DNA of 64,000 nucleotides from Methylophilus sp. 13. GTDB taxonomy: Bacteria; Pseudomonadota; Gammaproteobacteria; Burkholderiales; Methylophilaceae. The first letter of the stretch is position 1. The number at the start of each line of letters is the position of its first letter. The stretch lies in NCBI RefSeq assembly GCF_015354335.1, contig NZ_JADKYR010000002.1, forward strand, positions 620,001 to 684,000, read 5' to 3'. The notes beneath the pieces were generated by a model. That model was not told the DNA's origin, searched no databases, and saw nothing but the letters and a program-made list of their open reading frames with translations. The position numbers and the translations under genes were made by a program. This document shows positions 1 to 64,000 of this stretch, piece by piece.

Positions 1-469
1 CGGTCAGCTTGCCAATTTTCATCTGGGTTGCCAGGTCAGAGACTTTGCCTTCCTGTGAAGGTAACACGCCACGAATCAGCAAGCCCTGCACCGCTTCGTC
101 ATGCGTCAACATGCCTTGCGCCATGATGTAAGGCGCCACGCCGGTGATGGGGCTGGCAACCGCCTTGGCCGGAATCTGCTCTATCTGCTGCTGCAAGTGC
201 TGCCAGTCCGGCAAACCGGCTTCAAAGCTCCGCACTTCAATATGCGAAGCCACGCCTAAAATGCGCTTTCTGAGCTCATCCTGAAAGCCGTTCATGACCG
301 ACAACACGACAATCAGGGCCATCACACCGAGGGCAATGCCTATCATGCTGGTGAGGGAGATAAACGAAATAAAGTGATTGTTGCGTTTGGCGCGTGTATA
401 GCGCCAGCCTATCCAAAACTCATAAGGCAGGCGCCGCGCGAGCGCACTGAAAAAGGTGTCATTCTTCAT
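1..469 (-). CDS. Lipoprotein-releasing ABC system permease, LolC/LolE family (5' part, runs off the window)
   Basis: Translating the minus strand from the ATG at 467-469 gives about 156 residues with no stop before the window edge. The start reads MKNDTFFSALARRLPYEFWI, followed by GWRYTRAKRNNHFISFISL and a hydrophobic segment around residues 40-60 ending in VVLSVMNGFQDELR. This is the typical N-terminus of LolC/LolE inner-membrane permeases: a short cytosolic segment, TM1, then the large periplasmic MacB-like domain. The LolCDE complex extracts lipoproteins from the inner membrane and hands them to LolA. LolC and LolE cannot be told apart from this fragment. The rest of the gene, and probably lolD, lie to the left of the window. 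Confidence 0.85.
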   Translation of the reverse strand, partial: MKNDTFFSALARRLPYEFWIGWRYTRAKRNNHFISFISLTSMIGIALGVMALIVVLSVMNGFQDELRKRILGVASHIEVRSFEAGLPDWQHLQQQIEQIPAKAVASPITGVAPYIMAQGMLTHDEAVQGLLIRGVLPSQEGKVSDLATQMKIGKLT

Positions 470-695
470 GGCCGCATCTTAACAGCTTTTAATGGCATCG
501 CGATACCTGCCCACATTGAAAGCGCAGCTCAACCCAGGCGCGCCTCAACAGCTTGTCAGCCAAATCCGACCCAAAAATGCGGGCATGGCCGACTGAACCC
601 AGGCAAGCTTGCCTTTAAGATGCACTCAGGTCGATGGCATGCACACCGACTGACACAACGATCTAAATCAAGAATGTAATCATAGGAGACTCGAG

Positions 696-899
696 ATGAA
701 CAAAGACATTTTCGAAGGCAACTGGAAGCAGCTTAAAGGCAAAGTCAAAGAACAATGGGGAAAACTGACCAATGATGACTTGGATGTGATCGAAGGCAAA
801 CGCGACCAGGTCGCAGGCAAAATCCAGGAACGCTATGGCATCACCAAGGATGAAGCTGAGAAACAGCTCAAAGCCTGGGAAGACAAACACCGCCACTAA
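696..899 (+). CDS. CsbD family stress-response protein (UPF0337)
   Basis: A 67-residue, highly charged, Lys/Glu-rich protein beginning MNKDIFEGNWKQLKGKVKEQ, which is the CsbD/YjbJ signature, followed by the usual D-x-I-E-G-K-x-D-x-x-x-G-K-I-Q-x-x-Y-G core. It is at the family's usual length. The start is supported by AGGAG about 10 nt upstream of the ATG. CsbD-like proteins are abundant, soluble and induced by general stress; their molecular role is not established. The gene stands alone, divergent from the LolC-type permease and convergent with ppc, with a hairpin terminator between the two 3' ends. Confidence 0.9.
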   Translation: MNKDIFEGNWKQLKGKVKEQWGKLTNDDLDVIEGKRDQVAGKIQERYGITKDEAEKQLKAWEDKHRH

Positions 900-972
900 G
901 GCCTGTGCCATACCCACTTAGCATGATGCAACGCTTGGCGTTTTAGTATCATTGTCTAAGCAGAGGCGCCCC

Positions 973-997
973 GCAGGACAAGCCCAGCTTGTCCTGC
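973..997. terminator. Hairpin between csbD-like gene and ppc (bidirectional terminator candidate)
   Basis: Perfect 10-bp stem, GCAGGACAAG / CTTGTCCTGC, with a 5-nt loop, lying between two convergent genes. A T-containing run (GTTGTTT) follows on the plus side. The T-tract is weak, so termination efficiency is uncertain. Confidence 0.6.
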
Positions 998-1018
998 GTT
1001 GTTTCTGCCTATCAGGCC

Positions 1019-3799
1019 TTAACCTGTATTGCGCAAACTGGTAGCAATGCCATTAATGGTCAGCGGAATGGCCCACTTGAGTTTTTCATCGGTTTCGCCA
1101 TTGCGGTAACGCTGTATCATTTCTACCTGCAAGTGATTAAGCGGATCCAGATAGGGCAAGCGGTCGCGAATGGATTTGGCGATCACCGGTTGAGTGGCCA
1201 GACGTTGCGTGGTGCCCAGCAGCAGATTGACCGCGTCGGTGGTCAGCTTGTGTTCGTGCGCAATGCGGCTGAAAATTTCTTCTCGCAAGGCCTTGTCAGC
1301 CAGCAAATGGGCATAATGGCGCGCCACGATCAGGTCTGTTTTCGCAAGCACCATATCGACGTTGTTAATCAGGGTATTAAACAACGGCCAGTGTGCCTGC
1401 ATCTCCAGCAACATTTCCAGACGTGCCTGCTTCAAGGCTGGGTCGTGCGCTAAAAACTGGTGAATGGCGCTGCCCAGACCATACCAGCCTGGCAGCAGCA
1501 AGCGGCACTGCCCCCATGAGAATCCCCACGGAATCGCCCTTAAATCCTCAATCCGTCGCGTCGATTTGCGCGCGGCGGGCCGGCTGCCCAGATTGAGTCC
1601 GGCAATTTCCTCAATCGGCGTGGTATTGAAAAAGTAATCGGCAAAGCCCGGGGTTTCATAAACCAGGCTACGGTAGCTGGTCATCGCGGTGGCTGAGAGG
1701 GCTTCCATCACGCTTTCAAACGCACGCCGTTTGGCGGGCTCCAGCTGGTCGGCCGGGAACAAGGTAGCATCCAGCGTCGCCGCAATCAGGGTTTCCAGAT
1801 GCTGGCGGCCGACCACCGGGTCTGCATAACGCGTGGAGATGATTTCGCCCTGTTCGGTCAGGCGAATCTGGCCATCGACGGTGCCGATGGGTTGCGCCAT
1901 GATGGCCTGATAGGTCGGGCCGCCGCCACGGCCAACCGTGCCGCCACGGCCATGGAACAGGCGCAACTTGACGTTGGCCTGGTTAAACAGTTCCACCAGC
2001 GAAATTTCCGCTTTATACAACTCCCAGTTCGAGGTCAAAAAACCGCCATCCTTGTTGCTGTCCGAATAGCCCAGCATGACTTCCTGCTCATTGCCCTGGA
2101 AACGGATCACATGGCGGATGCCGATCAGGCTCAGCCATTTGCCCATGATCATGGGCGCGTCGCGCAAGTCGGCAATGGTTTCAAACAGTGGCACGATATT
2201 CAGATCGACCTGAATGTTGGCCGAGCCCCACACGCCGCGCAGCAAGCCAGCCTCACGTTGCAGCAAAGCCACTTCCAGCAGGTCAGATAAGGTTTCAGTG
2301 TGCGAAATAATATACTGGCGTACCGCATGCTCACCAAAGCGCTGGCGCACCTCACGCACCGCTTCCAGCACACCGATTTCTTTATGCACCAGCTCGGAAT
2401 ATTGCTGGAAAGGTGAAAACAGCAGGCGTGGTTGCTTCAGCTCTTCGAGCAAAAGGCCGATTTTCTCTTCCTCGTTAAAACTGGCGTAGTCAAAATCGTA
2501 GCCCGCCTTATGTAACAGCTCGCTAATCACCGCTTCATGCACGTCAGAGGACTGGCGGATATCGACGGTGGCCAAATGGAACCCAAACGTGACTATGGCT
2601 TTAATCAACTTGCCCAGCCGCGGATAAATCAAGGCCTCGCCATGGTGACGGCGCAAAGAATCGGCAATGGTCTGCAAGGGGTGCAGCAAGGCCTCAGGAT
2701 CTTCGTAAGGCTCGTTGCCGACTTCTTCCGGCAAACTCCAGCCGGCATCGGGTAGCAAATGGCTGGCGGTCACCAGCAAACGGTCATGCACGCCATTGAG
2801 CGCGAGCCGGTAGGGTTCATCCAGCCGATGCGATGACTGGTCGCGCGAAGCTTTCGCCAAGGCCAACACTGCGTCATCCACACCAACCACGCGCGTGGAC
2901 ACAGCCAGCTCGCGCTTGAGCGCAGCCAGCTCTTGCAGATAGAACTTGAACAAGGTGGTGGCCTGCAGGCGCACACTGTCGCGCAAGGTGGTGCCATTCA
3001 CAAACGGATTGCCGTCACGGTCGCCACCAATCCAGCTACCCATGCGCAAAATACCTGGCAAGTCCATGCCGGGCAGCCAATCTGCCAGGTCGCGCTCGAT
3101 ATCCTGCAGGATTTCAGGGATCACATGTAAGAAGGTACTTTCGTAATAGGTCAGTGCGTTTTCAATCTCATTGAGCACACTGAGCTTGGAGTAGCGCATC
3201 ATGCGGGTTTGCCACAATGCCGACACCGCACCTTGCAACAATAGCTTGTTGCGTGCCAGTTGGCGCTCAGACACCATGTGCCCACGCTGCCCCAGCAACT
3301 CTGCAATCAGCTGCTCAATGTCCAGCACACTTTTACGCTGTACCTCGGTCGGATGCGCAGTCAGCACCGGTGAGATCAGGGCGTCTTGCAACAGTTGCTG
3401 GATTTTTTGCGGCGCGATGCCAGAGGCCTTGATTTGTGCCAGCGTGTGCGACAACATGCCAGGCGCAGGTGTATTTTGCTGGCAATGGCCGAGTTCCTGT
3501 CCGTAAAGATCTTCGGCCAAATTCACCAGATGTTTGAAATAAGCCAGTGCACGTACCACGCGCACCGTATGCTCCAGACTCAGGTCAGCGAGCAACTGCT
3601 CAAGATCTAACGAAGCCTGCTGGTCATGGTTCTGGTGAAAACGCAATGCGGCTTGCCGGATGGCGGCAATTTTCTGCGCAACCGCTGCGCCCTCCACCTC
3701 CAGAATGGCCTGATCAAGTAAATCACCTAACAACTGAATATTGTTAGACAGCCGCATTTCCGCCGTTAGCATGGCGTCGGCTGCAAGTTTTTTTATCAT
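1019..3799 (-). CDS. ppc: Phosphoenolpyruvate carboxylase
   Basis: A 926-residue protein of the bacterial PEPC family. It carboxylates phosphoenolpyruvate with bicarbonate to oxaloacetate, the anaplerotic step that feeds the TCA cycle and amino-acid synthesis. Visible signatures are VLTAHPTEVQRKS with the catalytic His near residue 149, GYSDSNKDGG, the glycine-rich loop FHGRGGTVGRGGGPTYQAI, and the obligatory C-terminal RNTG. Length is normal to slightly long (E. coli 883). The ATG at 3797-3799 follows GAGGAGAGG. In methylotrophs using the RuMP cycle, PEPC is a main C3-to-C4 entry point. It is monocistronic as far as visible. Confidence 0.98.
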   Translation of the reverse strand: MIKKLAADAMLTAEMRLSNNIQLLGDLLDQAILEVEGAAVAQKIAAIRQAALRFHQNHDQQASLDLEQLLADLSLEHTVRVVRALAYFKHLVNLAEDLYGQELGHCQQNTPAPGMLSHTLAQIKASGIAPQKIQQLLQDALISPVLTAHPTEVQRKSVLDIEQLIAELLGQRGHMVSERQLARNKLLLQGAVSALWQTRMMRYSKLSVLNEIENALTYYESTFLHVIPEILQDIERDLADWLPGMDLPGILRMGSWIGGDRDGNPFVNGTTLRDSVRLQATTLFKFYLQELAALKRELAVSTRVVGVDDAVLALAKASRDQSSHRLDEPYRLALNGVHDRLLVTASHLLPDAGWSLPEEVGNEPYEDPEALLHPLQTIADSLRRHHGEALIYPRLGKLIKAIVTFGFHLATVDIRQSSDVHEAVISELLHKAGYDFDYASFNEEEKIGLLLEELKQPRLLFSPFQQYSELVHKEIGVLEAVREVRQRFGEHAVRQYIISHTETLSDLLEVALLQREAGLLRGVWGSANIQVDLNIVPLFETIADLRDAPMIMGKWLSLIGIRHVIRFQGNEQEVMLGYSDSNKDGGFLTSNWELYKAEISLVELFNQANVKLRLFHGRGGTVGRGGGPTYQAIMAQPIGTVDGQIRLTEQGEIISTRYADPVVGRQHLETLIAATLDATLFPADQLEPAKRRAFESVMEALSATAMTSYRSLVYETPGFADYFFNTTPIEEIAGLNLGSRPAARKSTRRIEDLRAIPWGFSWGQCRLLLPGWYGLGSAIHQFLAHDPALKQARLEMLLEMQAHWPLFNTLINNVDMVLAKTDLIVARHYAHLLADKALREEIFSRIAHEHKLTTDAVNLLLGTTQRLATQPVIAKSIRDRLPYLDPLNHLQVEMIQRYRNGETDEKLKWAIPLTINGIATSLRNTG

Positions 3800-4122
3800 G
3801 ATGCCTCTCCTCTAGCTTAGGTTATCCCTAGCAACAAGCAGGCCATCTAAAAGAAAGATTTTTTTACTTTAAAATCAGTGTATTGGAAGAAACGAAACTC
3901 AAGCCGCTCAGACGATGCGGTTCCCATGCACTGCCAACAGGCAAACCGGTGCACCGATTTGGGCCTCGAATCATATCGGCAACAGTCGCGTTGAACGCAG
4001 ACTGTCCATCAGGCCCTGAAACGGCAAGGCCGCACAGTTTGATATATTTTTTGCGGAAATTTGCACTAGCAAAGACGCCGCAGCGATGCATCACATGGCG
4101 TTTCCTGAGGCATAATAGACAG
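3800..4122. other. Gap of about 320 bp upstream of ppc and the small membrane protein
   Basis: No convincing gene is present. Open frames run through parts of it on both strands but lack ribosome-binding sites and family resemblance. The stretch 3900-4050 contains local dyads such as CGGTGCACCG and looks GC-structured. It must hold the ppc promoter and the promoter of the small gene to the right (a CATAAT box sits just before 4123). A structured RNA is possible but was not recognised. Confidence 0.4.
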
Positions 4123-4344
4123 ATGAAATGCATCAATCTCGATCATTGGATGGCACAAATCCTGTCCGTCTGGCAATCGTTGGCCGCGCAGAGCGTTTGG
4201 CTGCAGGATGGCTTTTTGCTGCTGATGTGCCTGATCATCGGCTTGCTGCTATTTCTGTTTGGGACCGTGATCGGCTTGTTTACGCAATCACTGTGGGGCA
4301 TTTTTACGACGGGTCGCCAGGGCAGCGACGAAGAGCACAAGTAA
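4123..4344 (+). CDS. Small single-span membrane protein of unknown function
   Basis: A 73-residue reading frame from the ATG at 4123, with a strongly hydrophobic segment (DGFLLLMCLIIGLLLFLFGT) in the second half and a charged tail ending in DEEHK. A CATAAT -10-like box lies about 10 nt upstream. There is no strong Shine-Dalgarno, so the alternative ATG at 4150 is possible. The frame stays open upstream to 3883, but that part is not protein-like. I do not recognise a family. Composition suggests a small inner-membrane protein. Confidence 0.4.
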   Translation: MKCINLDHWMAQILSVWQSLAAQSVWLQDGFLLLMCLIIGLLLFLFGTVIGLFTQSLWGIFTTGRQGSDEEHK

Positions 4345-4351
4345 ATAAGCG

Positions 4352-4606
4352 CTATTCTGGCGTCAGCCAGCGGGCAATCGCGTCGAGCTCTGCCGCACTG
4401 TCGCTGTCAAAATCTGCATAGTGATGACCGCCGGTTCTGGCATACCAGTATTCACTATTCCAACGGTCACCTTCTATTTTATGCAATACCGCATGTATCC
4501 AGTTGGCAGTGGGGTCACTATACGCCTGTGCAATCTGATGTGCGCCATGCCAGTCTCCGGCTTGCGCCAGCCTCACTGCCTGCAATAACAATGTCCGGTT
4601 AGACAT
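4352..4606 (-). CDS. Conserved hypothetical protein, coupled to glyoxalase I
   Basis: 84 residues from the ATG at 4604-4606, which overlaps the end of gloA in ATGTCTAA and so suggests translational coupling. The protein begins [20 protein letters not shown] and contains an aromatic/His-rich segment ([17 protein letters not shown]). The first part resembles a helical repeat around [22 protein letters not shown] do not know a function. A longer frame starts at 4678 inside gloA but is unlikely to be used. Confidence 0.65.
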
Positions 4607-5006
4607 GCTTGGGGTATTCAATCGTCCCCTTCTGGATGAATTCGATTTTATAGCCGTCCGGGTCTTCGATAAAGGCAATGACGATGGTGCCGTGTTTCAT
4701 GGGCCCCGCCTCGCGCACCACTTTACCGCCCTTGGCCTTGACCAGCTCACACGCTTGATAGGCGTCATCCACTTCAATCGCCATATGACCATAGGCGGTG
4801 CCCATGTCATAAGTGGTTTTGCCGTAGTTGTAGGTGAGCTCCAGCACAGTGTGGTCGTACTCGTTACCATAGCCGACAAACGCCAGTGTAAACTCGCCGT
4901 CAGGATAATCCTGGGTACGGATTAACTTCATGCCCAGTACGCCAGTATAAAAGTCGATGGAACGTTGCATATCGCCCACGCGCAACATGGTATGTAAAAT
5001 CCGCAT
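4599..5006 (-). CDS. gloA: Lactoylglutathione lyase (glyoxalase I)
   Basis: A 135-residue protein that isomerises the methylglyoxal-glutathione hemithioacetal to S-lactoylglutathione, the first step of cytosolic methylglyoxal detoxification. It has the two betaalphabetabetabeta modules of the vicinal-oxygen-chelate fold. The four metal ligands of the bacterial Ni/Co-type enzyme are present at the E. coli positions: His5, Glu56, His74 and Glu122. Length matches E. coli GloA (135). It is followed by a coupled small hypothetical gene, and a ferredoxin gene lies upstream on the same strand. Confidence 0.96.
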
Positions 5007-5066
5007 TGATATCTCCTTGATCTCTGATTTTTTTAATCTGTTGTGGACGTAACCGGTCCACTCGGC

Positions 5067-5351
<285 letters not shown>

Positions 5352-5355
5352 TCAC

Positions 5356-5844
5356 TCAGGCGATCGCCAGTTTTTGCTTGATTGCCCGTTCGACGCCTGG
5401 TGAGACAAACTGGTTCACATCGCCTCCCAGGCGCGCCACTTCACGCACCAGGCTGGAGGAAATAAACATGAACTCTTCCGCCGGGGTCATGAACAGGGTT
5501 TCCAGTTTGGGATAGAGCTTGCGGTTCATGCCCGCCAACTGAAACTCATATTCAAAGTCACTGGCCGCACGCAGGCCACGGATCACCATCTGCCCGCCCT
5601 GCGCCTGCACAAACTGCATGAGCAAGCCGTCAAAGCCGACCACATGGATGTTATCGCCTGCAAACACCGACTCTGCCAGCGCAACCCGCTCTTGCAGGCT
5701 GAACAAGGTTTGTTTGCTGGTGCTGCCAGCCACCGCCACAATCACCTGGTCAAACAGCTTGGCCGCCCTGCGCACAATATCCTCATGCCCCAGGGTGATG
5801 GGATCAAAGGTGCCTGGATAGACGGCAATTCTGGTTTTACTCAT
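5356..5844 (-). CDS. coaD: Phosphopantetheine adenylyltransferase
   Basis: A 162-residue nucleotidyltransferase that adenylates 4'-phosphopantetheine to dephospho-CoA, the penultimate step of CoA synthesis. The N-terminus [17 protein letters not shown] carries the T/HxGH nucleotide-binding motif, and [10 protein letters not shown] near residues 128-137 is the second adenylate-binding motif. Length is normal for CoaD (about 160). It lies 56 bp downstream of rsmD and 34 bp before the ferredoxin gene, as in the common rsmD-coaD-fdx arrangement. Confidence 0.97.
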
Positions 5845-5900
5845 CGCTTGCTTCCGTAATCATCGTTGTGTCGTTGCTGGCTGCCGCTGACTTGATTGCA

Positions 5901-6461
5901 TTAATCCGTGCCAGCAGCCGCATCGGCTGACGCGGGTTGCAGCAGGTGAAAATAGACCTGACCCGCTTTGCCCGATTTGACCACCTGCCAGCATGCATCG
6001 GATTTTAACGCATATTCGGCCTCAACATATAGCCAGCCTTCAGGCGCCAAATGTCTGGGCAGCACGGGCAACAATTGCGCCAGCCAGTCCTGGCGATACG
6101 GCGGGTCACAAAAAATCACGTCAAACGGCTGTTGATTGCTGCTCAGAAAAGTTCTGGCATCCATTTGCTGGATGCGGGCCTGGGTCGCCTCCAGCAGACG
6201 CTGATTCTGGCACAAAGCCGCATAAGGCGCTTTGGCCAATTCGAGCATGGTGACCGCTTTGGCATTGCGAGACAGCGCTTCAAACCCCAGCGCGCCGGTC
6301 CCCGCAAACAAATCCAGGCAGGTTTTGCTTGTCAAGTCCTGGCCCAGCCAGTTAAAGACGGTTTGCCGAACGCGGTCTGGCGTCGGGCGTAGCCCTTCGG
6401 CATCGGGAAACTTGAGCACACGGCTACGCCATTTTCCGGCATTCAATCGTACCTGATTCAT
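5901..6461 (-). CDS. rsmD: 16S rRNA (guanine(966)-N2)-methyltransferase
   Basis: 186 residues with a Rossmann methyltransferase fold: SAM-binding motif CLDLFAGTGALGFEALSR and the catalytic DPPY motif of amino-group methyltransferases (FCDPPYR). The N-terminal segment MNQVRLNAGKWRSR, followed by RPTPDRVRQTVFNWL, is characteristic of RsmD. It methylates G966 of 16S rRNA in the assembled 30S subunit. It is first in the rsmD-coaD-ferredoxin run. Confidence 0.95.
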   Translation of the reverse strand: MNQVRLNAGKWRSRVLKFPDAEGLRPTPDRVRQTVFNWLGQDLTSKTCLDLFAGTGALGFEALSRNAKAVTMLELAKAPYAALCQNQRLLEATQARIQQMDARTFLSSNQQPFDVIFCDPPYRQDWLAQLLPVLPRHLAPEGWLYVEAEYALKSDACWQVVKSGKAGQVYFHLLQPASADAAAGTD

Positions 6462-6597
6462 GAGCGGTGGTTGATTCGAATAAATAAAGCAGCATTATCC
6501 CAGATTTTGCATCCCGACTACCCATGGCCTGCGCTAAACCGAGGGTGCACCCAAGTCATCGTGTTATGATTTCGTTAATTCATCAAGGAATATTGCT

Positions 6598-6795
6598 ATG
6601 GAGTTCTTATTTGGCTTTGGTCTGCTGGGCGGCGTGATCGCGCTGGCGCTGTCACTGTTTTGGGTATGGATGCTGATTGATTGCCTGGCCAATCAAAGTG
6701 AAGACAAGCTGGTGTGGTTTCTGGTGATTTTCTTTTTAAACCTGCTGGGGGCCTTTTTATACTACTGGCTGGCGAGAAAAAAGCGCATGGCTTGA
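6598..6795 (+). CDS. Small two-span membrane protein with PLDc_N-like domain
   Basis: 65 residues, almost entirely two hydrophobic helices separated by a short acidic turn (LANQSEDKLVW) and ending in a basic tail (WLARKKRMA). The pattern W-x-D-C at the end of helix 1 and N-LLGAFLYYW in helix 2 matches the phospholipase-D nuclease N-terminal (PLDc_N) domain, found as a standalone membrane protein in many bacteria. AGGAA precedes the ATG by 9 nt. Function is unknown. A strong hairpin terminator follows. Confidence 0.75.
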   Translation: MEFLFGFGLLGGVIALALSLFWVWMLIDCLANQSEDKLVWFLVIFFLNLLGAFLYYWLARKKRMA

Positions 6796-6828
6796 TCTGA
6801 TCCCGCTCACCGCAACAGACATAAAAGC

Positions 6829-6853
6829 AAAAGCCGGCAAACTGCCGGCTTTT
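6829..6853. terminator. Rho-independent terminator, probably bidirectional
   Basis: Stem AAAAGCCGGCA / TGCCGGCTTTT (11 bp) with a 3-nt loop, followed by a T-run on the plus strand and preceded by an A-run that gives a T-run on the minus strand. It sits between the convergent small membrane gene and the M16 peptidase gene. Confidence 0.92.
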
Positions 6854-6855
6854 TG

Positions 6856-8181
6856 TTATTCCGCACCAACAATCACGGTGGCAAAATGCTCAGGATGGAT
6901 GCGGCGCTTGAACGCATCATTCACCTGTTGCACAGTGACGGCTGCGACCTTGTCATTAAAACTATCCAGGTAATCCAACGGCAATTTGTAAAAGCCGATC
7001 ATGTTCAGGTACTCCAGAATCTTGCTATTACTGTCTATACGCATGGGAAAACCACCAATCAGGTTATCCTTGGCCGCAGCCAGCTCCTTTTCTGTCACGC
7101 CTTGATCGACAAATTTCTTTACGGTGGCCATCACCAGCTTGAGCGCTTCTTCACTTTGCTCTTTTTTGGTTTGCAGCCCGATCTGGAATGGTCCCAACTG
7201 GCTCATGGGCATAAAGTAGCTATACACGCTATACGCCAGACCGCGCTTTTCACGGACTTCCTCGGTCAGACGTGACACAAAACCACCGCCGCCCAAAATA
7301 TAGTTACCCACATACAGCGCAAAGAAATCCGCATCGCCGCGTTTATTGCCAGGCTGGCCAACCAGGATGTGTGCCTGCATGGCCGGATGCGGCACTTTTT
7401 TCAGTTTGGGCGCAGACAACACTGGCACGGCGGGGATATCGGCCACCGCAGGTCCTGCTGGCAGACCAGCACTCAGACGCTGCGCAATCTGCCGGGCCTG
7501 ATCCGGGGTCAGATCCCCCATCAGGGCGATCACGGCAGACTTTGCCGTATAGTGGCTTTGATAAAACTGCCGCAACTGGCTCACCGTCAGCGATGGCACC
7601 GTACCCACTTCACCGTTTTGATCCAGGCTGTAAGGATGCATGCCGTACACCGCCTGCATAAAGGCTTTTTGCGCAATGCTATCCGGCTCCGTTTCGGCCT
7701 CTTGCAACGCGGCCACAATACGGGTTTGCTCACGGCTCACGACGGCTTCAGGAAAATCCGGCTGGTGTAACACCAGCGTAAACGCGTCCAGTGCGGCCTG
7801 CTGTTCGCTGGTCAAAGTACGTAACTTGAAGCTGGCGCGGTCTGCATCAAAACTGCCCCCCAACACCGCGCCCACATCGGCAAAGCGGTTAGTTAGCGTT
7901 TCCTCTGCCAACCCGCCCGCGGCCATGCCCATCACATGATGGGTTAACGCGGCGGCACCACTGCTGTCTGGCTGGTCATAAGCGCTGCCTGCACGAAAAT
8001 TGATGCTGACATCCATCATGGGCAAGGCATGATTTTCAACAAAATAGACTTCGCTGCCCTCCGCGGTGGTCCAGTGCTGAATATTCAGTGCGGCGCATGC
8101 CAGGCTGGCATAGCCTTGCAGCAGGCTGATCAACAAGACCGTGTTGAATACCCGGTGTTTAAATAAAGTAACGACTTTCAT
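6856..8181 (-). CDS. M16 family peptidase-like protein, catalytically incomplete subunit
   Basis: 441 residues with an N-terminal signal sequence (hydrophobic segment up to CAALN, residue ~30) and two M16 halves. The zinc motif HxxEH expected near residue 80 is replaced by THHVMGMAAGG, so the metal site is absent. The C-terminal half keeps the substrate-contacting R/Y region (VREKRGLAYSVYSYF). This is the pattern of the non-catalytic partner in bacterial M16B heterodimers. It lies 32 bp downstream of the catalytic M16 gene on the same strand, which supports a two-subunit periplasmic peptidase. Substrate is unknown. Confidence 0.9.
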   Translation of the reverse strand: MKVVTLFKHRVFNTVLLISLLQGYASLACAALNIQHWTTAEGSEVYFVENHALPMMDVSINFRAGSAYDQPDSSGAAALTHHVMGMAAGGLAEETLTNRFADVGAVLGGSFDADRASFKLRTLTSEQQAALDAFTLVLHQPDFPEAVVSREQTRIVAALQEAETEPDSIAQKAFMQAVYGMHPYSLDQNGEVGTVPSLTVSQLRQFYQSHYTAKSAVIALMGDLTPDQARQIAQRLSAGLPAGPAVADIPAVPVLSAPKLKKVPHPAMQAHILVGQPGNKRGDADFFALYVGNYILGGGGFVSRLTEEVREKRGLAYSVYSYFMPMSQLGPFQIGLQTKKEQSEEALKLVMATVKKFVDQGVTEKELAAAKDNLIGGFPMRIDSNSKILEYLNMIGFYKLPLDYLDSFNDKVAAVTVQQVNDAFKRRIHPEHFATVIVGAE

Positions 8182-8213
8182 GAAATTCCCAAATCAAACG
8201 TTCAAAGAACGGA

Positions 8214-9614
8214 TTAATGTTGATGCGGCCGACCGGCGGGCTTCTGGTTAGGATCCATCGGTTGTGGGTCCAGGCTGACCAGCGTCATTTGGTCTGCGAC
8301 CAGATATTTTTTGGCCACGGCCTGCACTTGTTCAGAGGTGACCGCCTGCACGCGTGCCGCATTGGTTTGTAGCAAGGATAAAGGGTAATGCATGGTTTCC
8401 AGCTGGCCGATCTGCATGGCCTGATAAAACATGGAGTCACGTTTGTAGACATCGGCGGCAATGACCGCGGCTTTCACTCGATGCAGCTCAGCCGGCGTGA
8501 CGCCGTTGTTTTTGACTTCTTCAATTTGTGCCCAGATCGCCTTGATCAGCGCCTCTTGCGAGACGCCTTCACTTGGCGAGGCCGCCACCTCAAATGTCGA
8601 GGTTTGACCGCGGTTGGTACTGTCATACCCCGTGTCAATTTCAAGCGCAATCGCCTGCTCACGCACCAGTTTCTGGTTGAGGCGTGACGCATCATTGCCA
8701 CTCAGAATGCTGGACAACACTTCAAGCGCATAAGGCTCCCAGTCCTGCTCGCTGTAAGCCGCCGCATTTTTGAGCGCGGGCGCGTGAAACCCCATCACAA
8801 AAAAGGGCAACTTGGCTGGCGCCTTCACAATGGCCCGGCGCTCACCAATCTGGGCGGGCTCCACCTGTGGCTTACGCACAGGTAAAGGCTTGGCCGCCAG
8901 TTTGCCAAAGTTTTTTTCAGCCAGCGCAAACACCTCCTGCGCCTTGACGTCACCGACCACCACCACTGTGGCATTATTCGGCGCATACCAGGTGCGGTAC
9001 CACTCACGGGCATCATCAGCAGTCATATTTTCAAGATCATTCATAAAGCCGACCACCGGGCGGCCATAAGGATGGGCACGATAGACCGAAGATTCAAATT
9101 GTTCGTTGACACGTGATTGCGGCTTGTCTTCAGTACGCCAGCGGCGTTCCTCTTTCACCACCTCAATCTCTTTGGCAAACTCGGCATCGGTAATCTGCAA
9201 ATGGGCCATGCGGTCTGCTTCCAGCGTAAAGGCCAGCGGCAATCTGGATTTTTCCAGTTGCTGGAAATAACAGGTGTAATCTTTGCTGGTAAAGGCGTTT
9301 TCTTTGCCGCCCGCAGCCGCAATCTGGCGGGAAAACTGCCCAGCCGGGACTTTTTGCGTGCCTTTAAACATCATGTGTTCCAGCACATGGGCGACCCCGG
9401 TTTTGCCATTCACTTCATCCAGCGAACCGGCGCGATACCAGACTTGTGAGACAACGACGGGCGCGCGATGATCTTCCTGCACAATGACTTTGAGTCCGTT
9501 TTTAAGGATTTTCTGCGCAATCTCTGCCTGTGCTTGCGCGGCATGAGCGCTCATCAGCAGGACCAGGCACAGCCCCAATCGTGGCAAGCACGCAAAAGAA
9601 TAAGATTTTTTCAT
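8214..9614 (-). CDS. M16 family zinc metallopeptidase, catalytic subunit (periplasmic)
   Basis: 466 residues from the ATG at 9612-9614, chosen because it begins a clean signal peptide (MKKSYSF, hydrophobic core, AHAAQA cleavage region). The frame extends upstream to 9683, but that part is not signal-like. The inverted zinc-binding motif HVLEH is at residues 76-80 (His76, Glu79, His80), with the third ligand in EVVKEERRWR about 75 residues later. GRAYSV-type R/Y residues are less clear here than in the partner gene. Together with the downstream non-catalytic M16 protein it probably forms a heterodimeric periplasmic peptidase. Confidence 0.92.
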   Translation of the reverse strand: MKKSYSFACLPRLGLCLVLLMSAHAAQAQAEIAQKILKNGLKVIVQEDHRAPVVVSQVWYRAGSLDEVNGKTGVAHVLEHMMFKGTQKVPAGQFSRQIAAAGGKENAFTSKDYTCYFQQLEKSRLPLAFTLEADRMAHLQITDAEFAKEIEVVKEERRWRTEDKPQSRVNEQFESSVYRAHPYGRPVVGFMNDLENMTADDAREWYRTWYAPNNATVVVVGDVKAQEVFALAEKNFGKLAAKPLPVRKPQVEPAQIGERRAIVKAPAKLPFFVMGFHAPALKNAAAYSEQDWEPYALEVLSSILSGNDASRLNQKLVREQAIALEIDTGYDSTNRGQTSTFEVAASPSEGVSQEALIKAIWAQIEEVKNNGVTPAELHRVKAAVIAADVYKRDSMFYQAMQIGQLETMHYPLSLLQTNAARVQAVTSEQVQAVAKKYLVADQMTLVSLDPQPMDPNQKPAGRPHQH

Positions 9615-9788
9615 ATCTGACTTTATGAATGATGAATAGGTTGTTTTTAGCTTGATGTGTATCGCCATGCATGTGACCGACACAGCGCGGACTAAGTTCG
9701 GAGGCCTGGCGACTCAAGTGCTCAGCTTGACGTGGCGGGAAACGTCGATTCGGCTTAAAATAGTCATATTACAGAGTTTTAGATTGCC

Positions 9789-10775
9789 ATGTTTAATCCT
9801 TTCGCCAAAAAATCCGAGCCAGCGACGCCTGCCCAACCTGAACCGACCAGCCTCAGCTGGGCGCAGCGTCTCAAAAACGGGCTGGCCAAAACCCGTCAGC
9901 AGCTGGGCGGGCAGTTAAGCGCCTTGTTTGGCGGTGGCAAGATTGATGAAGACATTTACGAAGAACTCGAAACCATCCTGCTAACTTCGGATGTCGGCGT
10001 CAGTGCCACCCAGCACCTGCTCGAACAACTGCGCAGCCGTGTCAAAAAGCATGATCTGCAAGACACCATTGCACTGAAACAGGCGTTGAAAGACACGCTG
10101 CTTGACCTGCTGACGCCCTTGCAAGTGCCGCTAGAGGTCAAGGATCACCAGCCATTTGTGATGATGATGGTCGGCGTGAATGGCGCTGGCAAAACCACCA
10201 CTATTGGCAAACTGGCCAAGTATTTGCAGGCCCAGGGCAAAAGCGTGCTGATTGCCGCAGGGGATACGTTTAGGGCCGCTGCCCGAGAACAGTTGCAGGT
10301 GTGGGGCGAGCGCAATGATGTGCACGTCATTGCCTCAGAGAGTGGCGACCCGGCGGCAGTGATTTACGATGCGGTGAACTCGGCCATGGCCAGAAAAATC
10401 GACGTGGTCATCGCCGATACCGCAGGCCGCTTGCCCACGCAATTGCACCTGATGGATGAGATTAAAAAAGTGCAGCGTGTCATCGACAAAGCGTTGCCTG
10501 GTGCGCCACACGAAATTTTGCTGGTGCTGGATGCCAACACCGGCCAGAACGCAGTCAACCAGTTAAAAGCCTTTAACGAGGCGCTCGGTGTCACCGGCCT
10601 GGCCTTAACCAAGCTGGATGGCACCGCCAAAGGCGGCGTCATTGCCGCGATTGCGCACCTGAGCCAGCAATCGGCAAGTAAGATTCCGGTGCGTTTTATT
10701 GGCGTGGGGGAAAGTATTGATGACCTGCGCCCGTTTGACGCCCATGACTTTATTGACGCCTTGATTGATGACTAG
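9789..10775 (+). CDS. ftsY: Signal recognition particle receptor FtsY
   Basis: 328 residues: a short charged N-terminal A region, the helical N domain (about residues 25-110) and the SRP GTPase G domain. GTPase motifs are GVNGAGKTTTIGK (about 129-141), DTFRAAAREQL, DTAGRLPTQ and TKLDGTAKGG, the last being diagnostic of SRP-type GTPases. FtsY docks the SRP-ribosome complex at the membrane for co-translational insertion. It heads ftsY-ftsE-ftsX, with only 2 bp to ftsE. The M16 genes lie divergently upstream, a frequent neighbourhood in proteobacteria. Confidence 0.98.
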   Translation: MFNPFAKKSEPATPAQPEPTSLSWAQRLKNGLAKTRQQLGGQLSALFGGGKIDEDIYEELETILLTSDVGVSATQHLLEQLRSRVKKHDLQDTIALKQALKDTLLDLLTPLQVPLEVKDHQPFVMMMVGVNGAGKTTTIGKLAKYLQAQGKSVLIAAGDTFRAAAREQLQVWGERNDVHVIASESGDPAAVIYDAVNSAMARKIDVVIADTAGRLPTQLHLMDEIKKVQRVIDKALPGAPHEILLVLDANTGQNAVNQLKAFNEALGVTGLALTKLDGTAKGGVIAAIAHLSQQSASKIPVRFIGVGESIDDLRPFDAHDFIDALIDD

Positions 10776-10777
10776 CC

Positions 10778-11455
10778 ATGATTGTGTTTAAAAACGTCAG
10801 CATGCGCTACCCCAATAGCGCACACCTGTTCCGCCAGGTCAGCTTCAATATAGACAAAGGCGATTTCGTGCTCGTCACCGGCCACTCTGGCGCAGGCAAA
10901 AGCACCCTGCTTAAATTGATGGCGGGCATTGAAGCGCCTTCCAGCGGCCAGATTCTGATTAATCAGCAGGATATCGGCAAACTGCATCCGAATGCCGTGC
11001 CCTATTTACGCCGCCGCTTTGGCCTGGTGTTTCAGGACCACAAACTGCTTTACGACCGCAACAGCTTTGACAACGTGGCCTTGCCGCTCAGCATCCAGGG
11101 CATCACCGGCGAAGAGGCTGCTCGCCGCGTGCGGGCAGCGCTGGATAAAGTCGGCCTGCTCAATAAAGAAAAAGCCATGCCCATCACCTTGTCCGGCGGC
11201 GAGCAACAGCGGCTCGCCATTGCGCGCGCCGTGGTCAGCCGCCCCTCGATTGTGATTGCCGATGAACCGACCGGCGGCCTTGATCAGACGGCCTCGCTTG
11301 AAATCATGCAGTTACTCAAAGCCTTTAATGAAGTGGGCGTGACCGTGGTCATTGCCATGCACGATGTCGCCCAAGTCAGCAGCATCGCTTACCGTACACT
11401 GCATATCGACCACCAAACCATTAGCACCCTGCCTGCACAGACGGCCATGTTATGA
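10778..11455 (+). CDS. ftsE: Cell division ATP-binding protein FtsE
   Basis: 225-residue ABC ATPase: Walker A GHSGAGKST (35-43), signature LSGGEQQRLAIARA, Walker B VIADEPTGGLD and a switch His in AMHDVAQ. Length and the order ftsY-ftsE-ftsX identify it. FtsEX acts at the septum, where ATP hydrolysis drives periplasmic activation of amidases through EnvC-type partners. It starts 2 bp after ftsY, so the two are translationally linked. Confidence 0.97.
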   Translation: MIVFKNVSMRYPNSAHLFRQVSFNIDKGDFVLVTGHSGAGKSTLLKLMAGIEAPSSGQILINQQDIGKLHPNAVPYLRRRFGLVFQDHKLLYDRNSFDNVALPLSIQGITGEEAARRVRAALDKVGLLNKEKAMPITLSGGEQQRLAIARAVVSRPSIVIADEPTGGLDQTASLEIMQLLKAFNEVGVTVVIAMHDVAQVSSIAYRTLHIDHQTISTLPAQTAML

Positions 11456-11465
11456 GAATGAGTGC

Positions 11466-12356
11466 ATGAAAAACTGGCTTAACCAACACACGCTGGCCTT
11501 AGACCTGGTTTTGCAGCGTTTAAAAAATCACTGGCTCAATACCCTGATTATCTGCATGGTGATTGGCATTACCGTCACCCTGCCCGGCCTGCTATTTGTC
11601 GCGCTGGATAACTTGCAGGACATGTCTGGCGCCATCAAGCAGGATGCGCAAATCAGCGTCTTTTTCAAACCGGCGACCTCCAGCAACCTGATTCAACGAT
11701 TGATCAACGATACACAAGGCCTGCCACAGGTCAAAGAGGTGCGTTATGTCTCCAAAGAAGATGCTATCGAGCAACTGTCCCAGCAGTTTTCGCAAAAAAA
11801 CTTGCTAGTTGATTTACCGCAAAACCCGCTGCCCGATGCCGTGTTCATTACCTTGACGGATACACAACCTGCCACCGTCAAACCGGTACAAACCCTGCTG
11901 CAAACCCGGCCAGAAGTCGATGAAATCGTCATTGATAGCGTGTGGATAGAACGCCTGCACTCCATGCTGCTACTGGGCAAACGCATTGCCATTATTTTTG
12001 CCAGTCTGCTCGGCATTGCCATGATTACCGTCATCAGCAACACCGTGCGCATGCAGGTTCTCACGCATGAAGCCGAGATTGAAGTCAGCCGCCTGATCGG
12101 CGCCACGCATAGCTTTATCCGGCGCCCGTTTTTGTATATGGGCGGCGCCTATGGCCTGGGCGGCGGCCTGATTGCCGTCGCACTCTTATTTGCCATTGTC
12201 TGGAACCTGCGGCAGCCGGTGCAATTGCTGGCTAACAACTATCAAAGCCATTTTCAGTTGGCTTTTCATCTGGTTCATGTGGGTGGGCTGATCTTGCTGT
12301 GTACTACTGCGATTGGGTGGATTGCCGCATTTATTGCGCTGACGCAGAAGAAATAG
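11466..12356 (+). CDS. ftsX: Cell division protein FtsX
   Basis: 296 residues from the ATG at 11466 (10 bp after the ftsE stop); a longer frame from 11352 overlaps ftsE and is not credible. It has a cytosolic N-terminus, TM1 around IICMVIGITVTLPGLLFVAL, a periplasmic domain of about 100 residues, then three more TM helices in the MacB-like arrangement of FtsX. Membrane partner of FtsE at the division site. In many proteobacteria rpoH follows ftsX directly; here a long inverted repeat follows instead and rpoH lies 36 kb away. Confidence 0.96.
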   Translation: MKNWLNQHTLALDLVLQRLKNHWLNTLIICMVIGITVTLPGLLFVALDNLQDMSGAIKQDAQISVFFKPATSSNLIQRLINDTQGLPQVKEVRYVSKEDAIEQLSQQFSQKNLLVDLPQNPLPDAVFITLTDTQPATVKPVQTLLQTRPEVDEIVIDSVWIERLHSMLLLGKRIAIIFASLLGIAMITVISNTVRMQVLTHEAEIEVSRLIGATHSFIRRPFLYMGGAYGLGGGLIAVALLFAIVWNLRQPVQLLANNYQSHFQLAFHLVHVGGLILLCTTAIGWIAAFIALTQKK

Positions 12357-12495
12357 CACGTTCATTGTGTTGATCACATTACACGCCAACAGGGCCATTT
12401 TCTAGAATACTTAAAAACTTCTTTTCTTGGCTCAGAGACCTTTCTGTCGCGATACAAGTTACTCCCGTCCTCGAGTGCTGGCTAGAATCATTCAT

Positions 12496-13042
12496 TTCGC
12501 CTTGATGGCGAGTTACTTTCTGGTGCTTGTCCCCCAGAAAGTAACCAAATAGGACGACACCCAGCCATCACGGCCTTCGGCTCCCTTGCGTTGCTCGACA
12601 AAATAAGCCGGTCACGAAACTCATCCTAGCAGCTCACACACTACGTGAGCTGCTGCGGGATTCGGACAGTCGCTCCCTCTACTCTTAATTTTGTCTCCGC
12701 TACTCAGCGTGATGGGATGGGATTTATCTCGCCAAAGTCACACTGTTGAAGTTTGAACCGTTCAAAAAAATAATTCTTTTATTCAATCCGCCAACAGTGG
12801 CAGTCGCATGGTGTTCCGGGGTCCCCATCTGCCGCGCCGAGTAGCGCAGGCAAAATAAGATGAAGCGAGCGGCTGTTCGAATCCCGCGGTGGCCTGCGGT
12901 GTGTGCAGGCCGCTAGGATGAGTTTCGCGAGCGCTTATTTTGGTGAGCAACGCAGGAAACAAGCGGAAGCTGGGGTGCACTTTCTTTTGGTTACTTTATC
13001 TTTGGGCAAGCAAAGAAAAGTAACTCGCCGAGAGGCGAAAAG
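12496..13042. repeat. Large imperfect inverted repeat with covarying hairpins (non-coding)
   Basis: Two arms of about 225 bp, 12496-12722 and 12821-13042, are imperfect inverted copies around a spacer of about 100 bp. Shared blocks include TCGCC..GGCGAGTTACTTT, TGCGTTGCTC, CAAAATAAGC, CGAAACTCATCCTAGC, GCGGGATTCG and GCTACTC. Each arm keeps two hairpins in register while their stem sequences differ. Arm 1 has AGCTCAC/GTGAGCT (12631-12651) where arm 2 has GGCCTGC/GCAGGCC (12891-12911). Arm 1 has GTTACTTTCTGG/CCAGAAAGTAAC (12512-12545) where arm 2 has a GTTACTTT..CTTTG/CAAAG..AGTAAC stem (12990-13024). Conserved pairing with changed bases suggests selection for structure. No open frame of interest crosses it. 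I recall related sequences as dispersed intergenic repeats in Beta- and Gammaproteobacteria, but could not check. Confidence 0.85.
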
Positions 13043-13162
13043 GAATGTCACACATATGCATGTCTACTAGCACAATTTGCAATTAGGTCTGATTGCAAGT
13101 GTGCAAAGGCATACAGCGCACTACTTTATCCCTACCTGGTGGTAACCAAACGACTTCGCCAA

Positions 13163-14809
13163 TTACTGCGAAACATAATTCGGCCCACTGCCCCCTTCCG
13201 GCGGTACCCAATTAATATTCTGCGTTGGGTCTTTAATGTCACAGGTTTTGCAATGGATGCAATTCTGCGCGTTGATCTGCAAGGCCTTTTCTCCGGCCTG
13301 CTCCACAAACTCATACACACCTGCCGGGCAATAGCGCTGTTCTGGGCCGGCATACTTCGGCAGATTCACGCGCACGGCCCTATCCGCAACGCCCAGTTTC
13401 AAATGGCACGGTTGCTGGTGATCGTGCGAAATATTGCATAAGCTGACCGAGCTCAGTTTATCAAAGGTCAACACGCCATCCGGTTTGGCATACACAGGCG
13501 GACGGCTATTGGCAGCCTCGGCCAAAGTCGCATGGTCTGCGCTGTCATGCTTGAGCGTCCACGGCAAGGTCACGCCCCAACTGGACAGCCACATTTCGGC
13601 GCCACCCAATACGGTGCCGCCCCAGGTGCCAAAGCGGGACAAATAAGGCTTGACGTTACGCACCGCAGACAATTCTTGCCAGACCCAGGAGGCGCGCAGT
13701 TTTTGCGGATAAGCACTCAACACTTCTGGACTGCCTTGTGCGATGGCATCAAACACGGCTTCCGCCGCCAGCATGCCGGACTTCATAGCGTAATGCGTAC
13801 CCTTGATTTTAGGCACATTGACCAGGCCTGCACTGCAGCCCAGCAACGCGCCCCCTGGGAAAGCCATCTCAGGCAATGATTGGATACCGCCTTCTGAAAT
13901 GGCACGTGCGCCATAGCTTAAGCGCTTACCGTCTTGCAGCAAAGCCTTGAGCTTGGGATGGGTTTTATAGGTCTGGAACACGTCAAAGGGGGACAAATAC
14001 GGATTGCGGTAATCCAGATGCACCACATAGCCCACGGACACCAGGTTTTCGCCATGGTGATAAATAAAGCCCCCGCCACCGTTACTGGCATCCAGCGGCC
14101 AGCCCAAGGTATGTTCAATCAGGCCTTTCTGGTGCAGCTCGGGCTTCACGCGCCAAACCTCTTTAAATCCGATGCCGTATTTGGCTGGGCTGGATGTTGC
14201 GCGTAAGCCATAACGGGCTTCAAGCTGCTTGGTCAGTGAGCCACGTGTCCCCTCGGCCACCAGCGTGTGTTTGGCGCGGATTTCGATGCCTGGGGTGTAG
14301 TTGGCGGTCGGGTTGCCTTGCTTGTCCAGACCCATATCGCCGGTAATCACGCCATTCATGCGGCCTTGATCGTCATAACTGGGCGCTTGTGCAGAGAACC
14401 CGGTATAGATTTCTACGCCCAGTGCTTCTGCCTGCGTCGCCAGCCAGCGGCAGACTTCGCCCAGACTGATGATGTAATTGCCATGGTTGCGCATCAAGGG
14501 CGGCAGTGACCACTCCGGCATGGCCCAGGCATTTTCTTCACCCAGCACCACAAAGGTATCTTTATCGACGGCGGTATTGAGCGGCGCGCCCAAGGCCTGC
14601 CAGTCAGGGAACAACTCCTGCAGGGCTTTCGGGTCCAGCACGGCACCAGAGAAAATATGGCTACCGACTTCGGCGCCTTTTTCCAGGACACACACGCCCA
14701 GCTCCTGGCCTTGCGCCTGCGCCAGTTGTTTGAGACGGATGGCTGCGGACAAGCCCGCCGGGCCTGCCCCCACAATCAGCACATCGTACTCCATGACATC
14801 TCTTTCCAT
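13163..14809 (-). CDS. Electron transfer flavoprotein-ubiquinone oxidoreductase
   Basis: 548 residues from the ATG at 14807-14809, chosen because AAGGAG lies 5 nt upstream; the frame stays open to 14830 inside the LysR gene. The FAD-binding motif VGAGPAGLSAAIRL is near the N-terminus, the ubiquinone-binding/insertion region is in the middle, and the C-terminal ferredoxin-like domain carries the [4Fe-4S] ligands in CPAGVYEF and CIHCKTCDIKDP. It ends in GGSGPNYVSQ, close to the usual end. It passes electrons from reduced ETF to the quinone pool. The gene lies 13 bp downstream of the LysR gene, and etfBA diverges from that pair, so the three ETF components are clustered. Confidence 0.97.
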   Translation of the reverse strand: MERDVMEYDVLIVGAGPAGLSAAIRLKQLAQAQGQELGVCVLEKGAEVGSHIFSGAVLDPKALQELFPDWQALGAPLNTAVDKDTFVVLGEENAWAMPEWSLPPLMRNHGNYIISLGEVCRWLATQAEALGVEIYTGFSAQAPSYDDQGRMNGVITGDMGLDKQGNPTANYTPGIEIRAKHTLVAEGTRGSLTKQLEARYGLRATSSPAKYGIGFKEVWRVKPELHQKGLIEHTLGWPLDASNGGGGFIYHHGENLVSVGYVVHLDYRNPYLSPFDVFQTYKTHPKLKALLQDGKRLSYGARAISEGGIQSLPEMAFPGGALLGCSAGLVNVPKIKGTHYAMKSGMLAAEAVFDAIAQGSPEVLSAYPQKLRASWVWQELSAVRNVKPYLSRFGTWGGTVLGGAEMWLSSWGVTLPWTLKHDSADHATLAEAANSRPPVYAKPDGVLTFDKLSSVSLCNISHDHQQPCHLKLGVADRAVRVNLPKYAGPEQRYCPAGVYEFVEQAGEKALQINAQNCIHCKTCDIKDPTQNINWVPPEGGSGPNYVSQ

Positions 14810-14822
14810 CTTTGCTCCTTCG

Positions 14823-15761
14823 TCAGGCAATGGCCGGGATATCGATCAGGTCGCTACGCGTCGCCCCTTGGGTAAACGCCTGGCAGAACGCCAGAAACTG
14901 TCGAATGCCACCGGTCTGGTATTTTTGCCTGTGCCATAAAAAATAAAAATTGCGGTGAAATTGCAAGCCGTGGTTCTCAATCGGCACCAGGCTGCCGCGC
15001 CTGAATGCATCCTTGAGGGCCAGCCGCGAAATACAGCCTATGCCAAGGCCCGATTCTACCGCGCGCTTGATCGCCTCGGTATGTTCCAGCTCCAGCGTAA
15101 TATTGAGTTTTGAATAATCCTGTTTAAAGGCGCGGTCAAAGGTCTCGCGCGTGCCTGAGCCCTTCTCGCGCACGATCCAGGGCTGTAGCAGTAAATCCGC
15201 TTTGTGGATGGGTTTGCCGCTTTGTGCCCACAATGCCAACGGATGCGTGGGCGCGGCAAAAATGACCAGTTCATCGGCAATCCAGGGCGCCACCGCAATA
15301 TCGGGATGATTGCACTCGCCTTCTATCATACCCAAATCCAGGGTGTGGTTGGCAATCTGCTCGACGATGGTCCGCGTGTTCTGCACCTGCAACTGGATGT
15401 GGCTTTGCGGATACTGCTGCAAGAACTTGGCCACCAGCAAGGTGACCAGATAATTGCCCACGGTCAGCGTCGCGCCAATCTTGAGATGGCCGTAGCCCTG
15501 CTGCCCCTGCAGCATGCGCTCAATTTCACGCGCGCGGTCCAGCAACTCGACCGCTTTGGGTAAAAGCTGCTGGCCCGCTTCATTGATGCGCAAAGACTTG
15601 CCGACCCGGTCAAACAACTGGATATCAAACTGTTTTTCCAGCTCGATCAGGGCGGTGCTGGCGGCTGATTGCGACAAGGCCAACTGGTCGCAGGCACGGG
15701 AGACGCTGCCAGTGCGGCTAATCGCGACAAAGATTTCCAGTTGCCTGAGGGTGTATTTCAT
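14823..15761 (-). CDS. LysR-type transcriptional regulator next to the ETF genes
   Basis: 312 residues. The N-terminal winged HTH is typical (MKYTLRQLEIFVAISRTGSV, then SQSAASTALIELEKQFD), followed by a LysR substrate-binding domain (about 90-295). The gene is divergent from etfB across 149 bp that contains a 12-bp AT palindrome, and is followed immediately by ETF-QO. By family habit it would act on the divergent etfBA promoter and on its own. The effector is unknown. The domain resembles CysL/CbbR-like members in length, but that is only suggestive. Confidence 0.93.
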   Translation of the reverse strand: MKYTLRQLEIFVAISRTGSVSRACDQLALSQSAASTALIELEKQFDIQLFDRVGKSLRINEAGQQLLPKAVELLDRAREIERMLQGQQGYGHLKIGATLTVGNYLVTLLVAKFLQQYPQSHIQLQVQNTRTIVEQIANHTLDLGMIEGECNHPDIAVAPWIADELVIFAAPTHPLALWAQSGKPIHKADLLLQPWIVREKGSGTRETFDRAFKQDYSKLNITLELEHTEAIKRAVESGLGIGCISRLALKDAFRRGSLVPIENHGLQFHRNFYFLWHRQKYQTGGIRQFLAFCQAFTQGATRSDLIDIPAIA

Positions 15762-15819
15762 GGAGGGGGCTGCGTGGCCGAGAGTTGCGCCGCGTCAAAA
15801 TCAATCTACAGAATAGATA

Positions 15820-15831
15820 TATAATATTATA
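15820..15831. promoter_or_regulatory. AT palindrome in the LysR-etfB divergent promoter
   Basis: Perfect 12-bp palindrome TATAATATTATA in a very AT-rich 45-bp stretch between the divergent LysR gene and etfB. It contains -10-like hexamers on both strands. It could be a regulator site, a pair of overlapping promoters, or both. Confidence 0.45.
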
Positions 15832-15910
15832 ATAATCAATTTAATAAATATTACAAGCTGGCTTAAAATGCCCGGTTACGAGTAAATACCCCAACAAAGG
15901 CAAACGTTTT

Positions 15911-16663
15911 ATGAAAGCATTAGTAGCGATCAAACGGGTCGTTGATTATAACATTCAAGTCCGCGTCAAAGCGGACGGTTCGGATGTGGATATCGAGGGC
16001 GTCAAAATGGGAGTCAATCCCTTTGATGAAAACGCCATCGAAGAAGCCATCCGCCTCAAAGAAAAAGGCATTGTCACAGAAATCGTCGCCGTCACCATTG
16101 GTGCCGCGACGCATCAGGATATCTTGCGCCATGCCCTGGCCATGGGTGTGGACCGTGTGACGCTGGTTGAAACAGCAAACAGCCTGGCACCGCTGGCCGT
16201 CGCCAAGGTGCTCAAAGCCGTGGTCGAGCGTGAACAGCCTGCATTGATCCTGCTGGGCAAGCAAGCCATTGATGATGATGCCGGCCAGACCGGCCAAATG
16301 CTGGCGGCCCTGCTCAACCTGCCACAAGCTACGTATGCCTCTCAGATCACCATTGCCGAAAATCAGGCGACCGTGGTGCGCGAGATTGATGGCGGCACGC
16401 AAACCTTGTCCGTGAGCCTGCCAGCTGTGATTACTGCTGACCTGCGCCTGAACGAGCCGCGCTACGTCAAACTGCCCAACCTGATGATGGCCAGAAAAAA
16501 ACCCATTGAAACCCTCCCGCTTGATTCGCTCAATCTGTCACTCACCCATAGTGTGCAACAACTGAAGGTCGCCGCCCCACCAGAGCGCCCAGCCGGCGTG
16601 ATGGTGAAAGACGTGAATGAATTATTGAGCAAACTGCGTACGCACGAGGGACTGCTGCCATGA
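15911..16663 (+). CDS. etfB: Electron transfer flavoprotein subunit beta
   Basis: 250 residues, family length. Begins MKALVAIKRVVDYNIQVRVK and contains VNPFDENAIEEAIRLKEKG and the AMP-binding/recognition-loop region (RHALAMGVDRVTLVE). With EtfA it forms the soluble FAD protein that collects electrons from several dehydrogenases. In Methylophilaceae ETF is the known acceptor of trimethylamine dehydrogenase; no such dehydrogenase is in this window. Overlaps etfA by 4 bp (ATGA). Confidence 0.97.
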   Translation: MKALVAIKRVVDYNIQVRVKADGSDVDIEGVKMGVNPFDENAIEEAIRLKEKGIVTEIVAVTIGAATHQDILRHALAMGVDRVTLVETANSLAPLAVAKVLKAVVEREQPALILLGKQAIDDDAGQTGQMLAALLNLPQATYASQITIAENQATVVREIDGGTQTLSVSLPAVITADLRLNEPRYVKLPNLMMARKKPIETLPLDSLNLSLTHSVQQLKVAAPPERPAGVMVKDVNELLSKLRTHEGLLP

Positions 16664-17589
16664 GAACATTGATTATTGCCGAACACGACGGCCAACATTT
16701 AAACGAACAAGTGGCACGCGCCGTGACTGCGGCCCAACACTGGCAGCAACCAGTGGATGTATTGATTGCTGCTGCACAAGCTGACGGCCTGGCCGCACAA
16801 GCCGCCGCTTTGCAAGGCGTCAGCACCGTGCTGGTTGCGACCGATGCCGCCCTGCAACACCCAACCGCAGAACACCTGGCTGCGCTGGTTGTGCCGCTGG
16901 CGGCCAATTACAGCGTGGTGCTGGCTGCGCACAGCGCTTTCAGCAAAAACGTCTTGCCACGTGTCGCAGCGCTGCTCGATGTCAACATGCTGTCTGACGT
17001 GATCGAGATCGTGAATAGCAACACCTATGTGCGTGGCATTTACGCTGGTAACGTGCTGGCAACGGTGCAAAGCAGTGATGCCAAACAAGTGCTCACCGTG
17101 CGTGCCAGTAAGTTCTCTGCCGCTGCGACTGGCGCCAATGCTGCCATTCAATCGGTGACTGCGCCAGCTGCACCAGAAGGCAGCCGCTGGGTGGCAGAAG
17201 CCTTTAACAAATCCGAGCGCCCCCCATTGGCCGCCGCTAAAGTGGTGGTCTCTGGTGGCCGTGCGCTGGGCAGTGCGGATGCATTTAAAGACGTGCTGGC
17301 CCCGCTGGCAGACAAACTGCATGCCGCCATTGGTGCCAGCCGTGCCGCGGTCGATTCCGGTTATGCCCCCAACGACCTGCAAGTCGGCCAAACCGGTGTA
17401 GTGGTCGCCCCAGAGCTGTACATCGCCGTTGGTATTTCCGGCGCCATCCAGCATGCCTATGGCATGAAAGACAGTAAAGTGGTGGTCGCCATCAATCAGG
17501 ATCCAGAAGCGCAAATCTTCAAGATTGCCGACTACGGCCTGGTGGCAGATTTGTTTGAAGCCGTGCCGCAATTGACGGCTGCGTTATAA
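16660..17589 (+). CDS. etfA: Electron transfer flavoprotein subunit alpha
   Basis: 309 residues. The C-terminal FAD domain shows [38 protein letters not shown] and [18 protein letters not shown], the diagnostic ETF-alpha FAD-binding region. The N-terminal half is Ala-rich, as usual. Its start overlaps the etfB stop by 4 bp, so the two are co-translated. The next gene, a ferredoxin-NADP reductase, is 48 bp downstream on the same strand and may be co-transcribed. Confidence 0.97.
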
Positions 17590-17637
17590 TTAAGTGTTTA
17601 CCAATTAACCTTTTGAATTCAGAAACCTGTTCATCTC

Positions 17638-18417
17638 ATGAGTAAAAAATATTCCACCGAAACGGTGTTGAGCGTGCATCACTGGAATGACACGCTGTTC
17701 AGTTTCAAAACCACCCGTGATCCTGGCCTGCGCTTTGAAAACGGCCAGTTTGTGATGATAGGCCTGGAAGTCGATGGCCTGCCATTGACCCGTGCCTACA
17801 GTATCGCCAGCCCCAACTACGAAGAGCATCTGGAGTTTTTCAGTATCAAGGTGCCCAATGGCCCGCTGACCTCACGCCTGCAACACCTGAAAGTGGGCGA
17901 CCCGCTGCTGGTGAGCCGTAAGCCAACCGGCACGCTGATCACCTCAGACCTCAAGCCAGGCAAACACCTCTATTTCTTCTCGACTGGCACGGGCTTAGCG
18001 CCGTTCATGAGCCTGATTCAAGACATCGAAGTCTATGACCGCTTTGAAAAAGTCATCCTGATTCACGGCGTGCGTTACGTCAATGAACTGGCCTACGAAG
18101 ACTTCATCACCAAAGAACTGCCGAATAACGAGTTTTTTGGCGAAGAAGTGCGTAACAAGCTGATCTACTACCCCACCGTCACACGCGAGCCATTTAAAAA
18201 CATGGGCCGCCTGACAGACCTGGTGGAAAATGGCAAACTGTTTACCGATATTGGCTTGCCGCCATTGAATCCGGAAACGGACCGCGCCATGATCTGCGGT
18301 AGCCCGGCCATGCTGGTCGACACGGCCGCCATGCTGGACAAACGTGGTTTCAAAGTCTCGCCGCGCATCGGCGAACTGGGTGACTACGTGATTGAAAAAG
18401 CCTTTGTTGAAAAATAA
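17638..18417 (+). CDS. fpr: Ferredoxin-NADP+ reductase
   Basis: 259 residues, Fpr-type. FAD-binding RAYSIASP around residue 48, NADP-binding region FSTGTGLAPFMSLIQD, and the C-terminal CGSPAMLVDTAAML motif. The C-terminus ends EKAFVEK, as in the bacterial (not plastid) class. It exchanges electrons between NADPH and ferredoxin or flavodoxin, often for oxidative-stress defence or Fe-S assembly. It follows etfBA by 48 bp on the same strand; the functional link to ETF is only positional. Confidence 0.95.
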   Translation: MSKKYSTETVLSVHHWNDTLFSFKTTRDPGLRFENGQFVMIGLEVDGLPLTRAYSIASPNYEEHLEFFSIKVPNGPLTSRLQHLKVGDPLLVSRKPTGTLITSDLKPGKHLYFFSTGTGLAPFMSLIQDIEVYDRFEKVILIHGVRYVNELAYEDFITKELPNNEFFGEEVRNKLIYYPTVTREPFKNMGRLTDLVENGKLFTDIGLPPLNPETDRAMICGSPAMLVDTAAMLDKRGFKVSPRIGELGDYVIEKAFVEK

Positions 18418-18463
18418 GGGTTAAGACACATTGCATGTCCGGCTGTCATGAAAGTACACGCGC

Positions 18464-18925
18464 ATGACAGCCCATGCCACTCTTCAGTTTGAACACGCCA
18501 CTCTGGCTGACCTGCCTGCCTTATGCGCGCTGCTCGCGCAACTGTTTGCCCAGGAACACGAATTCTCCCCTGACCACGCGGCCCAGCAGCAAGGCTTGAG
18601 CCACATTCTGCAACACCCTGACATCGGCCATATTTTAGTAGCACGGCAACAAGGGCAAGTGATTGCGATGGTAAGCCTGCTGTTTACGATTTCGACCGCA
18701 TTAGGCGGCCGCGTGGCATTGCTCGAAGATATGGTGGTCGATCAGACCTGTCGCGGCCTGGGCATTGGCTCGCAATTGCTGACTTTTGCGATTGCGCACG
18801 CGCGCCAGCAGGCGATCCAGCGCTTGACCCTGCTCACCGACCAGGATAATCAGGCTGGCCAGCACTTTTACAGAAAACATGGTTTTCAACCGTCAGGCAT
18901 GCAAGTCTGGCGCCTGATCCTGTAA
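18464..18925 (+). CDS. GNAT family N-acetyltransferase
   Basis: 153 residues with the GNAT core: HILVARQQGQVIAMVSLL, then LEDMVVDQTCRGLGIGSQLL, which is the acetyl-CoA pyrophosphate-binding R/Q-x-x-G-x-G/A motif, and a C-terminal FYRKHGFQPSGMQVW. Substrate unknown. The plus-strand gene is convergent with the MFS gene 12 bp away. Confidence 0.88.
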   Translation: MTAHATLQFEHATLADLPALCALLAQLFAQEHEFSPDHAAQQQGLSHILQHPDIGHILVARQQGQVIAMVSLLFTISTALGGRVALLEDMVVDQTCRGLGIGSQLLTFAIAHARQQAIQRLTLLTDQDNQAGQHFYRKHGFQPSGMQVWRLIL

Positions 18926-18937
18926 AGGTTTATGTCG

Positions 18938-20356
18938 TTAGCGCTTGCGGTCCTGCATGCCCAGTGCCACCATGATCGCCAACACAATCACGGCAGATAG
19001 CAGCAAGAAGCCTTGGGCATAGGCCTCGAAAATACCCGGCGGCAGCTGTCCATAAATACGCTCACGCCACTCCATAAATACCGCCATCATGGCCACCCCT
19101 ACCACGCCGCCTAACTGGCGGGCATAACTGACCACCACCGAAGACTGGCCCAAATGCTGCGGCTCCATTTCATGCAAGGTGGCCAGATTTAATGCCGGCA
19201 AAATCAGGCCAAGACCAATGCGGCCCACAATGGTCGCTGCAACAATTTCCCAGTAGCGCACCTGATCGGCGGCCACGGCAAATACGATAAAAGATGCGCC
19301 GAAAATGACCAGGCCAGCCAGCGTAATCCGCCGTGGAGACAGTTGATCAGCCATCCGGCCAGCGATCGGGATGGTCAACACCAGGGCCATGCCTGAAGGC
19401 AACAGCAACACCCCAGCCTCTGTGGCCGAAAAGGCCATGGCATTTTGTAAAAATACCGGGATCAGATAAGTGGAGGCATACAGGCCAAAGCCATAGGCAA
19501 AGGCCACCAAGGTGCCGCGGCTAAAGGTGGGCCGCTGGAACAGATGCAATTGTATGATGGCATGCGGTAGTTGCCGGGCATGACGCATATAACAAAGCAG
19601 CGACCCTACCGTGAGCAAGGCCTGCCCCCAGGTCCACGGCGCAAACAGCCCACTGTGATGCAAGCTGGAGACAAACTCAATCAAGCCGATGGTCGCCGCC
19701 GACAACCAGCCCAGGCCCGCCCAGTCAAACGCATTGACCGGCTGCTGCCTGGGCGCAGGCAACCACCGCCAGGCACACAGCAGGGCGATCAGCGCAAACG
19801 GCACGCCAAGCAGAAAAATCGCCTGCCAGCCAAACTGATCCAGCAACCAGCCACTGATAGAGGGCGCGATGGCAGGCGTAAACGCAATGCCGACGATCAG
19901 GATCCCCGACGCGCGTCCCTGAATGTCTGGCGGAAACAGACGCATGAGCGCCATCACCCCCAGCGGTTGCAGCACGCCTGCAGCCAGGCCTTGCAGCAGC
20001 CTTGCAATCACTACCTGCACAAAGCTGTGCGCATAAAAGCCCGCTACGCTGGCCGCCACCAACAGCCACAGCGTCCACATAAACACGCGCCGCAAGCCAA
20101 AGCGCTGCAACCACCAGGCGGCAGGCAACATGCCTATGGTCATCGCCGCCAAAAATGCCGTCATGGCCCACTGCACATGATCCTGCCCCAAATGAAACGT
20201 GCGCGTCAACGCTGGCACCGCCACGTTAAAGCTGGACGTACATAACACCCCCGCCATCGTGCCGACGCCAATGATCAATAACACCATCCATTTGTAGCGC
20301 TCCCCATACCGCTGGGACAAGGCTTCAAAAGAATGTGGCAACAGGCGCAGGGACAT
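18938..20356 (-). CDS. MFS multidrug/solute exporter (DHA2/EmrB-like)
   Basis: 472 residues, mostly hydrophobic, with about 14 predicted helices by eye. Early motifs are SSFNVAVPALTRTFHLGQDHVQWAMTAFL (the C/D-x-x-x-x-x-V-A-L-P-like motif of DHA2 exporters, split by other residues) and RLLQGLAAGVLQPLGVMAL (motif C-like). Probably a proton-driven drug exporter in the inner membrane. No membrane-fusion (EmrA) partner is adjacent, so it may act alone. It has a 253-bp upstream region shared divergently with the TPR gene. Confidence 0.88.
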   Translation of the reverse strand: MSLRLLPHSFEALSQRYGERYKWMVLLIIGVGTMAGVLCTSSFNVAVPALTRTFHLGQDHVQWAMTAFLAAMTIGMLPAAWWLQRFGLRRVFMWTLWLLVAASVAGFYAHSFVQVVIARLLQGLAAGVLQPLGVMALMRLFPPDIQGRASGILIVGIAFTPAIAPSISGWLLDQFGWQAIFLLGVPFALIALLCAWRWLPAPRQQPVNAFDWAGLGWLSAATIGLIEFVSSLHHSGLFAPWTWGQALLTVGSLLCYMRHARQLPHAIIQLHLFQRPTFSRGTLVAFAYGFGLYASTYLIPVFLQNAMAFSATEAGVLLLPSGMALVLTIPIAGRMADQLSPRRITLAGLVIFGASFIVFAVAADQVRYWEIVAATIVGRIGLGLILPALNLATLHEMEPQHLGQSSVVVSYARQLGGVVGVAMMAVFMEWRERIYGQLPPGIFEAYAQGFLLLSAVIVLAIMVALGMQDRKR

Positions 20357-20609
20357 GGGGTGGATGGCTTGAGTGGGCTAACAAGAAAGAGGACCTTAGC
20401 ATGCATTTTTTGCAGTGTCACGCTGTCCGACCCTGCAAAAAAAGCAGAGTTCACGCACCCTAGCTTACAACCAGCTTTCAAGCGTTCAAGGGCAAAACAG
20501 CAACTGTTTGATTTTTATACCTATTCAATCAGCGGCGCAGACTGGCATCGTTTTTGCAAAAATGGGATGACTCAACTGCATTTAATTCAATAATTTACGA
20601 GGAGTGATT

Positions 20610-21260
20610 GTGAAACGCTGGATGATCTATACCTGCCTGGCAATGCTGACCAGTGCTGCTTTTGCCGATGAAATGCTAGACAACGAACTGGCCACGCTGC
20701 AGCATGCCTGGGCCAAAGCGACCTATCAAACTAGCAAAGACCAGCAAGAACCCGCCTTCAAAGCCCTGACCGAGCAAGCCCATCAACTCACGACCCAGCA
20801 TCCTGACGCCAATGAAGCCATGATCTGGGAGGCGATCGTGTTAAGCGGTTACGCGAAAAGCATGGGGCCACTGCATCCGGTGAATGCCTTGAAAGCAGCT
20901 GAACAAGCCCGCGACCTGTTGCTGGCCAGCATCAAAACCAACCCGCAAGCGCTGCATGGTTCCGCATATACCACACTGGGCTCGCTCTACTTCCGCGTCC
21001 CTGGCTGGCCGATTGGCTTTGGTGACAAGAAAAAAGGCCGCGAGTATCTGGAGAAAGCACTGCAACTGAACCCGACCGGCATAGACAGCAACTATTTCTA
21101 TGCAGACTTTTTACGTGCCCAGGGCGACTACAGCCAGGCCGTGACCTACTACCAGAAAGCCCTGCAAGCCCCTGCCCGCCCCGGCCGCGAAGATGCCGAT
21201 GCTGGCCGCAAGCAGGAGATTGAAGAAGGCCTGCGCCTGGCACAAAGCAAACTGAAATAA
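20610..21260 (+). CDS. Exported TPR-containing protein
   Basis: 216 residues from the GTG at 20610, chosen because GAGGAG lies 5 nt upstream; a GTG at 20604 would overlap that site. It begins with a signal peptide (VKRWMIYTCLAMLTSAAFA). The C-terminal part carries TPR-like helices (NSNYFYADFLRAQGDYSQAV and YYQKALQAPA). Probably periplasmic. Function unknown. It is followed 35 bp later by the outer-membrane barrel gene and may be co-transcribed with it. Confidence 0.75.
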   Translation: MKRWMIYTCLAMLTSAAFADEMLDNELATLQHAWAKATYQTSKDQQEPAFKALTEQAHQLTTQHPDANEAMIWEAIVLSGYAKSMGPLHPVNALKAAEQARDLLLASIKTNPQALHGSAYTTLGSLYFRVPGWPIGFGDKKKGREYLEKALQLNPTGIDSNYFYADFLRAQGDYSQAVTYYQKALQAPARPGREDADAGRKQEIEEGLRLAQSKLK

Positions 21261-21295
21261 CCGTATTTGAAATAACGTCACTTGGAGAAGCACTG

Positions 21296-21850
21296 ATGCG
21301 TCAATCTGTTTTCAATCTGTTGGTCAGCAGCCTATTGCTGACAGCCCCTCTGCTTGGGCATGCCGAAGGCTTTTATGGCGGCTTTAATGTCGGTGTAGCC
21401 AACAACAACCTCAGCACGCCAAATGGCGTGGACAAGGAGAACCAGGCGATTGCTGGCGTCGTCGGCGGTTATCGATTCAACCAGTATATTGCCGTCGAAG
21501 GCCAATATACCGGGATAGGCAAGGTGACGGATAACCTCAGCGGCAGCGCCAAGGCCGATGCCCTCAGCTTGACGGCTGTGGGCAGCATACCCCTCAATGA
21601 ATCCTTTGATTTTTATGGCAAACTCGGTGTCGCCGCCACCAAAAGCAAAGTCTCTTCTGGCTTGAGCGCCTATAACGATGCCACACACACCGGGGCCACC
21701 TATGGCCTGGGTGCGGAATATCACTACGATAAAACCTTGTCCATGCGCGTAGGCTGGGATCACTACCGAGCAGAAGTGGATGTGACTGGTGGGGGCAGTA
21801 AAGGCTTTGATACCAACGTCGGTACGGTGGGTCTTATCTACAACTTCTGA
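21296..21850 (+). CDS. Small outer-membrane beta-barrel protein (OmpA/OmpX-like)
   Basis: 184 residues with a signal peptide ending LLGHAEG, alternating hydrophobic strands (FYGGFNVGVANN, GVVGGYRFNQYIAVEGQY, YGKLGVAAT, YGLGAEYHY, MRVGWDHYR) and a C-terminal aromatic residue (VGLIYNF), the BAM recognition pattern. About eight strands fit the 8-stranded barrel families. GGAG precedes the ATG. Role unknown, commonly adhesion or stress related. Confidence 0.82.
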   Translation: MRQSVFNLLVSSLLLTAPLLGHAEGFYGGFNVGVANNNLSTPNGVDKENQAIAGVVGGYRFNQYIAVEGQYTGIGKVTDNLSGSAKADALSLTAVGSIPLNESFDFYGKLGVAATKSKVSSGLSAYNDATHTGATYGLGAEYHYDKTLSMRVGWDHYRAEVDVTGGGSKGFDTNVGTVGLIYNF

Positions 21851-21897
21851 TATTGAGCCGGCATGCGGCTGGCAACGATGACTCGCCTGCCAGCCCG

Positions 21898-22830
21898 CTA
21901 AAACTTGATTTTTGAGGCGACCAGCGAAGCAGCTGCAGTTCTGGTTTCAACCCCCAGCTTCTGGAACACATGCTCAAGATGTTTGTTGATCGTGCGGGGG
22001 CTGGTGCCCAAAATTTCGCCCACATCCTTGTTGGTTTTGCCTTTTACCGTCCAGTACAACACCTCGGATTCGCGTTTGGTGAGCTGGAACAACTTGCCCA
22101 AGGACTCGATCTGCGCATCGTCAGAATACTCGCGCAACACCACCACCCATTGCTCTTCGCTGGTATTGGCCACAGTCAGGCTCAGGCGGGCGTTGCCCTG
22201 ATTCACATTCAGCGTCTGCATGGACTGGCCTTCGGATAACTGTTGTACACAGTTTTCCAGCCATTGGTAAATCATGGGCGGCAAGGTTTGCACGGCATGA
22301 TAAGCCTCTTTGGCGGCCCACTCTGCAAAGTATTGCTCCAGATATTGCTTGGCCAGCGGGGTTTGCCATATCAGGCGCTTGTCGCCGGGCAAGATGGCAA
22401 TGGTCGCCTGACCAAAGGCATCCAGCGCCGAGGTGGCCTGATGCATTCTGGTGGCATTTTGCACATGCGCCTTGAGGCGGGCCAACACTTCTGCCGGCCT
22501 GACCGGCTTGGTGACATAATCCACGCCACCGGCATCAAACGCCATGGTCACGTGCTCCACTTCGGTCAAGCCGGTCATAAAGATGACCGGGATATGCTGG
22601 GTTTCTGCCGCAGCTTTAATCCGCCTGCAGGTGGCAAAGCCGTCCATCCCGGGCATCATGGCATCCATGAAAATCACTTGCGGCTGCATCAGGTGCGCGA
22701 TTTGCAAGGCCATCTCGCCAGAGTTGGCCACCAGCACCTGATAACCGGACTCATCCAGCGCGTCGTGCAGATAGGCCAGGTTTTCTGGCACATCATCCAC
22801 AATTAACACGGTATGGCTGGGACTGGTCAT
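21898..22830 (-). CDS. Response regulator with receiver and LuxR-type HTH domains
   Basis: 310 residues. N-terminal receiver with VDDVPENLAYL (acidic pocket), phosphoacceptor Asp56 in FMDAMMPGMDG and the conserved Lys in YVTKPVRP. A linker of about 110 residues precedes the C-terminal LuxR/FixJ HTH (LTKRESEVLYWTVKGKTN, then SPRTINKHLEHVFQKLGV). Its start overlaps the stop of the NCS1-kinase gene by 4 bp, so the kinase is its probable partner. Three promoters in the window share a dyad centred at about -43, the position typical of LuxR-type class II activators; this protein is the best candidate to bind them. That link is inferred. Confidence 0.95.
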   Translation of the reverse strand: MTSPSHTVLIVDDVPENLAYLHDALDESGYQVLVANSGEMALQIAHLMQPQVIFMDAMMPGMDGFATCRRIKAAAETQHIPVIFMTGLTEVEHVTMAFDAGGVDYVTKPVRPAEVLARLKAHVQNATRMHQATSALDAFGQATIAILPGDKRLIWQTPLAKQYLEQYFAEWAAKEAYHAVQTLPPMIYQWLENCVQQLSEGQSMQTLNVNQGNARLSLTVANTSEEQWVVVLREYSDDAQIESLGKLFQLTKRESEVLYWTVKGKTNKDVGEILGTSPRTINKHLEHVFQKLGVETRTAAASLVASKIKF

Positions 22831-25800
22831 TTGGCATACTCCTCAATCAAGCGCAGCAGTTTAGCAAAATCAAAGCGTTCCATGGCCTGTTGCAGTGCGT
22901 AAATAAATGTTTGATGTTGCGGATGCTCGCGGCTCAGTGTGGCCAGCACCTCGCGCACGCCTTTGACATAGCCCATGCGGGCAAACTGCACCAGGTTATC
23001 CAGTAATACCTGCGGAATCGCTTCCGCAGGCGTGGCCGCAGCCTCAGCACTCGCTTGCGGCGCCAGCACAGGGGCGGCTAACGCCGGTGCAGTGCCCTGG
23101 CTAGCTTCATAGCGCCAGGTCAGGTTTAACTGATGGCCTATCCAGTCCAGCACCTCTTCGAGGTTCACCGGCTTCACAAAAAAGTCGCGCGCCGGAATCT
23201 TGGCCTGATTATCCAGGTTACGGTCATAGGCATTGGCCGACACAATCGCAATCGGCAACTGTGCGTGATGCACCTGGCGGATGATGTAGGCAGCCTCCCA
23301 ACCATCCATCACCGGCATCGCCAAGTCCATTAAAATCGCATCCGCCTTAAGCATCTGGTATTGATTGACGCAGGCCTGGCCATTGGCGGCCTCATGCACA
23401 ATAAAGCCCAGCGGCTGCAAGGTGTTGCGCAACAACTCGCGGTCCACCTCTTCATTATCCACCACCAGGATGGTTTTCACCGGCCCTTCATAACCCAGGC
23501 GCTGGCGCACCGTTTTCTTGGGGAGATGCGCAGTTTCACGGATCTGCGGCAAGAACAACCGGATTTCAAAGCGCGTGCCGTGGCCGAGCACGCTCTCAAA
23601 CTGCATTTCGCCACCCATTAACTGCGTCAACAACTTGCTAATGGTCAGGCCCAGGCCGGTGCCGCCTATGCCAACCACATCGGCCGCGCTACCGCGCTCA
23701 AACGGCTCAAAGATTTTTTCCACCTCATTAGGGGCGATACCCGGCCCGGTGTCGGCAATATCAATTTGCGCAATCTCGCGCGCATAACTCACCTTGAATG
23801 TCACACTGCCCTTGCTGGTAAACTTGACCGCGTTACCGACAATATTGACCAGAATCTGCATCAGGCGCTTATGGTCTGCCCGCACGTACTCGGGCAGGTT
23901 GCCTTGCTTTTCAAAAATAAATGCCAGGCCTTTGTTTTGCGCCTGAATCTCAAACATGCTGACAATCTGGTCGATAAACTCGGGGAAATGCAGCGGTTTG
24001 ACATCAAAGGTCATTTTGCCGCTTTCAATGCGCGCAATGTCCAGCGTACTTTCGATCAATGACAGCAAATGCTCGCCGCCGCGGCTGATGGTTTTAATCG
24101 CCTGCTTGCGGTGCTCGGGGATGCTGGCATCGTTAGTGAGCAACTGTGCATAGCCCAGAATACTGTTCAACGGTGTGCGCAACTCATGGCTAATACCGGT
24201 AATGTAGCGGCTCTTGGCCTGGTTGGCCTCTTCCGCCAGTCGGCGCGCCTTTTGTAACTGGGCATCGGTTTTTTTGTGCGACTCGATCTCTTCAAGCAAC
24301 AAACCGGTTTGCCGGTTGGATTCTTCCTGTGCCACCCGGCGGCTAGCCGAGGTCAGCACCAGCCACCAGGCGACAATGCCGCCCAAAAACAGCAAGGCGA
24401 CAAAAATCTTCAAATAGCCCAACCTGAAGTGACGCATCAACTCGGGATATTCGCGGCCGATGGTCAAGGCATCATGCAGGTAAATCAGGCCTATGGTGGC
24501 ACCAAACAGCACCACCGCAATCACCATCAACAACAGAAAATGCGCCACGCCACCATTCAGGTGCGGCCACAAGCGTTGTGGCAAAAAGCGTTTATTTAAC
24601 GCCTCCCACTGCGCACTGAGCCGCGCTTGCGGCTTGCACGCGTCATGGCAGCGCGCATCGAGGCAACAGCATAACGAGCAAATCGCCCCGCCATACGCCG
24701 GACAATGCGCCATGTCATTCATTTCATATTCACGCTCGCAAATCACGCAGCGCTGGGTCTTGGTTGGCTGCAAATACTTGGGCCGCGGTCTAGCCAGGTA
24801 ATACTTGCCCTGGGTCCACCAGGCAATCAACGGTGACATCACCAGCGCAGTGATCAACGAAATAAACGTAGAGAATGACTGCGCCACCACGCCCATCGCC
24901 CCGGTATACGCCGCAATCGACACCGCCGAGGCAATAAACATGGCGCCCACACCCACCGGGTTAATGTCATACAAATAAGCGCGTCTGAACTCAATTCCCT
25001 TGGGGCTCAACCCCAGCGGTTTATTGATCACCAGATCCGCCACCACCGCCGCAATCCAGGCAATCGCCACATTGGCATACAGGCCCAAAATCTCTTCCAG
25101 CGCCTGGAACACATTGAGCTCCATCAGCACAATGGCAATCATCACGTTAAACGCCACCCACACAATACGGCCAGGGTGGCTATGCGTCAGCCGGGCAAAA
25201 AAGTTAGACCACGCCAGCGAGCCGGCATAGGCATTGGTCATATTCACCTTAAGCTGCGACACACAGACAAATAGCGCCGTCACCGCCAGCGCCACATGGT
25301 GATTGCTAAACACATGCTCAAAGCCTATCCAGTACATATGCGTTGGATTCACCGCCGAACTTAAAGGCATATCGCGGTTAAACACCAGGTAAGCCAGCAA
25401 GGCCCCCGCCAGCATTTTGAGCATGCCCAGCACCACCCAGCCAGGCCCCGCCATCAGCACACCCAGATTCCAGCGCCAGTAGTTTTCTTTATTGCGCATC
25501 GGCATAAAGCGCAAAAAGTCCACCTGCTCGCCAATCTGCGGGATCAACGCCACCCCCACCGCCGTCGCCGCGCCAAACATCACCCAGTTAAAATGCCCGC
25601 CCTCAGGCGAGATCCCGGCAAAATGGCTGAGCCGGTCAATCACACCCGGATCCATCTTGAAAATCGCAAAAAATGGCAGCAGCATCAGCGCAATCCACAG
25701 CGGCTGCGTGATCATCTGAATGCGGCTGATCAGCGTCACCCCATGCGTCACCAACGGAATCACAATCAACGCACTGACCAGATAGCCCAGATAAAGCGGC

Positions 25801-26294
25801 AAATGAAAATACAATTCGAGCGCATAGCCCATAATCGCCGCTTCCAGCGAAAACAGGATAAAGGTGAACGAGGCATAAATAAACGACGAGATCGTCGAGC
25901 CAATATAGCCAAAGCCCGCGCCGCGCGTGAGCAGGTCCATATCCAGACCATACTTGGCGGCGTAATAACTGATCGGCAACCCGGTTAAAAAGATAATCAG
26001 CCCCACCGCCATAATCGCCCACAAGGCGTTCTGAAAACCGTAGTTGATGGTAATGGTGCCGCCAATCGCCTCCAGCACCAAAAACGAAATTGCCCCCAGC
26101 GCCGTATTAGAGACCCGCAGAATAGACCACTTACGAAACGCCCGCGGCGTATAGCGCAAGGCATAATCCTCAATGGTTTCATTCGCCACCCAACTGTTAT
26201 AGTCGCGACGAATTTTCACGATCCGCTGAATCGGCTCAGCGCGCGTAGGGGTCTCTGGTTCGGTGGTAAATCCGGTTACGGACGGGTTAGACAA
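22827..26294 (-). CDS. Hybrid histidine kinase fused to an NCS1-type permease
   Basis: 1155 residues. Residues about 60-495 form an NCS1 (cytosine/purine/hydantoin permease) domain of about 12 helices. Residues 516-553 are a Cys-rich segment (CVIC..C..CSLCCCLDARC..C) that could bind metal. Two more TM helices (about 585-605 and 628-648) and a coiled linker lead to a HisKA domain with His703 in ISHELRTPLN. The ATPase domain has NAVKFTSKG, DTGPGI and GGTGLGL. A receiver with Asp990 (ILMDLAMPVMDGW) and a helical C-terminal stretch follow. It probably senses an extracellular or transported nitrogen compound. The partner regulator overlaps by 4 bp. The gene's own promoter carries the dyad shared with fmdC and urtC. 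Confidence 0.95.
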   Translation of the reverse strand: MSNPSVTGFTTEPETPTRAEPIQRIVKIRRDYNSWVANETIEDYALRYTPRAFRKWSILRVSNTALGAISFLVLEAIGGTITINYGFQNALWAIMAVGLIIFLTGLPISYYAAKYGLDMDLLTRGAGFGYIGSTISSFIYASFTFILFSLEAAIMGYALELYFHLPLYLGYLVSALIVIPLVTHGVTLISRIQMITQPLWIALMLLPFFAIFKMDPGVIDRLSHFAGISPEGGHFNWVMFGAATAVGVALIPQIGEQVDFLRFMPMRNKENYWRWNLGVLMAGPGWVVLGMLKMLAGALLAYLVFNRDMPLSSAVNPTHMYWIGFEHVFSNHHVALAVTALFVCVSQLKVNMTNAYAGSLAWSNFFARLTHSHPGRIVWVAFNVMIAIVLMELNVFQALEEILGLYANVAIAWIAAVVADLVINKPLGLSPKGIEFRRAYLYDINPVGVGAMFIASAVSIAAYTGAMGVVAQSFSTFISLITALVMSPLIAWWTQGKYYLARPRPKYLQPTKTQRCVICEREYEMNDMAHCPAYGGAICSLCCCLDARCHDACKPQARLSAQWEALNKRFLPQRLWPHLNGGVAHFLLLMVIAVVLFGATIGLIYLHDALTIGREYPELMRHFRLGYLKIFVALLFLGGIVAWWLVLTSASRRVAQEESNRQTGLLLEEIESHKKTDAQLQKARRLAEEANQAKSRYITGISHELRTPLNSILGYAQLLTNDASIPEHRKQAIKTISRGGEHLLSLIESTLDIARIESGKMTFDVKPLHFPEFIDQIVSMFEIQAQNKGLAFIFEKQGNLPEYVRADHKRLMQILVNIVGNAVKFTSKGSVTFKVSYAREIAQIDIADTGPGIAPNEVEKIFEPFERGSAADVVGIGGTGLGLTISKLLTQLMGGEMQFESVLGHGTRFEIRLFLPQIRETAHLPKKTVRQRLGYEGPVKTILVVDNEEVDRELLRNTLQPLGFIVHEAANGQACVNQYQMLKADAILMDLAMPVMDGWEAAYIIRQVHHAQLPIAIVSANAYDRNLDNQAKIPARDFFVKPVNLEEVLDWIGHQLNLTWRYEASQGTAPALAAPVLAPQASAEAAATPAEAIPQVLLDNLVQFARMGYVKGVREVLATLSREHPQHQTFIYALQQAMERFDFAKLLRLIEEYAK

Positions 26295-26352
26295 TCAACA
26301 ATCCTTAGTATCAATAGCCAAGCGGGGAACAAGGCCAGCTTTCCCCGAGCAT

Positions 26353-26397
26353 ATACTAGGAGAGTTCGCTCATGCAATCACTACGTTAATTGACGTA
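26353..26397 (-). promoter_or_regulatory. Regulator dyad and promoter of the NCS1-kinase gene
   Basis: The plus strand shows CTACGTTAATTGACGTAG (26381-26398), an 18-bp palindrome with one mismatched pair. Read on the minus strand, TACGTCAATTAACGTA is followed by 23 nt and then TAGTAT (26353-26358), a -10-like hexamer about 58 bp before the ATG. No good -35 is present, as expected for an activated promoter. The same dyad-23 nt-hexamer layout recurs before fmdC and urtC. Confidence 0.7.
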
Positions 26398-26482
26398 GAG
26401 CATTGCTGAGAAATGTGTTGAGTTGACCAAATCGCAAACATGACTCTTGAGATGCCATGTCATACAAGATCAAAATAAAGCT

Positions 26483-26508
26483 ACTCTCAACAGAATATAT
26501 TTGAGAGT
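26483..26508. terminator. AT-rich hairpin in the gap before the helicase gene
   Basis: Stem ACTCTCAA / TTGAGAGT (8 bp, 10-nt loop) followed by ATTTAATTAAT on the plus strand. The surrounding 26400-26719 is very AT-rich, without genes, and marks the left border of a low-GC accessory stretch. The hairpin could be a terminator or a regulator site. Confidence 0.4.
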
Positions 26509-26719
26509 ATTTAATTAATCAGTAAAAGAATTAGGAAATGTAATTCATGAGATTGCTGACTTATAGCTATATTAGGTTTTATTAGAATATTCAGTGAAAA
26601 ATATATCTCTCTGAAGCCATTAAGTAAAAATACAAACTAACCAACAAAATATCCTTTTCAAAAAGTGAAGGGTATCGTTCAAGAAATATACCGAATTTTA
26701 ATGGGTGAAAGTCAAAGAA

Positions 26720-29098
26720 ATGATTGTGTACTCAGCGACAAAAAGAAAATTTCTAGAAGACGTCAGATCAAATAACATTGCTGAAATAATCGAGAGCGAG
26801 GTATTAAGAAAACTGAATAGAAACTCCCCTAGAAATGAGAGATTGTCCTGGGAAAACTCTCTGCAATATATGTCTCAAATCTTATGGGACGAAGATATAC
26901 CATCTTCCGCAGGAGTAGCTATTGAATACAATCTACCCATGACTAACAGACGGGTAGACTTCATTCTTACGGGCAAAGATTCAGAACACAATGACACAGC
27001 CATTATTGTTGAGCTTAAACAGTGGCAGGAAGTAGAAAAAACAAACAAAGACGCTATCGTTAAAACGTGGTTGCAGCGAGGAGAGGTAGAAACAAATCAC
27101 CCGTCTTATCAAGCATGGTCATATGCGGCGCTAATCGAAGACTATAACGAAACAGTTCGTAAAGAGTCCATTCGTTTGCAACCATGCGCCTATCTACACA
27201 ACCTCAGATCGAGATCAGTTATAGATGATCCTTTTTATTCGAGCCATACAGAAAAAGCCCCAGTATTTGTATCGCAAGATGCAATTAAGCTTTCTGAGTT
27301 TCTCAAGCGCTATGTAAAGTATGGTGATAGCAATAACATCATGTATCGCATCGAACATGGTGTTATCAAACCATCAAAAAATTTGGCTGATGCTTTAGCT
27401 TCGATGTTGTCAGGTAATTCAGAGTTTTTGATGATTGATGAGCAAAAGTTGGTCTATGAAACCGCTCTGGATTTAGCGCACAAAGCTCAGCACGGTAAGA
27501 AGCAAACGTTGATAGTAAAAGGTGGGCCAGGCACAGGTAAATCCGTAGTTGCTATCAATTTATTAGGCGAGCTTACAAATCGCGAAATGCTCGTGCAGTA
27601 TGTTTCAAAAAATGCAGCCCCTCGTGCAGTATTCAAGGAAAAGCTGACAGGTTCTAAAAAGAAAACTCAAATTGATCAAATGTTCAAAGGCTCTGGCGCT
27701 TATATCGAAGTGGAGCAGAATCAATTTGCAGCATTAATCATTGACGAGGCTCATCGACTTAATGAAAAGTCGGGGCTTTACAGCAATCTTGGTGAGAACC
27801 AAATCAAAGAGCTCATAGAGGCATCAAAGTTTAATGTTTTTTTCATTGACGAAGCTCAAAGAGTAACTTTAAGTGATATTGGCACCATTAACGAGATAAA
27901 GCTTTGGGCGAGTAAACTTGGCTCTACTGTTACTGAACTCGAACTAGTTTCTCAATTTAGATGCAATGGTTCCGATGGCTATCTGGCATGGGTTGATAAC
28001 AGTCTACAAATTAGAGAAACAGCTAATCCCACGCTTGAAGATATTGATTACGAAGTCAAAGTATTTGATGACCCTAATCAATTAAGAGCAGCCATTTTTG
28101 ATAAAAATAGAGCTTCTAATAAAGCTCGTTTAGTAGCTGGGTATTGTTGGGATTGGGCGAGCAAAAAAGATAAATCAGCTTTCGATATTATTATTCCAGA
28201 GTTTAGTTTCAAAGCTCAATGGAATTTAGACGAAGATGGAAGTTTATGGTTGATAGCTGAGCATTCAGTAGAGCAAATCGGGTGCATTCATACTTGCCAA
28301 GGATTAGAGCTTGATTACGTGGGTGTGATTATTGGTAATGACTTTGTCATCCGTGATGGGGTTGCAATAACAGATGCCGGAAAACGTTCTTCAAACGACA
28401 AGTCGATACGTGGCTATAAAACCCTATTAAAAAATGAACCCAATAAAGCCAAACAACTAACTAGCGAAATCATAAAGAACACTTATCGAACATTAATGAC
28501 GCGAGGGCAAAAGGGTTGTTTTATCTTTTGTACTGACAAAGAAACACGAGAGTACTTTAAACAAATAGCAGATCGACAAAATCAAGTTAAAGATGATTTA
28601 ACTACAGAATATCCTGGTTTGGATTTAAACGTTGTTCCATTTGAGCAAGCGAACCCCTTTAAAACGCACGTTCCAATTTATGACTTGCAAGCTGCGGCTG
28701 GTGGATTTAGTGACTTTCAAACAATCGAAGGTTGTCAGTGGGTCGAGTTACCAAGCCACATCAATGTTAGCGAAGGTATGTTTGTAATGCAGGTTATTGG
28801 CGAGTCAATGAATCGCCGCATACCTAATGGTTCATGGTGTTTGTTTAAAGCGAATCCGGGTGGCACTCGAAATGGAAAAGTTGTCCTTGTTCAGCATCGA
28901 GAAATTGAAGACCCTGATCATGGCGGTGAATACACTGTTAAGGTCTATCAAAGTGAAAAAACATTTGAAGATGGAATAGCCATAAATTCTCGAATATTAT
29001 TAAAACCAGACACTACTGCTTTTGGATATAAACCAATGATATTTAATGATGGATCAGAAAGTTTGCTAGTACTAGGTGAGTTTTTAGCAGTAATTTAA
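26720..29098 (+). CDS. PD-(D/E)XK nuclease - DUF2075 helicase - S24 peptidase-like fusion protein
   Basis: 792 residues from the ATG at 26720 (a GTG at 26705 would add five residues). Three parts are visible. The N-terminus (1-160) has a nuclease-like core with Asp80 in RVDFILTG and Glu98-x-Lys100 in IVELKQW. Residues about 255-640 form an SF1-type DUF2075 ATPase with Walker A GGPGTGKS (268-275), DEAH (342-345), a second FFIDEAQRV, QFRCNGSDGY and a C-terminal TLMTRGQKG. The last 130 residues resemble the LexA/S24 fold with Ser696 in GESMNRRIPNG and Lys741 in YTVKVY, a Ser-Lys dyad. The gene is AT-rich compared with its neighbours. DUF2075 proteins often occur in defence islands; a role in phage or plasmid defence with self-cleavage or repair-signal control is an inference. 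Confidence 0.88.
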   Translation: MIVYSATKRKFLEDVRSNNIAEIIESEVLRKLNRNSPRNERLSWENSLQYMSQILWDEDIPSSAGVAIEYNLPMTNRRVDFILTGKDSEHNDTAIIVELKQWQEVEKTNKDAIVKTWLQRGEVETNHPSYQAWSYAALIEDYNETVRKESIRLQPCAYLHNLRSRSVIDDPFYSSHTEKAPVFVSQDAIKLSEFLKRYVKYGDSNNIMYRIEHGVIKPSKNLADALASMLSGNSEFLMIDEQKLVYETALDLAHKAQHGKKQTLIVKGGPGTGKSVVAINLLGELTNREMLVQYVSKNAAPRAVFKEKLTGSKKKTQIDQMFKGSGAYIEVEQNQFAALIIDEAHRLNEKSGLYSNLGENQIKELIEASKFNVFFIDEAQRVTLSDIGTINEIKLWASKLGSTVTELELVSQFRCNGSDGYLAWVDNSLQIRETANPTLEDIDYEVKVFDDPNQLRAAIFDKNRASNKARLVAGYCWDWASKKDKSAFDIIIPEFSFKAQWNLDEDGSLWLIAEHSVEQIGCIHTCQGLELDYVGVIIGNDFVIRDGVAITDAGKRSSNDKSIRGYKTLLKNEPNKAKQLTSEIIKNTYRTLMTRGQKGCFIFCTDKETREYFKQIADRQNQVKDDLTTEYPGLDLNVVPFEQANPFKTHVPIYDLQAAAGGFSDFQTIEGCQWVELPSHINVSEGMFVMQVIGESMNRRIPNGSWCLFKANPGGTRNGKVVLVQHREIEDPDHGGEYTVKVYQSEKTFEDGIAINSRILLKPDTTAFGYKPMIFNDGSESLLVLGEFLAVI

Positions 29099-29300
29099 TA
29101 GCACTAATTTTTCGCGGTGAACTAATCGAAGCGAGGTGTTAAATTGAAAATAAGCCAACGACTTGATTTACGAAAAACTCGAATCGATGGGATCGGTTTT
29201 GATTGATGGCAAGGATGTATCGGAAATGAAGAGGAATGCAGATATGAGAAAAGGCGCATGAATTACTCGATATATGGCGGTGTGGCCGTTGATTTTGATC
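29099..29300 (+). pseudogene. Fragmentary reading frames between the helicase gene and vapB
   Basis: A stop-terminated frame ends at about 29261 with ESMGSVLIDGKDVSEMKRN and then ADMRKGA. Its TGA overlaps an ATG (ATGA) that opens a 16-residue frame, MNYSIYGGVAVDFDPF. Neither is a complete gene, but the ATGA overlap and protein-like composition suggest leftovers of a two-gene operon. I do not recognise the family. Confidence 0.35.
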
Positions 29301-29307
29301 CATTTTA

Positions 29308-29330
29308 ATATATACTTAAAATATATACTT
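29308..29330 (+). promoter_or_regulatory. vapBC promoter/operator with tandem repeat
   Basis: ATATATACTT occurs twice (29308-29317 and 29321-29330), a direct repeat with 13-bp period just upstream of vapB. Toxin-antitoxin operons are normally autoregulated by the antitoxin binding repeats at this place. The repeat also contains -10-like TATACT. Confidence 0.6.
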
Positions 29331-29344
29331 CAAAGGTGGCAATG

Positions 29345-29575
29345 ATGAAAACAGCTAAACTTTTTCAAAATGGTCAAAGCCAGGCGGTACGTTTGCCTAA
29401 AGAGTTTAGGTTTGACGGCGATGAGGTGTTTATCAAGCGATCGGGCAATGCGGTAGTATTGATTCCCGCCAACCACTCTTGGGATGCCTTATTTAGTAGC
29501 TTAGACCAATTTAGCGATGATTTTATGTCTGAGCGTGCCCAGCCAGAACAGCAAAACCGCGAGGATTTGTTTTAA
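29345..29575 (+). CDS. vapB: VapB-type antitoxin (AbrB/SpoVT fold)
   Basis: 76 residues from the ATG at 29345 (ATG at 29342 and GTG at 29336 are alternatives; AGGTGG fits the downstream starts). MKTAKLFQNGQSQAVRLPKE followed by FRFDGDEVFIKRSGNAVVLIP is the DNA-binding swapped-hairpin AbrB domain of VapB antitoxins. The acidic/aromatic tail (SWDALFSSLDQFSDDF) binds and neutralises VapC. Its stop codon overlaps the vapC start (TAATG). Confidence 0.93.
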   Translation: MKTAKLFQNGQSQAVRLPKEFRFDGDEVFIKRSGNAVVLIPANHSWDALFSSLDQFSDDFMSERAQPEQQNREDLF

Positions 29576-29979
29576 TGAAGTTGATGCTGGATACCAATAT
29601 CTGTATTGCAATTATCAAGCAGAAGCCGCCTGCTGTTTTGCAGCAGTTTGAGGCGTATCAAATTGGCGATATTGGCATCTCGACTGTCACTTTGGCTGAG
29701 TTGCGTTATGGTGTGGCGAAAAGCCAACAGCGTGAAGCGAACCAAGCAGCGCTAGATGCGTTTGTACTGCCGCTGGAAATAGCCGATTTTGACGAAGCGG
29801 CTACACTGTATTATGGGTCTTTACGTGCCAGCTTGGAAAAACAAGGCACACCCATTGGACCGCTGGACACCATGATTGCGGCACATGCTTTGAGCTTGGA
29901 TGTGACGCTGGTGACTAATAACACTAAAGAGTTTGCGCGGGTGGATAGGCTGAAATTAGCAGATTGGCTCAATCAATAA
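29575..29979 (+). CDS. vapC: VapC-type toxin, PIN-domain ribonuclease
   Basis: 134 residues. MKLMLDTNICIAIIKQKP carries the first catalytic Asp (Asp6). TLAELRYGV has the conserved Glu, and GPLDTMIAAHAL the Asp of the third motif, followed by LVTNNTKEF with the last acidic region. All PIN-domain acidic residues are therefore in place and the toxin should be active. VapC enzymes cleave tRNA or rRNA when released from VapB. Co-translated with vapB. Confidence 0.94.
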   Translation: MKLMLDTNICIAIIKQKPPAVLQQFEAYQIGDIGISTVTLAELRYGVAKSQQREANQAALDAFVLPLEIADFDEAATLYYGSLRASLEKQGTPIGPLDTMIAAHALSLDVTLVTNNTKEFARVDRLKLADWLNQ

Positions 29980-29988
29980 ACCATTTAG

Positions 29989-30231
29989 TTAGCCATTGGT
30001 GAACATGCGTTGTTTAAATGCCGCGGCATCAAACGGTTGTGGCTCACCACTGTTTTCGCCTTCAATCAATGCTTTTCTGAGGTCTTCAACTTGGACTGTG
30101 CGCTCTTGCTCTTTGCGGATCAGGTCCCGGATATATTCGCTGTCGTTGGTATACTGACCGCTTTCAATTTGCGCTTTAATCCAGCTATTTTTCTGGGCGG
30201 TCAAGGTGATGGTTTTGCGAACGAGTGCCAT
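29989..30231 (-). CDS. ParD-type antitoxin (ribbon-helix-helix) without a toxin gene
   Basis: 80 residues: VRKTITLTAQKNSWIKAQIE, then SGQYTNDSEYIRDLIRKEQER, which is the RHH DNA-binding fold and following helix of the ParD/CC2985 family, and a C-terminal AAFKQRMF toxin-binding tail. ParE normally follows directly. Here only 9 bp separate the stop from the convergent vapC stop, so no toxin is present. An orphan antitoxin may act as an anti-addiction factor or be a remnant. Confidence 0.9.
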   Translation of the reverse strand: MALVRKTITLTAQKNSWIKAQIESGQYTNDSEYIRDLIRKEQERTVQVEDLRKALIEGENSGEPQPFDAAAFKQRMFTNG

Positions 30232-30256
30232 AACTAAACCTTTTCACTTTTCAAGC

Positions 30257-30559
30257 TCACGCCGCTTGTAACTGCGGCACTTCAAGATTAATTTTTTCGC
30301 TTAACGTGTTTTCAGCAATTTTTAAATCGTAGGCGGTTTGCAGGTTTAACCAAAACTGCGGGGTGGTATTAAAAAACCTTGCCAGCCTGAGGGCGGTATC
30401 CGCCGTGATGCCTCTTTTTTCGCGCACAATATCGTTGATGCGTGGCGCGGGTACTCGCAACTGCATTGCCAGCGCGTGCGGGGTCATGCCCAGGGGAGCC
30501 AAAAACTCTTCGCGAAGAATCTCACCTGCATGGATGGGCCTTAATTTACTTGGTGTCAT
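30257..30559 (-). CDS. higA: HigA-type antitoxin (HTH_3/XRE fold)
   Basis: 100 residues from the second of two adjacent ATGs, 5 nt after AGGAG. It begins MTPSKLRPIHAGEILREEFL and contains the helix-turn-helix ALAMQLRVPAPRINDIVREK followed by the RFFNTTPQFWLNLQ motif specific to HigA. HigA represses its operon and neutralises HigB. Only a short C-terminal trace of higB remains upstream, so this antitoxin appears to be orphaned. The parD-like gene follows 25 bp downstream. Confidence 0.92.
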   Translation of the reverse strand: MTPSKLRPIHAGEILREEFLAPLGMTPHALAMQLRVPAPRINDIVREKRGITADTALRLARFFNTTPQFWLNLQTAYDLKIAENTLSEKINLEVPQLQAA

Positions 30560-30567
30560 CATTGCTC

Positions 30568-30660
30568 CTATTTGCGGTAATCCACAATTTCAACATCCGT
30601 TACCCCTGAACGAATGCAGTCTTCTATCTCTGTAGCATAGCATTTTGCGGATATGCGCAA
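30568..30660 (-). pseudogene. Remnant of a HigB toxin gene
   Basis: Directly upstream of higA the minus-strand frame ends TDVEIVDYRK-stop, closely matching the usual HigB C-terminus (DVEIVDYH). The frame can be followed back only about 30 codons through KCYATEIEDCIRSGV and has no start codon of its own. The rest of the toxin is missing. Read as a decayed higB. Confidence 0.55.
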
Positions 30661-30664
30661 AATG
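30641..30664. promoter_or_regulatory. Perfect inverted repeat upstream of higA
   Basis: CATTTTGCG and CGCAAAATG, 9 bp each, separated by GATATG. It lies between the LRR-kinase stop and the higB remnant. HigA-type repressors bind such dyads, so it may be the operator of the former higBA promoter. It could also end transcription of the kinase gene, though there is no T-run. Confidence 0.5.
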
Positions 30665-30672
30665 GATTATCC

Positions 30673-31914
30673 CTAGATTACCCCTCCACCGCTATTACTC
30701 ACAACCGCTGCCAACTCTTCCGCAAACACCGCTAATGCCCTAGCCTCCAGTTGCAGTATTTTTTGCGTAAGTGCCGGGTTATCTACAGGTAAAAAAGAAG
30801 CACCGCCCAAATCGCTCAACACGACCTTTTCAGGCCCCCACAAAATATTATGCGCGTATAAATCGCCGTGCATGAGGCCATGGGCATGTAGATGCTCTGC
30901 GGCTTGCGTGATGCCTTTTAAAATAAATTCGGCTTGTTGTGGCGTGAGTGTTAAGTCATCCGCGTAGACATCGCGTGTGCAGCTTTCATAGCTGGGGGGC
31001 TTTGCCAGCACTTTTAAATGGGCGTCGAGTAGCGGCATGACCAAGCCATCAACGCCTTGCGGGTGATTGTGTATCACGCCTTTAACGCCGACTAAATTGG
31101 GGTGCTCGCCGGCTAGCATATTGGCATGCATTTCACAGCGTGGCAGGCCGTCGCTGGTGAGGCCACTCTTGAAGAGTTTTACTGCCACAGACTCTGGCAT
31201 GTTTTTGTTTTGCATTAACGCCTGGTAGGTAACGCCAGAGGCACCTTCACCTAAGACCTGTTGCAGCGTGAGGGTTTGCCAATCGATATGCTGCATGGGA
31301 TGTTGGCTGATTAACGCTTGCTCGATGGTGTTACAAAACGGGTTGCCAGCATAGGCGAGCCAGGTGAGTTTGGGTAGGTCAAATAAAAATTCGGGCAAGG
31401 TCTCAAACTGGTTGGCAGAAATCCGCAATAACTCTAAGCCGTGGCAATTTGCCAGGCTGGCGGGCAAGCTGCTGAGCTGGTTACCTGCCAGCATGAGTTT
31501 TTGCAGTTTGCTGCACTCGCCCAAGGCATGAGGCACCCTACTTAATGCGTTATCAGTGACGATAAACCAGCGTAAGGTGTGGGTGGGGATGGCGGCTTCC
31601 GGGATGTGTTTGATCTGGTTGGCTTTAAAACCAATCATGCTTAGGTTCTCGCATTGCCCCAACACCTCCGGTAGGTGCGTAAACTGGTTGTTTGAGCAAA
31701 ACAAAATGCGCAGTTTTTTCAAGCGATTGAGATCACTGGGCAAATCAGTCAGCGCATTGCCGGACAAATCCAGAATTTCGAGGCTATCAGCTAACTCGAA
31801 AATCTCAGCGGGGAATTGCGTTAACTGCGCACTTAATTTGAGCTGTTTGGCCCCTTGAAGTTTGCCTGCCTTGAGTTGAGCGAGGGTGTCGTCGGGCGCT
31901 GGGGTGGGTGTCAT
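30673..31914 (-). CDS. Leucine-rich-repeat protein with C-terminal protein-kinase-like domain
   Basis: 413 residues from the ATG at 31912-31914. Residues about 25-200 hold seven or more leucine-rich repeats of about 23 residues (for example LEILDLSGNALTDLPSDLNR and LQKLMLAGNQLSSLPASL). Residues 215-390 resemble a eukaryotic-like Ser/Thr kinase: glycine loop GEGASGVTY, Lys in VAVKLFK, catalytic HGDLYAHNIL and metal-binding DLGG. The chain stops soon after, so the lower C-lobe is abbreviated. No signal peptide or TM is seen, hence cytosolic. Similar LRR-kinases are scattered in proteobacteria with no firm function. It neighbours toxin-antitoxin genes, suggesting an accessory role. Confidence 0.85.
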   Translation of the reverse strand: MTPTPAPDDTLAQLKAGKLQGAKQLKLSAQLTQFPAEIFELADSLEILDLSGNALTDLPSDLNRLKKLRILFCSNNQFTHLPEVLGQCENLSMIGFKANQIKHIPEAAIPTHTLRWFIVTDNALSRVPHALGECSKLQKLMLAGNQLSSLPASLANCHGLELLRISANQFETLPEFLFDLPKLTWLAYAGNPFCNTIEQALISQHPMQHIDWQTLTLQQVLGEGASGVTYQALMQNKNMPESVAVKLFKSGLTSDGLPRCEMHANMLAGEHPNLVGVKGVIHNHPQGVDGLVMPLLDAHLKVLAKPPSYESCTRDVYADDLTLTPQQAEFILKGITQAAEHLHAHGLMHGDLYAHNILWGPEKVVLSDLGGASFLPVDNPALTQKILQLEARALAVFAEELAAVVSNSGGGVI

Positions 31915-31997
31915 CACAGTCTATGTGTTTTTTTGATGCGCTATGTTACTTCAATTACTCTGCATGCAAGGCGAACTGAGTGTCTAGAAGCAAAAAT

Positions 31998-32023
31998 AAA
32001 AGCCAGCAGTGACGCTGACTTTT
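31998..32023. terminator. Terminator at the end of the fmd-urt-ure-hupE run
   Basis: Stem AAAAGCCAGC / GCTGACTTTT (10 bp, one G-U) with 6-nt loop. On the minus strand it is followed by ATTTTTG, fitting termination of hupE transcripts. It lies about 70 bp after the hupE stop. Confidence 0.8.
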
Positions 32024-32095
32024 ATTGTGCATGAGACAATTAGGAACCCCGCTGAATACGTGCAGCACCTTATCGGGGTATACCCTACTACGACG

Positions 32096-32659
32096 CTACG
32101 CCAACATCCAGACAGCGCCCAAGCCCAGCATCAAGCCGCCCAGTAATTGCGTGGCTTTTTGCAGTTGCGGATTGGTCTGGCGGCCCAATACCCAGCCTAA
32201 GCCATGCAGTACAGCGGTTGCCAACACCATGCCCGCCAGGCCTGACCATTGGTTGCCGATTTCCATGCCATGCAAATAACCGTGCGCCGCAGCGGCGATG
32301 CTGACAACGCCAATTTGTACGGCGCGGTTTACTGTTACATTGCTCACCAGTAACAAGCCCATGACCACCACACTGGCCGCCACCAGGGTTTCAGCCAATG
32401 CGACTGGCAGCCAAGCCATTGCCAGTGAAGCCGACAAGGCCATCACAGTCACAAACAGCACAGGCAACTGCCAACCTTGCGCGGCCGGACGGCGTGCTGC
32501 CCAGATCCCCAGCGCGAACATTACCAGCAGATGATCCCAGCCACTGAATGGATGCATGAAGCCAGCGGCAAAGCCAGATTCCAGGCCGTGGCCGGGATGG
32601 GCAACCGCGCTGGTTGAAGCTGCGAGCGCACCTAAAAATAAAAGAATATTTTTTTTCAT
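32096..32659 (-). CDS. HupE/UreJ family nickel transporter
   Basis: 187 residues from the ATG at 32657-32659, preceded by GGAGAAGATTCA; the frame extends upstream but not as credible protein. Signal-like first helix (LLFLGALAAS), then the HupE signature AHPGH and FAAGFMHPFSGWDHLLVMFA with metal-binding His and Asp, and about six helices. UreJ/HupE proteins import nickel (or cobalt). Placed last in the urease run, it most likely supplies Ni for urease maturation. The 179-bp gap to ureG may contain its own promoter. Confidence 0.92.
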   Translation of the reverse strand: MKKNILLFLGALAASTSAVAHPGHGLESGFAAGFMHPFSGWDHLLVMFALGIWAARRPAAQGWQLPVLFVTVMALSASLAMAWLPVALAETLVAASVVVMGLLLVSNVTVNRAVQIGVVSIAAAAHGYLHGMEIGNQWSGLAGMVLATAVLHGLGWVLGRQTNPQLQKATQLLGGLMLGLGAVWMLA

Positions 32660-32838
32660 TGAATCTTCTCCAAACGAATTACATTGCGATGAGTCTGTCT
32701 TGCACCCACCATTTTTCACTTCGATTTCAACCCTAAAATTGGCAATGCGCGTTTGTGGCAAGCCGTATCGGCGCAGACAGTACACAGGAGTACGGCAAGC
32801 TGATACAACACCGCCACGGACGCGTAGCATTTGCTTGA

Positions 32839-33495
32839 TTAAAGCATCAGGCCTTGTTTTTCGATGAACCTGACAATTTCTTCTAATCCCTGCCCCGTCT
32901 TCAGGTTGCTGAAAATAAACGGTTTCTCGCCGCGCATCTTCTTGGCGTCACGGTCCATCACTTCGAGCGAGGCACCCACCATAGGCGCCAGGTCTATCTT
33001 GTTGATCACGAGCAAATCAGATTTGGTAATACCGGGGCCACCTTTGCGCGGGATTTTCTCCCCGGCGGCGACATCAATCACGTAAATCGTCAAATCAGAC
33101 AATTCGGGGCTGAAGGTGGCGGCCAGGTTATCGCCACCGCTTTCGACAAACACGATATCCAGCGTCTGAAAACGTTTGCTCAGTTGCATCACCGCTTCGA
33201 GGTTCATGGAGGCGTCTTCGCGGATGGCGGTGTGCGGGCAGCCACCGGTTTCGACGCCGATGATGCGTTCTGGCACCAGCGCTTCGTTGCGGGTTAAAAA
33301 TTCGGCATCTTCTTTGGTATAAATATCGTTGGTGACCACGGCAATGTTATATACCTCGCGCAAACGCTGGCAGAGCGCCAGGGTCAGCGCGGTTTTGCCG
33401 GAGCCCACCGGGCCACCAATGCCCACGCGCAGCGGCTCTTTGAACTCGGTGACTTCAGGCATGGGGCTATCAAATTGGGTATGTATTTTCATCAT
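32839..33495 (-). CDS. ureG: Urease accessory GTPase UreG
   Basis: 218 residues. P-loop GPVGSGKT (28-35), the nickel-binding CPH motif in [26 protein letters not shown] and the guanine-specificity motif NKIDL. UreG binds Ni and GTP and delivers the metal to apo-urease in complex with UreF and UreD/H. Slightly longer N-terminus than Klebsiella UreG (205). Last of the accessory genes before hupE. Confidence 0.97.
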
Positions 33496-33521
33496 GGGTT
33501 AAACGCTCTTCAACAAACAGG

Positions 33522-34220
33522 TTATGACCTGAACAAACGGCTGTACTGGGTCTCGTGCAAACAGCCCGCGATACTCAGCAATGGGTTAAAGTTACTCACC
33601 TCTTCATCTTGCAGGGCCATCGCGCTGGCGACCACTTGCGGCAATTGTTCACCTAGCGCCAGTAAAATGGTCTGCCCGGCCACTTGGCCCAGCGGCACGG
33701 TTTTCATGGCGGCGCTGGCCTGATTTTCACACCAGCCCCAGGCGTAGCCATGCAACATATGCTCAGGCGCAATCTGCCAGTGTTGGGCGATGGCGGCATA
33801 CATTGTGGGAAATGCCGGGCTCGTCAGGGTGTTGAGTTTTGCCACCAACGCAGGTGGCGTGTCTTTGAGCTCGGACAGCAGGCGACGCAGTGAATAGCCC
33901 ATTTGTCGGGTTTCAGCATAGCCTTCGGCGGTATCGCGGCCCGCCTGGTAAAAATCATCCCACGCCTGCACTTGCGCCAGGTCATCGGCTTGCCAGGCTT
34001 GATACAAGCGGTAGAGCACCGGCAACTCGAAGCGCGCCTGATACACCTGCAAGCTATCGCCTATCCAGGCTTGTGCGCTCGGCACATCCTTGACCTGGCC
34101 GGATTCAATCGCCCACTCCAGCCCCTGCGAGTAACAATAGGCCCCCACAGGGAGCAACGGGCTGGCCAGCTGCAGCAAGCGACTGAGGGCCAGACTCGCG
34201 TTTAATGGGCTGACACTCAT
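33522..34220 (-). CDS. ureF: Urease accessory protein UreF
   Basis: 232 residues, all-helical. [24 protein letters not shown] is the diagnostic N-terminal motif (broken here for length: [12 protein letters not shown], then [12 protein letters not shown]). RRLLSELKD and [15 protein letters not shown] follow. UreF bridges UreD/H and UreG and gates GTPase-driven nickel insertion. Overlaps ureE by 4 bp. Confidence 0.95.
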
Positions 34221-34717
34221 TCGCTGCCCTGCCCGCTTTTCACGCGTGGGCGCAACGCTTGCAAACTGTCCTCATCATGGCCATGCCGGTGACCGCCACC
34301 ATAGGCCCCGGCCTCCGGCTCAAACGGCGCATGGACTTCACTCACTTGCATACCCAGCCCAAGCAACATGTCACGTAACACATAATCTTGCTCCAGCCGC
34401 AGCCAGCCATCGCCAATTTGCAGTGGCACATGGCGGTTGCCCAGATGATAGGCGGCGCGCATCAAGTCGCGCGGCGTCGGTGCAATGACGTTATACACCG
34501 GCTCCTGCGCCGCCACGATCTGCACCACCACACTGCCGTCTTCAGACTGGATCAAATCACCCCCGCGCAGAATCAGGCCGCGCGATAAAAACAGCGCCGC
34601 TTCACGGCCAGAAGCCAAGGTCACGCGCAAACGGCTTTTCTGGCGCTGGTCAAACGGCAGCTCCAGCGTGTCGTCAATATGGCCACTGAGGGCAATGCGT
34701 TCGGTTAAATGAATCAT
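34217..34717 (-). CDS. ureE: Urease accessory nickel metallochaperone UreE
   Basis: 166 residues. N-terminal peptide-binding domain ([20 protein letters not shown]), central metal-binding domain with [12 protein letters not shown], in which the conserved His binds Ni, and a short His-rich tail ([11 protein letters not shown]). The tail is modest compared with Klebsiella UreE. UreE passes nickel to UreG. Its stop overlaps ureF. Confidence 0.95.
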
Positions 34718-34760
34718 TTTTTAATTTCAATCACAATCAATGTGCCCGCACAGCCCATGA

Positions 34761-36464
34761 TTAAAACAAGAAGTACCGCTGCGCCATTGGCAGCACTTCT
34801 GCCGGTTCACACACCAGCGGCATACCATCCGCCAGCACTTCATAGGTTTCCGGGTCCACGTCTATCTTGGGCATCCAGGTGTTATGCACCATGTCCGCTT
34901 TTTTGACGTCGCGCGTGCCTTTGACCGCCACCAATGGTTTTTGCAAACCGAGCGCCTTAATTTCGGGGTTCTCCAGCGCGGCTTGCGAGACAAAGGTCAG
35001 GGCGGTTTTGAGGCCGCCGCCATAGGCACCAAACATAGGGCGGTAATGCACGGGCTGTGGCGTCGGGATAGAGGCGTTAGGATCGCCCATCGCAGCCGCG
35101 GCAATCATGCCCCCCTTGATAATGGTAAATGGCTTCACGCCAAAGAAGGCGGGTTTCCACACCACCAGGTCAGCCAGCTTGCCGACCTCGATCGAGCCGA
35201 CCACATGACTGATACCATGTGTCAGCGCCGGGTTGATGGTGTATTTGGCGATATAGCGTTTGACGCGGAAGTTGTCGTTGCCCGCCGCATCTTCAGCCAA
35301 TGGCCCGCGCTGGATTTTCATTTTGTGCGCAGTTTGCCAGGTGCGGATAATCACTTCACCGACACGGCCCATGGCTTGCGAGTCGGATGACATCATGGAA
35401 AATGCGCCCAGGTCATGAAAAATATCTTCGGCAGCGATGGTCTCACGACGGATACGACTTTCGGCAAAGGCAATATCCTCGGCAATCGCCGGGTCCAGAT
35501 GGTGACACACCATGAGCATATCCAGATGCTCATCTATAGTGTTGACGGTAAATGGCCGCGTCGGGTTTGTAGAGGATGGCAGCACATTGGGTTGGCTGGC
35601 CGCTTTGATAATATCTGGCGCATGACCACCGCCTGCCCCTTCGGTATGAAAGGTATGGATGGTGCGACCCTTGAACGCGCCTATGGTGGTCTCGACAAAG
35701 CCGGACTCATTCAGGGTATCGGAGTGGATCGCAACCTGGATATCCATTTCATCCGCCACACTCAGGCAGTTATCAATCGCGGCGGGCGTAGTGCCCCAGT
35801 CTTCATGCAACTTGAGGCCAATGACCCCTGCGCGCACCTGCTCTCTGAGCGGTTCAGGCAGGCTGGCATTGCCCTTGCCTAAAAAGCCCAGGTTCATGGG
35901 GAAAGCATCGGCTGACTGCAACATACGGTGAATGTGCCAGGGGCCGGGCGTACAGGTAGTCGCAAAGGTGCCAGTCGCAGGCCCGGTGCCGCCGCCTATC
36001 ATGGTGGTGACGCCAGACATCAGGGCTTCTTCAATCTGTTGCGGGCAAATAAAGTGGATATGGGTATCAATGCCGCCGGCCGTGATGATCATGCCTTCGC
36101 CGGCAATCACCTCGGTGCCCGCGCCTATGGCAATGGTCACGCCGGGCTGGATATCCGGGTTGCCGGCTTTGCCGATGGCAGAAATATAACCGCCCTTGAT
36201 GCCGATGTCGGCCTTGACGATGCCCCAGTGGTCGATAATCAACGCGTTGGTGATGACGGTATCTGCCACTTCGGCGGCCAGCCCCTGGCCTTGGCCCATG
36301 CCGTCACGGATGACTTTGCCGCCACCAAACTTGACCTCTTCACCATAAATCGTGAAATCCTGTTCGACTTCTACCCACAGCTCGGTGTCGGCCAGCCTGA
36401 CCTTGTCACCCACGGTGGGGCCAAACATTTCCGCGTATGCGCGTTTATCCATTTTCACTGTCAT
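34761..36464 (-). CDS. ureC: Urease subunit alpha (catalytic)
   Basis: 567 residues, the normal length. Nickel ligands His135 and His137 (GIDTHIHFI), carbamylated Lys218 (GLKLHEDWG), His247 (VAIHSD), His273 and the flap Cys320-His321-His322 (MVCHHLD) are all present, so the enzyme should be active. Cytosolic; hydrolyses urea to ammonia and carbamate. Sits between ureB and ureE. The urtABCDE uptake genes just upstream deliver urea. Confidence 0.98.
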
Positions 36465-36473
36465 TGCTACTCC

Positions 36474-36782
36474 CTACTTTAAGGCGCCCATTACGCGGCC
36501 AGCAAAGCCATACACTTTGCGCGCACCCGCCAGTTTGACCAATTGCACGGTACGGGTCTGTCCCGGCTCAAACCGCACCGCAGTGCCCGCCGCAATATTC
36601 AGGCGATAGCCATAGGCCAGCGAACGATCAAACGACAAGGCATCGTTGGTTTCATAAAAATGGTAATGCGACCCGACCTGTATCGGCCGGTCGCCTGTAT
36701 TGGCCACATCCAGCGTGACCGTTTCACGCCCAACATTTAATTCGATGTCGCCTGCTGCGACCTGCATTTCGCCGGGAATCAT
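36474..36782 (-). CDS. ureB: Urease subunit beta
   Basis: 102 residues. [16 protein letters not shown], then [25 protein letters not shown], which is diagnostic for the beta subunit (split here), and [20 protein letters not shown]. Nine bp before ureC. The 200 bp between ureA and ureB are unusual for a ure operon and contain an inverted repeat. Confidence 0.97.
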
Positions 36783-36826
36783 ATGCTTTCCTCGTTTTTA
36801 ATATGCATTCTTAATACCTTTTTTTT

Positions 36827-36967
36827 ACCGCCGATACACGCAGATAAACGCCGATATTTTGTGCATCCGGTTTCGACAGAGTGTTTACATAAATCCACCA
36901 CTCCAAAACCAGTGCTGGCCAAAGATGATATTGATTTTATCGGCGTGCATCGGCGTTTATCGGCGGT
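36827..36967. repeat. Inverted repeat element between ureA and ureB
   Basis: Two 30-bp arms, 36827-36856 and 36938-36967, are imperfect reverse complements built from the unit ATCGGCG/CGCCGAT (CCGCCGATACACGCAG... against ...GTTTATCGGCGGT), separated by 81 bp. It is intergenic, within an operon, and absent from typical ure operons. Looks like a dispersed REP- or MITE-like insertion. The T-run before arm 1 could influence transcription. Confidence 0.8.
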
Positions 36968-36984
36968 TTAATTTTTTGTATCTA

Positions 36985-37287
36985 TTAGGGAATCGGATGA
37001 TGCACCGTCACCAGCTTGGTACCGTCTGGGAAGGTGGCTTCGATTTGTATATCCGGGATCATTTCCGGCACACCTTCCATCACCTCATCCCGTGATAACA
37101 GCGTGGTGCCGTAGCTCATCAGCTCGGCCACCGTTTTACCGTCACGCGCGCCCTCCATAATCGCTGCGGAAATAAACGCCACCGCCTCAGGATAATTCAG
37201 TTTCAAGCCACGCGCCTTGCGCCGTTCAGCCAGCAAGGCCGCGGTAAATATCAATAACTTGTCTTTTTCTCTGGGAGTTAATTCCAT
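36985..37287 (-). CDS. ureA: Urease subunit gamma
   Basis: 100 residues, the exact family length. [20 protein letters not shown], then [20 protein letters not shown], then [20 protein letters not shown], all characteristic. Follows ureD by 36 bp. Confidence 0.97.
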
Positions 37288-37323
37288 AGGATTGTTCTCT
37301 GACTATATTTTTGTGCACGCAGC

Positions 37324-38190
37324 TTATGTATTCCAAATCCGCGGTCTGACTGCGTCTCTTTGATAATACCATGGCCGCAGTAACTGCCAGCACTGCTCAA
37401 AATACTGCCTGGCCTGCTGTGAAGCCTGGCCAACATAACGGATACATAACACCTCTGGCAAGGCGGTCACGCCAGTATTGGCATCAGGCAAAGTAATCTC
37501 GCGACAAGCATGCAGCACCTCTGCGGGCACGGCCCCGGCACACACCAGAAAAGTACCGAACACCACCGACCCACCCAGGCCGACAGGACTGCATTTTAAG
37601 CGGTCATTGGCGTGCATGCGGGCACGCTCATTCCAGATCAAGCGGCCATCGCGACGGATGCGCTGATTGAGCTGATAGGCGCCGGTCTGCCAGCGTTCCT
37701 GCTGCGCCTGACGGCCCAAACAGACGATGTCCCACGTCGCAAGGGTGGCATCGCCCGCCAGATCAATCTCGGCATTAAAGCCAACTTCGGCGGCATCAAA
37801 CAGGATATTTTCTTGCGGCAGCCACTCGAGGCCACTGCCGGACGCCAGCTGAAAATGCAGCGTTTGTGTAGCCATCGTGCCATTGGCCTTATACCACTTG
37901 CCAGCGCCGGGGGTGGTCAGCAAGGCGTTTGCGCCCTCCCCCACGTGCACTTGCAAATGCAGCGCATCGCCCCCCGCCACCCCGCCAGGCGGATGCACAA
38001 TGACGGCATGGCAAATGGCTTCGCCTTCAGGATGCAGGCTTTTTTGCACCACCAACGGGCCTTTATGTAAGCGGTGTGCCAGGTAAGAACGTGCTTCACG
38101 TTTGGCAAAGCCAAGCTCTAATCGAGCTTGCCAGTGTTTTGTTGCGATCGTTTGCGCTAGCGATGGTGGCGTATGCTTTAAATCATCCAT
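37324..38190 (-). CDS. ureD: Urease accessory protein UreD (UreH)
   Basis: 288 residues. GPLVVQKSLHPEGEAICHAV, HPPGGVAGGDALHLQVHVG and LTTPGAGKWYKANG are the UreD signature blocks. It is the scaffold that binds apo-urease and, with UreF and UreG, routes nickel to the active site. It heads the ure genes and lies 130 bp downstream of urtE on the same strand, with a palindrome in between. Confidence 0.96.
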   Translation of the reverse strand: MDDLKHTPPSLAQTIATKHWQARLELGFAKREARSYLAHRLHKGPLVVQKSLHPEGEAICHAVIVHPPGGVAGGDALHLQVHVGEGANALLTTPGAGKWYKANGTMATQTLHFQLASGSGLEWLPQENILFDAAEVGFNAEIDLAGDATLATWDIVCLGRQAQQERWQTGAYQLNQRIRRDGRLIWNERARMHANDRLKCSPVGLGGSVVFGTFLVCAGAVPAEVLHACREITLPDANTGVTALPEVLCIRYVGQASQQARQYFEQCWQLLRPWYYQRDAVRPRIWNT

Positions 38191-38238
38191 AACGGCATCA
38201 TGCCACAGTCAAATCAGGAATATTACTTTTTAATGCTT

Positions 38239-38309
38239 GCCACAGAGGACACAGCACACAGAGGAACGGCAAATTCGTTTTGCTCTGTGGACGCCGTGTC
38301 CTCTGTGGC
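38239..38309. repeat. Long palindrome between urtE and ureD
   Basis: Outer arms GCCACAGAGGACAC (38239-38252) and GTGTCCTCTGTGGC (38296-38309) pair perfectly over 14 bp. Inner CACAGAG / CTCTGTG extend the hairpin with mismatches. It resembles dispersed intergenic palindromes known in many proteobacterial genomes. It could terminate or stabilise the urt transcript at the border with ure; an A-run follows (T-run upstream of it on the minus strand). Confidence 0.8.
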
Positions 38310-38320
38310 TAAAAAAGCAC

Positions 38321-39010
38321 TTATACAGACAAATAACTTTTTACCTTAGCTGCATCCACGTTGTCGCGCGTATCCTCATGGATAAAACGGCCTTTATCAA
38401 TGACGATAATACGGTCTGCCACTTCCATGGTGAAGCTCAACACCTGCTCGGAGACGATGATGGTGATTTCACGCATTTTGCGGATTTCGTTGAGCACCTT
38501 GGCGATGTCCTTGATGATGGACGGTTGAATCCCTTCGGTCGGCTCATCCAGCAGTAATACTTTTGGATTGGTCACCAGCGCGCGGGCAATCGCCAATTGC
38601 TGCTGCTGACCACCGGACAGGTTACCGCCCTTGCGTTTACGCATTTCATGCAACACCGGGAACAACGCGAAAATATCATCCGGGATCTCGCCTGAAGCCG
38701 ATTTTTCGAGACCGGTTTCGATGTTTTCCTGTACGGTCATGTTCGGAAAAATCCAGCGGCCTTGTGGCACATAGGCAAGCCCCTTCATGACGCGTTCATG
38801 GGTAGCTGAGCCTTGCAGATCTACCCCATCAACGGTGGCTTTGCTGGCTTTGCTTGGCAAAATGCCCATCAGTGATTTGAACAGCGTGGTTTTGCCCATG
38901 CCGTTGCGGCCCATGATGGCCAGTGTTTCGTTTTTGTTGGCTTTGAAATTCAGGCCATGAATGACCTGACTTTGGCCATAACTCACCTGCAAATTTTCAA
39001 TTTCAAACAT
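38321..39010 (-). CDS. urtE: Urea/amide ABC transporter ATP-binding protein UrtE
   Basis: 229 residues, LivF-like ATPase. Walker A GRNGMGKTT, signature LSGGQQQQLAIARAL and Walker B LLLDEPTEGIQPSI, where the TEGIQPSI sequence is specific to UrtE. With UrtD it powers the UrtBC membrane channel. Last urt gene, 28 bp after urtD. Confidence 0.95.
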   Translation of the reverse strand: MFEIENLQVSYGQSQVIHGLNFKANKNETLAIMGRNGMGKTTLFKSLMGILPSKASKATVDGVDLQGSATHERVMKGLAYVPQGRWIFPNMTVQENIETGLEKSASGEIPDDIFALFPVLHEMRKRKGGNLSGGQQQQLAIARALVTNPKVLLLDEPTEGIQPSIIKDIAKVLNEIRKMREITIIVSEQVLSFTMEVADRIIVIDKGRFIHEDTRDNVDAAKVKSYLSV

Positions 39011-39038
39011 GCTGTGCTCCTTGAATGGCCTAATCCAA

Positions 39039-39782
39039 TTAATGTCCTAAATACACTTCGATGACTTTTTCGTCTGCCTGGACTTTCTCCATCGGCCCCT
39101 CGGCGAGGATTTTGCCCTGATGCAGTACTGTCACCTTGTGCGCAATTTTCTTCACAAACTCCATATCGTGCTCGATCACAATCACCGAGCGGTTCTGGCA
39201 GATGCGGTTGAGCAAATCGGCGGTCTGGTCGCGCTCCTTGGCGCTCATGCCTGCCACAGGTTCATCCAGCATCAACAGCTCAGGCTCTTGCATGAGCAAC
39301 ATGCCGATTTCCAGCCATTGTTTCTGGCCGTGACTGAGCAAGGCAGATTCCATCTCAAGAAACTCGGTCAACATGATGTCTGCCGCCACTTTGCGTACAC
39401 GGTCTTCCACCTCTTGTGTCCGTTTGAAGGTCAGGCTGCCAAACACGCCGCGGCCTTTGGGGTAAGACACTTCCAGGTTTTGATAAACCGTGAGGTTTTC
39501 ATAAATGGACGGGTTCTGAAACTTGCGGCCGACGCCGGAACGCACAATTTCGTGCTCGGACAGCTTGGTCAACTCAGTGTTTTTAAACTTGATTGAACCG
39601 GCTGTAGATTTGGTTTTACCGCAAATCAGGTCCAGTACCGTGGTCTTGCCGGCGCCGTTAGGCCCCACCAGCACACGCAGTTCGTTTTTGTCGATATACA
39701 TGGTGAGGCTATCCACCGCTTTAAAGCCATCGAAGGAGACGGTCAGGTCTTCTACTGCCAAGACGAAGTCGGTATTACTCAT
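39039..39782 (-). CDS. urtD: Urea/amide ABC transporter ATP-binding protein UrtD
   Basis: 247 residues, LivG-like ATPase. Walker A GPNGAGKTT, signature-region LLSHGQKQWLEIGMLL (the SHGQKQWLEI variant is typical of UrtD) and Walker B LLMLDEPVAGMSAKE. Start overlaps urtC by 4 bp. Confidence 0.95.
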   Translation of the reverse strand: MSNTDFVLAVEDLTVSFDGFKAVDSLTMYIDKNELRVLVGPNGAGKTTVLDLICGKTKSTAGSIKFKNTELTKLSEHEIVRSGVGRKFQNPSIYENLTVYQNLEVSYPKGRGVFGSLTFKRTQEVEDRVRKVAADIMLTEFLEMESALLSHGQKQWLEIGMLLMQEPELLMLDEPVAGMSAKERDQTADLLNRICQNRSVIVIEHDMEFVKKIAHKVTVLHQGKILAEGPMEKVQADEKVIEVYLGH

Positions 39783-41068
39783 GCTTCTGCTCCTCTCATT
39801 TTATTGCTTTCGATCGCGGACGGCTGATCAGTGCTGGCCGCCGCTTTCTTACGTGATGTTTTCTTGACGCCCGCTTCGGTAGAGGTTACGGCGCCCGTGG
39901 TTGAAGATTCGGTAAGTACTGCTTGTGCTTCTACCTCAGAAGTACTTACCTCAGGCTTTTTTGCGTCAGCCTTGTCTTTGAACCAGCCATATTTGGTCGC
40001 CAGGTTGTCCCAGATACCAGCCAGGCCATTCGGGAAGAACATCACCACAGAGATAAACAGGCCACCCATGAGGAACAACCACAACTCTGGATAGGTCTCT
40101 GAAAACACGGTTTTACCATAGTTAACCAGCAAGGTGCCATATACGGCGCCAATCAGCGAGGCACGCCCACCCACGGCACAGAAAATCACCATTTCAATCG
40201 AAGGCACAATGCCGACAAAGGACGGTGACATAAAGCCCACTTGCAAGGTAAACATTGCACCACCAACGGCAGACATCATCGCCGCCAGGCAGAAGATAAA
40301 GATTTTAAAGTTGGAAACGTCGTAACCAGAGAAACGCACCCGCTCTTCTTTGTCGCGCATGGCTAGCAACAACATACCGAACTTGCTGCTCATGATGTAT
40401 TTGGACAGGAAGATCGCCCCGAACAGCAACAAACCATTCACGTAGTACAGGATATATTTGGCAGAATCGGTGCGAATATCCCAGCCCAACATGGTACGCA
40501 GGTCTGTCATGCCGTTCACACCACCGGTATAGCCTTGCTGACCAACAATCAGGATACTCAGGATCAGGGCAATCGCTTGCGTGATGATGGAGAAATACAC
40601 CCCACCCACACGACGCTTGAACATGGCATAACCGATGATGTAGGCAAAGATGGCTGGCACGGTGAGTACAGCAATCAGCGTGAAGGGTAAGCTTTTGAAC
40701 GGCTCCCAGAACCATGGCAAGGCCGTGAGCTGGTTCCAGTCCATAAAGTCAGGAATGCCTGGCGTAGACTGGATTTTAGTGGTTTCTGGATCGGACGCTT
40801 CCAGCTTGAGGAACATCGCCATCGCATAGCCCCCCAGACCGAAGAAGATGCCCTGGCCCAGACTCAAAATACCGCCATGCCCCCATAACATCACCAGGCC
40901 AACGGCGACAAAGGCGTAGGTCAGGTATTTACCAATCAGGTTCAGGCGGAAAATATCTACCCCCAGTGGCAACACGACGAAGATCAGGGCGGCCAGCGCA
41001 GCCAGGCCGATCACGCCTTCCTTACCACCCAGTACAGGACTGGCTTTCATTTTTTCCCATAATGTCAT
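39779..41068 (-). CDS. urtC: Urea/amide ABC transporter permease UrtC (FmdF-like), with long C-terminal tail
   Basis: 429 residues from the ATG at 41066-41068, 7 nt after GAGGAG. LivM-type permease with about nine helices and the loop SLGQGIFFGLGGYAMAMFLK near the start. The UrtC hallmark GRASLIGAVYGTLLVNYGKT is near residue 310. After the last helix a tail of about 65 residues, rich in Ala, Ser, Thr and Lys (EVSTSEVEAQ, KKTSRKKAAAS), is longer than usual. In Methylophilus methylotrophus the corresponding gene is fmdF. A separate promoter-like site lies just upstream. Confidence 0.95.
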   Translation of the reverse strand: MTLWEKMKASPVLGGKEGVIGLAALAALIFVVLPLGVDIFRLNLIGKYLTYAFVAVGLVMLWGHGGILSLGQGIFFGLGGYAMAMFLKLEASDPETTKIQSTPGIPDFMDWNQLTALPWFWEPFKSLPFTLIAVLTVPAIFAYIIGYAMFKRRVGGVYFSIITQAIALILSILIVGQQGYTGGVNGMTDLRTMLGWDIRTDSAKYILYYVNGLLLFGAIFLSKYIMSSKFGMLLLAMRDKEERVRFSGYDVSNFKIFIFCLAAMMSAVGGAMFTLQVGFMSPSFVGIVPSIEMVIFCAVGGRASLIGAVYGTLLVNYGKTVFSETYPELWLFLMGGLFISVVMFFPNGLAGIWDNLATKYGWFKDKADAKKPEVSTSEVEAQAVLTESSTTGAVTSTEAGVKKTSRKKAAASTDQPSAIESNKMRGAEA

Positions 41069-41094
41069 CAAAAATCTCCTCTATTGATGCGTTG

Positions 41095-41139
41095 ATTCTA
41101 GTGCGACAGATACAAAGTACTAATACGTCTATTTACTTA
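41095..41139 (-). promoter_or_regulatory. Regulator dyad and promoter candidate upstream of urtC
   Basis: On the minus strand TAAGTAAATAGACGTA (41124-41139) is followed by exactly 23 nt and TAGAAT (41095-41100), a good -10. The dyad is weaker than those before fmdC and the NCS1-kinase gene but keeps TA-G--AAT--ACGTA and the same spacing. It would start transcription about 20 nt before the urtC ATG. Confidence 0.6.
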
Positions 41140-41180
41140 TGGCAACGCGTGAGAAGCATGCTCACACGTTGCCGTATCTG

Positions 41181-42098
41181 TTATTTACGCAGTTTGGAGG
41201 CAAACAAACCTTCAGGTTTCATCATCAAGATTGTGACGATGGCAAGCAGCGTGGACACTTTACCCATGGAGCTGGTCATAAAGAACTGCAGGATAGATTG
41301 CGCCTGGGCGATGCCGAAGGCTGAGGCAATCGTCCCTACAATGCTGGCTGCACCGCCAAACACCACCACCATAAAGCTGTCTACGATGTAGAGCGTACCC
41401 GTGGTTGGCCCGGTAGAAGCAATCGTGGTAAACGCAGCGCCCGCGATCCCGGCAATGCCGCACCCCAAGGCAAAGGTCACACGGTCGACTTTTGCAGTGT
41501 TAATGCCCACTGCACCCGCCATGGTACGGTTCTGCACGGTGGCACGCACACGTAGGCCCCAGCGTGATTTATACATAAACATATATACACCGAGGGTCAC
41601 CAGCGCAGCCAGGGCCATCACAAAAACACCGTTGATCGGGATATCAATGTCTGGCGTCGGCTTGAAAGAGCCCAACATCCACTCAGGCAACTCGGCACTC
41701 ACCTCTTTGGCGCCAAAGGTAGAGCGGAAGATCTGCTGCATGACCAGGCTTAGCCCCCAGGTCGCCAGCAAGGTATCCAGTGGCCGCTTGTACAGGTGCC
41801 GGATCATGCCGTATTCAACAACATAGCCGACCGCGAATGCCAGCCCGAACGCAATGAGGATGGCAAACAAAAAATAGTAATTGGTGAAGCCGTAAGTGGC
41901 AGCCACCTTGGATAGCATGACTGTGGTATAGGCACCGATGGTCATAAACTCACCATGCGCCATGTTAATCACACCCATCTGCCCGAAAATAATCGCGAGA
42001 CCCAGTGCCATGAGTAGCAACACTGTAAACATGCTCAGGCCGGAAAAGCCTTGCATCACCACAATATTGCCTATATCTGCCATCGAATAACCAAACAT
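41181..42098 (-). CDS. urtB: Urea/amide ABC transporter permease UrtB (FmdE-like)
   Basis: 305 residues from the ATG at 42096-42098, 6 nt after AAGGAG (the frame runs to 42119). LivH-type permease with about eight helices, GQMGVINMAHGEFMTIGAY being the conserved loop, and IYMFMYKSRWGLRVRATVQN, of which SRWGLRVRA is typical for UrtB. Corresponds to fmdE of M. methylotrophus. 110 bp separate it from urtC, enough for a promoter. Confidence 0.95.
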   Translation of the reverse strand: MFGYSMADIGNIVVMQGFSGLSMFTVLLLMALGLAIIFGQMGVINMAHGEFMTIGAYTTVMLSKVAATYGFTNYYFLFAILIAFGLAFAVGYVVEYGMIRHLYKRPLDTLLATWGLSLVMQQIFRSTFGAKEVSAELPEWMLGSFKPTPDIDIPINGVFVMALAALVTLGVYMFMYKSRWGLRVRATVQNRTMAGAVGINTAKVDRVTFALGCGIAGIAGAAFTTIASTGPTTGTLYIVDSFMVVVFGGAASIVGTIASAFGIAQAQSILQFFMTSSMGKVSTLLAIVTILMMKPEGLFASKLRK

Positions 42099-42178
42099 AT
42101 CGGTCTCCTTAAAATGCAACTTCTCAAAATTGCTGACTGCTTGAAATTGTTTACAACTTGAATGCTGTTTGCGCCAAA

Positions 42179-42203
42179 CGGTAGCCGGAGTAACCGGCTA
42201 CCG
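42179..42203 (-). terminator. Hairpin between urtA and urtB (attenuator)
   Basis: Stem CGGTAGCCGG / CCGGCTACCG, 10 bp perfect with loop AGTAA, 26 bp after the urtA stop, with no long T-run. Hairpins after the binding-protein gene commonly lower expression of the permease genes or protect the upstream mRNA. Confidence 0.75.
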
Positions 42204-42228
42204 CTTAAGCATTTACGACAGGACTAGC

Positions 42229-43467
42229 TTATTGATAGCCTTTTGGAAATGGATCAGGTTTGATGTAATCAGAGGTGTATACCACTTTGGCCTGGCCATC
42301 TTTACCCCACTGACCAATACGCAGCTTGGTGGTCAGGTGGTGGTTGGCTTCCACAGTAACAGGGCCTTCTGGTGCATCTTTGAAAGTGTAGCCTGGCAAT
42401 GCTGCTTGCACTTTGTCTACATCGAAGCTACCTGCGCGCTCAACGGCTGCCTTGTACAACCATGGACCCAGGTAAGCAGCTTGTGTCACGTCGCCGATCA
42501 CAGACTTCTCACCCCAGCGTTTTTTGAACGCCTCTACAAATTTCTTGTTAGCCTCATTGTCTTGAGACTGGAAGTATTTCATCGCAGAGTAGAAACCAGC
42601 CAGGTTTTCACCGCCGATACCCAACACTTCGTCCTCGGTCACGGAGATCGTCAACATGGTTTGTTTGCTGGAGTTCAAACCAGCAGCGTTCAATTGTTTG
42701 AACCAAGCCACGTTACTGCCGCCCACCACCGCTGCGTAGATCACGTCAGGTTTTTTCAGTTTGATTTTGTTGATCACAGAACCGAACTGGGTGTCACCCA
42801 AGGCGATGTATTCTTCACCCACCACAGTGCCATGCAAGTGTTGCTCGATGTGTTTACGGGCAATCTTCATGGAAGTACGTGGCCAGATGTAGTCAGAACC
42901 AATCAGGTAGAAAGTCTTGGCTTTTTTCTCTTTAGCGATCCAGTCCAACCCTGCCAGAATTTGTTGTGTCGCTTCTTGACCGGTGTAGAACACGTTTTTG
43001 GATTGCTCCAGACCTTCGTAGAAGGTTGGGTAGAACAACAAGCCATTGTCTTTTTCAAACACTGGCAAAGCCGCTTTACGTGAAGCAGACGTCCAGCAGC
43101 CCATCACAGCAGCCACTTTGTCTTTTTCCAGCAGTTTCTTCGCTTTTTCTGCGAAAGTTGGCCAGTCAGACGCACCGTCTTCCTGGATAATTTCAATCTT
43201 GCGGCCCAGAATACCGCCCATGGCGTTGATCTGTTCGATCGCCAGCTTTTCAGCCTGGATAGAACCGGTTTCACTAATCGCCATCGTGCCGGTGGCAGAG
43301 TGCAGAATACCTACTTTTACTGTGGAGTCAGTCACTGCCAAGCCAGTCGTATTCACTTTTGCAGTCGGATAATCCGCTGCAAATGCATGACCGCTGATAA
43401 GGCCTGCGGCCATCATGGCACCGACCAATGCGCCCTTCATAAAACCGCGTCTGTTTGAGGTACTCAT
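42229..43467 (-). CDS. urtA: Amide/urea-binding protein of the ABC transporter (UrtA/FmdD-like)
   Basis: 412 residues. Twin-arginine signal (SNRRGFMKGALVGAMM, cleavage near HAFA) and a type I periplasmic-binding fold starting VKVGILHSATGTMAISETGS, then EIIQEDGASDW. This matches UrtA and FmdD, the M. methylotrophus receptor for short-chain amides and urea. AAGGAG precedes the ATG. Position right after fmdCAB favours amides as well as urea as ligands. Confidence 0.95.
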   Translation of the reverse strand: MSTSNRRGFMKGALVGAMMAAGLISGHAFAADYPTAKVNTTGLAVTDSTVKVGILHSATGTMAISETGSIQAEKLAIEQINAMGGILGRKIEIIQEDGASDWPTFAEKAKKLLEKDKVAAVMGCWTSASRKAALPVFEKDNGLLFYPTFYEGLEQSKNVFYTGQEATQQILAGLDWIAKEKKAKTFYLIGSDYIWPRTSMKIARKHIEQHLHGTVVGEEYIALGDTQFGSVINKIKLKKPDVIYAAVVGGSNVAWFKQLNAAGLNSSKQTMLTISVTEDEVLGIGGENLAGFYSAMKYFQSQDNEANKKFVEAFKKRWGEKSVIGDVTQAAYLGPWLYKAAVERAGSFDVDKVQAALPGYTFKDAPEGPVTVEANHHLTTKLRIGQWGKDGQAKVVYTSDYIKPDPFPKGYQ

Positions 43468-43528
43468 TACTTCTTCTCCTTTATGGATAAATCAATAAAA
43501 TCAATAATTAAGGGATTGATGTCGCTGA

Positions 43529-43867
43529 TTAATGCCCGACCATCCACGGCCGTGCCGTTTTCTTGGTCTGCATTTGCAAGCCCGGTTTACCTGTATCCTG
43601 GTTGACCGGCGGCTTGGTTTTACACGTGTGTGATCCGGTACAGCCACAGCTGGAACGTCTGGCTGTACGCGGCTCGTTAGCAGATTTCTCGTTACGTTCA
43701 TGCGCAGACCGTTGCATTTTGTCCATGATGGCCAGTTTGGGCGCAGATAAAATCCGTGGACTCTCTGCCCCGCAACAATCGCAGTAGGCAGGCAAACTCG
43801 ACTCACTCATTTTGCGTAGCGCAGTAAACACGCCACAACTGTCACATTCATATTCGTAAAGAGGCAT
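43529..43867 (-). CDS. fmdB: FmdB family zinc-ribbon protein
   Basis: 112 residues. MPLYEYECDSCGVFTALRKM, then PAYCDCCGAESPRILSAP, is the CxxC...CxxC zinc ribbon of FmdB. The C-terminal half is hydrophilic with a CGCTGSHTC cluster. FmdB was proposed as a regulator of formamidase expression in M. methylotrophus; its biochemical role is not firmly known. Sits between fmdA and urtA. Confidence 0.92.
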   Translation of the reverse strand: MPLYEYECDSCGVFTALRKMSESSLPAYCDCCGAESPRILSAPKLAIMDKMQRSAHERNEKSANEPRTARRSSCGCTGSHTCKTKPPVNQDTGKPGLQMQTKKTARPWMVGH

Positions 43868-43921
43868 CTTGGTTTCCTATCAAGTCTGATCAAATAAACT
43901 GCACGCGATCAACACTCATTG

Positions 43922-45145
43922 TTATGTGCAAGTGGACACATCGATGCCTGGCGGCACCATGATCTTCGGTCCATCCGCGTTAGGTCGGATATCAAACTCA
44001 AAGATCTCGGTCGGGACCCACAAGGTGGCACAAGCGTTAGGGATATCGACGATGCCACTGATATGCCCCTCTACCGGCGCAGTCCCCAGGATGGATACCG
44101 CTTGTTCGCCGCTGTAACCAAATTTTTTCAGGTACTCAATCGCGTTGAGGCAAGCCTGGCGGTAGGCAATATGCACATCCAGGTAATGTTGCTTGCCGGC
44201 TTCGTCAACCGAAATGCCTTCAAAAATCATGTAATCACGGTAAGTCGGTGTAATCGGGCTGGGCTGGAACACAGGGTTTTTAATCCCGTATTTCTTTACA
44301 CCATCCTTGATCAGGCCCACTTTGATATCGAGGTAACCGGCCATTTCAATCGCACCGCAGAAAGTGATTTCACCGTCGCCTTGTGAGAAGTGCAGGTCAC
44401 CCATGGAGAGACCGCCATCCTTCACATAGACCGGGAAGTACACCCTTGAGCCTTTGGTCAGGTTCTTGATATCGCAGTTACCGCCGTGATCACGTGGTGG
44501 CACGGTACGCGCGCCTTCGGCTGCTGCTTTTTTGGCAGCGTCGCCACTCAAACGGCCCATGACGGCAGATTGTGAAGTCGGAGGGCAAGCCAGTGGCGGG
44601 ACACGATCCGGATCCGTTGCAATCAGGTCGCCTTCACGCTTGTTCCAGGTTTCGAGCAGTTCTTTGGATGGCAGGCAACCAATCAGACCCGGGTGCATAA
44701 TGCCGGCATACCGCACCTTAGGCACATGACGGGAAGTGGTATACACGCCGTGGAAATCCCAGATGGTTTTGCTCGCTTCAGGGAAGTGGTCGGTCAGAAA
44801 GCCCCCACCATTTTCCTTGGCAAACAAACCGTTAAAGCCCCATTGATATTCATCAAAAGTACCCACATCCAGAATATCCACCACCATCAAGTCACCCGGC
44901 TCAGCACCTTCCACGCCAATCGGGCCACTCAGGTAGTGCACCTGGGTTAGATCAACGTCACGCACATCATTGGCGCTATCGTTATTACCGATCTGACCAC
45001 CTGTCCAGTCCATACACTCAACACGGAACTCATCCCCTGGCTTGACCATGGCAATCATCGGCAGGTCGGGGTGCCAGCGGTTATGAATCTGGCCGTCCTG
45101 CTCCCATGGTTTTTTATCCAAATCCAACTTCACTATTGTTTTCAT
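43922..45145 (-). CDS. fmdA: Formamidase
   Basis: 407 residues from the ATG at 45143-45145, downstream of AAGGAG; a GTG/ATG 9 nt earlier overlaps that site. FmdA/AmdA amidohydrolase family: DWTGGQIGNNDSANDV, GPIGVEGAEPGDLMVVDI, HGVYTTSRHVPKV, GGNCDIKNLTKGSRVYFPV and GDLHFSQGDGEITFCGAIE, the last two holding the conserved metal- and substrate-region residues (each run shortened here). Cytosolic; hydrolyses formamide to ammonia and formate, so it yields nitrogen and a C1 unit. 41 bp after fmdC. Confidence 0.97.
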   Translation of the reverse strand: MKTIVKLDLDKKPWEQDGQIHNRWHPDLPMIAMVKPGDEFRVECMDWTGGQIGNNDSANDVRDVDLTQVHYLSGPIGVEGAEPGDLMVVDILDVGTFDEYQWGFNGLFAKENGGGFLTDHFPEASKTIWDFHGVYTTSRHVPKVRYAGIMHPGLIGCLPSKELLETWNKREGDLIATDPDRVPPLACPPTSQSAVMGRLSGDAAKKAAAEGARTVPPRDHGGNCDIKNLTKGSRVYFPVYVKDGGLSMGDLHFSQGDGEITFCGAIEMAGYLDIKVGLIKDGVKKYGIKNPVFQPSPITPTYRDYMIFEGISVDEAGKQHYLDVHIAYRQACLNAIEYLKKFGYSGEQAVSILGTAPVEGHISGIVDIPNACATLWVPTEIFEFDIRPNADGPKIMVPPGIDVSTCT

Positions 45146-45186
45146 TACGCTCATCTCCTTTGTGGGAAAGGGTTATAAGGTGTTGA

Positions 45187-46371
45187 TTAGAACTGCATCT
45201 GCAGGGCGACTCGGACGAAATCTTTATTAGAAGCCGTCGCGGTATCTTCTTTGCCGTAGGTGGCTGTCAAAGTCGCGTTGTAAGGTGCAATCACGTAATT
45301 GGTGCCCACTTCAAAGCGTTTGCTTGCGCCACCGCCGGTGGTATTGGTAAAAGCTGTCGTTGTCGAGTTGTAGCTTGTCACACCATCGGCGTTAAATTTC
45401 TGGTAACGAATGATAGGCATGAATTTGCCCCAGCCTACTTGTTCCTGGAACAGGTAGCCTAAGCCAGCGGAGTATGCATGACCTTGCTCACCTTTAAATA
45501 CACCATCGGTGCCGTAGTAGTAGTAAGCAGCTTCAGCAGAAAAGGTACCAGGACCCACATCTTTTTTCTCTAACAGGAAGTCCACGCTGTAAGCTTTGTA
45601 ATCACCCACCACATTGGTAGGGCTGACAACACCATCTTTTTTGTAACGTCCAGCAACCCCGATGGCAAGAATGTCTTTAGCACCAAAGTAGTTGCCTGTA
45701 CCGTAGTAGCCTGGTTCTGCATCCCAGAAATCGTATTGCACACGACCGGCATACATCAGGTTATCTTTATGTGTTGAAGATTGTGACTGCGCGCCAACCC
45801 CACTAAAACGGAAAATCTGGTTACCTTCAAAGGCACCGAATGAAACATTAAGATGATCCTCAAGAAAGCTGGTAACCATAGCCACACCGTCATCACGACC
45901 AATCACACCACCGTTCCAGCCATAACGTGAAGCAATGTTGGCCCAGTAGCCACCACCCATGGAGTAGTAAGGACCTGCCATGTTGGCACGGTCACTCGGA
46001 GACAGGAAACGACCTGCCCAGATGGCCACTTCAGGGGTTAACTGAAATTGCACGTTGGCATCAATCACTTCAACATTAGAGCCTGCAGAGCCGCCACCTG
46101 ATTTTTCAGTGTTCAGCATGCCTTTGATATACTTGTTAAAAGAACCAGAGATATAAATACGAGCACTATCCAGAGCGAAGTCGTTTGAACGATCGCTGCC
46201 TTGATTCACAGCGTCCTCTTTTGAGTTATAGCTGCTGATAAAGCCAAACCCAAGGCCAATATATTTATCTTCGCCAAAGTTGATTGTTGCACCCGCATTT
46301 GCCAGTTGTGCACCCAGGCCACAAGCCATTGCTACCGCAGTATGCAAGGCACATTTTTTCAAGTTCATCAT
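45187..46371 (-). CDS. fmdC: Outer-membrane porin FmdC
   Basis: 394 residues. Signal peptide with cleavage after LANA, then beta-strand-rich sequence (INFGEDKYIGLGFGFISSY) and a C-terminal aromatic (VRVALQMQF) for BAM recognition. In M. methylotrophus fmdC precedes fmdA and is proposed to carry short amides and urea across the outer membrane. First gene of the amide/urea run; a dyad-type promoter lies about 83 bp upstream. The start may be the ATG at 46371 or at 46368. Confidence 0.92.
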   Translation of the reverse strand: MMNLKKCALHTAVAMACGLGAQLANAGATINFGEDKYIGLGFGFISSYNSKEDAVNQGSDRSNDFALDSARIYISGSFNKYIKGMLNTEKSGGGSAGSNVEVIDANVQFQLTPEVAIWAGRFLSPSDRANMAGPYYSMGGGYWANIASRYGWNGGVIGRDDGVAMVTSFLEDHLNVSFGAFEGNQIFRFSGVGAQSQSSTHKDNLMYAGRVQYDFWDAEPGYYGTGNYFGAKDILAIGVAGRYKKDGVVSPTNVVGDYKAYSVDFLLEKKDVGPGTFSAEAAYYYYGTDGVFKGEQGHAYSAGLGYLFQEQVGWGKFMPIIRYQKFNADGVTSYNSTTTAFTNTTGGGASKRFEVGTNYVIAPYNATLTATYGKEDTATASNKDFVRVALQMQF

Positions 46372-46424
46372 CTAAGTTCCCTTTCTCGTTAAATTCAAAT
46401 CACAGTTGATCAAAACTTGCGCTC

Positions 46425-46469
46425 AGCTTAACGAGAGGGGGGTGTAGGACAAATACGTCAATTTGCGTA
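46425..46469 (-). promoter_or_regulatory. Regulator dyad and promoter of the fmd-urt operon
   Basis: Minus-strand TACGCAAATTGACGTA (46454-46469), 23 nt, then TAAGCT (46425-46430), about 55 bp before the fmdC ATG. The dyad centre falls near -43 and no -35 is visible, fitting a LuxR-family class II activator. The plus-strand lipoprotein gene starts 60 bp to the right, so the site may affect both directions. Confidence 0.7.
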
Positions 46470-46529
46470 GTGGCGAGGGCGTGAAAAGCCCGCTAGACTG
46501 CGCATAACAAATCACGAACAGGACTCGCA

Positions 46530-47156
46530 ATGCGTCTTTTAACTTACCTATTCATGACCGCTGTATTGGCAGGATGCGGCCAGATTTCTTACAAGCAAGG
46601 CGGCAACCAGCAGGACATCGAACGGGCGCATCAAGCCTGCCGTGGCAGCGGCGATCAGCTCTCGGCATGCCTGGCCGAGCATGGTTGGAAAAAACCCAAG
46701 CTTGATGCGGTTGATCCTTTATTTGCAACCATAGAGGCTTCGGATAACCGCGGTGGCATGCAAAGCAAGCCCAGTCCTTTTATAGACTTATCCAAAGAGA
46801 ATGCAGCGAAAGCGCAAGCTGCAGCTGTTGCAAAAAAACCACAAGCAAGCCCGGCAGCAACCAGTGGTGCCTCTGCCCCAGCCAGCTCGGCACCGTTAAC
46901 GCCAGCGGACGACGCACCTGAATCAGCCCCTGCTGCACCACACAGCACCGTGAATGACGGTCCCGATGTCGCGTATTCGATCAATTCATGGTGGAAAATG
47001 GGGGCTTTCCCCAACCAGCTATCTCGTGACCAAGCCAGCTGCGAGAAAAAGCTGGGAGAAAACTACCTGCCTGATTACAAGACACAGACTTTTAAACGTG
47101 CGTTTGTCTCCTGTATGCATGACTTGGGCTGGATGGCCGTACGAAATGTGAAGTAA
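46530..47156 (+). CDS. Putative outer-membrane lipoprotein
   Basis: 208 residues with a lipobox (FMTAVLAGCGQ, Cys at residue 16). A Cys-containing helical module (DIERAHQACRGSGDQLSACL, then EHGWKK) appears near the N-terminus, and a related motif (SCEKKLGENY..AFVSCMHDLGWM) near the C-terminus. The middle is a low-complexity Ala/Pro/Ser linker. No known family recognised. Divergent from fmdC. Confidence 0.8.
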   Translation: MRLLTYLFMTAVLAGCGQISYKQGGNQQDIERAHQACRGSGDQLSACLAEHGWKKPKLDAVDPLFATIEASDNRGGMQSKPSPFIDLSKENAAKAQAAAVAKKPQASPAATSGASAPASSAPLTPADDAPESAPAAPHSTVNDGPDVAYSINSWWKMGAFPNQLSRDQASCEKKLGENYLPDYKTQTFKRAFVSCMHDLGWMAVRNVK

Positions 47157-47172
47157 AAAATTGCTTGCCAGT

Positions 47173-47195
47173 CGCCGTCCGTCAATCGGATGGCG
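47173..47195 (+). terminator. Hairpin after the lipoprotein gene
   Basis: CGCCGTCCG / CGGATGGCG stem (one G-U), loop TCAAT, with outer TTGCCA / TTGGCA pairing. No T-run, so it is a weak intrinsic terminator candidate. The remaining 47205-47512 shows no gene, only promoter-like AT-rich sequence before the next start. Confidence 0.5.
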
Positions 47196-47512
47196 CTATT
47201 GGCAGGCACGCGAGGCTGTCAATAGAGACCACTTTACACTCGCGCCAAGACAGAAGCATCACAAGCCAGTAATTAACAAGCTATTGATTTAACCATCTCA
47301 TCTGCCCAGGTGCCCTGACCTGAGCCTGTTGATCCGCCCCATGCCATTAGTTCTCTCAAAAATCATTCATCATAAAACCCAGGCAATGACTGTCAGCACC
47401 CTCTGACAACGCTATCAGAATAATCAGACTGCTCTGCGGGGCATAGCCTTTCTAAAATCCGCCTATGCAAATCAATCTGCATTTTTCTGAAACAGATAGA
47501 AAGAAGGTAACC

Positions 47513-47962
47513 ATGCTCAGAATACTGATGGCAGGTGCATTATGTTGGACAATTGCCCTGGCCACGACCGCAGAAGCCGGTGTCGCGGTCAGCGTGGGGC
47601 AACCCGGCTTTTACGGCCAGATAGTCCTCGGTGATGCTTATCCAGTGCCGCAAGTGGTCTACCCGCAACCCGTGATTATCCAGCCACCACCGGTGGCCGT
47701 GGTGCAGCCCCCCATGTATCTGCATGTACCGCCCGGCCATATGAAGCGCTGGGCACGCTATTGCGGCGGCTATGGCGCTTGTGGTCGTCAGGTCTATTTT
47801 GTCCAGGATGGCTGGTATCAGAATGTTTATGTGCCACATTACCGGGCACATCCTGGTCCACCTGGGCCTGGTCCCGGTTGGGATCACTGGCATGATGGCC
47901 CACCAGGGCCAGGAGGCAGACCTGGCGGCCCGGGACGTGGCCATGGTCACGGCAGGGATTAA
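47513..47962 (+). CDS. Exported Pro/Gly-rich protein of unknown function
   Basis: 149 residues from the ATG at 47513, preceded by AAGAAGG. Signal peptide MLRILMAGALCWTIALATTA. The mature part has VAVSVGQPGFYGQIVLGD, then PQPVIIQPPPVAVVQPP, a YCGGYGACGRQVYFV segment and a His/Gly/Pro-rich tail (GPGRGHGHGRD). The layout (GQPGFYG...Pro-rich...VPPGH...W..YC..Y.AC) occurs in small periplasmic proteins of Betaproteobacteria. The tail may bind metal. Confidence 0.8.
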   Translation: MLRILMAGALCWTIALATTAEAGVAVSVGQPGFYGQIVLGDAYPVPQVVYPQPVIIQPPPVAVVQPPMYLHVPPGHMKRWARYCGGYGACGRQVYFVQDGWYQNVYVPHYRAHPGPPGPGPGWDHWHDGPPGPGGRPGGPGRGHGHGRD

Positions 47963-48039
47963 TCTGAAACCATTCAATACCGTGAGCCTGATGACAGACC
48001 GGATACTGTAAGCACAATGTCAGCCAAACCGATTATGAT

Positions 48040-48093
48040 GCTTTATCCTTTATCAGGCTCAGCACATTGCTGTGCCGCGATGAAGGATAAAGC
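48040..48093. repeat. Long hairpin in the gap before rpoH
   Basis: GCTTTATCCTTTATC (48040-48054) pairs with GATGAAGGATAAAGC (48079-48093), with an inner CAGCA/TGCTG stem. A strong structure about 80 bp after the exported-protein gene. It could be a terminator without a T-run or a small insertion element. The rest of 47963-48420 holds no convincing gene; a 61-codon minus frame (48169-48354) is open but unsupported. Confidence 0.55.
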
Positions 48094-48432
48094 ACGCATG
48101 CGTAACAAGCGGCGCTGCCCCACCCAACATCACAACGGATTGCAGTGACTGGCTTCAAGCGGTAACTATTAAGGTTCAGCTTCATGCAACCGGTTCTGCG
48201 CCTTGTGTTGCATAGGATCCAATAAGTTGCACAACATATTTACCCCACTGCCCCATGCCCTTGCTAACGTCAGTATTGCCTGCCCGCCATATGAATATCC
48301 CCCCATTATCCCGATCTCCCTGCCAACGCCTTCCGGCAGTGATTGATCCTCCAAAATTGAGGTTGAATTCCGGGTTTTATTCTGCTTTTCGAGCCGGATT
48401 TAGTTTATAAAATGCGATAGCCAGTTGGAACT

Positions 48433-48469
48433 TTGCCAGAGACTAGCACTCTCATACATTGAGTGCTAA
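48433..48469 (+). promoter_or_regulatory. CIRCE operator overlapping the rpoH promoter
   Basis: CTAGCACTC (48443-48451), 9 nt, GAGTGCTAA (48461-48469) matches the CIRCE consensus TTAGCACTC-N9-GAGTGCTAA at 17 of 18 arm positions. TTGCCA (48433-48438), 16 nt, TACATT (48455-48460) is a plausible sigma-70 promoter lying across it. CIRCE is bound by the HrcA repressor, so rpoH here is probably HrcA-controlled. Confidence 0.9.
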
Positions 48470-48507
48470 AATTGTTTTAAATCTCTTTTGATACCAAGGA
48501 GTTTGTT

Positions 48508-49362
48508 ATCAACGCTTTTACATTACCTGTCGTTGCATCGGCAGACAGCCTGGATAAATACCTGCAGACCATCAAGCAGTTTCCGGTGCTGACCGCTGAA
48601 GAAGAATACGGTTATGCGACCCGCCTGAAACAAAGCGGGGACCTTGAGGCTGCGCGTGCGCTAATTGTGTCGCACTTGCGTCTGGTCGCCAGCATTGCCC
48701 GTGGTTACAGCGGTTATGGCCTGCCCCAATCAGACCTGATCCAAGAGGGTAATATTGGCTTGATGAAAGCAGTTAAACGCTTTGATCCCGATCGCGGTGT
48801 GCGTCTGGTTTCTTTTGCCATGCACTGGATCAAGGCTGAGATTCATGAGTATATTGTGCGCAACTGGCGTTTGGTCAAGACCGCCACCACCAAAGCGCAA
48901 CGCAAGCTGTTCTTTAACTTGCGCAGCATGAAAAATGGATTTGAGACCTTAAGCCAGGAAGATGTTCAACGCATTGCGACTGAACTGAATGTAAAGCCAG
49001 AAGACGTGACCGAGATGGAATACCGCCTCAATGGTCAGGAAATCTCTCTGGATGCGCAAGTGGACGAGGATGGCGAAGAAGTGTACAGCCCAATCGCGTT
49101 TCTGGAAGATGAAGGTCCTGAACCTTCTACCTTGCTGGAAAACCTGCAGACTGAGCACATGCAGACAGAAGGCCTGAGCATGGCTTTGCAGCAGCTGGAT
49201 GAGCGTAGTCGTCGTGTACTGCAAGCCCGCTGGCTGACCGAGGGCAATACGGCGACCTTGCATGATCTGGCCGCAGAATTTAGTGTTTCGGCTGAACGTA
49301 TCCGCCAGATTGAGCAAAAGGCGATGCAAAAGATCAAAACCTATATGCTGGAAAGCAAATAA
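48508..49362 (+). CDS. rpoH: Heat-shock sigma factor RpoH (sigma-32), probable ATC start
   Basis: 284 residues if translation starts at ATC 48508. Conserved N-terminal sequence (NAFTLPVVASADSLDKYLQ) runs upstream of the first standard start (GTG 48586). The only start with a good Shine-Dalgarno (AAGGAG, 6 nt away) is this ATC; the frame is closed by TAA at 48478. RpoH hallmarks are DLIQEGNIGLMKAVKRFDPD, SFAMHWIKAEIHEYIVRNWR, the RpoH box around TTKAQRKLFFNLRSMK, and the region 4.2 HTH SVSAERIRQIEQKAMQKIK. It directs RNA polymerase to heat-shock promoters. A CIRCE operator overlaps its promoter. Alternatives: GTG 48586 (losing 26 conserved residues) or a base error turning ATG into ATC. Confidence 0.93.
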   Translation: MNAFTLPVVASADSLDKYLQTIKQFPVLTAEEEYGYATRLKQSGDLEAARALIVSHLRLVASIARGYSGYGLPQSDLIQEGNIGLMKAVKRFDPDRGVRLVSFAMHWIKAEIHEYIVRNWRLVKTATTKAQRKLFFNLRSMKNGFETLSQEDVQRIATELNVKPEDVTEMEYRLNGQEISLDAQVDEDGEEVYSPIAFLEDEGPEPSTLLENLQTEHMQTEGLSMALQQLDERSRRVLQARWLTEGNTATLHDLAAEFSVSAERIRQIEQKAMQKIKTYMLESK

Positions 49363-49363
49363 A

Positions 49364-49391
49364 AAAACGGGTGACTGGCACCCGTTTTTTT
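49364..49391 (+). terminator. Rho-independent terminator of rpoH
   Basis: AAAACGGGTG / CACCCGTTTT stem, loop ACTGG, followed by T7. Starts 2 bp after the rpoH stop. The A-run on its left may also serve the convergent GTPase gene. Confidence 0.95.
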
Positions 49392-49449
49392 ATGTTCGTG
49401 CTTCAGAGTTCATACCTCTTCCCCCGAAAATCTTGTCCTCAATCACCGC

Positions 49450-51405
49450 TTAGGCAGCTTTCACGACGACCTCTTCATGCATCAACGCCGTCATGGCTTT
49501 GGCATGCAAATGATCCAGATCTGCCAACTGCTGCCGAATAGAGAGTTCCACCTGCTCCAGGTCCGCAATACGCTCTTCCAGGGTATCGGTGGCCTGATAA
49601 ATACGTTTGATACTTTCGACCCGGCGCTTGAGTTGCACATGATGCTCACGCATCTGGCTTTCCATAGGCGCCATCACGGCTTTAAGCCAGCTTTCCGTAT
49701 CGCGGTTAGCGGCTTCATACTCGATAATGACATGGCTGGCCAGGGTCTCAAAGAATTTACTGGTCAGCGTCAGCTTTTCATGCGCAATCATGTTAAAGGT
49801 GGTATTGAACTGATCGCGGTAAATCGCTTCGAGTTTATTCAGGGCCTTGAGGTAACGTGAAGTGGAAAATGGGGGGGGCGACTTTTGCAACAGTCCATGT
49901 TCTTTGGAGAATTTTTCATACATGGCTTCCATCATTTTCTTGATCTCAAGCACATGCACGTCTGCATCCATCATCCGGCGCTTGAGGTCACTGAAAAAGT
50001 CATCCATGGCCTGACGCATGGTTTTAGTAAACGCCGCTTTCATCATGGTCTCACGCGTTTCACGCACCTTGTTCTTGAGTGCTGGCATGCCGAGATGGTG
50101 AAATAACTGGTTGGATTGCACGGAAAACACACTACGCAAAGCCTGGTAACGTTGCAAGCCGACTTCAAAATTAACCTTGTCCTGTTTCACCTTGCGCATC
50201 ATCTGCGCAATCACGTCTTCATTTTTGCCTTGCAAGCAACGCAACTCGTCCGACTGGTCTAGCACACTTTGCAGTCGGGTTTCCAGGGTCACCCGCGTTT
50301 GCTGCATCATGTCGTCAATCTCACCCTGCAGGCTCTCGCGCACAATTTCCTGCTTGGCCGGGATCAACTCATCCGAGAGATTTTTCTCCAGCTGCAGCAA
50401 GCGGCTCTTTTGCAGCAAGGCCACATCGCCTTTGACCTTGGCCAGCAAGCCTTTTTGGGCAGAGGTTGGCAAGATCTGGTCGCGAGACAAGCCCAGTAAC
50501 TCAGCAGTATGTTGCAATTGACGATAAAGCTCTGCCTCCACCTCATCATCTGTCTTGAGCGGATCCCACAAGCCATCAATCTTGTTGAGCACCGCCATGC
50601 GGCCTTTTTGCTTCCAGCGCGCGCCACTAATATAACGGCGCCAGACTTCCATCTCGGACTTGGTAACACCGGTATCCGCGCCGAGAATAAACAGCACGGC
50701 ATGCGCATTCGGCAGCATGCTCATGGTTAACTCAGGCTCGGCACCGATGGCATTGAGGCCGGGCGTATCAAGGATTACCAAGCCCTGCTTGAGCAAGGGA
50801 TGCGGGAAATTAATCATGGCATAGCGCCAGCATGGAATCTCCATCAGGCCATCTGCGCCGATCAACATGGCATCATCAGAATTGTCCGGATGATACAAAC
50901 CCAGCGACTGCGCCTCTTGCACTGTCACGCGACGGGTACGACTGACCTCCTTGAAGGCTTCAACCATGCTGTCGCGCGAATGGGCATCGAACTCCACCAC
51001 AGACCAGGCTTGCGGCATGCGGCGATATTCAGTAATGGAAATCTGGTGGGTATTGGTTTCAATCGGCAGCAGTGACAGGCTAACGGGTTTGCCGGTGTCA
51101 TAACGCAGCTCGGTGGGACACATGGTGGTACGGCCTGCACCGGATGGCAACAACCGGTGACCATACCCTGAAAAGAAAATGGCATTGATAAGTTCTGACT
51201 TGCCGCGCGAGAACTCGGCAACAAAAGCGACATTGAGCTTGTCTTCACGCAAGCGGTTGAGTTGCTGCTGTATGCGCTCATCTAACTGCACATCACTGAG
51301 CTGCTTGTCCGCAATCCAGCGTCGATACTCTCCCAGTACATCAGCAATCGATTGACGCCAGCGTGTATACAAATCAAATTGTTGTGCCAGTCGGTTATTT
51401 TCCAT
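49450..51405 (-). CDS. Dynamin-like GTPase
   Basis: 651 residues. G1 EFSRGKSE (64-71), G2-region Thr in GRTTMCPTEL, G3 DTPGL (213-217), G4 NKID (274-277). Long helical/coiled-coil segments follow to the C-terminus, as in bacterial dynamins. No clear TM pair is seen. Bacterial dynamin-like proteins remodel or protect membranes and some take part in phage tolerance; the role here is unknown. Monocistronic, with an AT-rich 230-bp upstream region shared with the DUF971 gene. Confidence 0.88.
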   Translation of the reverse strand: MENNRLAQQFDLYTRWRQSIADVLGEYRRWIADKQLSDVQLDERIQQQLNRLREDKLNVAFVAEFSRGKSELINAIFFSGYGHRLLPSGAGRTTMCPTELRYDTGKPVSLSLLPIETNTHQISITEYRRMPQAWSVVEFDAHSRDSMVEAFKEVSRTRRVTVQEAQSLGLYHPDNSDDAMLIGADGLMEIPCWRYAMINFPHPLLKQGLVILDTPGLNAIGAEPELTMSMLPNAHAVLFILGADTGVTKSEMEVWRRYISGARWKQKGRMAVLNKIDGLWDPLKTDDEVEAELYRQLQHTAELLGLSRDQILPTSAQKGLLAKVKGDVALLQKSRLLQLEKNLSDELIPAKQEIVRESLQGEIDDMMQQTRVTLETRLQSVLDQSDELRCLQGKNEDVIAQMMRKVKQDKVNFEVGLQRYQALRSVFSVQSNQLFHHLGMPALKNKVRETRETMMKAAFTKTMRQAMDDFFSDLKRRMMDADVHVLEIKKMMEAMYEKFSKEHGLLQKSPPPFSTSRYLKALNKLEAIYRDQFNTTFNMIAHEKLTLTSKFFETLASHVIIEYEAANRDTESWLKAVMAPMESQMREHHVQLKRRVESIKRIYQATDTLEERIADLEQVELSIRQQLADLDHLHAKAMTALMHEEVVVKAA

Positions 51406-51635
51406 AGGACCTGCTGCAATTTTATTAAGGTGACCTACTTGTTGTTATTTTTCTATAATCTAACATGAATTGTTAAAAGATCAAATAAATCATGCAAGTA
51501 CAGCTATTAATTCACAAATAAAATGAATTATCAACCCTAACATGAAACATTTGCTTGCCATGCGGTAGATGCGTGCATCTGCTATCATGCGCAATATTCA
51601 AGTTAACGGCCCCAAACACGGTTTTCTTCAATCAT

Positions 51636-52031
51636 ATGAGCGGTCTACATCCTGATTGCCCCATCCCTACCCTGATCCAACTGCATCAGGGCTCGCGCTT
51701 GCTGGAAATTCATTTCGATAACCAGACGGAATGCATGCTGTCATGCGAGTTTTTACGTGTGTACTCGCCCTCTGCCGAGGTCCGCGGGCATGGCGCAGGC
51801 CAGGAAGTGCTGCAACTGGACAAGCAGGATGTGAATATCAGCGCCATTGAACCGGTTGGCCGCTATGCAATCAAATTAATCTTTGATGATGGTCATGATA
51901 CCGGGCTGTATTCATGGGATTATCTGTATTATCTGGCACAACATTATGAAAGCCTGTGGCAAGACTACATCGCCAAACTCACCATGGCAGGCCATACGCG
52001 CAAGGAACCCAAACATGCAATCCAACACTGA
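51636..52031 (+). CDS. DUF971 family protein
   Basis: 131 residues from the ATG at 51636 (frame open to 51555 but without family resemblance). Core [19 protein letters not shown], then [17 protein letters not shown] and [20 protein letters not shown]-type segment, then [16 protein letters not shown], which is the DUF971/gamma-butyrobetaine-hydroxylase N-terminal domain. Overlaps ubiE by 17 bp, the standard betaproteobacterial arrangement. Role unknown; the fold is a small zinc-related or Fe-S-linked domain in other proteins. Confidence 0.92.
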
Positions 52032-52782
52032 GCAGCAAAAAACCACCCACTTTGGCTTTGAAACCGTCGATGAACGGGAAAAACAGAAAAAAGTGGGCGA
52101 AGTCTTTCATTCGGTGGCGCAAAAATACGACATCATGAATGACGTCATGTCTGCGGGCATGCATCGGCTGTGGAAACGCTTTGCCGTGGATGTCAGCGGC
52201 GTTGGGCAGGGTGACAAAGTACTCGATATTGCCGGCGGCAGCGGCGACCTGTCGCGCCTGTTTGCCAAAAAAGTGGCGACCCAGTCTCCCAGCAATCCCG
52301 GCACGGTCATTTTGACCGACATTAACGCCTCCATGCTGGGCGTGGGCCGAGACCGCATGATTGATGCCGGCCTGACCATTCCGGCCACCCAATGTAATGC
52401 CGAAGGACTGCCGTTTGCTGATGAAACCTTTGACTGTGTCATTGTGGCGTTTGGCCTGCGCAACATGACACATAAAGACGTTGCGCTCAAAGAAATGCAA
52501 CGTGTGCTCAAGCGTGGCGGACGCCTGCTGGTACTTGAGTTTTCCAAGGTTTGGCAACCACTGGAGAAACTTTATGACACCTACTCTTTCAAACTGCTGC
52601 CTAAGTTTGGTAAATGGATCGCCAACGATGAGCCCAGCTATCGCTATCTGGCAGAAAGCATCCGCATGCACCCTGACCAGGAAACCTTGAAACAGATGAT
52701 GCATGCAGCAGGCTTTGAAAAAGTCGATTACTACAACCTGACTGCAGGCGTGGTCGCGCTGCACAAAGGCATCAAACTCTAA
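52015..52782 (+). CDS. ubiE: Ubiquinone/menaquinone biosynthesis C-methyltransferase UbiE
   Basis: 255 residues from the ATG at 52015. N-terminal [20 protein letters not shown], then [20 protein letters not shown], is diagnostic. SAM-binding motif is [15 protein letters not shown], followed by [20 protein letters not shown] and [21 protein letters not shown]-methylates the benzoquinone ring in ubiquinone synthesis. First of ubiE-ubiJ-ubiB, tightly spaced. Confidence 0.97.
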
Positions 52783-52786
52783 CCCC

Positions 52787-53383
52787 ATGTTCAAGCCCTT
52801 GATTCAATTCGTGCTGCAGCACTTGATGCAGCAAAACCGCTGGACCGCTCCCAGGTTACAGCCGTATGCGCACAGTCATCTTTGTCTAGACTTTAAAGTG
52901 GCCCGTGTCATGCTGACAGTGTTAAGCAATGGTGAGCTGGCAGTTGCAGGCGATACCGCCATGGCAGATGCCACCATTCACTTGCCGCCCAGCCTGGCCA
53001 TGCGGCTACTGAGGCAAGATCCGCAGGCGCATAGCCTGATTAAAATTGATGGCGACAGTGCGCTAGGCATGGAAGTCGGCAAGATTCTGGCGGCCATCCG
53101 CTGGGATGTCGAAGAAGACTTGAGTAAAGTGGTCGGCGATGTGGCGGCTTTTGAAGTCGTCCAACTCGGTCAGCAAACCATGCAGCGCTTGCAGGGCCAG
53201 GCCAAAAACCTGGGAGAAATGCTGGTGGAATACTGGCAAGAAGAGCAGCCGTTACTGGCAAAAAAAGCCCGCATCACGCAATTTAACCAGGCCGTCGACC
53301 AGCTCAGGGAAGACACAGACCGCTTGCAGCAACGCGTAGAAAAACTGTTAGCTGCCAACGCCACCGCAGAAAGTCAGCCCTGA
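52787..53383 (+). CDS. ubiJ: Ubiquinone biosynthesis accessory factor UbiJ
   Basis: 198 residues with an SCP2 lipid-binding domain (about 20-110: LTVLSNGELAVAGDTAMADA, SLAMRLLRQDP, SLIKIDGDSALGMEVGKIL) and a helical C-terminus (QLREDTDRLQQRVEKLL). Placed between ubiE and ubiB as in E. coli. It supports the Ubi complex by binding isoprenoid intermediates. Stop overlaps the ubiB start (TGATG). Confidence 0.93.
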   Translation: MFKPLIQFVLQHLMQQNRWTAPRLQPYAHSHLCLDFKVARVMLTVLSNGELAVAGDTAMADATIHLPPSLAMRLLRQDPQAHSLIKIDGDSALGMEVGKILAAIRWDVEEDLSKVVGDVAAFEVVQLGQQTMQRLQGQAKNLGEMLVEYWQEEQPLLAKKARITQFNQAVDQLREDTDRLQQRVEKLLAANATAESQP

Positions 53384-54930
53384 TGCACTGGATACGCTTT
53401 TTTCACATTATCGGCATGCTGATCTGGTATCGGCTGGATATTTTCTTTGTCCGTGACAATCAACCAGGCCTGGGCTCGCGACTACTCAACGGGTTGTTAT
53501 TCTGGCGCCATGCGCCGGAGAAACGGGCCGTCCGCTTGCGGCTGGCGCTCGAAAAACTCGGCCCGATTTTTGTCAAGTTTGGCCAGATGCTGTCTACACG
53601 CCGCGACTTGCTGCCGCCGGATGTGGCCGATGAACTGACCAAACTGCAGGACCAGGTACCGCCATTTGCCTACGCTGAAGTGGAGCGTATTATTGAGCAG
53701 GCCTTTGACGCCCCGCTGACGACGGTCTACGCCGAGTTTAACGCGGTTCCAGTCGCGAGCGCTTCGGTGGCCCAGGTGCACTTTGCCAAACTGCATAGTG
53801 GCGAACAGGTAGCTGTTAAAGTGTTGCGTCCCAATATTGCCGCCATTATTCATAGAGACATCGCCTTACTCCGCACGCTGGCCTGGTGGGTCAAAAAACT
53901 CTCCCGTGAAGGGCGCCGTCTCAAGCCGGATGAAATGGTGGATGAATTTGCCCGCCACACCGAGCACGAACTGGACCTGACCCTGGAAGCTGCACAGTGC
54001 GCACAGCTTGGCCGCAACTTCAGTGACCGTCGCCTGCTGGTGCCTACGGTTTACTGGGACTATTCACGCAAGCAAGTGATGACCATGCAGCGTATGTTTG
54101 GCACGCCTGTCCGCGAAACCGCCACGTTGCAGGCCTATGGCATCAACCTGACCCAATTGGCTCACGAAGGCGTAGAGGTATTTTTTACGCAGGTATTCCG
54201 TGATGGTTTTTTTCATGCCGACATGCATCCGGGCAATATCCAGGTGGTGACAGAGGGGCCGGATAAAGGCAAATTCATTGCACTGGATTTTGGCATCATG
54301 GGTAGCCTCACGCCTACCGACCAGTATTATCTGGCGCGGAACTTCCTCGCTTTTTTCAACCGTGACTACCGGGATGTGGCAGTGGCGCATATTGAGTCTG
54401 GCTGGGTGCCGGCAGATACCAATGTAGAAGCCCTCGAAACAGCCGTGCGCGCCATCTGCGAGCCGATCTTTGAAAAGCCACTCAAGGAAATTTCATTTGG
54501 CCGCACCCTGCTTAGCCTGTTTCAGATGTCACGCCGCTTTGGCGTGAATATTCAGCCGCAACTGATTATGTTGCAAAAAACCCTGCTCAATATTGAAGGC
54601 CTGGGCCGTGAACTGGACCCGAATATCGACTTGTGGCAAAGCGCGAAACCATTTCTCAAGCGCTGGATGAGCGAGCAGATCGGCTGGCGCAGCCTGCTTA
54701 AATCTGCAAAACGTGAGCTCCCCTATGTACTTGCCCATGCTGCAGAAATGCCGCGCCTGCTGGAGCAATATCTGCGCAATCAAAGCGAACTGGCCAAACA
54801 GCAAACCCATATTGATACCTTGCTAAACAGCCAGCACAAGCAAGCCACCTGGCAAAAATGGGCGACGATGGCCATTCTCGTGCTGGTATTGCTACAATTT
54901 GCCAGCTTGTTTTTACTGTTCACTCACTAA
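53383..54930 (+). CDS. ubiB: Ubiquinone biosynthesis protein UbiB (atypical ADCK-like kinase/ATPase)
   Basis: 515 residues. KxGQ motif in FVKFGQMLSTR (Lys65-Gln68), Ala-rich nucleotide loop VASASVAQVH, Lys in AVKVLRP, GFFHADMHPGNI catalytic loop, DFGIMGS metal motif and a hydrophobic C-terminal helix (MAILVLVLLQFASLFLLF) that anchors it to the inner membrane. Required for CoQ synthesis, probably by mobilising precursors with ATP hydrolysis. Length normal (E. coli 546). Confidence 0.97.
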   Translation: MHWIRFFHIIGMLIWYRLDIFFVRDNQPGLGSRLLNGLLFWRHAPEKRAVRLRLALEKLGPIFVKFGQMLSTRRDLLPPDVADELTKLQDQVPPFAYAEVERIIEQAFDAPLTTVYAEFNAVPVASASVAQVHFAKLHSGEQVAVKVLRPNIAAIIHRDIALLRTLAWWVKKLSREGRRLKPDEMVDEFARHTEHELDLTLEAAQCAQLGRNFSDRRLLVPTVYWDYSRKQVMTMQRMFGTPVRETATLQAYGINLTQLAHEGVEVFFTQVFRDGFFHADMHPGNIQVVTEGPDKGKFIALDFGIMGSLTPTDQYYLARNFLAFFNRDYRDVAVAHIESGWVPADTNVEALETAVRAICEPIFEKPLKEISFGRTLLSLFQMSRRFGVNIQPQLIMLQKTLLNIEGLGRELDPNIDLWQSAKPFLKRWMSEQIGWRSLLKSAKRELPYVLAHAAEMPRLLEQYLRNQSELAKQQTHIDTLLNSQHKQATWQKWATMAILVLVLLQFASLFLLFTH

Positions 54931-54941
54931 AGGAGTACTTG

Positions 54942-55385
54942 ATGGCATCCCCCAAGAAGCTACTTGTTGCAGTATTGATGATGTTACCCATGGCCTTGCA
55001 GGCGGCTGACTTGAGCGGTCTATGGCAAACGACGGACGATAAAACCGGCAAACCTCGCTCACTGGTTCGCATTGCCGAATCCGGCGGGGAATACCATGCC
55101 GTTGTCGAAAAAGGCTTGCTAGCCACAGACACCGGCGATGCTGTGTGTGACAAATGTACCGACGAGCGTAGAGGGCAAAAAATCATAGGCATGACCATCG
55201 CCAAACACCTCAAAGCCGGTAGCAAGCCCCATGTGTATGAAAATGGCGAGATTCTGGACCCGGAAAACGGCAAAACCTACCAATGCAAAATGACACTGAG
55301 CCCCAACGGCAACGAACTGGAGGTGCGTGGCTTTATCGGGATTTCACTGATTGGTCGTTCGCAAACCTGGAAACGGGTGGAATAG
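54942..55385 (+). CDS. DUF2147 family exported protein
   Basis: 147 residues from the ATG at 54942, 7 nt after AGGAG. Signal peptide (LLVAVLMMLPMALQA), then DLSGLWQTTDDKTGKPRSLV, CDKCTDERRGQKIIGMTIAK, ENGEILDPENGKTYQCKMTL and RGFIGISLIGRSQTWKRV, which is the DUF2147 lipocalin-like pattern. Periplasmic, unknown function. Confidence 0.9.
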   Translation: MASPKKLLVAVLMMLPMALQAADLSGLWQTTDDKTGKPRSLVRIAESGGEYHAVVEKGLLATDTGDAVCDKCTDERRGQKIIGMTIAKHLKAGSKPHVYENGEILDPENGKTYQCKMTLSPNGNELEVRGFIGISLIGRSQTWKRVE

Positions 55386-55409
55386 TGGCAATCAAACGTG
55401 CAGATTTGT

Positions 55410-55438
55410 AAAAAAGGCCTGATTTTCGGGCCTTTTTT
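55410..55438 (+). terminator. Rho-independent terminator
   Basis: AAAAAAGGCC / GGCCTTTTTT stem with loop TGATTTTCG, 25 bp after the DUF2147 stop. It ends the ubi/DUF2147 run before the symporter gene. Confidence 0.92.
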
Positions 55439-55522
55439 ACTACAGCCAGATTGAGAACCCCTGTGTAGGCCAGGTTTTGTTTTAAAATCGGCGTTTTGCA
55501 ACTGACTCAAGGGAAACGGACT

Positions 55523-56989
55523 GTGCTGATCTGGTTTGTGGTGGCGTACTTACTTGTCTCTATCGGGATAGGCCTGTTCGCTGCCAGGAATGTACATAGC
55601 ACCAAGGATTATGCAGTCGCTGGCCGCCACCTGCCCTTGCCGGTGGTGACCGCCACCGTATTTGCCACCTGGTTTGGCGCAGAAGCGGTCTTTGGCGTGT
55701 CCGCCACCTTTGTGCGTGAAGGCTTGACCGGGGTGGCCGCAGACCCGTTTGGCTCCAGCATGTGCCTGATTCTGGCCGGGATTTTTTTCTCCAGCCGCCT
55801 GTATAAACTCAACATTCTGACCTTGGGCGACTTTTACCGCATGCGCTACAACCGTAGCGTAGAGGTGCTGACCACCCTGGCCATCGTCGTCTCCTACATG
55901 GGCTGGGTAGCGGCACAGATCAAAGCCCTGGGCCTGATCTTTAACCTGATCAGTCATGGCGCCATTTCAGAGCAGGCAGGCATGATGCTGGGGACGGCCA
56001 TTGTCCTCACCTACACCACACTCGGCGGGATGTTATCTGTGGCTATCCTTGATTTTGTGCAGATGATCGTGGTCATTGGCGGCCTGCTGTTTATCGCTTA
56101 TCTGGTTTCCGGCCAGACCGGCGGCATTGCGCCAGTCATTGCCCATGCGCGTGACGCGGGCAAGCTGCACTTTTTCCCGCAAAGCACAGACTGGAGCGTA
56201 TGGCTGACCTTTATGGGAGGCTGGCTGACCATGATGCTGGGCTCTATCCCGCAACAAGATGTGTTTCAACGCATCACCTCGGCAAAAACCGGGAAAATCG
56301 CCTTGTGGGGCTCGCTACTGGGTGCCAGCATTTACTTCTGTTTCACCTTTGTGCCCATGTTTATTGCCTATGCCGCAACACTCATAGACCCGGCGACTTT
56401 TGGCACCTTGGTCGCCACTGACTCGCAACGCGTGCTGCCGACGCTGGTGTTAACGCATACCCCCCTGCTGGCGCAGGCCATCTTCTTTGGGGCAGTGCTG
56501 TCTGCCATCATGAGCTGCTCGTCTGCCACCTTGCTCGCCCCCTCAGTCAGCTTTGCCGAAAACGTGGTCAAGGGCTTTATGCCACAGATGAGCGATCATC
56601 ACTTCTTGCGCGTCATGCGCTTGTGCCTGGTCGGCTTTGCGGCCATGGTGCTGTTTTATGCCCTTAACTCTGAACTGTCTATTTTTGGCATGGTAGAAAG
56701 CGCTTACAAGGTAACGCTGGCCGGGGCCTTTGTGCCGCTGCTGTTTGGTGCGTTTTGGAAGCGTGCCACCAGCCAGGGGGCGCTGGCTGCCATTTTACTG
56801 GGCATTACCAGCTGGATCCTGATAGAGGTGATGGTCAAGGACAGCCTGATTCCGGCACAATTGATCGGTCTCATGGTCAGTACCGTCGCCATGGTCATCG
56901 GCTCCCTGTTGCCACAAAAACTGGGCGGCACGCCTGCCCCTGCCGCTGGCTACTTACATGAACATGCTGCCAGATCCCATCCGCACTAG
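55523..56989 (+). CDS. Sodium:solute symporter family protein
   Basis: 488 residues from the GTG at 55523, preceded by AAGGGAAA (a TTG at 55496 would put nine charged residues before TM1). About 13 helices. SSS motifs: DYAVAGRHLPLPVV after TM1, TWFGAEAVFGV, YTTLGGMLSVAILDFVQMIV (containing the conserved GG region) and MSCSSATLLAPSV, a Na+-site-like segment. Substrate not predictable; members carry proline, urea, acetate or other solutes. Confidence 0.9.
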   Translation: MLIWFVVAYLLVSIGIGLFAARNVHSTKDYAVAGRHLPLPVVTATVFATWFGAEAVFGVSATFVREGLTGVAADPFGSSMCLILAGIFFSSRLYKLNILTLGDFYRMRYNRSVEVLTTLAIVVSYMGWVAAQIKALGLIFNLISHGAISEQAGMMLGTAIVLTYTTLGGMLSVAILDFVQMIVVIGGLLFIAYLVSGQTGGIAPVIAHARDAGKLHFFPQSTDWSVWLTFMGGWLTMMLGSIPQQDVFQRITSAKTGKIALWGSLLGASIYFCFTFVPMFIAYAATLIDPATFGTLVATDSQRVLPTLVLTHTPLLAQAIFFGAVLSAIMSCSSATLLAPSVSFAENVVKGFMPQMSDHHFLRVMRLCLVGFAAMVLFYALNSELSIFGMVESAYKVTLAGAFVPLLFGAFWKRATSQGALAAILLGITSWILIEVMVKDSLIPAQLIGLMVSTVAMVIGSLLPQKLGGTPAPAAGYLHEHAARSHPH

Positions 56990-57144
56990 CCTCGCCATAC
57001 ACCATGGTGAATCATTCATGCCAATTGTATGAATACGGCATTAAAAAGCGGACTATTCAGCCGAACAGTAGAATGGGGATTTTGTGATAATCCACAGTTA
57101 TCTCAGCCTTTGGCTGTTCAAGCATCTTCAGGTCATTGGTCGTT

Positions 57145-58596
57145 ATGGTCGTAAACAAGCGTTTCTATACCGTTATTCTCAGCGCGATCGTGCTGGCGGG
57201 GTTTGTGGCGACCAGCCTGATCGGCTATTTCGTGGCCAAGGACTCGCTGACTGAGCGCTTGGAGCAGGAAATGCTGCCGCTGACCAGCGACAATATCTAC
57301 TCTGAAATCCAGCGCGACCTGCTGCAACCCTTGCTGATCTCTTCGCTGATGGCGAATGACGTATTTGTGTTTGACTGGGTCAATGATGGTGAGCAGGATG
57401 CCAGCAAAATGACCAGTTACCTGGCACAAATCCAGAAAAAATATAACACCATCACGGCATTCTTTGTCTCTGACAGTTCGCTGAACTACTACCACCCCAC
57501 CGGCGTGATCAAGCGGGTTTCAAGAAGTAATCCGGACGACAGCTGGTATTTCACGGCCAAAGATTCACCGCATCCTTATGTCATCAATATTGACCGCGAT
57601 ACCGCTGATCACAAACGCCTCAGCATTTTCGTCAATTACCGTATCGAAGATAAATCCGGCAAATTTATTGGTGTGATCGGTGTCGGCCTGTCGTTGCAGA
57701 CGGTGGTCGAACTGATAGAAAACTACCAGAAACGCTATGGGCGCGAAATTTATTTCGTCAATCGCCAGGGCGAGGTAATGCTGCAAAGCAGTCATTACCA
57801 CTCAGAGTTACACTTGCAAAACAAGTCTGGCCTGGACAAAGCGTTTTTGAAAGTGCTGACCTCGCCCAGCGCATCATTCTCATTCAAAGCCAACAATGGC
57901 AGCATGCTTTATCTCAATAGCCGTCTGGTGCCGGAGTTTGACTGGTATCTGATTGTGGAGCAAGTGAACGACCCAAGCTCCGAGCGTATTGAAACCGCGT
58001 TTATGATTAACCTGGCCGTGGCGCTGGTGATTAGTGCTATTGTGTTGTTCCTCGCGCATGTCGCAGTACGCGGTTACCACGACAAACTGGAGACCATGGC
58101 CACGCAGGATAAACTGACCGGGGTCACCAGTCGCCAGGTATTTGAGTTTTACTTCAAGCAGGCCGTGGCCCGCCGTAAGCGCCGCGATGAAGCCTTGTCA
58201 CTGGTTCTGATTGATATTGACCTGTTCAAGCAGGTGAATGACACCTATGGCCACGAAGCAGGTGACCGTGTGCTGTCTCGTGTGGCACAACTGATCAAAT
58301 CGCATGTGCGCGAAGAGGATGTGGTGTGCCGTTGGGGCGGTGAGGAGTTTTTACTGTTGCTGTCGGGATGCAATATGCAGCATGCACGCGACATCACCGA
58401 GTTGATCCGTTCCGCGGTGGCCGGATTGCAGTTTCACTTTAGCAACCAGGTGGTGCATATCACGGTGAGTGCTGGCGTGGCCGAGATGCACAATGATGAA
58501 ACGCTGGGACAAGTGGTTGAACGGGCTGACCATCATTTGTATGCCGCCAAACGCGCCGGGCGCAACTGCATCCGGCCAGATACGGATGAAGCCTAA
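57145..58596 (+). CDS. Membrane diguanylate cyclase with periplasmic sensor domain
   Basis: 483 residues from the ATG at 57145. TM1 near residues 8-30, a periplasmic dCache/PAS-like domain (about 35-270, with WYFTAKDSPHPYVINIDRD), TM2 around AVALVISAIVLFLAHVAV, and a GGDEF domain. DKLTGVTSRQVFEF and DIDLFKQVNDTYGHEAGD are present, and the active loop is RWGGEEF. An RxxD inhibitory site (REED) lies five residues before GGEEF, so product inhibition is likely. Synthesises c-di-GMP in response to an unknown periplasmic ligand. Confidence 0.95.
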   Translation: MVVNKRFYTVILSAIVLAGFVATSLIGYFVAKDSLTERLEQEMLPLTSDNIYSEIQRDLLQPLLISSLMANDVFVFDWVNDGEQDASKMTSYLAQIQKKYNTITAFFVSDSSLNYYHPTGVIKRVSRSNPDDSWYFTAKDSPHPYVINIDRDTADHKRLSIFVNYRIEDKSGKFIGVIGVGLSLQTVVELIENYQKRYGREIYFVNRQGEVMLQSSHYHSELHLQNKSGLDKAFLKVLTSPSASFSFKANNGSMLYLNSRLVPEFDWYLIVEQVNDPSSERIETAFMINLAVALVISAIVLFLAHVAVRGYHDKLETMATQDKLTGVTSRQVFEFYFKQAVARRKRRDEALSLVLIDIDLFKQVNDTYGHEAGDRVLSRVAQLIKSHVREEDVVCRWGGEEFLLLLSGCNMQHARDITELIRSAVAGLQFHFSNQVVHITVSAGVAEMHNDETLGQVVERADHHLYAAKRAGRNCIRPDTDEA

Positions 58597-58606
58597 GGCT
58601 GCTTGA

Positions 58607-59461
58607 TCAAGGCTTCATCAAGCCCAGATCCGCTGGTCTGGGCTGACAATGCGCACAATAGAACGTTGAACGTTGCCCCAGGCGGATATTCTGAATCGGG
58701 CGGGCGCATATACGGCAGGGCTCTCCGGTGCGTCCATAGACCGTATAGGTTTGCTGGAAATAGCCCGGATTGCCGTCTGCGCCAAAAAAATCGCGCAAAC
58801 TACTGCCCCCCGCCGCGAGTGCCGACTGCAACGTCGCCTTGATTTCTTGTACCAGCAAGGCACACTGCGCCTCGGTCAACGCCTTGGCAGGCGTTTCGGG
58901 ATGAATCCGGGCTCGGAAGAGTGATTCACTCGCATAAATATTGCCGACCCCCACCACCAGATGCCCATCCATGATAGTGGTCTTGATCGGCGCATTGCGC
59001 GTGCGTAATTGCTGGTAGAGATATTGGACGTTAAATCCAGCCTCAAGCGGCTCCGGTCCGAGACGGTTCAGCAGCGCATGTTGCAGTGGATCCTGCCCCA
59101 GCCACAACACGGCACCAAATCGGCGCGGATCACGCAAACGGATCACCCGGCCATCGGTAAAACGGATATCAAAGTGATCATGTTTTTCTGCGGGGAAATC
59201 GCGCTCAAGCAAGCACAGGCGGCCAGACATGCCCAAGTGTAATAACAACACGCCCTCGGTCGCATCGGTGCCGATCTCGGCCAGAATATATTTTGCCCGG
59301 CGCGTCAGCTTGAGCAAGCGCTGCCCTTGCAGGTGCTGCGGCAAGTCGGCAGGAATCGGCCAACGCAAGCCATGATGGCGTATGGTGACCTGTTCAATCA
59401 ACGCGCCCTCTACCGGCAACAAGCCGCGGCGCGTGACCTCAACCTCGGGTAATTCAGGCAT
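58607..59461 (-). CDS. mutM: Formamidopyrimidine-DNA glycosylase
   Basis: 284 residues. N-terminal MPELPEVEVTRRGL provides the catalytic Pro2 and Glu3. The helix-two-turn-helix segment (GVGNIYASESLFRA) and the C-terminal zinc finger CRICARPIQNIRLGQRSTFY...CAHC are intact. Removes 8-oxoguanine and FapyG and nicks the AP site. It follows the ABC/DUF4340 genes on the same strand with 1 bp spacing. Confidence 0.97.
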   Translation of the reverse strand: MPELPEVEVTRRGLLPVEGALIEQVTIRHHGLRWPIPADLPQHLQGQRLLKLTRRAKYILAEIGTDATEGVLLLHLGMSGRLCLLERDFPAEKHDHFDIRFTDGRVIRLRDPRRFGAVLWLGQDPLQHALLNRLGPEPLEAGFNVQYLYQQLRTRNAPIKTTIMDGHLVVGVGNIYASESLFRARIHPETPAKALTEAQCALLVQEIKATLQSALAAGGSSLRDFFGADGNPGYFQQTYTVYGRTGEPCRICARPIQNIRLGQRSTFYCAHCQPRPADLGLMKP

Positions 59462-59462
59462 G

Positions 59463-60359
59463 CTACTTCTGAAGGTTGATGGGCGGGTTCACCATGGTAA
59501 AGCCCGTGTCGTTACTAAAGTGATAAATAATGCCTTCATCCGGACGTGCCAGTTGGTACTCCGGCGATTCCTGCAATTTTTCAAAGTGGATTTTCTTGCC
59601 ATCCCGCAGCAACACCTCAAAAGAAGGATAAGTTTGCTTGCGGTCTGGGGTGTAAAACTCGACCGAGACCGCCTGCGCCTGCACCCAGCTAAAATCCATC
59701 CACTCATTCAACTCATTTTGCGTGGGTTTAGCCTTGGGGTCATTCACCGCCCATTTGCCGTCAGTCGCCAGTTGCACTTTCAAGGCATTTGCTTCCCACT
59801 GCTCCAGATGCGCCAGGTCAAAGCCAGCCAACTGTTTGCGCTCAGCGGGTGCCAAAGGCATTTTATCGACCATCTCAATCGGTTGGGTAGACGCAGCCTC
59901 GCTATACTGACCAGCCAGTAAATACACCTGTCCGGCATAGCCCACATACTGCTCCTCGGTTACCGGATTATAGGTGCCAAAACTAAAAACCTGGTCGCCT
60001 TTGGCGCCGGACAGCGTCAGCTTCAGCACGGGCTGATCCAGACCATATTTAGACGCATCCTGTAGTGGCAACCTGGTGGCTGTGGTAGCGGCGATAATCG
60101 AAATGATGCGCTGCACCGAGGCCTGGTCGGCACGCGCCGCATAGGGTTTACGCATCATCCAGTAGCCATTCTGCTTTTCAAAGACCGTGGGCGCTTTGGC
60201 CGGAAATTCGGCTTTGACGGCATCAAAATCTGCCATCTTGAGCGTGGAGACTTCAAACTTGGCCGCGGGCGCCTGCGCTTGCGGTTGCAAATGCAAAAAC
60301 ACCGCAATGCCCACCACCACCGCCAGTAACAACAGATTCAATAACCATCTTTTTTTCAT
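59463..60359 (-). CDS. DUF4340 domain-containing protein
   Basis: 298 residues with one N-terminal TM (WLLNLLLLAVVVGIAVFLHL) and a periplasmic beta-rich part. DUF4340 features are TLKMADFDAVKAEF early and repeated W/F-x-V modules such as KVQLATDGKWAVNDPKAKP. Members of this family sit beside GldG-like and ABC-2 genes, as here, and are presumed part of that membrane complex. Function not known. Confidence 0.88.
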   Translation of the reverse strand: MKKRWLLNLLLLAVVVGIAVFLHLQPQAQAPAAKFEVSTLKMADFDAVKAEFPAKAPTVFEKQNGYWMMRKPYAARADQASVQRIISIIAATTATRLPLQDASKYGLDQPVLKLTLSGAKGDQVFSFGTYNPVTEEQYVGYAGQVYLLAGQYSEAASTQPIEMVDKMPLAPAERKQLAGFDLAHLEQWEANALKVQLATDGKWAVNDPKAKPTQNELNEWMDFSWVQAQAVSVEFYTPDRKQTYPSFEVLLRDGKKIHFEKLQESPEYQLARPDEGIIYHFSNDTGFTMVNPPINLQK

Positions 60360-60392
60360 GACTGACCTACTCCACCCTCAGCTCACCAGGCA

Positions 60393-61787
60393 TTAAGCCT
60401 TGCGGCGTCTCCACCACAAGAACAAACCTGCCACAAACAACCCGACCGGAATGAAATACTGGAAGGCATGAAAGACGCTCCAGGCCACCAGCCGACCCTG
60501 ATCAGTGGCGGGAATCGTGACGTTGATATCCTTGAGCGGCATCGGCTGAATGGTGATCAAACGGTCATCGCCTGCCAGCCAGTTGATGATATTGATGCCC
60601 AAATCGAGGTTGCCACCGTTGGTGATAAAAGTATTGGCCAGGAAGTTGGCATTGCCTATCACCACGACGCGCTGGCCTTTTTTGCCATATTGGCGCTCTA
60701 ACGCCACGCCAACATTGATCGGACCGGCTTTATCCTTGCCTTGATCAAAGCGGACCTTGAGGTTCTGTGCTCCGGCAGGAATCTTGTCAGACTCCAGCCA
60801 GCCATTGGGCGCCACATCAATCAGGCGCCCGACTTTCCAGCCCAGATCATCCGAGGCCTGGCCATCGACTTCATGTGCTTCCGGGAACACGGTGCGCAGC
60901 ATAAAGTTGCGGGTGATCGGATGATCGCCATACAGACTGGCAAACGCCATTTTCGGATCGGCACCATACTGCTCGGCGGCACGGTCAACCACGATACCCG
61001 CAGACACTTTGATGCCCAGATAGTCAGCCACTTCTTGCAAGCCATGCAGATTATCGTCATCCAGCAGCCACAACACGTTACCGCCTGCCTCAATATACGC
61101 CTTGATTTTTTTGGCCTCTACCGCAGAGATATCCACTTGCGGTGCCGCAATCACCAGCATGGCGCCATTGGCGGGCACGTCCTGGGCAATAGTCAGATCC
61201 GGGTTGGCAAACTTGAAGCCCTTGCTTTCCAGTTGCTTGCCAAACTCACCCAGGTCATGATTCTTGACGCCTTGCAGCAGACGCTCACCATGGCCATCCA
61301 GATACATGACTGGCTGGTTGTTGGTACGCGACAGGCGCACCAGCAAATTGGTCATTTCCTGCTCGGCAAACGGTGGCGTGATATGTTCACTGCGCTTGTT
61401 GTATTCGACGATGGTTTCACCGTCAACTTTTACCCCGGCCTCCTGCGCCATCTTGGGCTCTTCAGACGGATTGATAAACTTGATGAATACATTTTTCTTT
61501 TCGCGCTGGTAGCGTGCAACAAAATCCAGCATGCCTTTACGGAAAGTGTCGCCGTTATTGGCGTCATCATTGGTGGCAAACACGGTGATATTGATGTCGC
61601 CATCCATCTGCTTGAGCACATTGACACTGCCCTGGGTCAGGATGTTGCGGTTGGCCTGGGTAATATCCTTGGCCCAGCGATATTGGCTGGACAAGTAGCC
61701 CAACATCACCACCAGCGCCAGAAACACCAGCACAAACATCCAGTTTTGTGCCAGCAACTGCCATCTAAACTTACTGTTAATTTTCAT
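60393..61787 (-). CDS. GldG/ABC-2-associated membrane protein
   Basis: 464 residues. N-terminal TM (WMFVLVFLALVVMLGYLSSQ), a large periplasmic region (ILTQGSVNVLKQMDGDINIT, FINPSEEPKMAQEAGVKVDG, VMYLDGHGERLLQGVKNHD, GGNVLWLLDDDN) and a C-terminal TM (FIPVGLFVAGLFLWW). This is the DUF4350/GldG (ABC-type uncharacterized) family, related to the gliding protein GldG. In non-gliding bacteria its cargo is unknown. Lies between the permease and DUF4340 genes. Confidence 0.9.
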   Translation of the reverse strand: MKINSKFRWQLLAQNWMFVLVFLALVVMLGYLSSQYRWAKDITQANRNILTQGSVNVLKQMDGDINITVFATNDDANNGDTFRKGMLDFVARYQREKKNVFIKFINPSEEPKMAQEAGVKVDGETIVEYNKRSEHITPPFAEQEMTNLLVRLSRTNNQPVMYLDGHGERLLQGVKNHDLGEFGKQLESKGFKFANPDLTIAQDVPANGAMLVIAAPQVDISAVEAKKIKAYIEAGGNVLWLLDDDNLHGLQEVADYLGIKVSAGIVVDRAAEQYGADPKMAFASLYGDHPITRNFMLRTVFPEAHEVDGQASDDLGWKVGRLIDVAPNGWLESDKIPAGAQNLKVRFDQGKDKAGPINVGVALERQYGKKGQRVVVIGNANFLANTFITNGGNLDLGINIINWLAGDDRLITIQPMPLKDINVTIPATDQGRLVAWSVFHAFQYFIPVGLFVAGLFLWWRRRKA

Positions 61788-61817
61788 AGTGCTTTCAAAC
61801 TCGACAACAACGCGGGC

Positions 61818-62561
61818 TTAGCCGCGCAAACGATCTGCATCCAGACGACGGATCGTCAGGGTAATAAAGGTAAGGATAAACAGGCCAAAATAGGCCAGGT
61901 CAGCCGTATCAATCAAGCCACCGGCAAATGACTGAAAATGACGCATTAACGAAAACTTGAGCATGGTGCTGGTCGGGTCACCGGCAAAAAAGCGGTCCAG
62001 AATCATGAGCACAAACAGGGCAATAAAACTCAAAATGCCGGCAATGATCGGCTGTGCCGTCAAGCTGGAAAAATACAGACCCAGCGCGGCAAAGCTGGAG
62101 ACCAGCAGCAACAGCCCTAGCGAATTGGCAAAAATATAGCCAAAATCAATATCTGACCAGATATTCAAGGTTGTCAGCATCACGCCGATGTAAACCACCA
62201 GAATGCTCAGGAACACCACCAGGCCTAAAAACTTGCCCATCACAATTTCGCTGATGGACAACGGCGCACTGAACAAAAATGGCAGTGTCTGGCTGCGGCG
62301 CTCCTCTGAAATCAGGCGCATGGAAAGCAAAGGCACGGCAAATAACATAATGAAGGAGGCCAGGCCGTAGACAGTTTGCCCGACAAACTGTGTGACCCCA
62401 ATCCGCTCGGCCGGACGGATGGAGCCGGACATGACTTCAAAGTAGTTATTCACGCCATTCAGGTAGTAGGTGCCAAACGAAAACGTCAGCAGGGCCAGAA
62501 TAATCCACCCCATGGGCGAGGCGAACATACTCTTGAGTTCTTTTCTTGCAATATTCAACAT
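61818..62561 (-). CDS. ABC-2 family permease (GldF-like)
   Basis: 247 residues, six helices. MLNIARKELKSMFASPMGWI start, RLISEERRSQTLPFLFSAPL (the conserved E-E-R-R-S/GT motif) and a C-terminal basic end (RRLDADRLRG). Works with the ATPase 22 bp upstream and the GldG-like protein 30 bp downstream. Confidence 0.92.
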   Translation of the reverse strand: MLNIARKELKSMFASPMGWIILALLTFSFGTYYLNGVNNYFEVMSGSIRPAERIGVTQFVGQTVYGLASFIMLFAVPLLSMRLISEERRSQTLPFLFSAPLSISEIVMGKFLGLVVFLSILVVYIGVMLTTLNIWSDIDFGYIFANSLGLLLLVSSFAALGLYFSSLTAQPIIAGILSFIALFVLMILDRFFAGDPTSTMLKFSLMRHFQSFAGGLIDTADLAYFGLFILTFITLTIRRLDADRLRG

Positions 62562-62583
62562 ACTTTATGCTCTCTAAATCGAC

Positions 62584-63525
62584 TTAAGCTGCTTTTGCAA
62601 CGTCTGCCTCGTGATAAGTCAATTGTACAAACACATCCTCAAGGCTGGTTTGATCGGGCGCAATGTGGAACAGGTCCCAGCCTTGCTGCACAGCCGCCTG
62701 CACAATCGCTTCGTGCGGCTGGCTGCCTTCATGAAAACGGATACGCCACATACCCTCGGCAGGCTCAACTTCGGCCACGCCTGCAATTGCAGCCAATTGT
62801 GCTACTGGCGGCGGGTTACGCAGGCCAACCAGCAATTTGTTACCAATACGCTGCTGCTTGAGCACATCAATGCCGCCATTAAACACCAGCTTGCCCTTGT
62901 CAATAATTTGCACGTGGTCACAGACCATTTCCACTTCGGGCAAAATATGGGTAGAGACGATGACGCTGTGCGCCTGGCCGATTTCCTTGATCAAGGCGCG
63001 GATATCACGAATCTGGATCGGATCCAGGCCCACGGTCGGCTCGTCCAGAATCACTACCATGGGGTTATGAATAATGGCCTGGGCAATGCCTACGCGTTGC
63101 TGATAGCCGTTGGACAGGTTTTCGATCAAGCGTTTGCTCATGTGGGTCAGGCCACAACGCTCTTTGGCATGTTCCACCGCTTTTTTAATGTGTTTGCTGG
63201 AGACGTTGTGCAGTCTGGCTGCAATGGTCAGGTACTCGTCTACCGTAAACTCTTTATATAAAGGGCGCATTTCCGGCAGGTATCCGATCAAGGCTTTTGC
63301 CTCTTTGGGCTGCTCTATCATGTCGATGCCGCAGATTTTGACGCTGCCTGCACTCGGCGCGAGGTTGCCCGTCAACATTTTCATCGTGGTGGACTTGCCG
63401 GCGCCATTTGGCCCCAAAAAGCCCAGCACCTGGCCTTGCTGCAGGCTGAACGTCACATCACTGACGGCGGCACGTCCGCCATACAAACGGGTCAATTCAA
63501 TTGCTTCAACTGTCAAATTTGCCAT
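62584..63525 (-). CDS. ABC transporter ATP-binding protein (GldA/NatA-like)
   Basis: 313 residues. Walker A GPNGAGKST, signature LSNGYQQRVGIAQAI and Walker B VVILDEPTVGLDPIQ. The C-terminal extension of about 80 residues (LLVGLRNPPPVAQLAAIAGV) is typical of ABC-2 exporters. First gene of the ATPase-permease-GldG-DUF4340-mutM run. Cargo unknown. Confidence 0.95.
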   Translation of the reverse strand: MANLTVEAIELTRLYGGRAAVSDVTFSLQQGQVLGFLGPNGAGKSTTMKMLTGNLAPSAGSVKICGIDMIEQPKEAKALIGYLPEMRPLYKEFTVDEYLTIAARLHNVSSKHIKKAVEHAKERCGLTHMSKRLIENLSNGYQQRVGIAQAIIHNPMVVILDEPTVGLDPIQIRDIRALIKEIGQAHSVIVSTHILPEVEMVCDHVQIIDKGKLVFNGGIDVLKQQRIGNKLLVGLRNPPPVAQLAAIAGVAEVEPAEGMWRIRFHEGSQPHEAIVQAAVQQGWDLFHIAPDQTSLEDVFVQLTYHEADVAKAA

Positions 63526-63809
63526 GATTTCTTCACATACCTCGCGACTGGGAAAGATGCTTTCAAGCCTGACTTTACAGCGCCAGACCGCAAATCCCTA
63601 GACAAATATTTCACCAAAAAGTTATAGTGCTGTAGACGACGCTTTCACCTGTGTTTAAACGCCGATTACAATTTAGTTACAAATCGCACATTATGGATGA
63701 ACTTGCAGCAACTGTCACGGACTAAACTAAAATTCCAGACGGATTAAGCGCCCCTTCTGCCCCAGTGACGACATCATTCATGCAACCTCTTTTTAAACAG
63801 GAATCCAGT

Positions 63810-64000
63810 ATGCCTCTTACCCGCCGCCTCAACTTGAAAACCCCGTCATTACGCCGTCCGACACTGGCATTATGGCTGGCGTTGATGAGCAGCCCGGCCT
63901 GGTCTGCCAGCGGCACCCCCACCATTACCACCCCCACCGCAGAGTTTGTCTACAAATACCTGCTCGGTGAAGTGGCCGCGCAACGTGGCGAATTTGTGTT
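63810..64000 (+). CDS. N-terminal part of an exported protein (truncated by the window edge)
   Basis: From the ATG at 63810, preceded by CAGGA, 63 codons are visible. Signal peptide (RRPTLALWLALMSSPAWSAS), then TPTITTPTAEFVYKYLLGEV and AAQRGEF. The AEFVYKYLLGEVAAQRG start is typical of tetratricopeptide-repeat proteins. The gene continues to the right. Divergent from the ABC operon across about 280 bp that shows no other gene. Confidence 0.75.
   Translation, partial: MPLTRRLNLKTPSLRRPTLALWLALMSSPAWSASGTPTITTPTAEFVYKYLLGEVAAQRGEFV

Follow-up and report, generated by a model that had tools for sequence, protein, structure and literature searches.

Several described systems resemble parts of the locus analyzed here. 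In Methylophilus methylotrophus, the fmdCABDEF genes are induced by formamide and urea and repressed by ammonia, and in Methylophilus the same two compounds induce formamidase and the uptake of short-chain amides and urea, according to the available text of a review (PMC10781810). The genes at our locus are of the same kinds, and M. methylotrophus belongs to the same genus as a near relative (L156, Methylophilus sp. QUAN); whereas the available text of that review offers only a putative regulator, we propose a two-component system and an operator. Aliphatic amidase genes are likewise controlled in response to amides in the AmiC/AmiR system, but there by antitermination and without a two-component system. 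A Pseudomonas amiE-fmdAB-urt locus reported in 2026 has neither amiC nor amiR, and the available part of the report names fmdB as the positive regulator of formamidase (PMC13209695).

On the sensory side, CbrA/CbrB and CrbS/CrbR (SLC5-STAC kinases) combine a transporter-like membrane part with a histidine kinase and control nutrient-use genes (for CbrA, the available text of PMC13022988). The kinase described here differs in that its membrane part is closest to NCS1 transporters (CodB, Mhp1) rather than SLC5, that a Cys-rich segment lies between the membrane part and the kinase, and that the neighboring genes are for amides and urea; Pfam scans of the kinase list no STAC domain. The Kuenenia stuttgartiensis ammonium sensor histidine kinase also uses the fold of a nitrogen-compound transporter as kinase input (available text of PMC5764959), but our protein represents a different transporter family and would have a different ligand. 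A search of the open-access literature returned no NCS1-kinase fusions, and the available text of the CbrA preprint does not mention NCS1. The same literature yielded no paper giving a regulator together with its DNA site for amide/urea induction, and no assignment of the present two-component system or operator. Both LuxR-type class II control and transporter-kinase fusions (CbrA, CrbS and the ammonium-transporter kinase) are already known.

Class II activation by LuxR/NarL-type activators involves a dyad centered near -43 at fixed spacing and no -35 box, and the lux box is centered near -42.5. The promoters described below resemble these in having a dyad at about -43, a -10 box and no -35 box. 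They differ from lux-type promoters in their own half-site, TACGYMA, in a preferred spacer of 23 nt (N23), and in that, in two plasmid loci and several Methylophilaceae genomes, this geometry is found to either side of a single dyad.

We propose that a transporter-like hybrid kinase and its LuxR-type regulator activate amide/urea genes, and here also their own, via class II promoters, a reading to which we assign a probability of roughly 0.86. An earlier note on this DNA had linked the kinase-regulator pair to the fmd/urt genes, and the link is upheld by conservation, co-occurrence of site and kinase, the spacing in other families, gene adjacency, a fourth target, and covariation of recognition helix and half-site. 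The window, by which we mean the whole analyzed stretch of 64,000 nt, contains the pair and three promoter sites:

22827-26294, minus strand: hybrid histidine kinase of 1155 aa, with NCS1-like membrane part, Cys-rich segment, HisKA, HATPase_c and receiver (from domain search and predicted fold)
21898-22830, minus strand: response regulator of 310 aa, with receiver domain (8-119) and LuxR/GerE HTH (249-303), the middle part without a domain match
26382-26397, minus strand: dyad TACGTCAATTAACGTA, 5' of the kinase-regulator genes
26353-26358, minus strand: -10-like hexamer TAGTAT, 23 nt past the kinase-promoter dyad
46454-46469, minus strand: dyad TACGCAAATTGACGTA, 5' of fmdC, between fmdC and the divergent gene at 46530-47156
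46425-46430, minus strand: -10-like hexamer TAAGCT of the fmdC promoter
41124-41139, minus strand: imperfect dyad TAAGTAAATAGACGTA, 5' of urtC, a genus-specific internal promoter
41095-41100, minus strand: -10-like hexamer TAGAAT of the urtC promoter

The genes behind the fmdC and urtC sites, and the gene on the other side of the fmdC dyad, are:

45187-46371, minus strand: fmdC, porin-like (porin ExtI match of 88.8 bits, below the cut-off of 150; named by its position as in fmdCABDEF)
43922-45154, minus strand: fmdA, formamidase (NF045496, 799.9 bits, cut-off 500)
43529-43867, minus strand: fmdB-like zinc-ribbon gene (PF09723 above cut-off; the name fmdB given by position)
42229-43467, minus strand: urtA, urea ABC transporter substrate-binding protein (TIGR03407 above cut-off)
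41181-42119, minus strand: urtB (TIGR03409 above cut-off)
39779-41071, minus strand: urtC (TIGR03408 above cut-off)
39039-39782, minus strand: urtD (TIGR03411 above cut-off)
38321-39010, minus strand: urtE (TIGR03410 above cut-off)
32839-38190, minus strand: run of urease genes 3' of the urt genes and in the same direction (from family searches)
37324-38190, minus strand: ureD
36985-37287, minus strand: ureA
36474-36782, minus strand: ureB
34761-36464, minus strand: ureC
34217-34717, minus strand: ureE
33522-34220, minus strand: ureF
32839-33495, minus strand: ureG
46530-47156, plus strand: divergent gene with a lipoprotein-like start, sharing the fmdC dyad; no Pfam match

The urease genes are probably transcribed from the fmdC promoter. 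In several relatives, the fmdC dyad is followed by N23-TANNNT toward the divergent gene as well.

All three dyad-N23-TANNNT sites of the minus strand lie where the earlier note had placed them, with exactly 23 nt between the dyad and TAGTAT, TAAGCT or TAGAAT. When the hexamer is put at -12 to -7, the dyad centers at about -43.5. The same note had called the -35 boxes absent; this holds for fmdC and urtC, where a promoter scan found no -35 box and no sigma-70 consensus promoter, the kinase promoter being outside the scanned region. An activator dyad just 5' of a -10 box with no -35 box is the class II arrangement, and a dyad at about -43.5, beside RNA polymerase, points to class II activation by a LuxR-type dimer. 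Sigma-54 promoters were considered as an explanation and rejected, the only match being a loose one at 45550, within fmdC.

A pattern written from the three sites never matched in 100 shuffled copies of the window; being derived from those sites, it is unable to judge chance, and a composite pattern, TACGYMAWWTKRCGTA-N23-TANNNT, was therefore used, with the reversed pattern as control. On its own, the dyad TACGTN6ACGTA (≤3 mismatches) is no more frequent in the window than expected (103 matches against 116 expected); what is special is the dyad combined with a fixed spacing and a -10 box. Across the strain's own genome of 3.11 Mb, the composite pattern at ≤1 mismatch has three matches only: fmdC, the kinase promoter and a site outside the window (G000:C1:679554) with an aliphatic amidase gene behind it (NF009802, 702.4 bits, cut-off 427). 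A pattern taken from the urea/formamide operon and the sensor promoter thus retrieved another amide gene. An amidase gene also stands behind a site in G004 (L104), and in another family a 0-mismatch site (L249, order-level set) precedes an ORF 79% identical to our strain's amidase. The regulon is wider than first proposed, with amiE added.

At looser settings the pattern loses its discrimination. There are six matches at ≤2 mismatches against four for the reversed control, and at ≤3 mismatches the 21 matches in the strain's genome do not exceed the 41 of the control. The urtC site has two mismatches and is therefore not distinguishable by pattern alone; it rests on conservation, not on pattern strength. 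In a separate scan of this genome, the matches with 0-1 mismatch other than the window sites and L004 carry TANNNT at N23 on neither side, and we regard them as chance, a judgement made on 15 of 49 places.

We then compared the sites with those of relatives. Among the 26 kinase loci of Methylophilaceae (L016-L041, the window's own counted, and kinase-domain-only matches beyond L041 left out), 22 have the dyad, N23 and TANNNT 5' of the kinase. Two more (L039, L040) have the dyad 5' of the kinase with no TANNNT at N23, and at L034 and L041 no dyad was found there. In the genome of L034 (G030), the kinase follows urease genes in the same direction, so it may be transcribed with them; in that of L041 (G039), the regulator gene and a urtA-like gene have a dyad between them. 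The fmdC site recurs throughout Methylophilaceae. For urtC, 30 of the 51 places found were sampled (21 left out), and the full motif is present in 14/30, namely 14/17 in the window's genus and 0/13 in other genera; one of these 13, in which N23-TANNNT follows a poor dyad, was left uncounted. Conservation in orthologous promoters is seen for the kinase and, family-wide, for fmdC, and that of urtC is confined to the window's genus; of the two proposed entry points into fmd/urt, the second, at urtC, is a weak site. No pathway gene was recognized directly behind the sites in G036, G013, G012 (C1:400), G009 (C1:689), G004 (C7) and G028 (C48).

Other families were covered by the best 80 of 582 places at which the membrane part of the kinase is encoded (six of them in Methylophilaceae), most coming from Burkholderiales, Rhodocyclales and Pseudomonas. 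At 67/80 of these places (61/74 outside Methylophilaceae), the kinase pair has a urt, fmd, amiE or urease gene no more than 10 kb away; in the other 13/80 the examined stretch holds no pathway gene, some being short contigs. According to the locus map of these best 80 of 582 places and plasmid records, the urt-fmd-ami gene set recurs across Proteobacteria. Using a matrix trained on Methylophilaceae only, a dyad score of at least 13, and with six Methylophilaceae loci dropped (L156-L158, L161, L162, L165), a dyad was found 5' of urtA in 19/33, fmdC in 3/3, fmdA in 4/7, kinase in 8/72 and ureA in 2/44 cases among these best 80 of 582 places, and in none of 4 amiE, 20 urtC and 72 RR upstream regions at this score; random windows gave 27/4000. 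Of the 35 distinct dyads of the same set, 14 are followed by TANNNT at N23; the remaining spacings between 14 and 35 yield it once in total.

The kinase counts bear on the claim of an autoregulated sensor. Its own dyad is usual in the family (22/26), but beyond the family no dyad reaches the threshold 5' of the kinase in 64 of 72 cases (best 80 of 582 places); self-regulation is not universal. In five annotated plasmids (Burkholderia, Paraburkholderia, Chelatococcus, Azospirillum and Methylobacterium), the kinase-regulator genes and a five-gene urea/amide ABC transporter set point away from each other, and a formamidase-type gene follows the transporter set; a sixth plasmid record has no annotation. 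Each of the six scanned plasmid loci has a dyad at a score of at least 13. At L258 and L263, a single dyad lies between urtA and the kinase and is followed by N23-TANNNT in both directions, and at the other four TANNNT stands at N23 on neither side.

Next, we considered whether site and kinase occur together. Of 187 family genomes, 50 have the kinase and 60 have a site at ≤1 mismatch, the site being present in 50/50 genomes with and 10/137 without the kinase (Fisher 8e-36); the reversed pattern, read by eye, matched 30 genomes (12/50 and 18/137, respectively). Kinase and urtC occur together in 49 genomes, with G178 having the kinase only and G006 and G157 urtC only. As kinase and operon go hand in hand in this family, co-occurrence there cannot separate regulator from operon. 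The kinase of G178 is a fragment match and its sole site resembles one in the kinase-free G183, and the G178 match is therefore probably unrelated. G006 and G157, which have a site and urtC, are assemblies with a completeness of 88 and 79%, and their kinase may be absent for technical reasons.

Only the smaller, order-level test separates regulator from operon. Among 300 order genomes, 49 have the kinase, 121 have urtA and 17 have a 0-mismatch site, with two matches in all for the reversed control (by eye). The site is present in 14/49 genomes with the kinase, 1/75 with urtA but no kinase, and 2/176 with neither (G334 and G370, both exact sites). The first two fractions indicate that the site tracks the regulator, not the operon alone, and for urtA-containing genomes outside the family the corresponding values are 9/41 with and 1/75 without the kinase (p = 3e-4). 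In 35/49 of the order genomes with the kinase, a 0-mismatch site is absent.

The response regulator combines a receiver domain (PF00072, 96.2 bits) with a C-terminal GerE/LuxR HTH (PF00196, 63.6 bits), and its gene starts before the kinase gene has ended. Two types of recognition helix, SPRT and SP[AM]T, are seen across loci, and T occupies half-site position 5 in 11/13 SPRT loci versus 0/7 SP[AM]T loci (p = 5e-4), in a table that omits L199 (no HTH match) and L214 (dyad of a second kinase copy). As judged from these sequences, the association fits coevolution of regulator and operator, though it is confounded by ancestry.

The kinase contains HisKA, HATPase_c and a receiver domain in one chain and is thus a hybrid histidine kinase. 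Its N-terminal membrane part matched no Pfam family at E≤10, no NCBIfam family at E≤1 and, by profile, no PDB sequence at E≤5, and tblastn gave one weak match, a plasmid gene annotated as cytosine permease (E 1e-6, 25.5%, 36% of the query). These searches gave nothing useful, so the fold was used instead. In the predicted structure (pLDDT 72.0, pTM 0.71), the top five PDB matches are CodB and Mhp1, with target-normalized TM-scores of 0.67-0.77 and 16-19% identity. Behind the NCS1 structures, those of SLC5 type (CHT1, DUR3 and the sialic acid symporter) appear from rank 13 downward; all share a LeuT-like fold, and the choice between NCS1 and SLC5 rests on rank and TM-score. The label of NCS1-permease/kinase is accordingly borne out by the predicted fold and not by any Pfam model. 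In the Cys-rich segment (about aa 516-553) most cysteines are invariant. The segment weakly matches a FYVE zinc finger in the PDB (E 1.4), a hint of metal binding.

In the mechanism that we propose, the kinase (22827-26294) would be the sensor, its membrane part having the fold of an NCS1 solute symporter, and the supply of short-chain amides and/or urea would be its signal. By way of its kinase and receiver domains, it would govern phosphorylation of the co-encoded regulator, which in phosphorylated form is predicted to bind the dyad (about TACGYMA-N2-TKRCGTA) as a dimer centered near -43 and to activate sigma-70 promoters that have a -10 box and no -35 box, in the class II manner. The putative targets are (i) fmdC, at the head of fmdCAB-urtABCDE and probably of the urease genes, (ii) the internal urtC promoter, (iii) the distant amidase gene and (iv) the kinase-regulator promoter itself, where the dyad would provide positive feedback in Methylophilaceae.

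Other explanations are considerably less probable. The strongest of them, though improbable, holds that the dyad is recognized by another factor, be it a different LuxR-type protein or a global nitrogen regulator, for which the kinase-regulator pair is merely a further target. Exact sites in G334 and G370, which lack the kinase, and sites at ≤1 mismatch in 10/137 kinase-free family genomes would fit such a factor; however, these ten are no commoner than matches of the reversed control (18/137), and two of them (G006 and G157) are incomplete assemblies with urtC. The order-level distribution, in which sites follow the kinase and not urtA, and the covariation of half-site and recognition helix also argue against it. 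It is less probable still that the dyad is a repressor site, or that the regulator represses there and an amide signal relieves the repression: a dyad centered near -43 at fixed N23, with no -35 box at fmdC and urtC, has class II geometry, and one preferred spacing across families is not needed by a repressor.

We regard it as very improbable that FmdB regulates the dyad promoters, even though the fmdCABDEF products include a putative positive regulator according to the review (PMC10781810) and the Pseudomonas report attributes positive regulation of formamidase to fmdB (PMC13209695). The urt operons at L168, L198 and L218 have a dyad-N23 promoter with no fmdA or fmdB found nearby, a weak argument among the best 80 of 582 places, given that the scan covers up to 10 kb on each side and that a short, diverged fmdB could escape it. 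Least probable of all, to the point of being negligible, is that chance matches and shared ancestry of short promoters produced the pattern. The loosened pattern in the strain's genome, with fewer matches than its control at ≤3 mismatches, speaks for this, but the N23 peak occurs in other families with different spacers, and the amidase target was retrieved in addition. Chance does not explain the three sites as a set and can be all but dismissed for amiE, fmdC and the kinase promoter; urtC alone may have arisen by chance and then been retained.

Based on these observations, we favor activation of the amide/urea genes by the kinase-regulator pair. The evidence names a candidate regulator, operator, promoter geometry and regulon for the amide/urea pathway: a conserved 16-base dyad-N23 switch connects a transporter-shaped sensor and its regulator with urea, formamide and acetamide genes in many bacteria, which points to a regulator of the pathway. 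By the same evidence, the few known transporter-kinase fusions may extend to one more transporter family. A bolder proposal, on which we are evenly divided, is that the NCS1-type domain, which the zinc-finger-like Cys-rich segment links to the hybrid kinase, senses formamide, short-chain amides or urea directly, perhaps in the course of transport. This widespread system would then serve Beta-, Alpha- and Gammaproteobacteria as a general activator of amide/urea scavenging, acting via one operator of fixed geometry. If true, this would be a new class of bacterial transporter-receptor.

The dyad upstream of fmdC is common to two divergent genes, and operator-like sites also lie upstream of genes outside the fmd/urt/urease run:

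46530-47156, lipoprotein-like gene with no function assigned, divergent from fmdC and sharing its dyad.
G000:C9:99724-99768 (locus L051, own genome), TACGTCATATGACGAG-N23-TATGAT, upstream of a cyclopropane-synthase-type gene.
L096 1678 (G030:C15:117677, a relative), exact site upstream of a proteasome-type peptidase gene.
L239, L240, L251 and L252, exact sites, two per genome in the order-level relatives G370 and G334.

The fmdC dyad is followed by N23-TANNNT on both sides in G012, G001, G006, G016, G030, G003 and other genomes. In the Pseudomonas-type loci L192, L207, L211 and L217, a tandem pair of dyads, 22 bp apart, lies upstream of urtA, and at the dyad nearer the gene TANNNT is replaced by CATTCT or CATCCT (in L217, CATCCT at N24). 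Directly after the dyad, on the urtA side, TTGCTGCNNCGC is found at several loci (L102 4277, L199 9635, L259 9789 and L260 9721); it may belong to the operator itself or form a second, separately conserved element.

The gene behind the L051 site (PF02353, 314.9 bits) is a possible additional target, and near-identical dyads with differing spacers are found in several same-genus genomes; since the L051 site carries two mismatches to the pattern, a chance match is the possible alternative. The peptidase gene behind the L096 site (PF00227, 33.8 bits) may encode an Anbu-like protein. G370 and G334 contain neither the kinase nor urtA, and the genes behind their exact sites are uncharacterised.

Two further features concern the hybrid histidine kinase, whose predicted fold is NCS1-like, and its surroundings:

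24636-24749, minus strand, conserved Cys pattern (kinase aa 516-553), located between the membrane part and the kinase.
26705-31917, Schlafen-group helicase, VapC-type toxin and LRR-kinase genes, in a block that separates the kinase promoter from the urease genes.

The Cys pattern is zinc-finger-like. Klebsiella plasmids also encode relatives of the membrane part: a plasmid collection search lists 342 such records, with ~52% identity among the matches listed. The HupE/UreJ-type gene is the last of the urease run, and lies ~5.8 kb from the kinase in the window versus ~0.9 kb in the related locus L156, measured there from the HupE/UreJ-type match to the start of the kinase match; because of this difference, the helicase/toxin/LRR-kinase block looks like an insertion.
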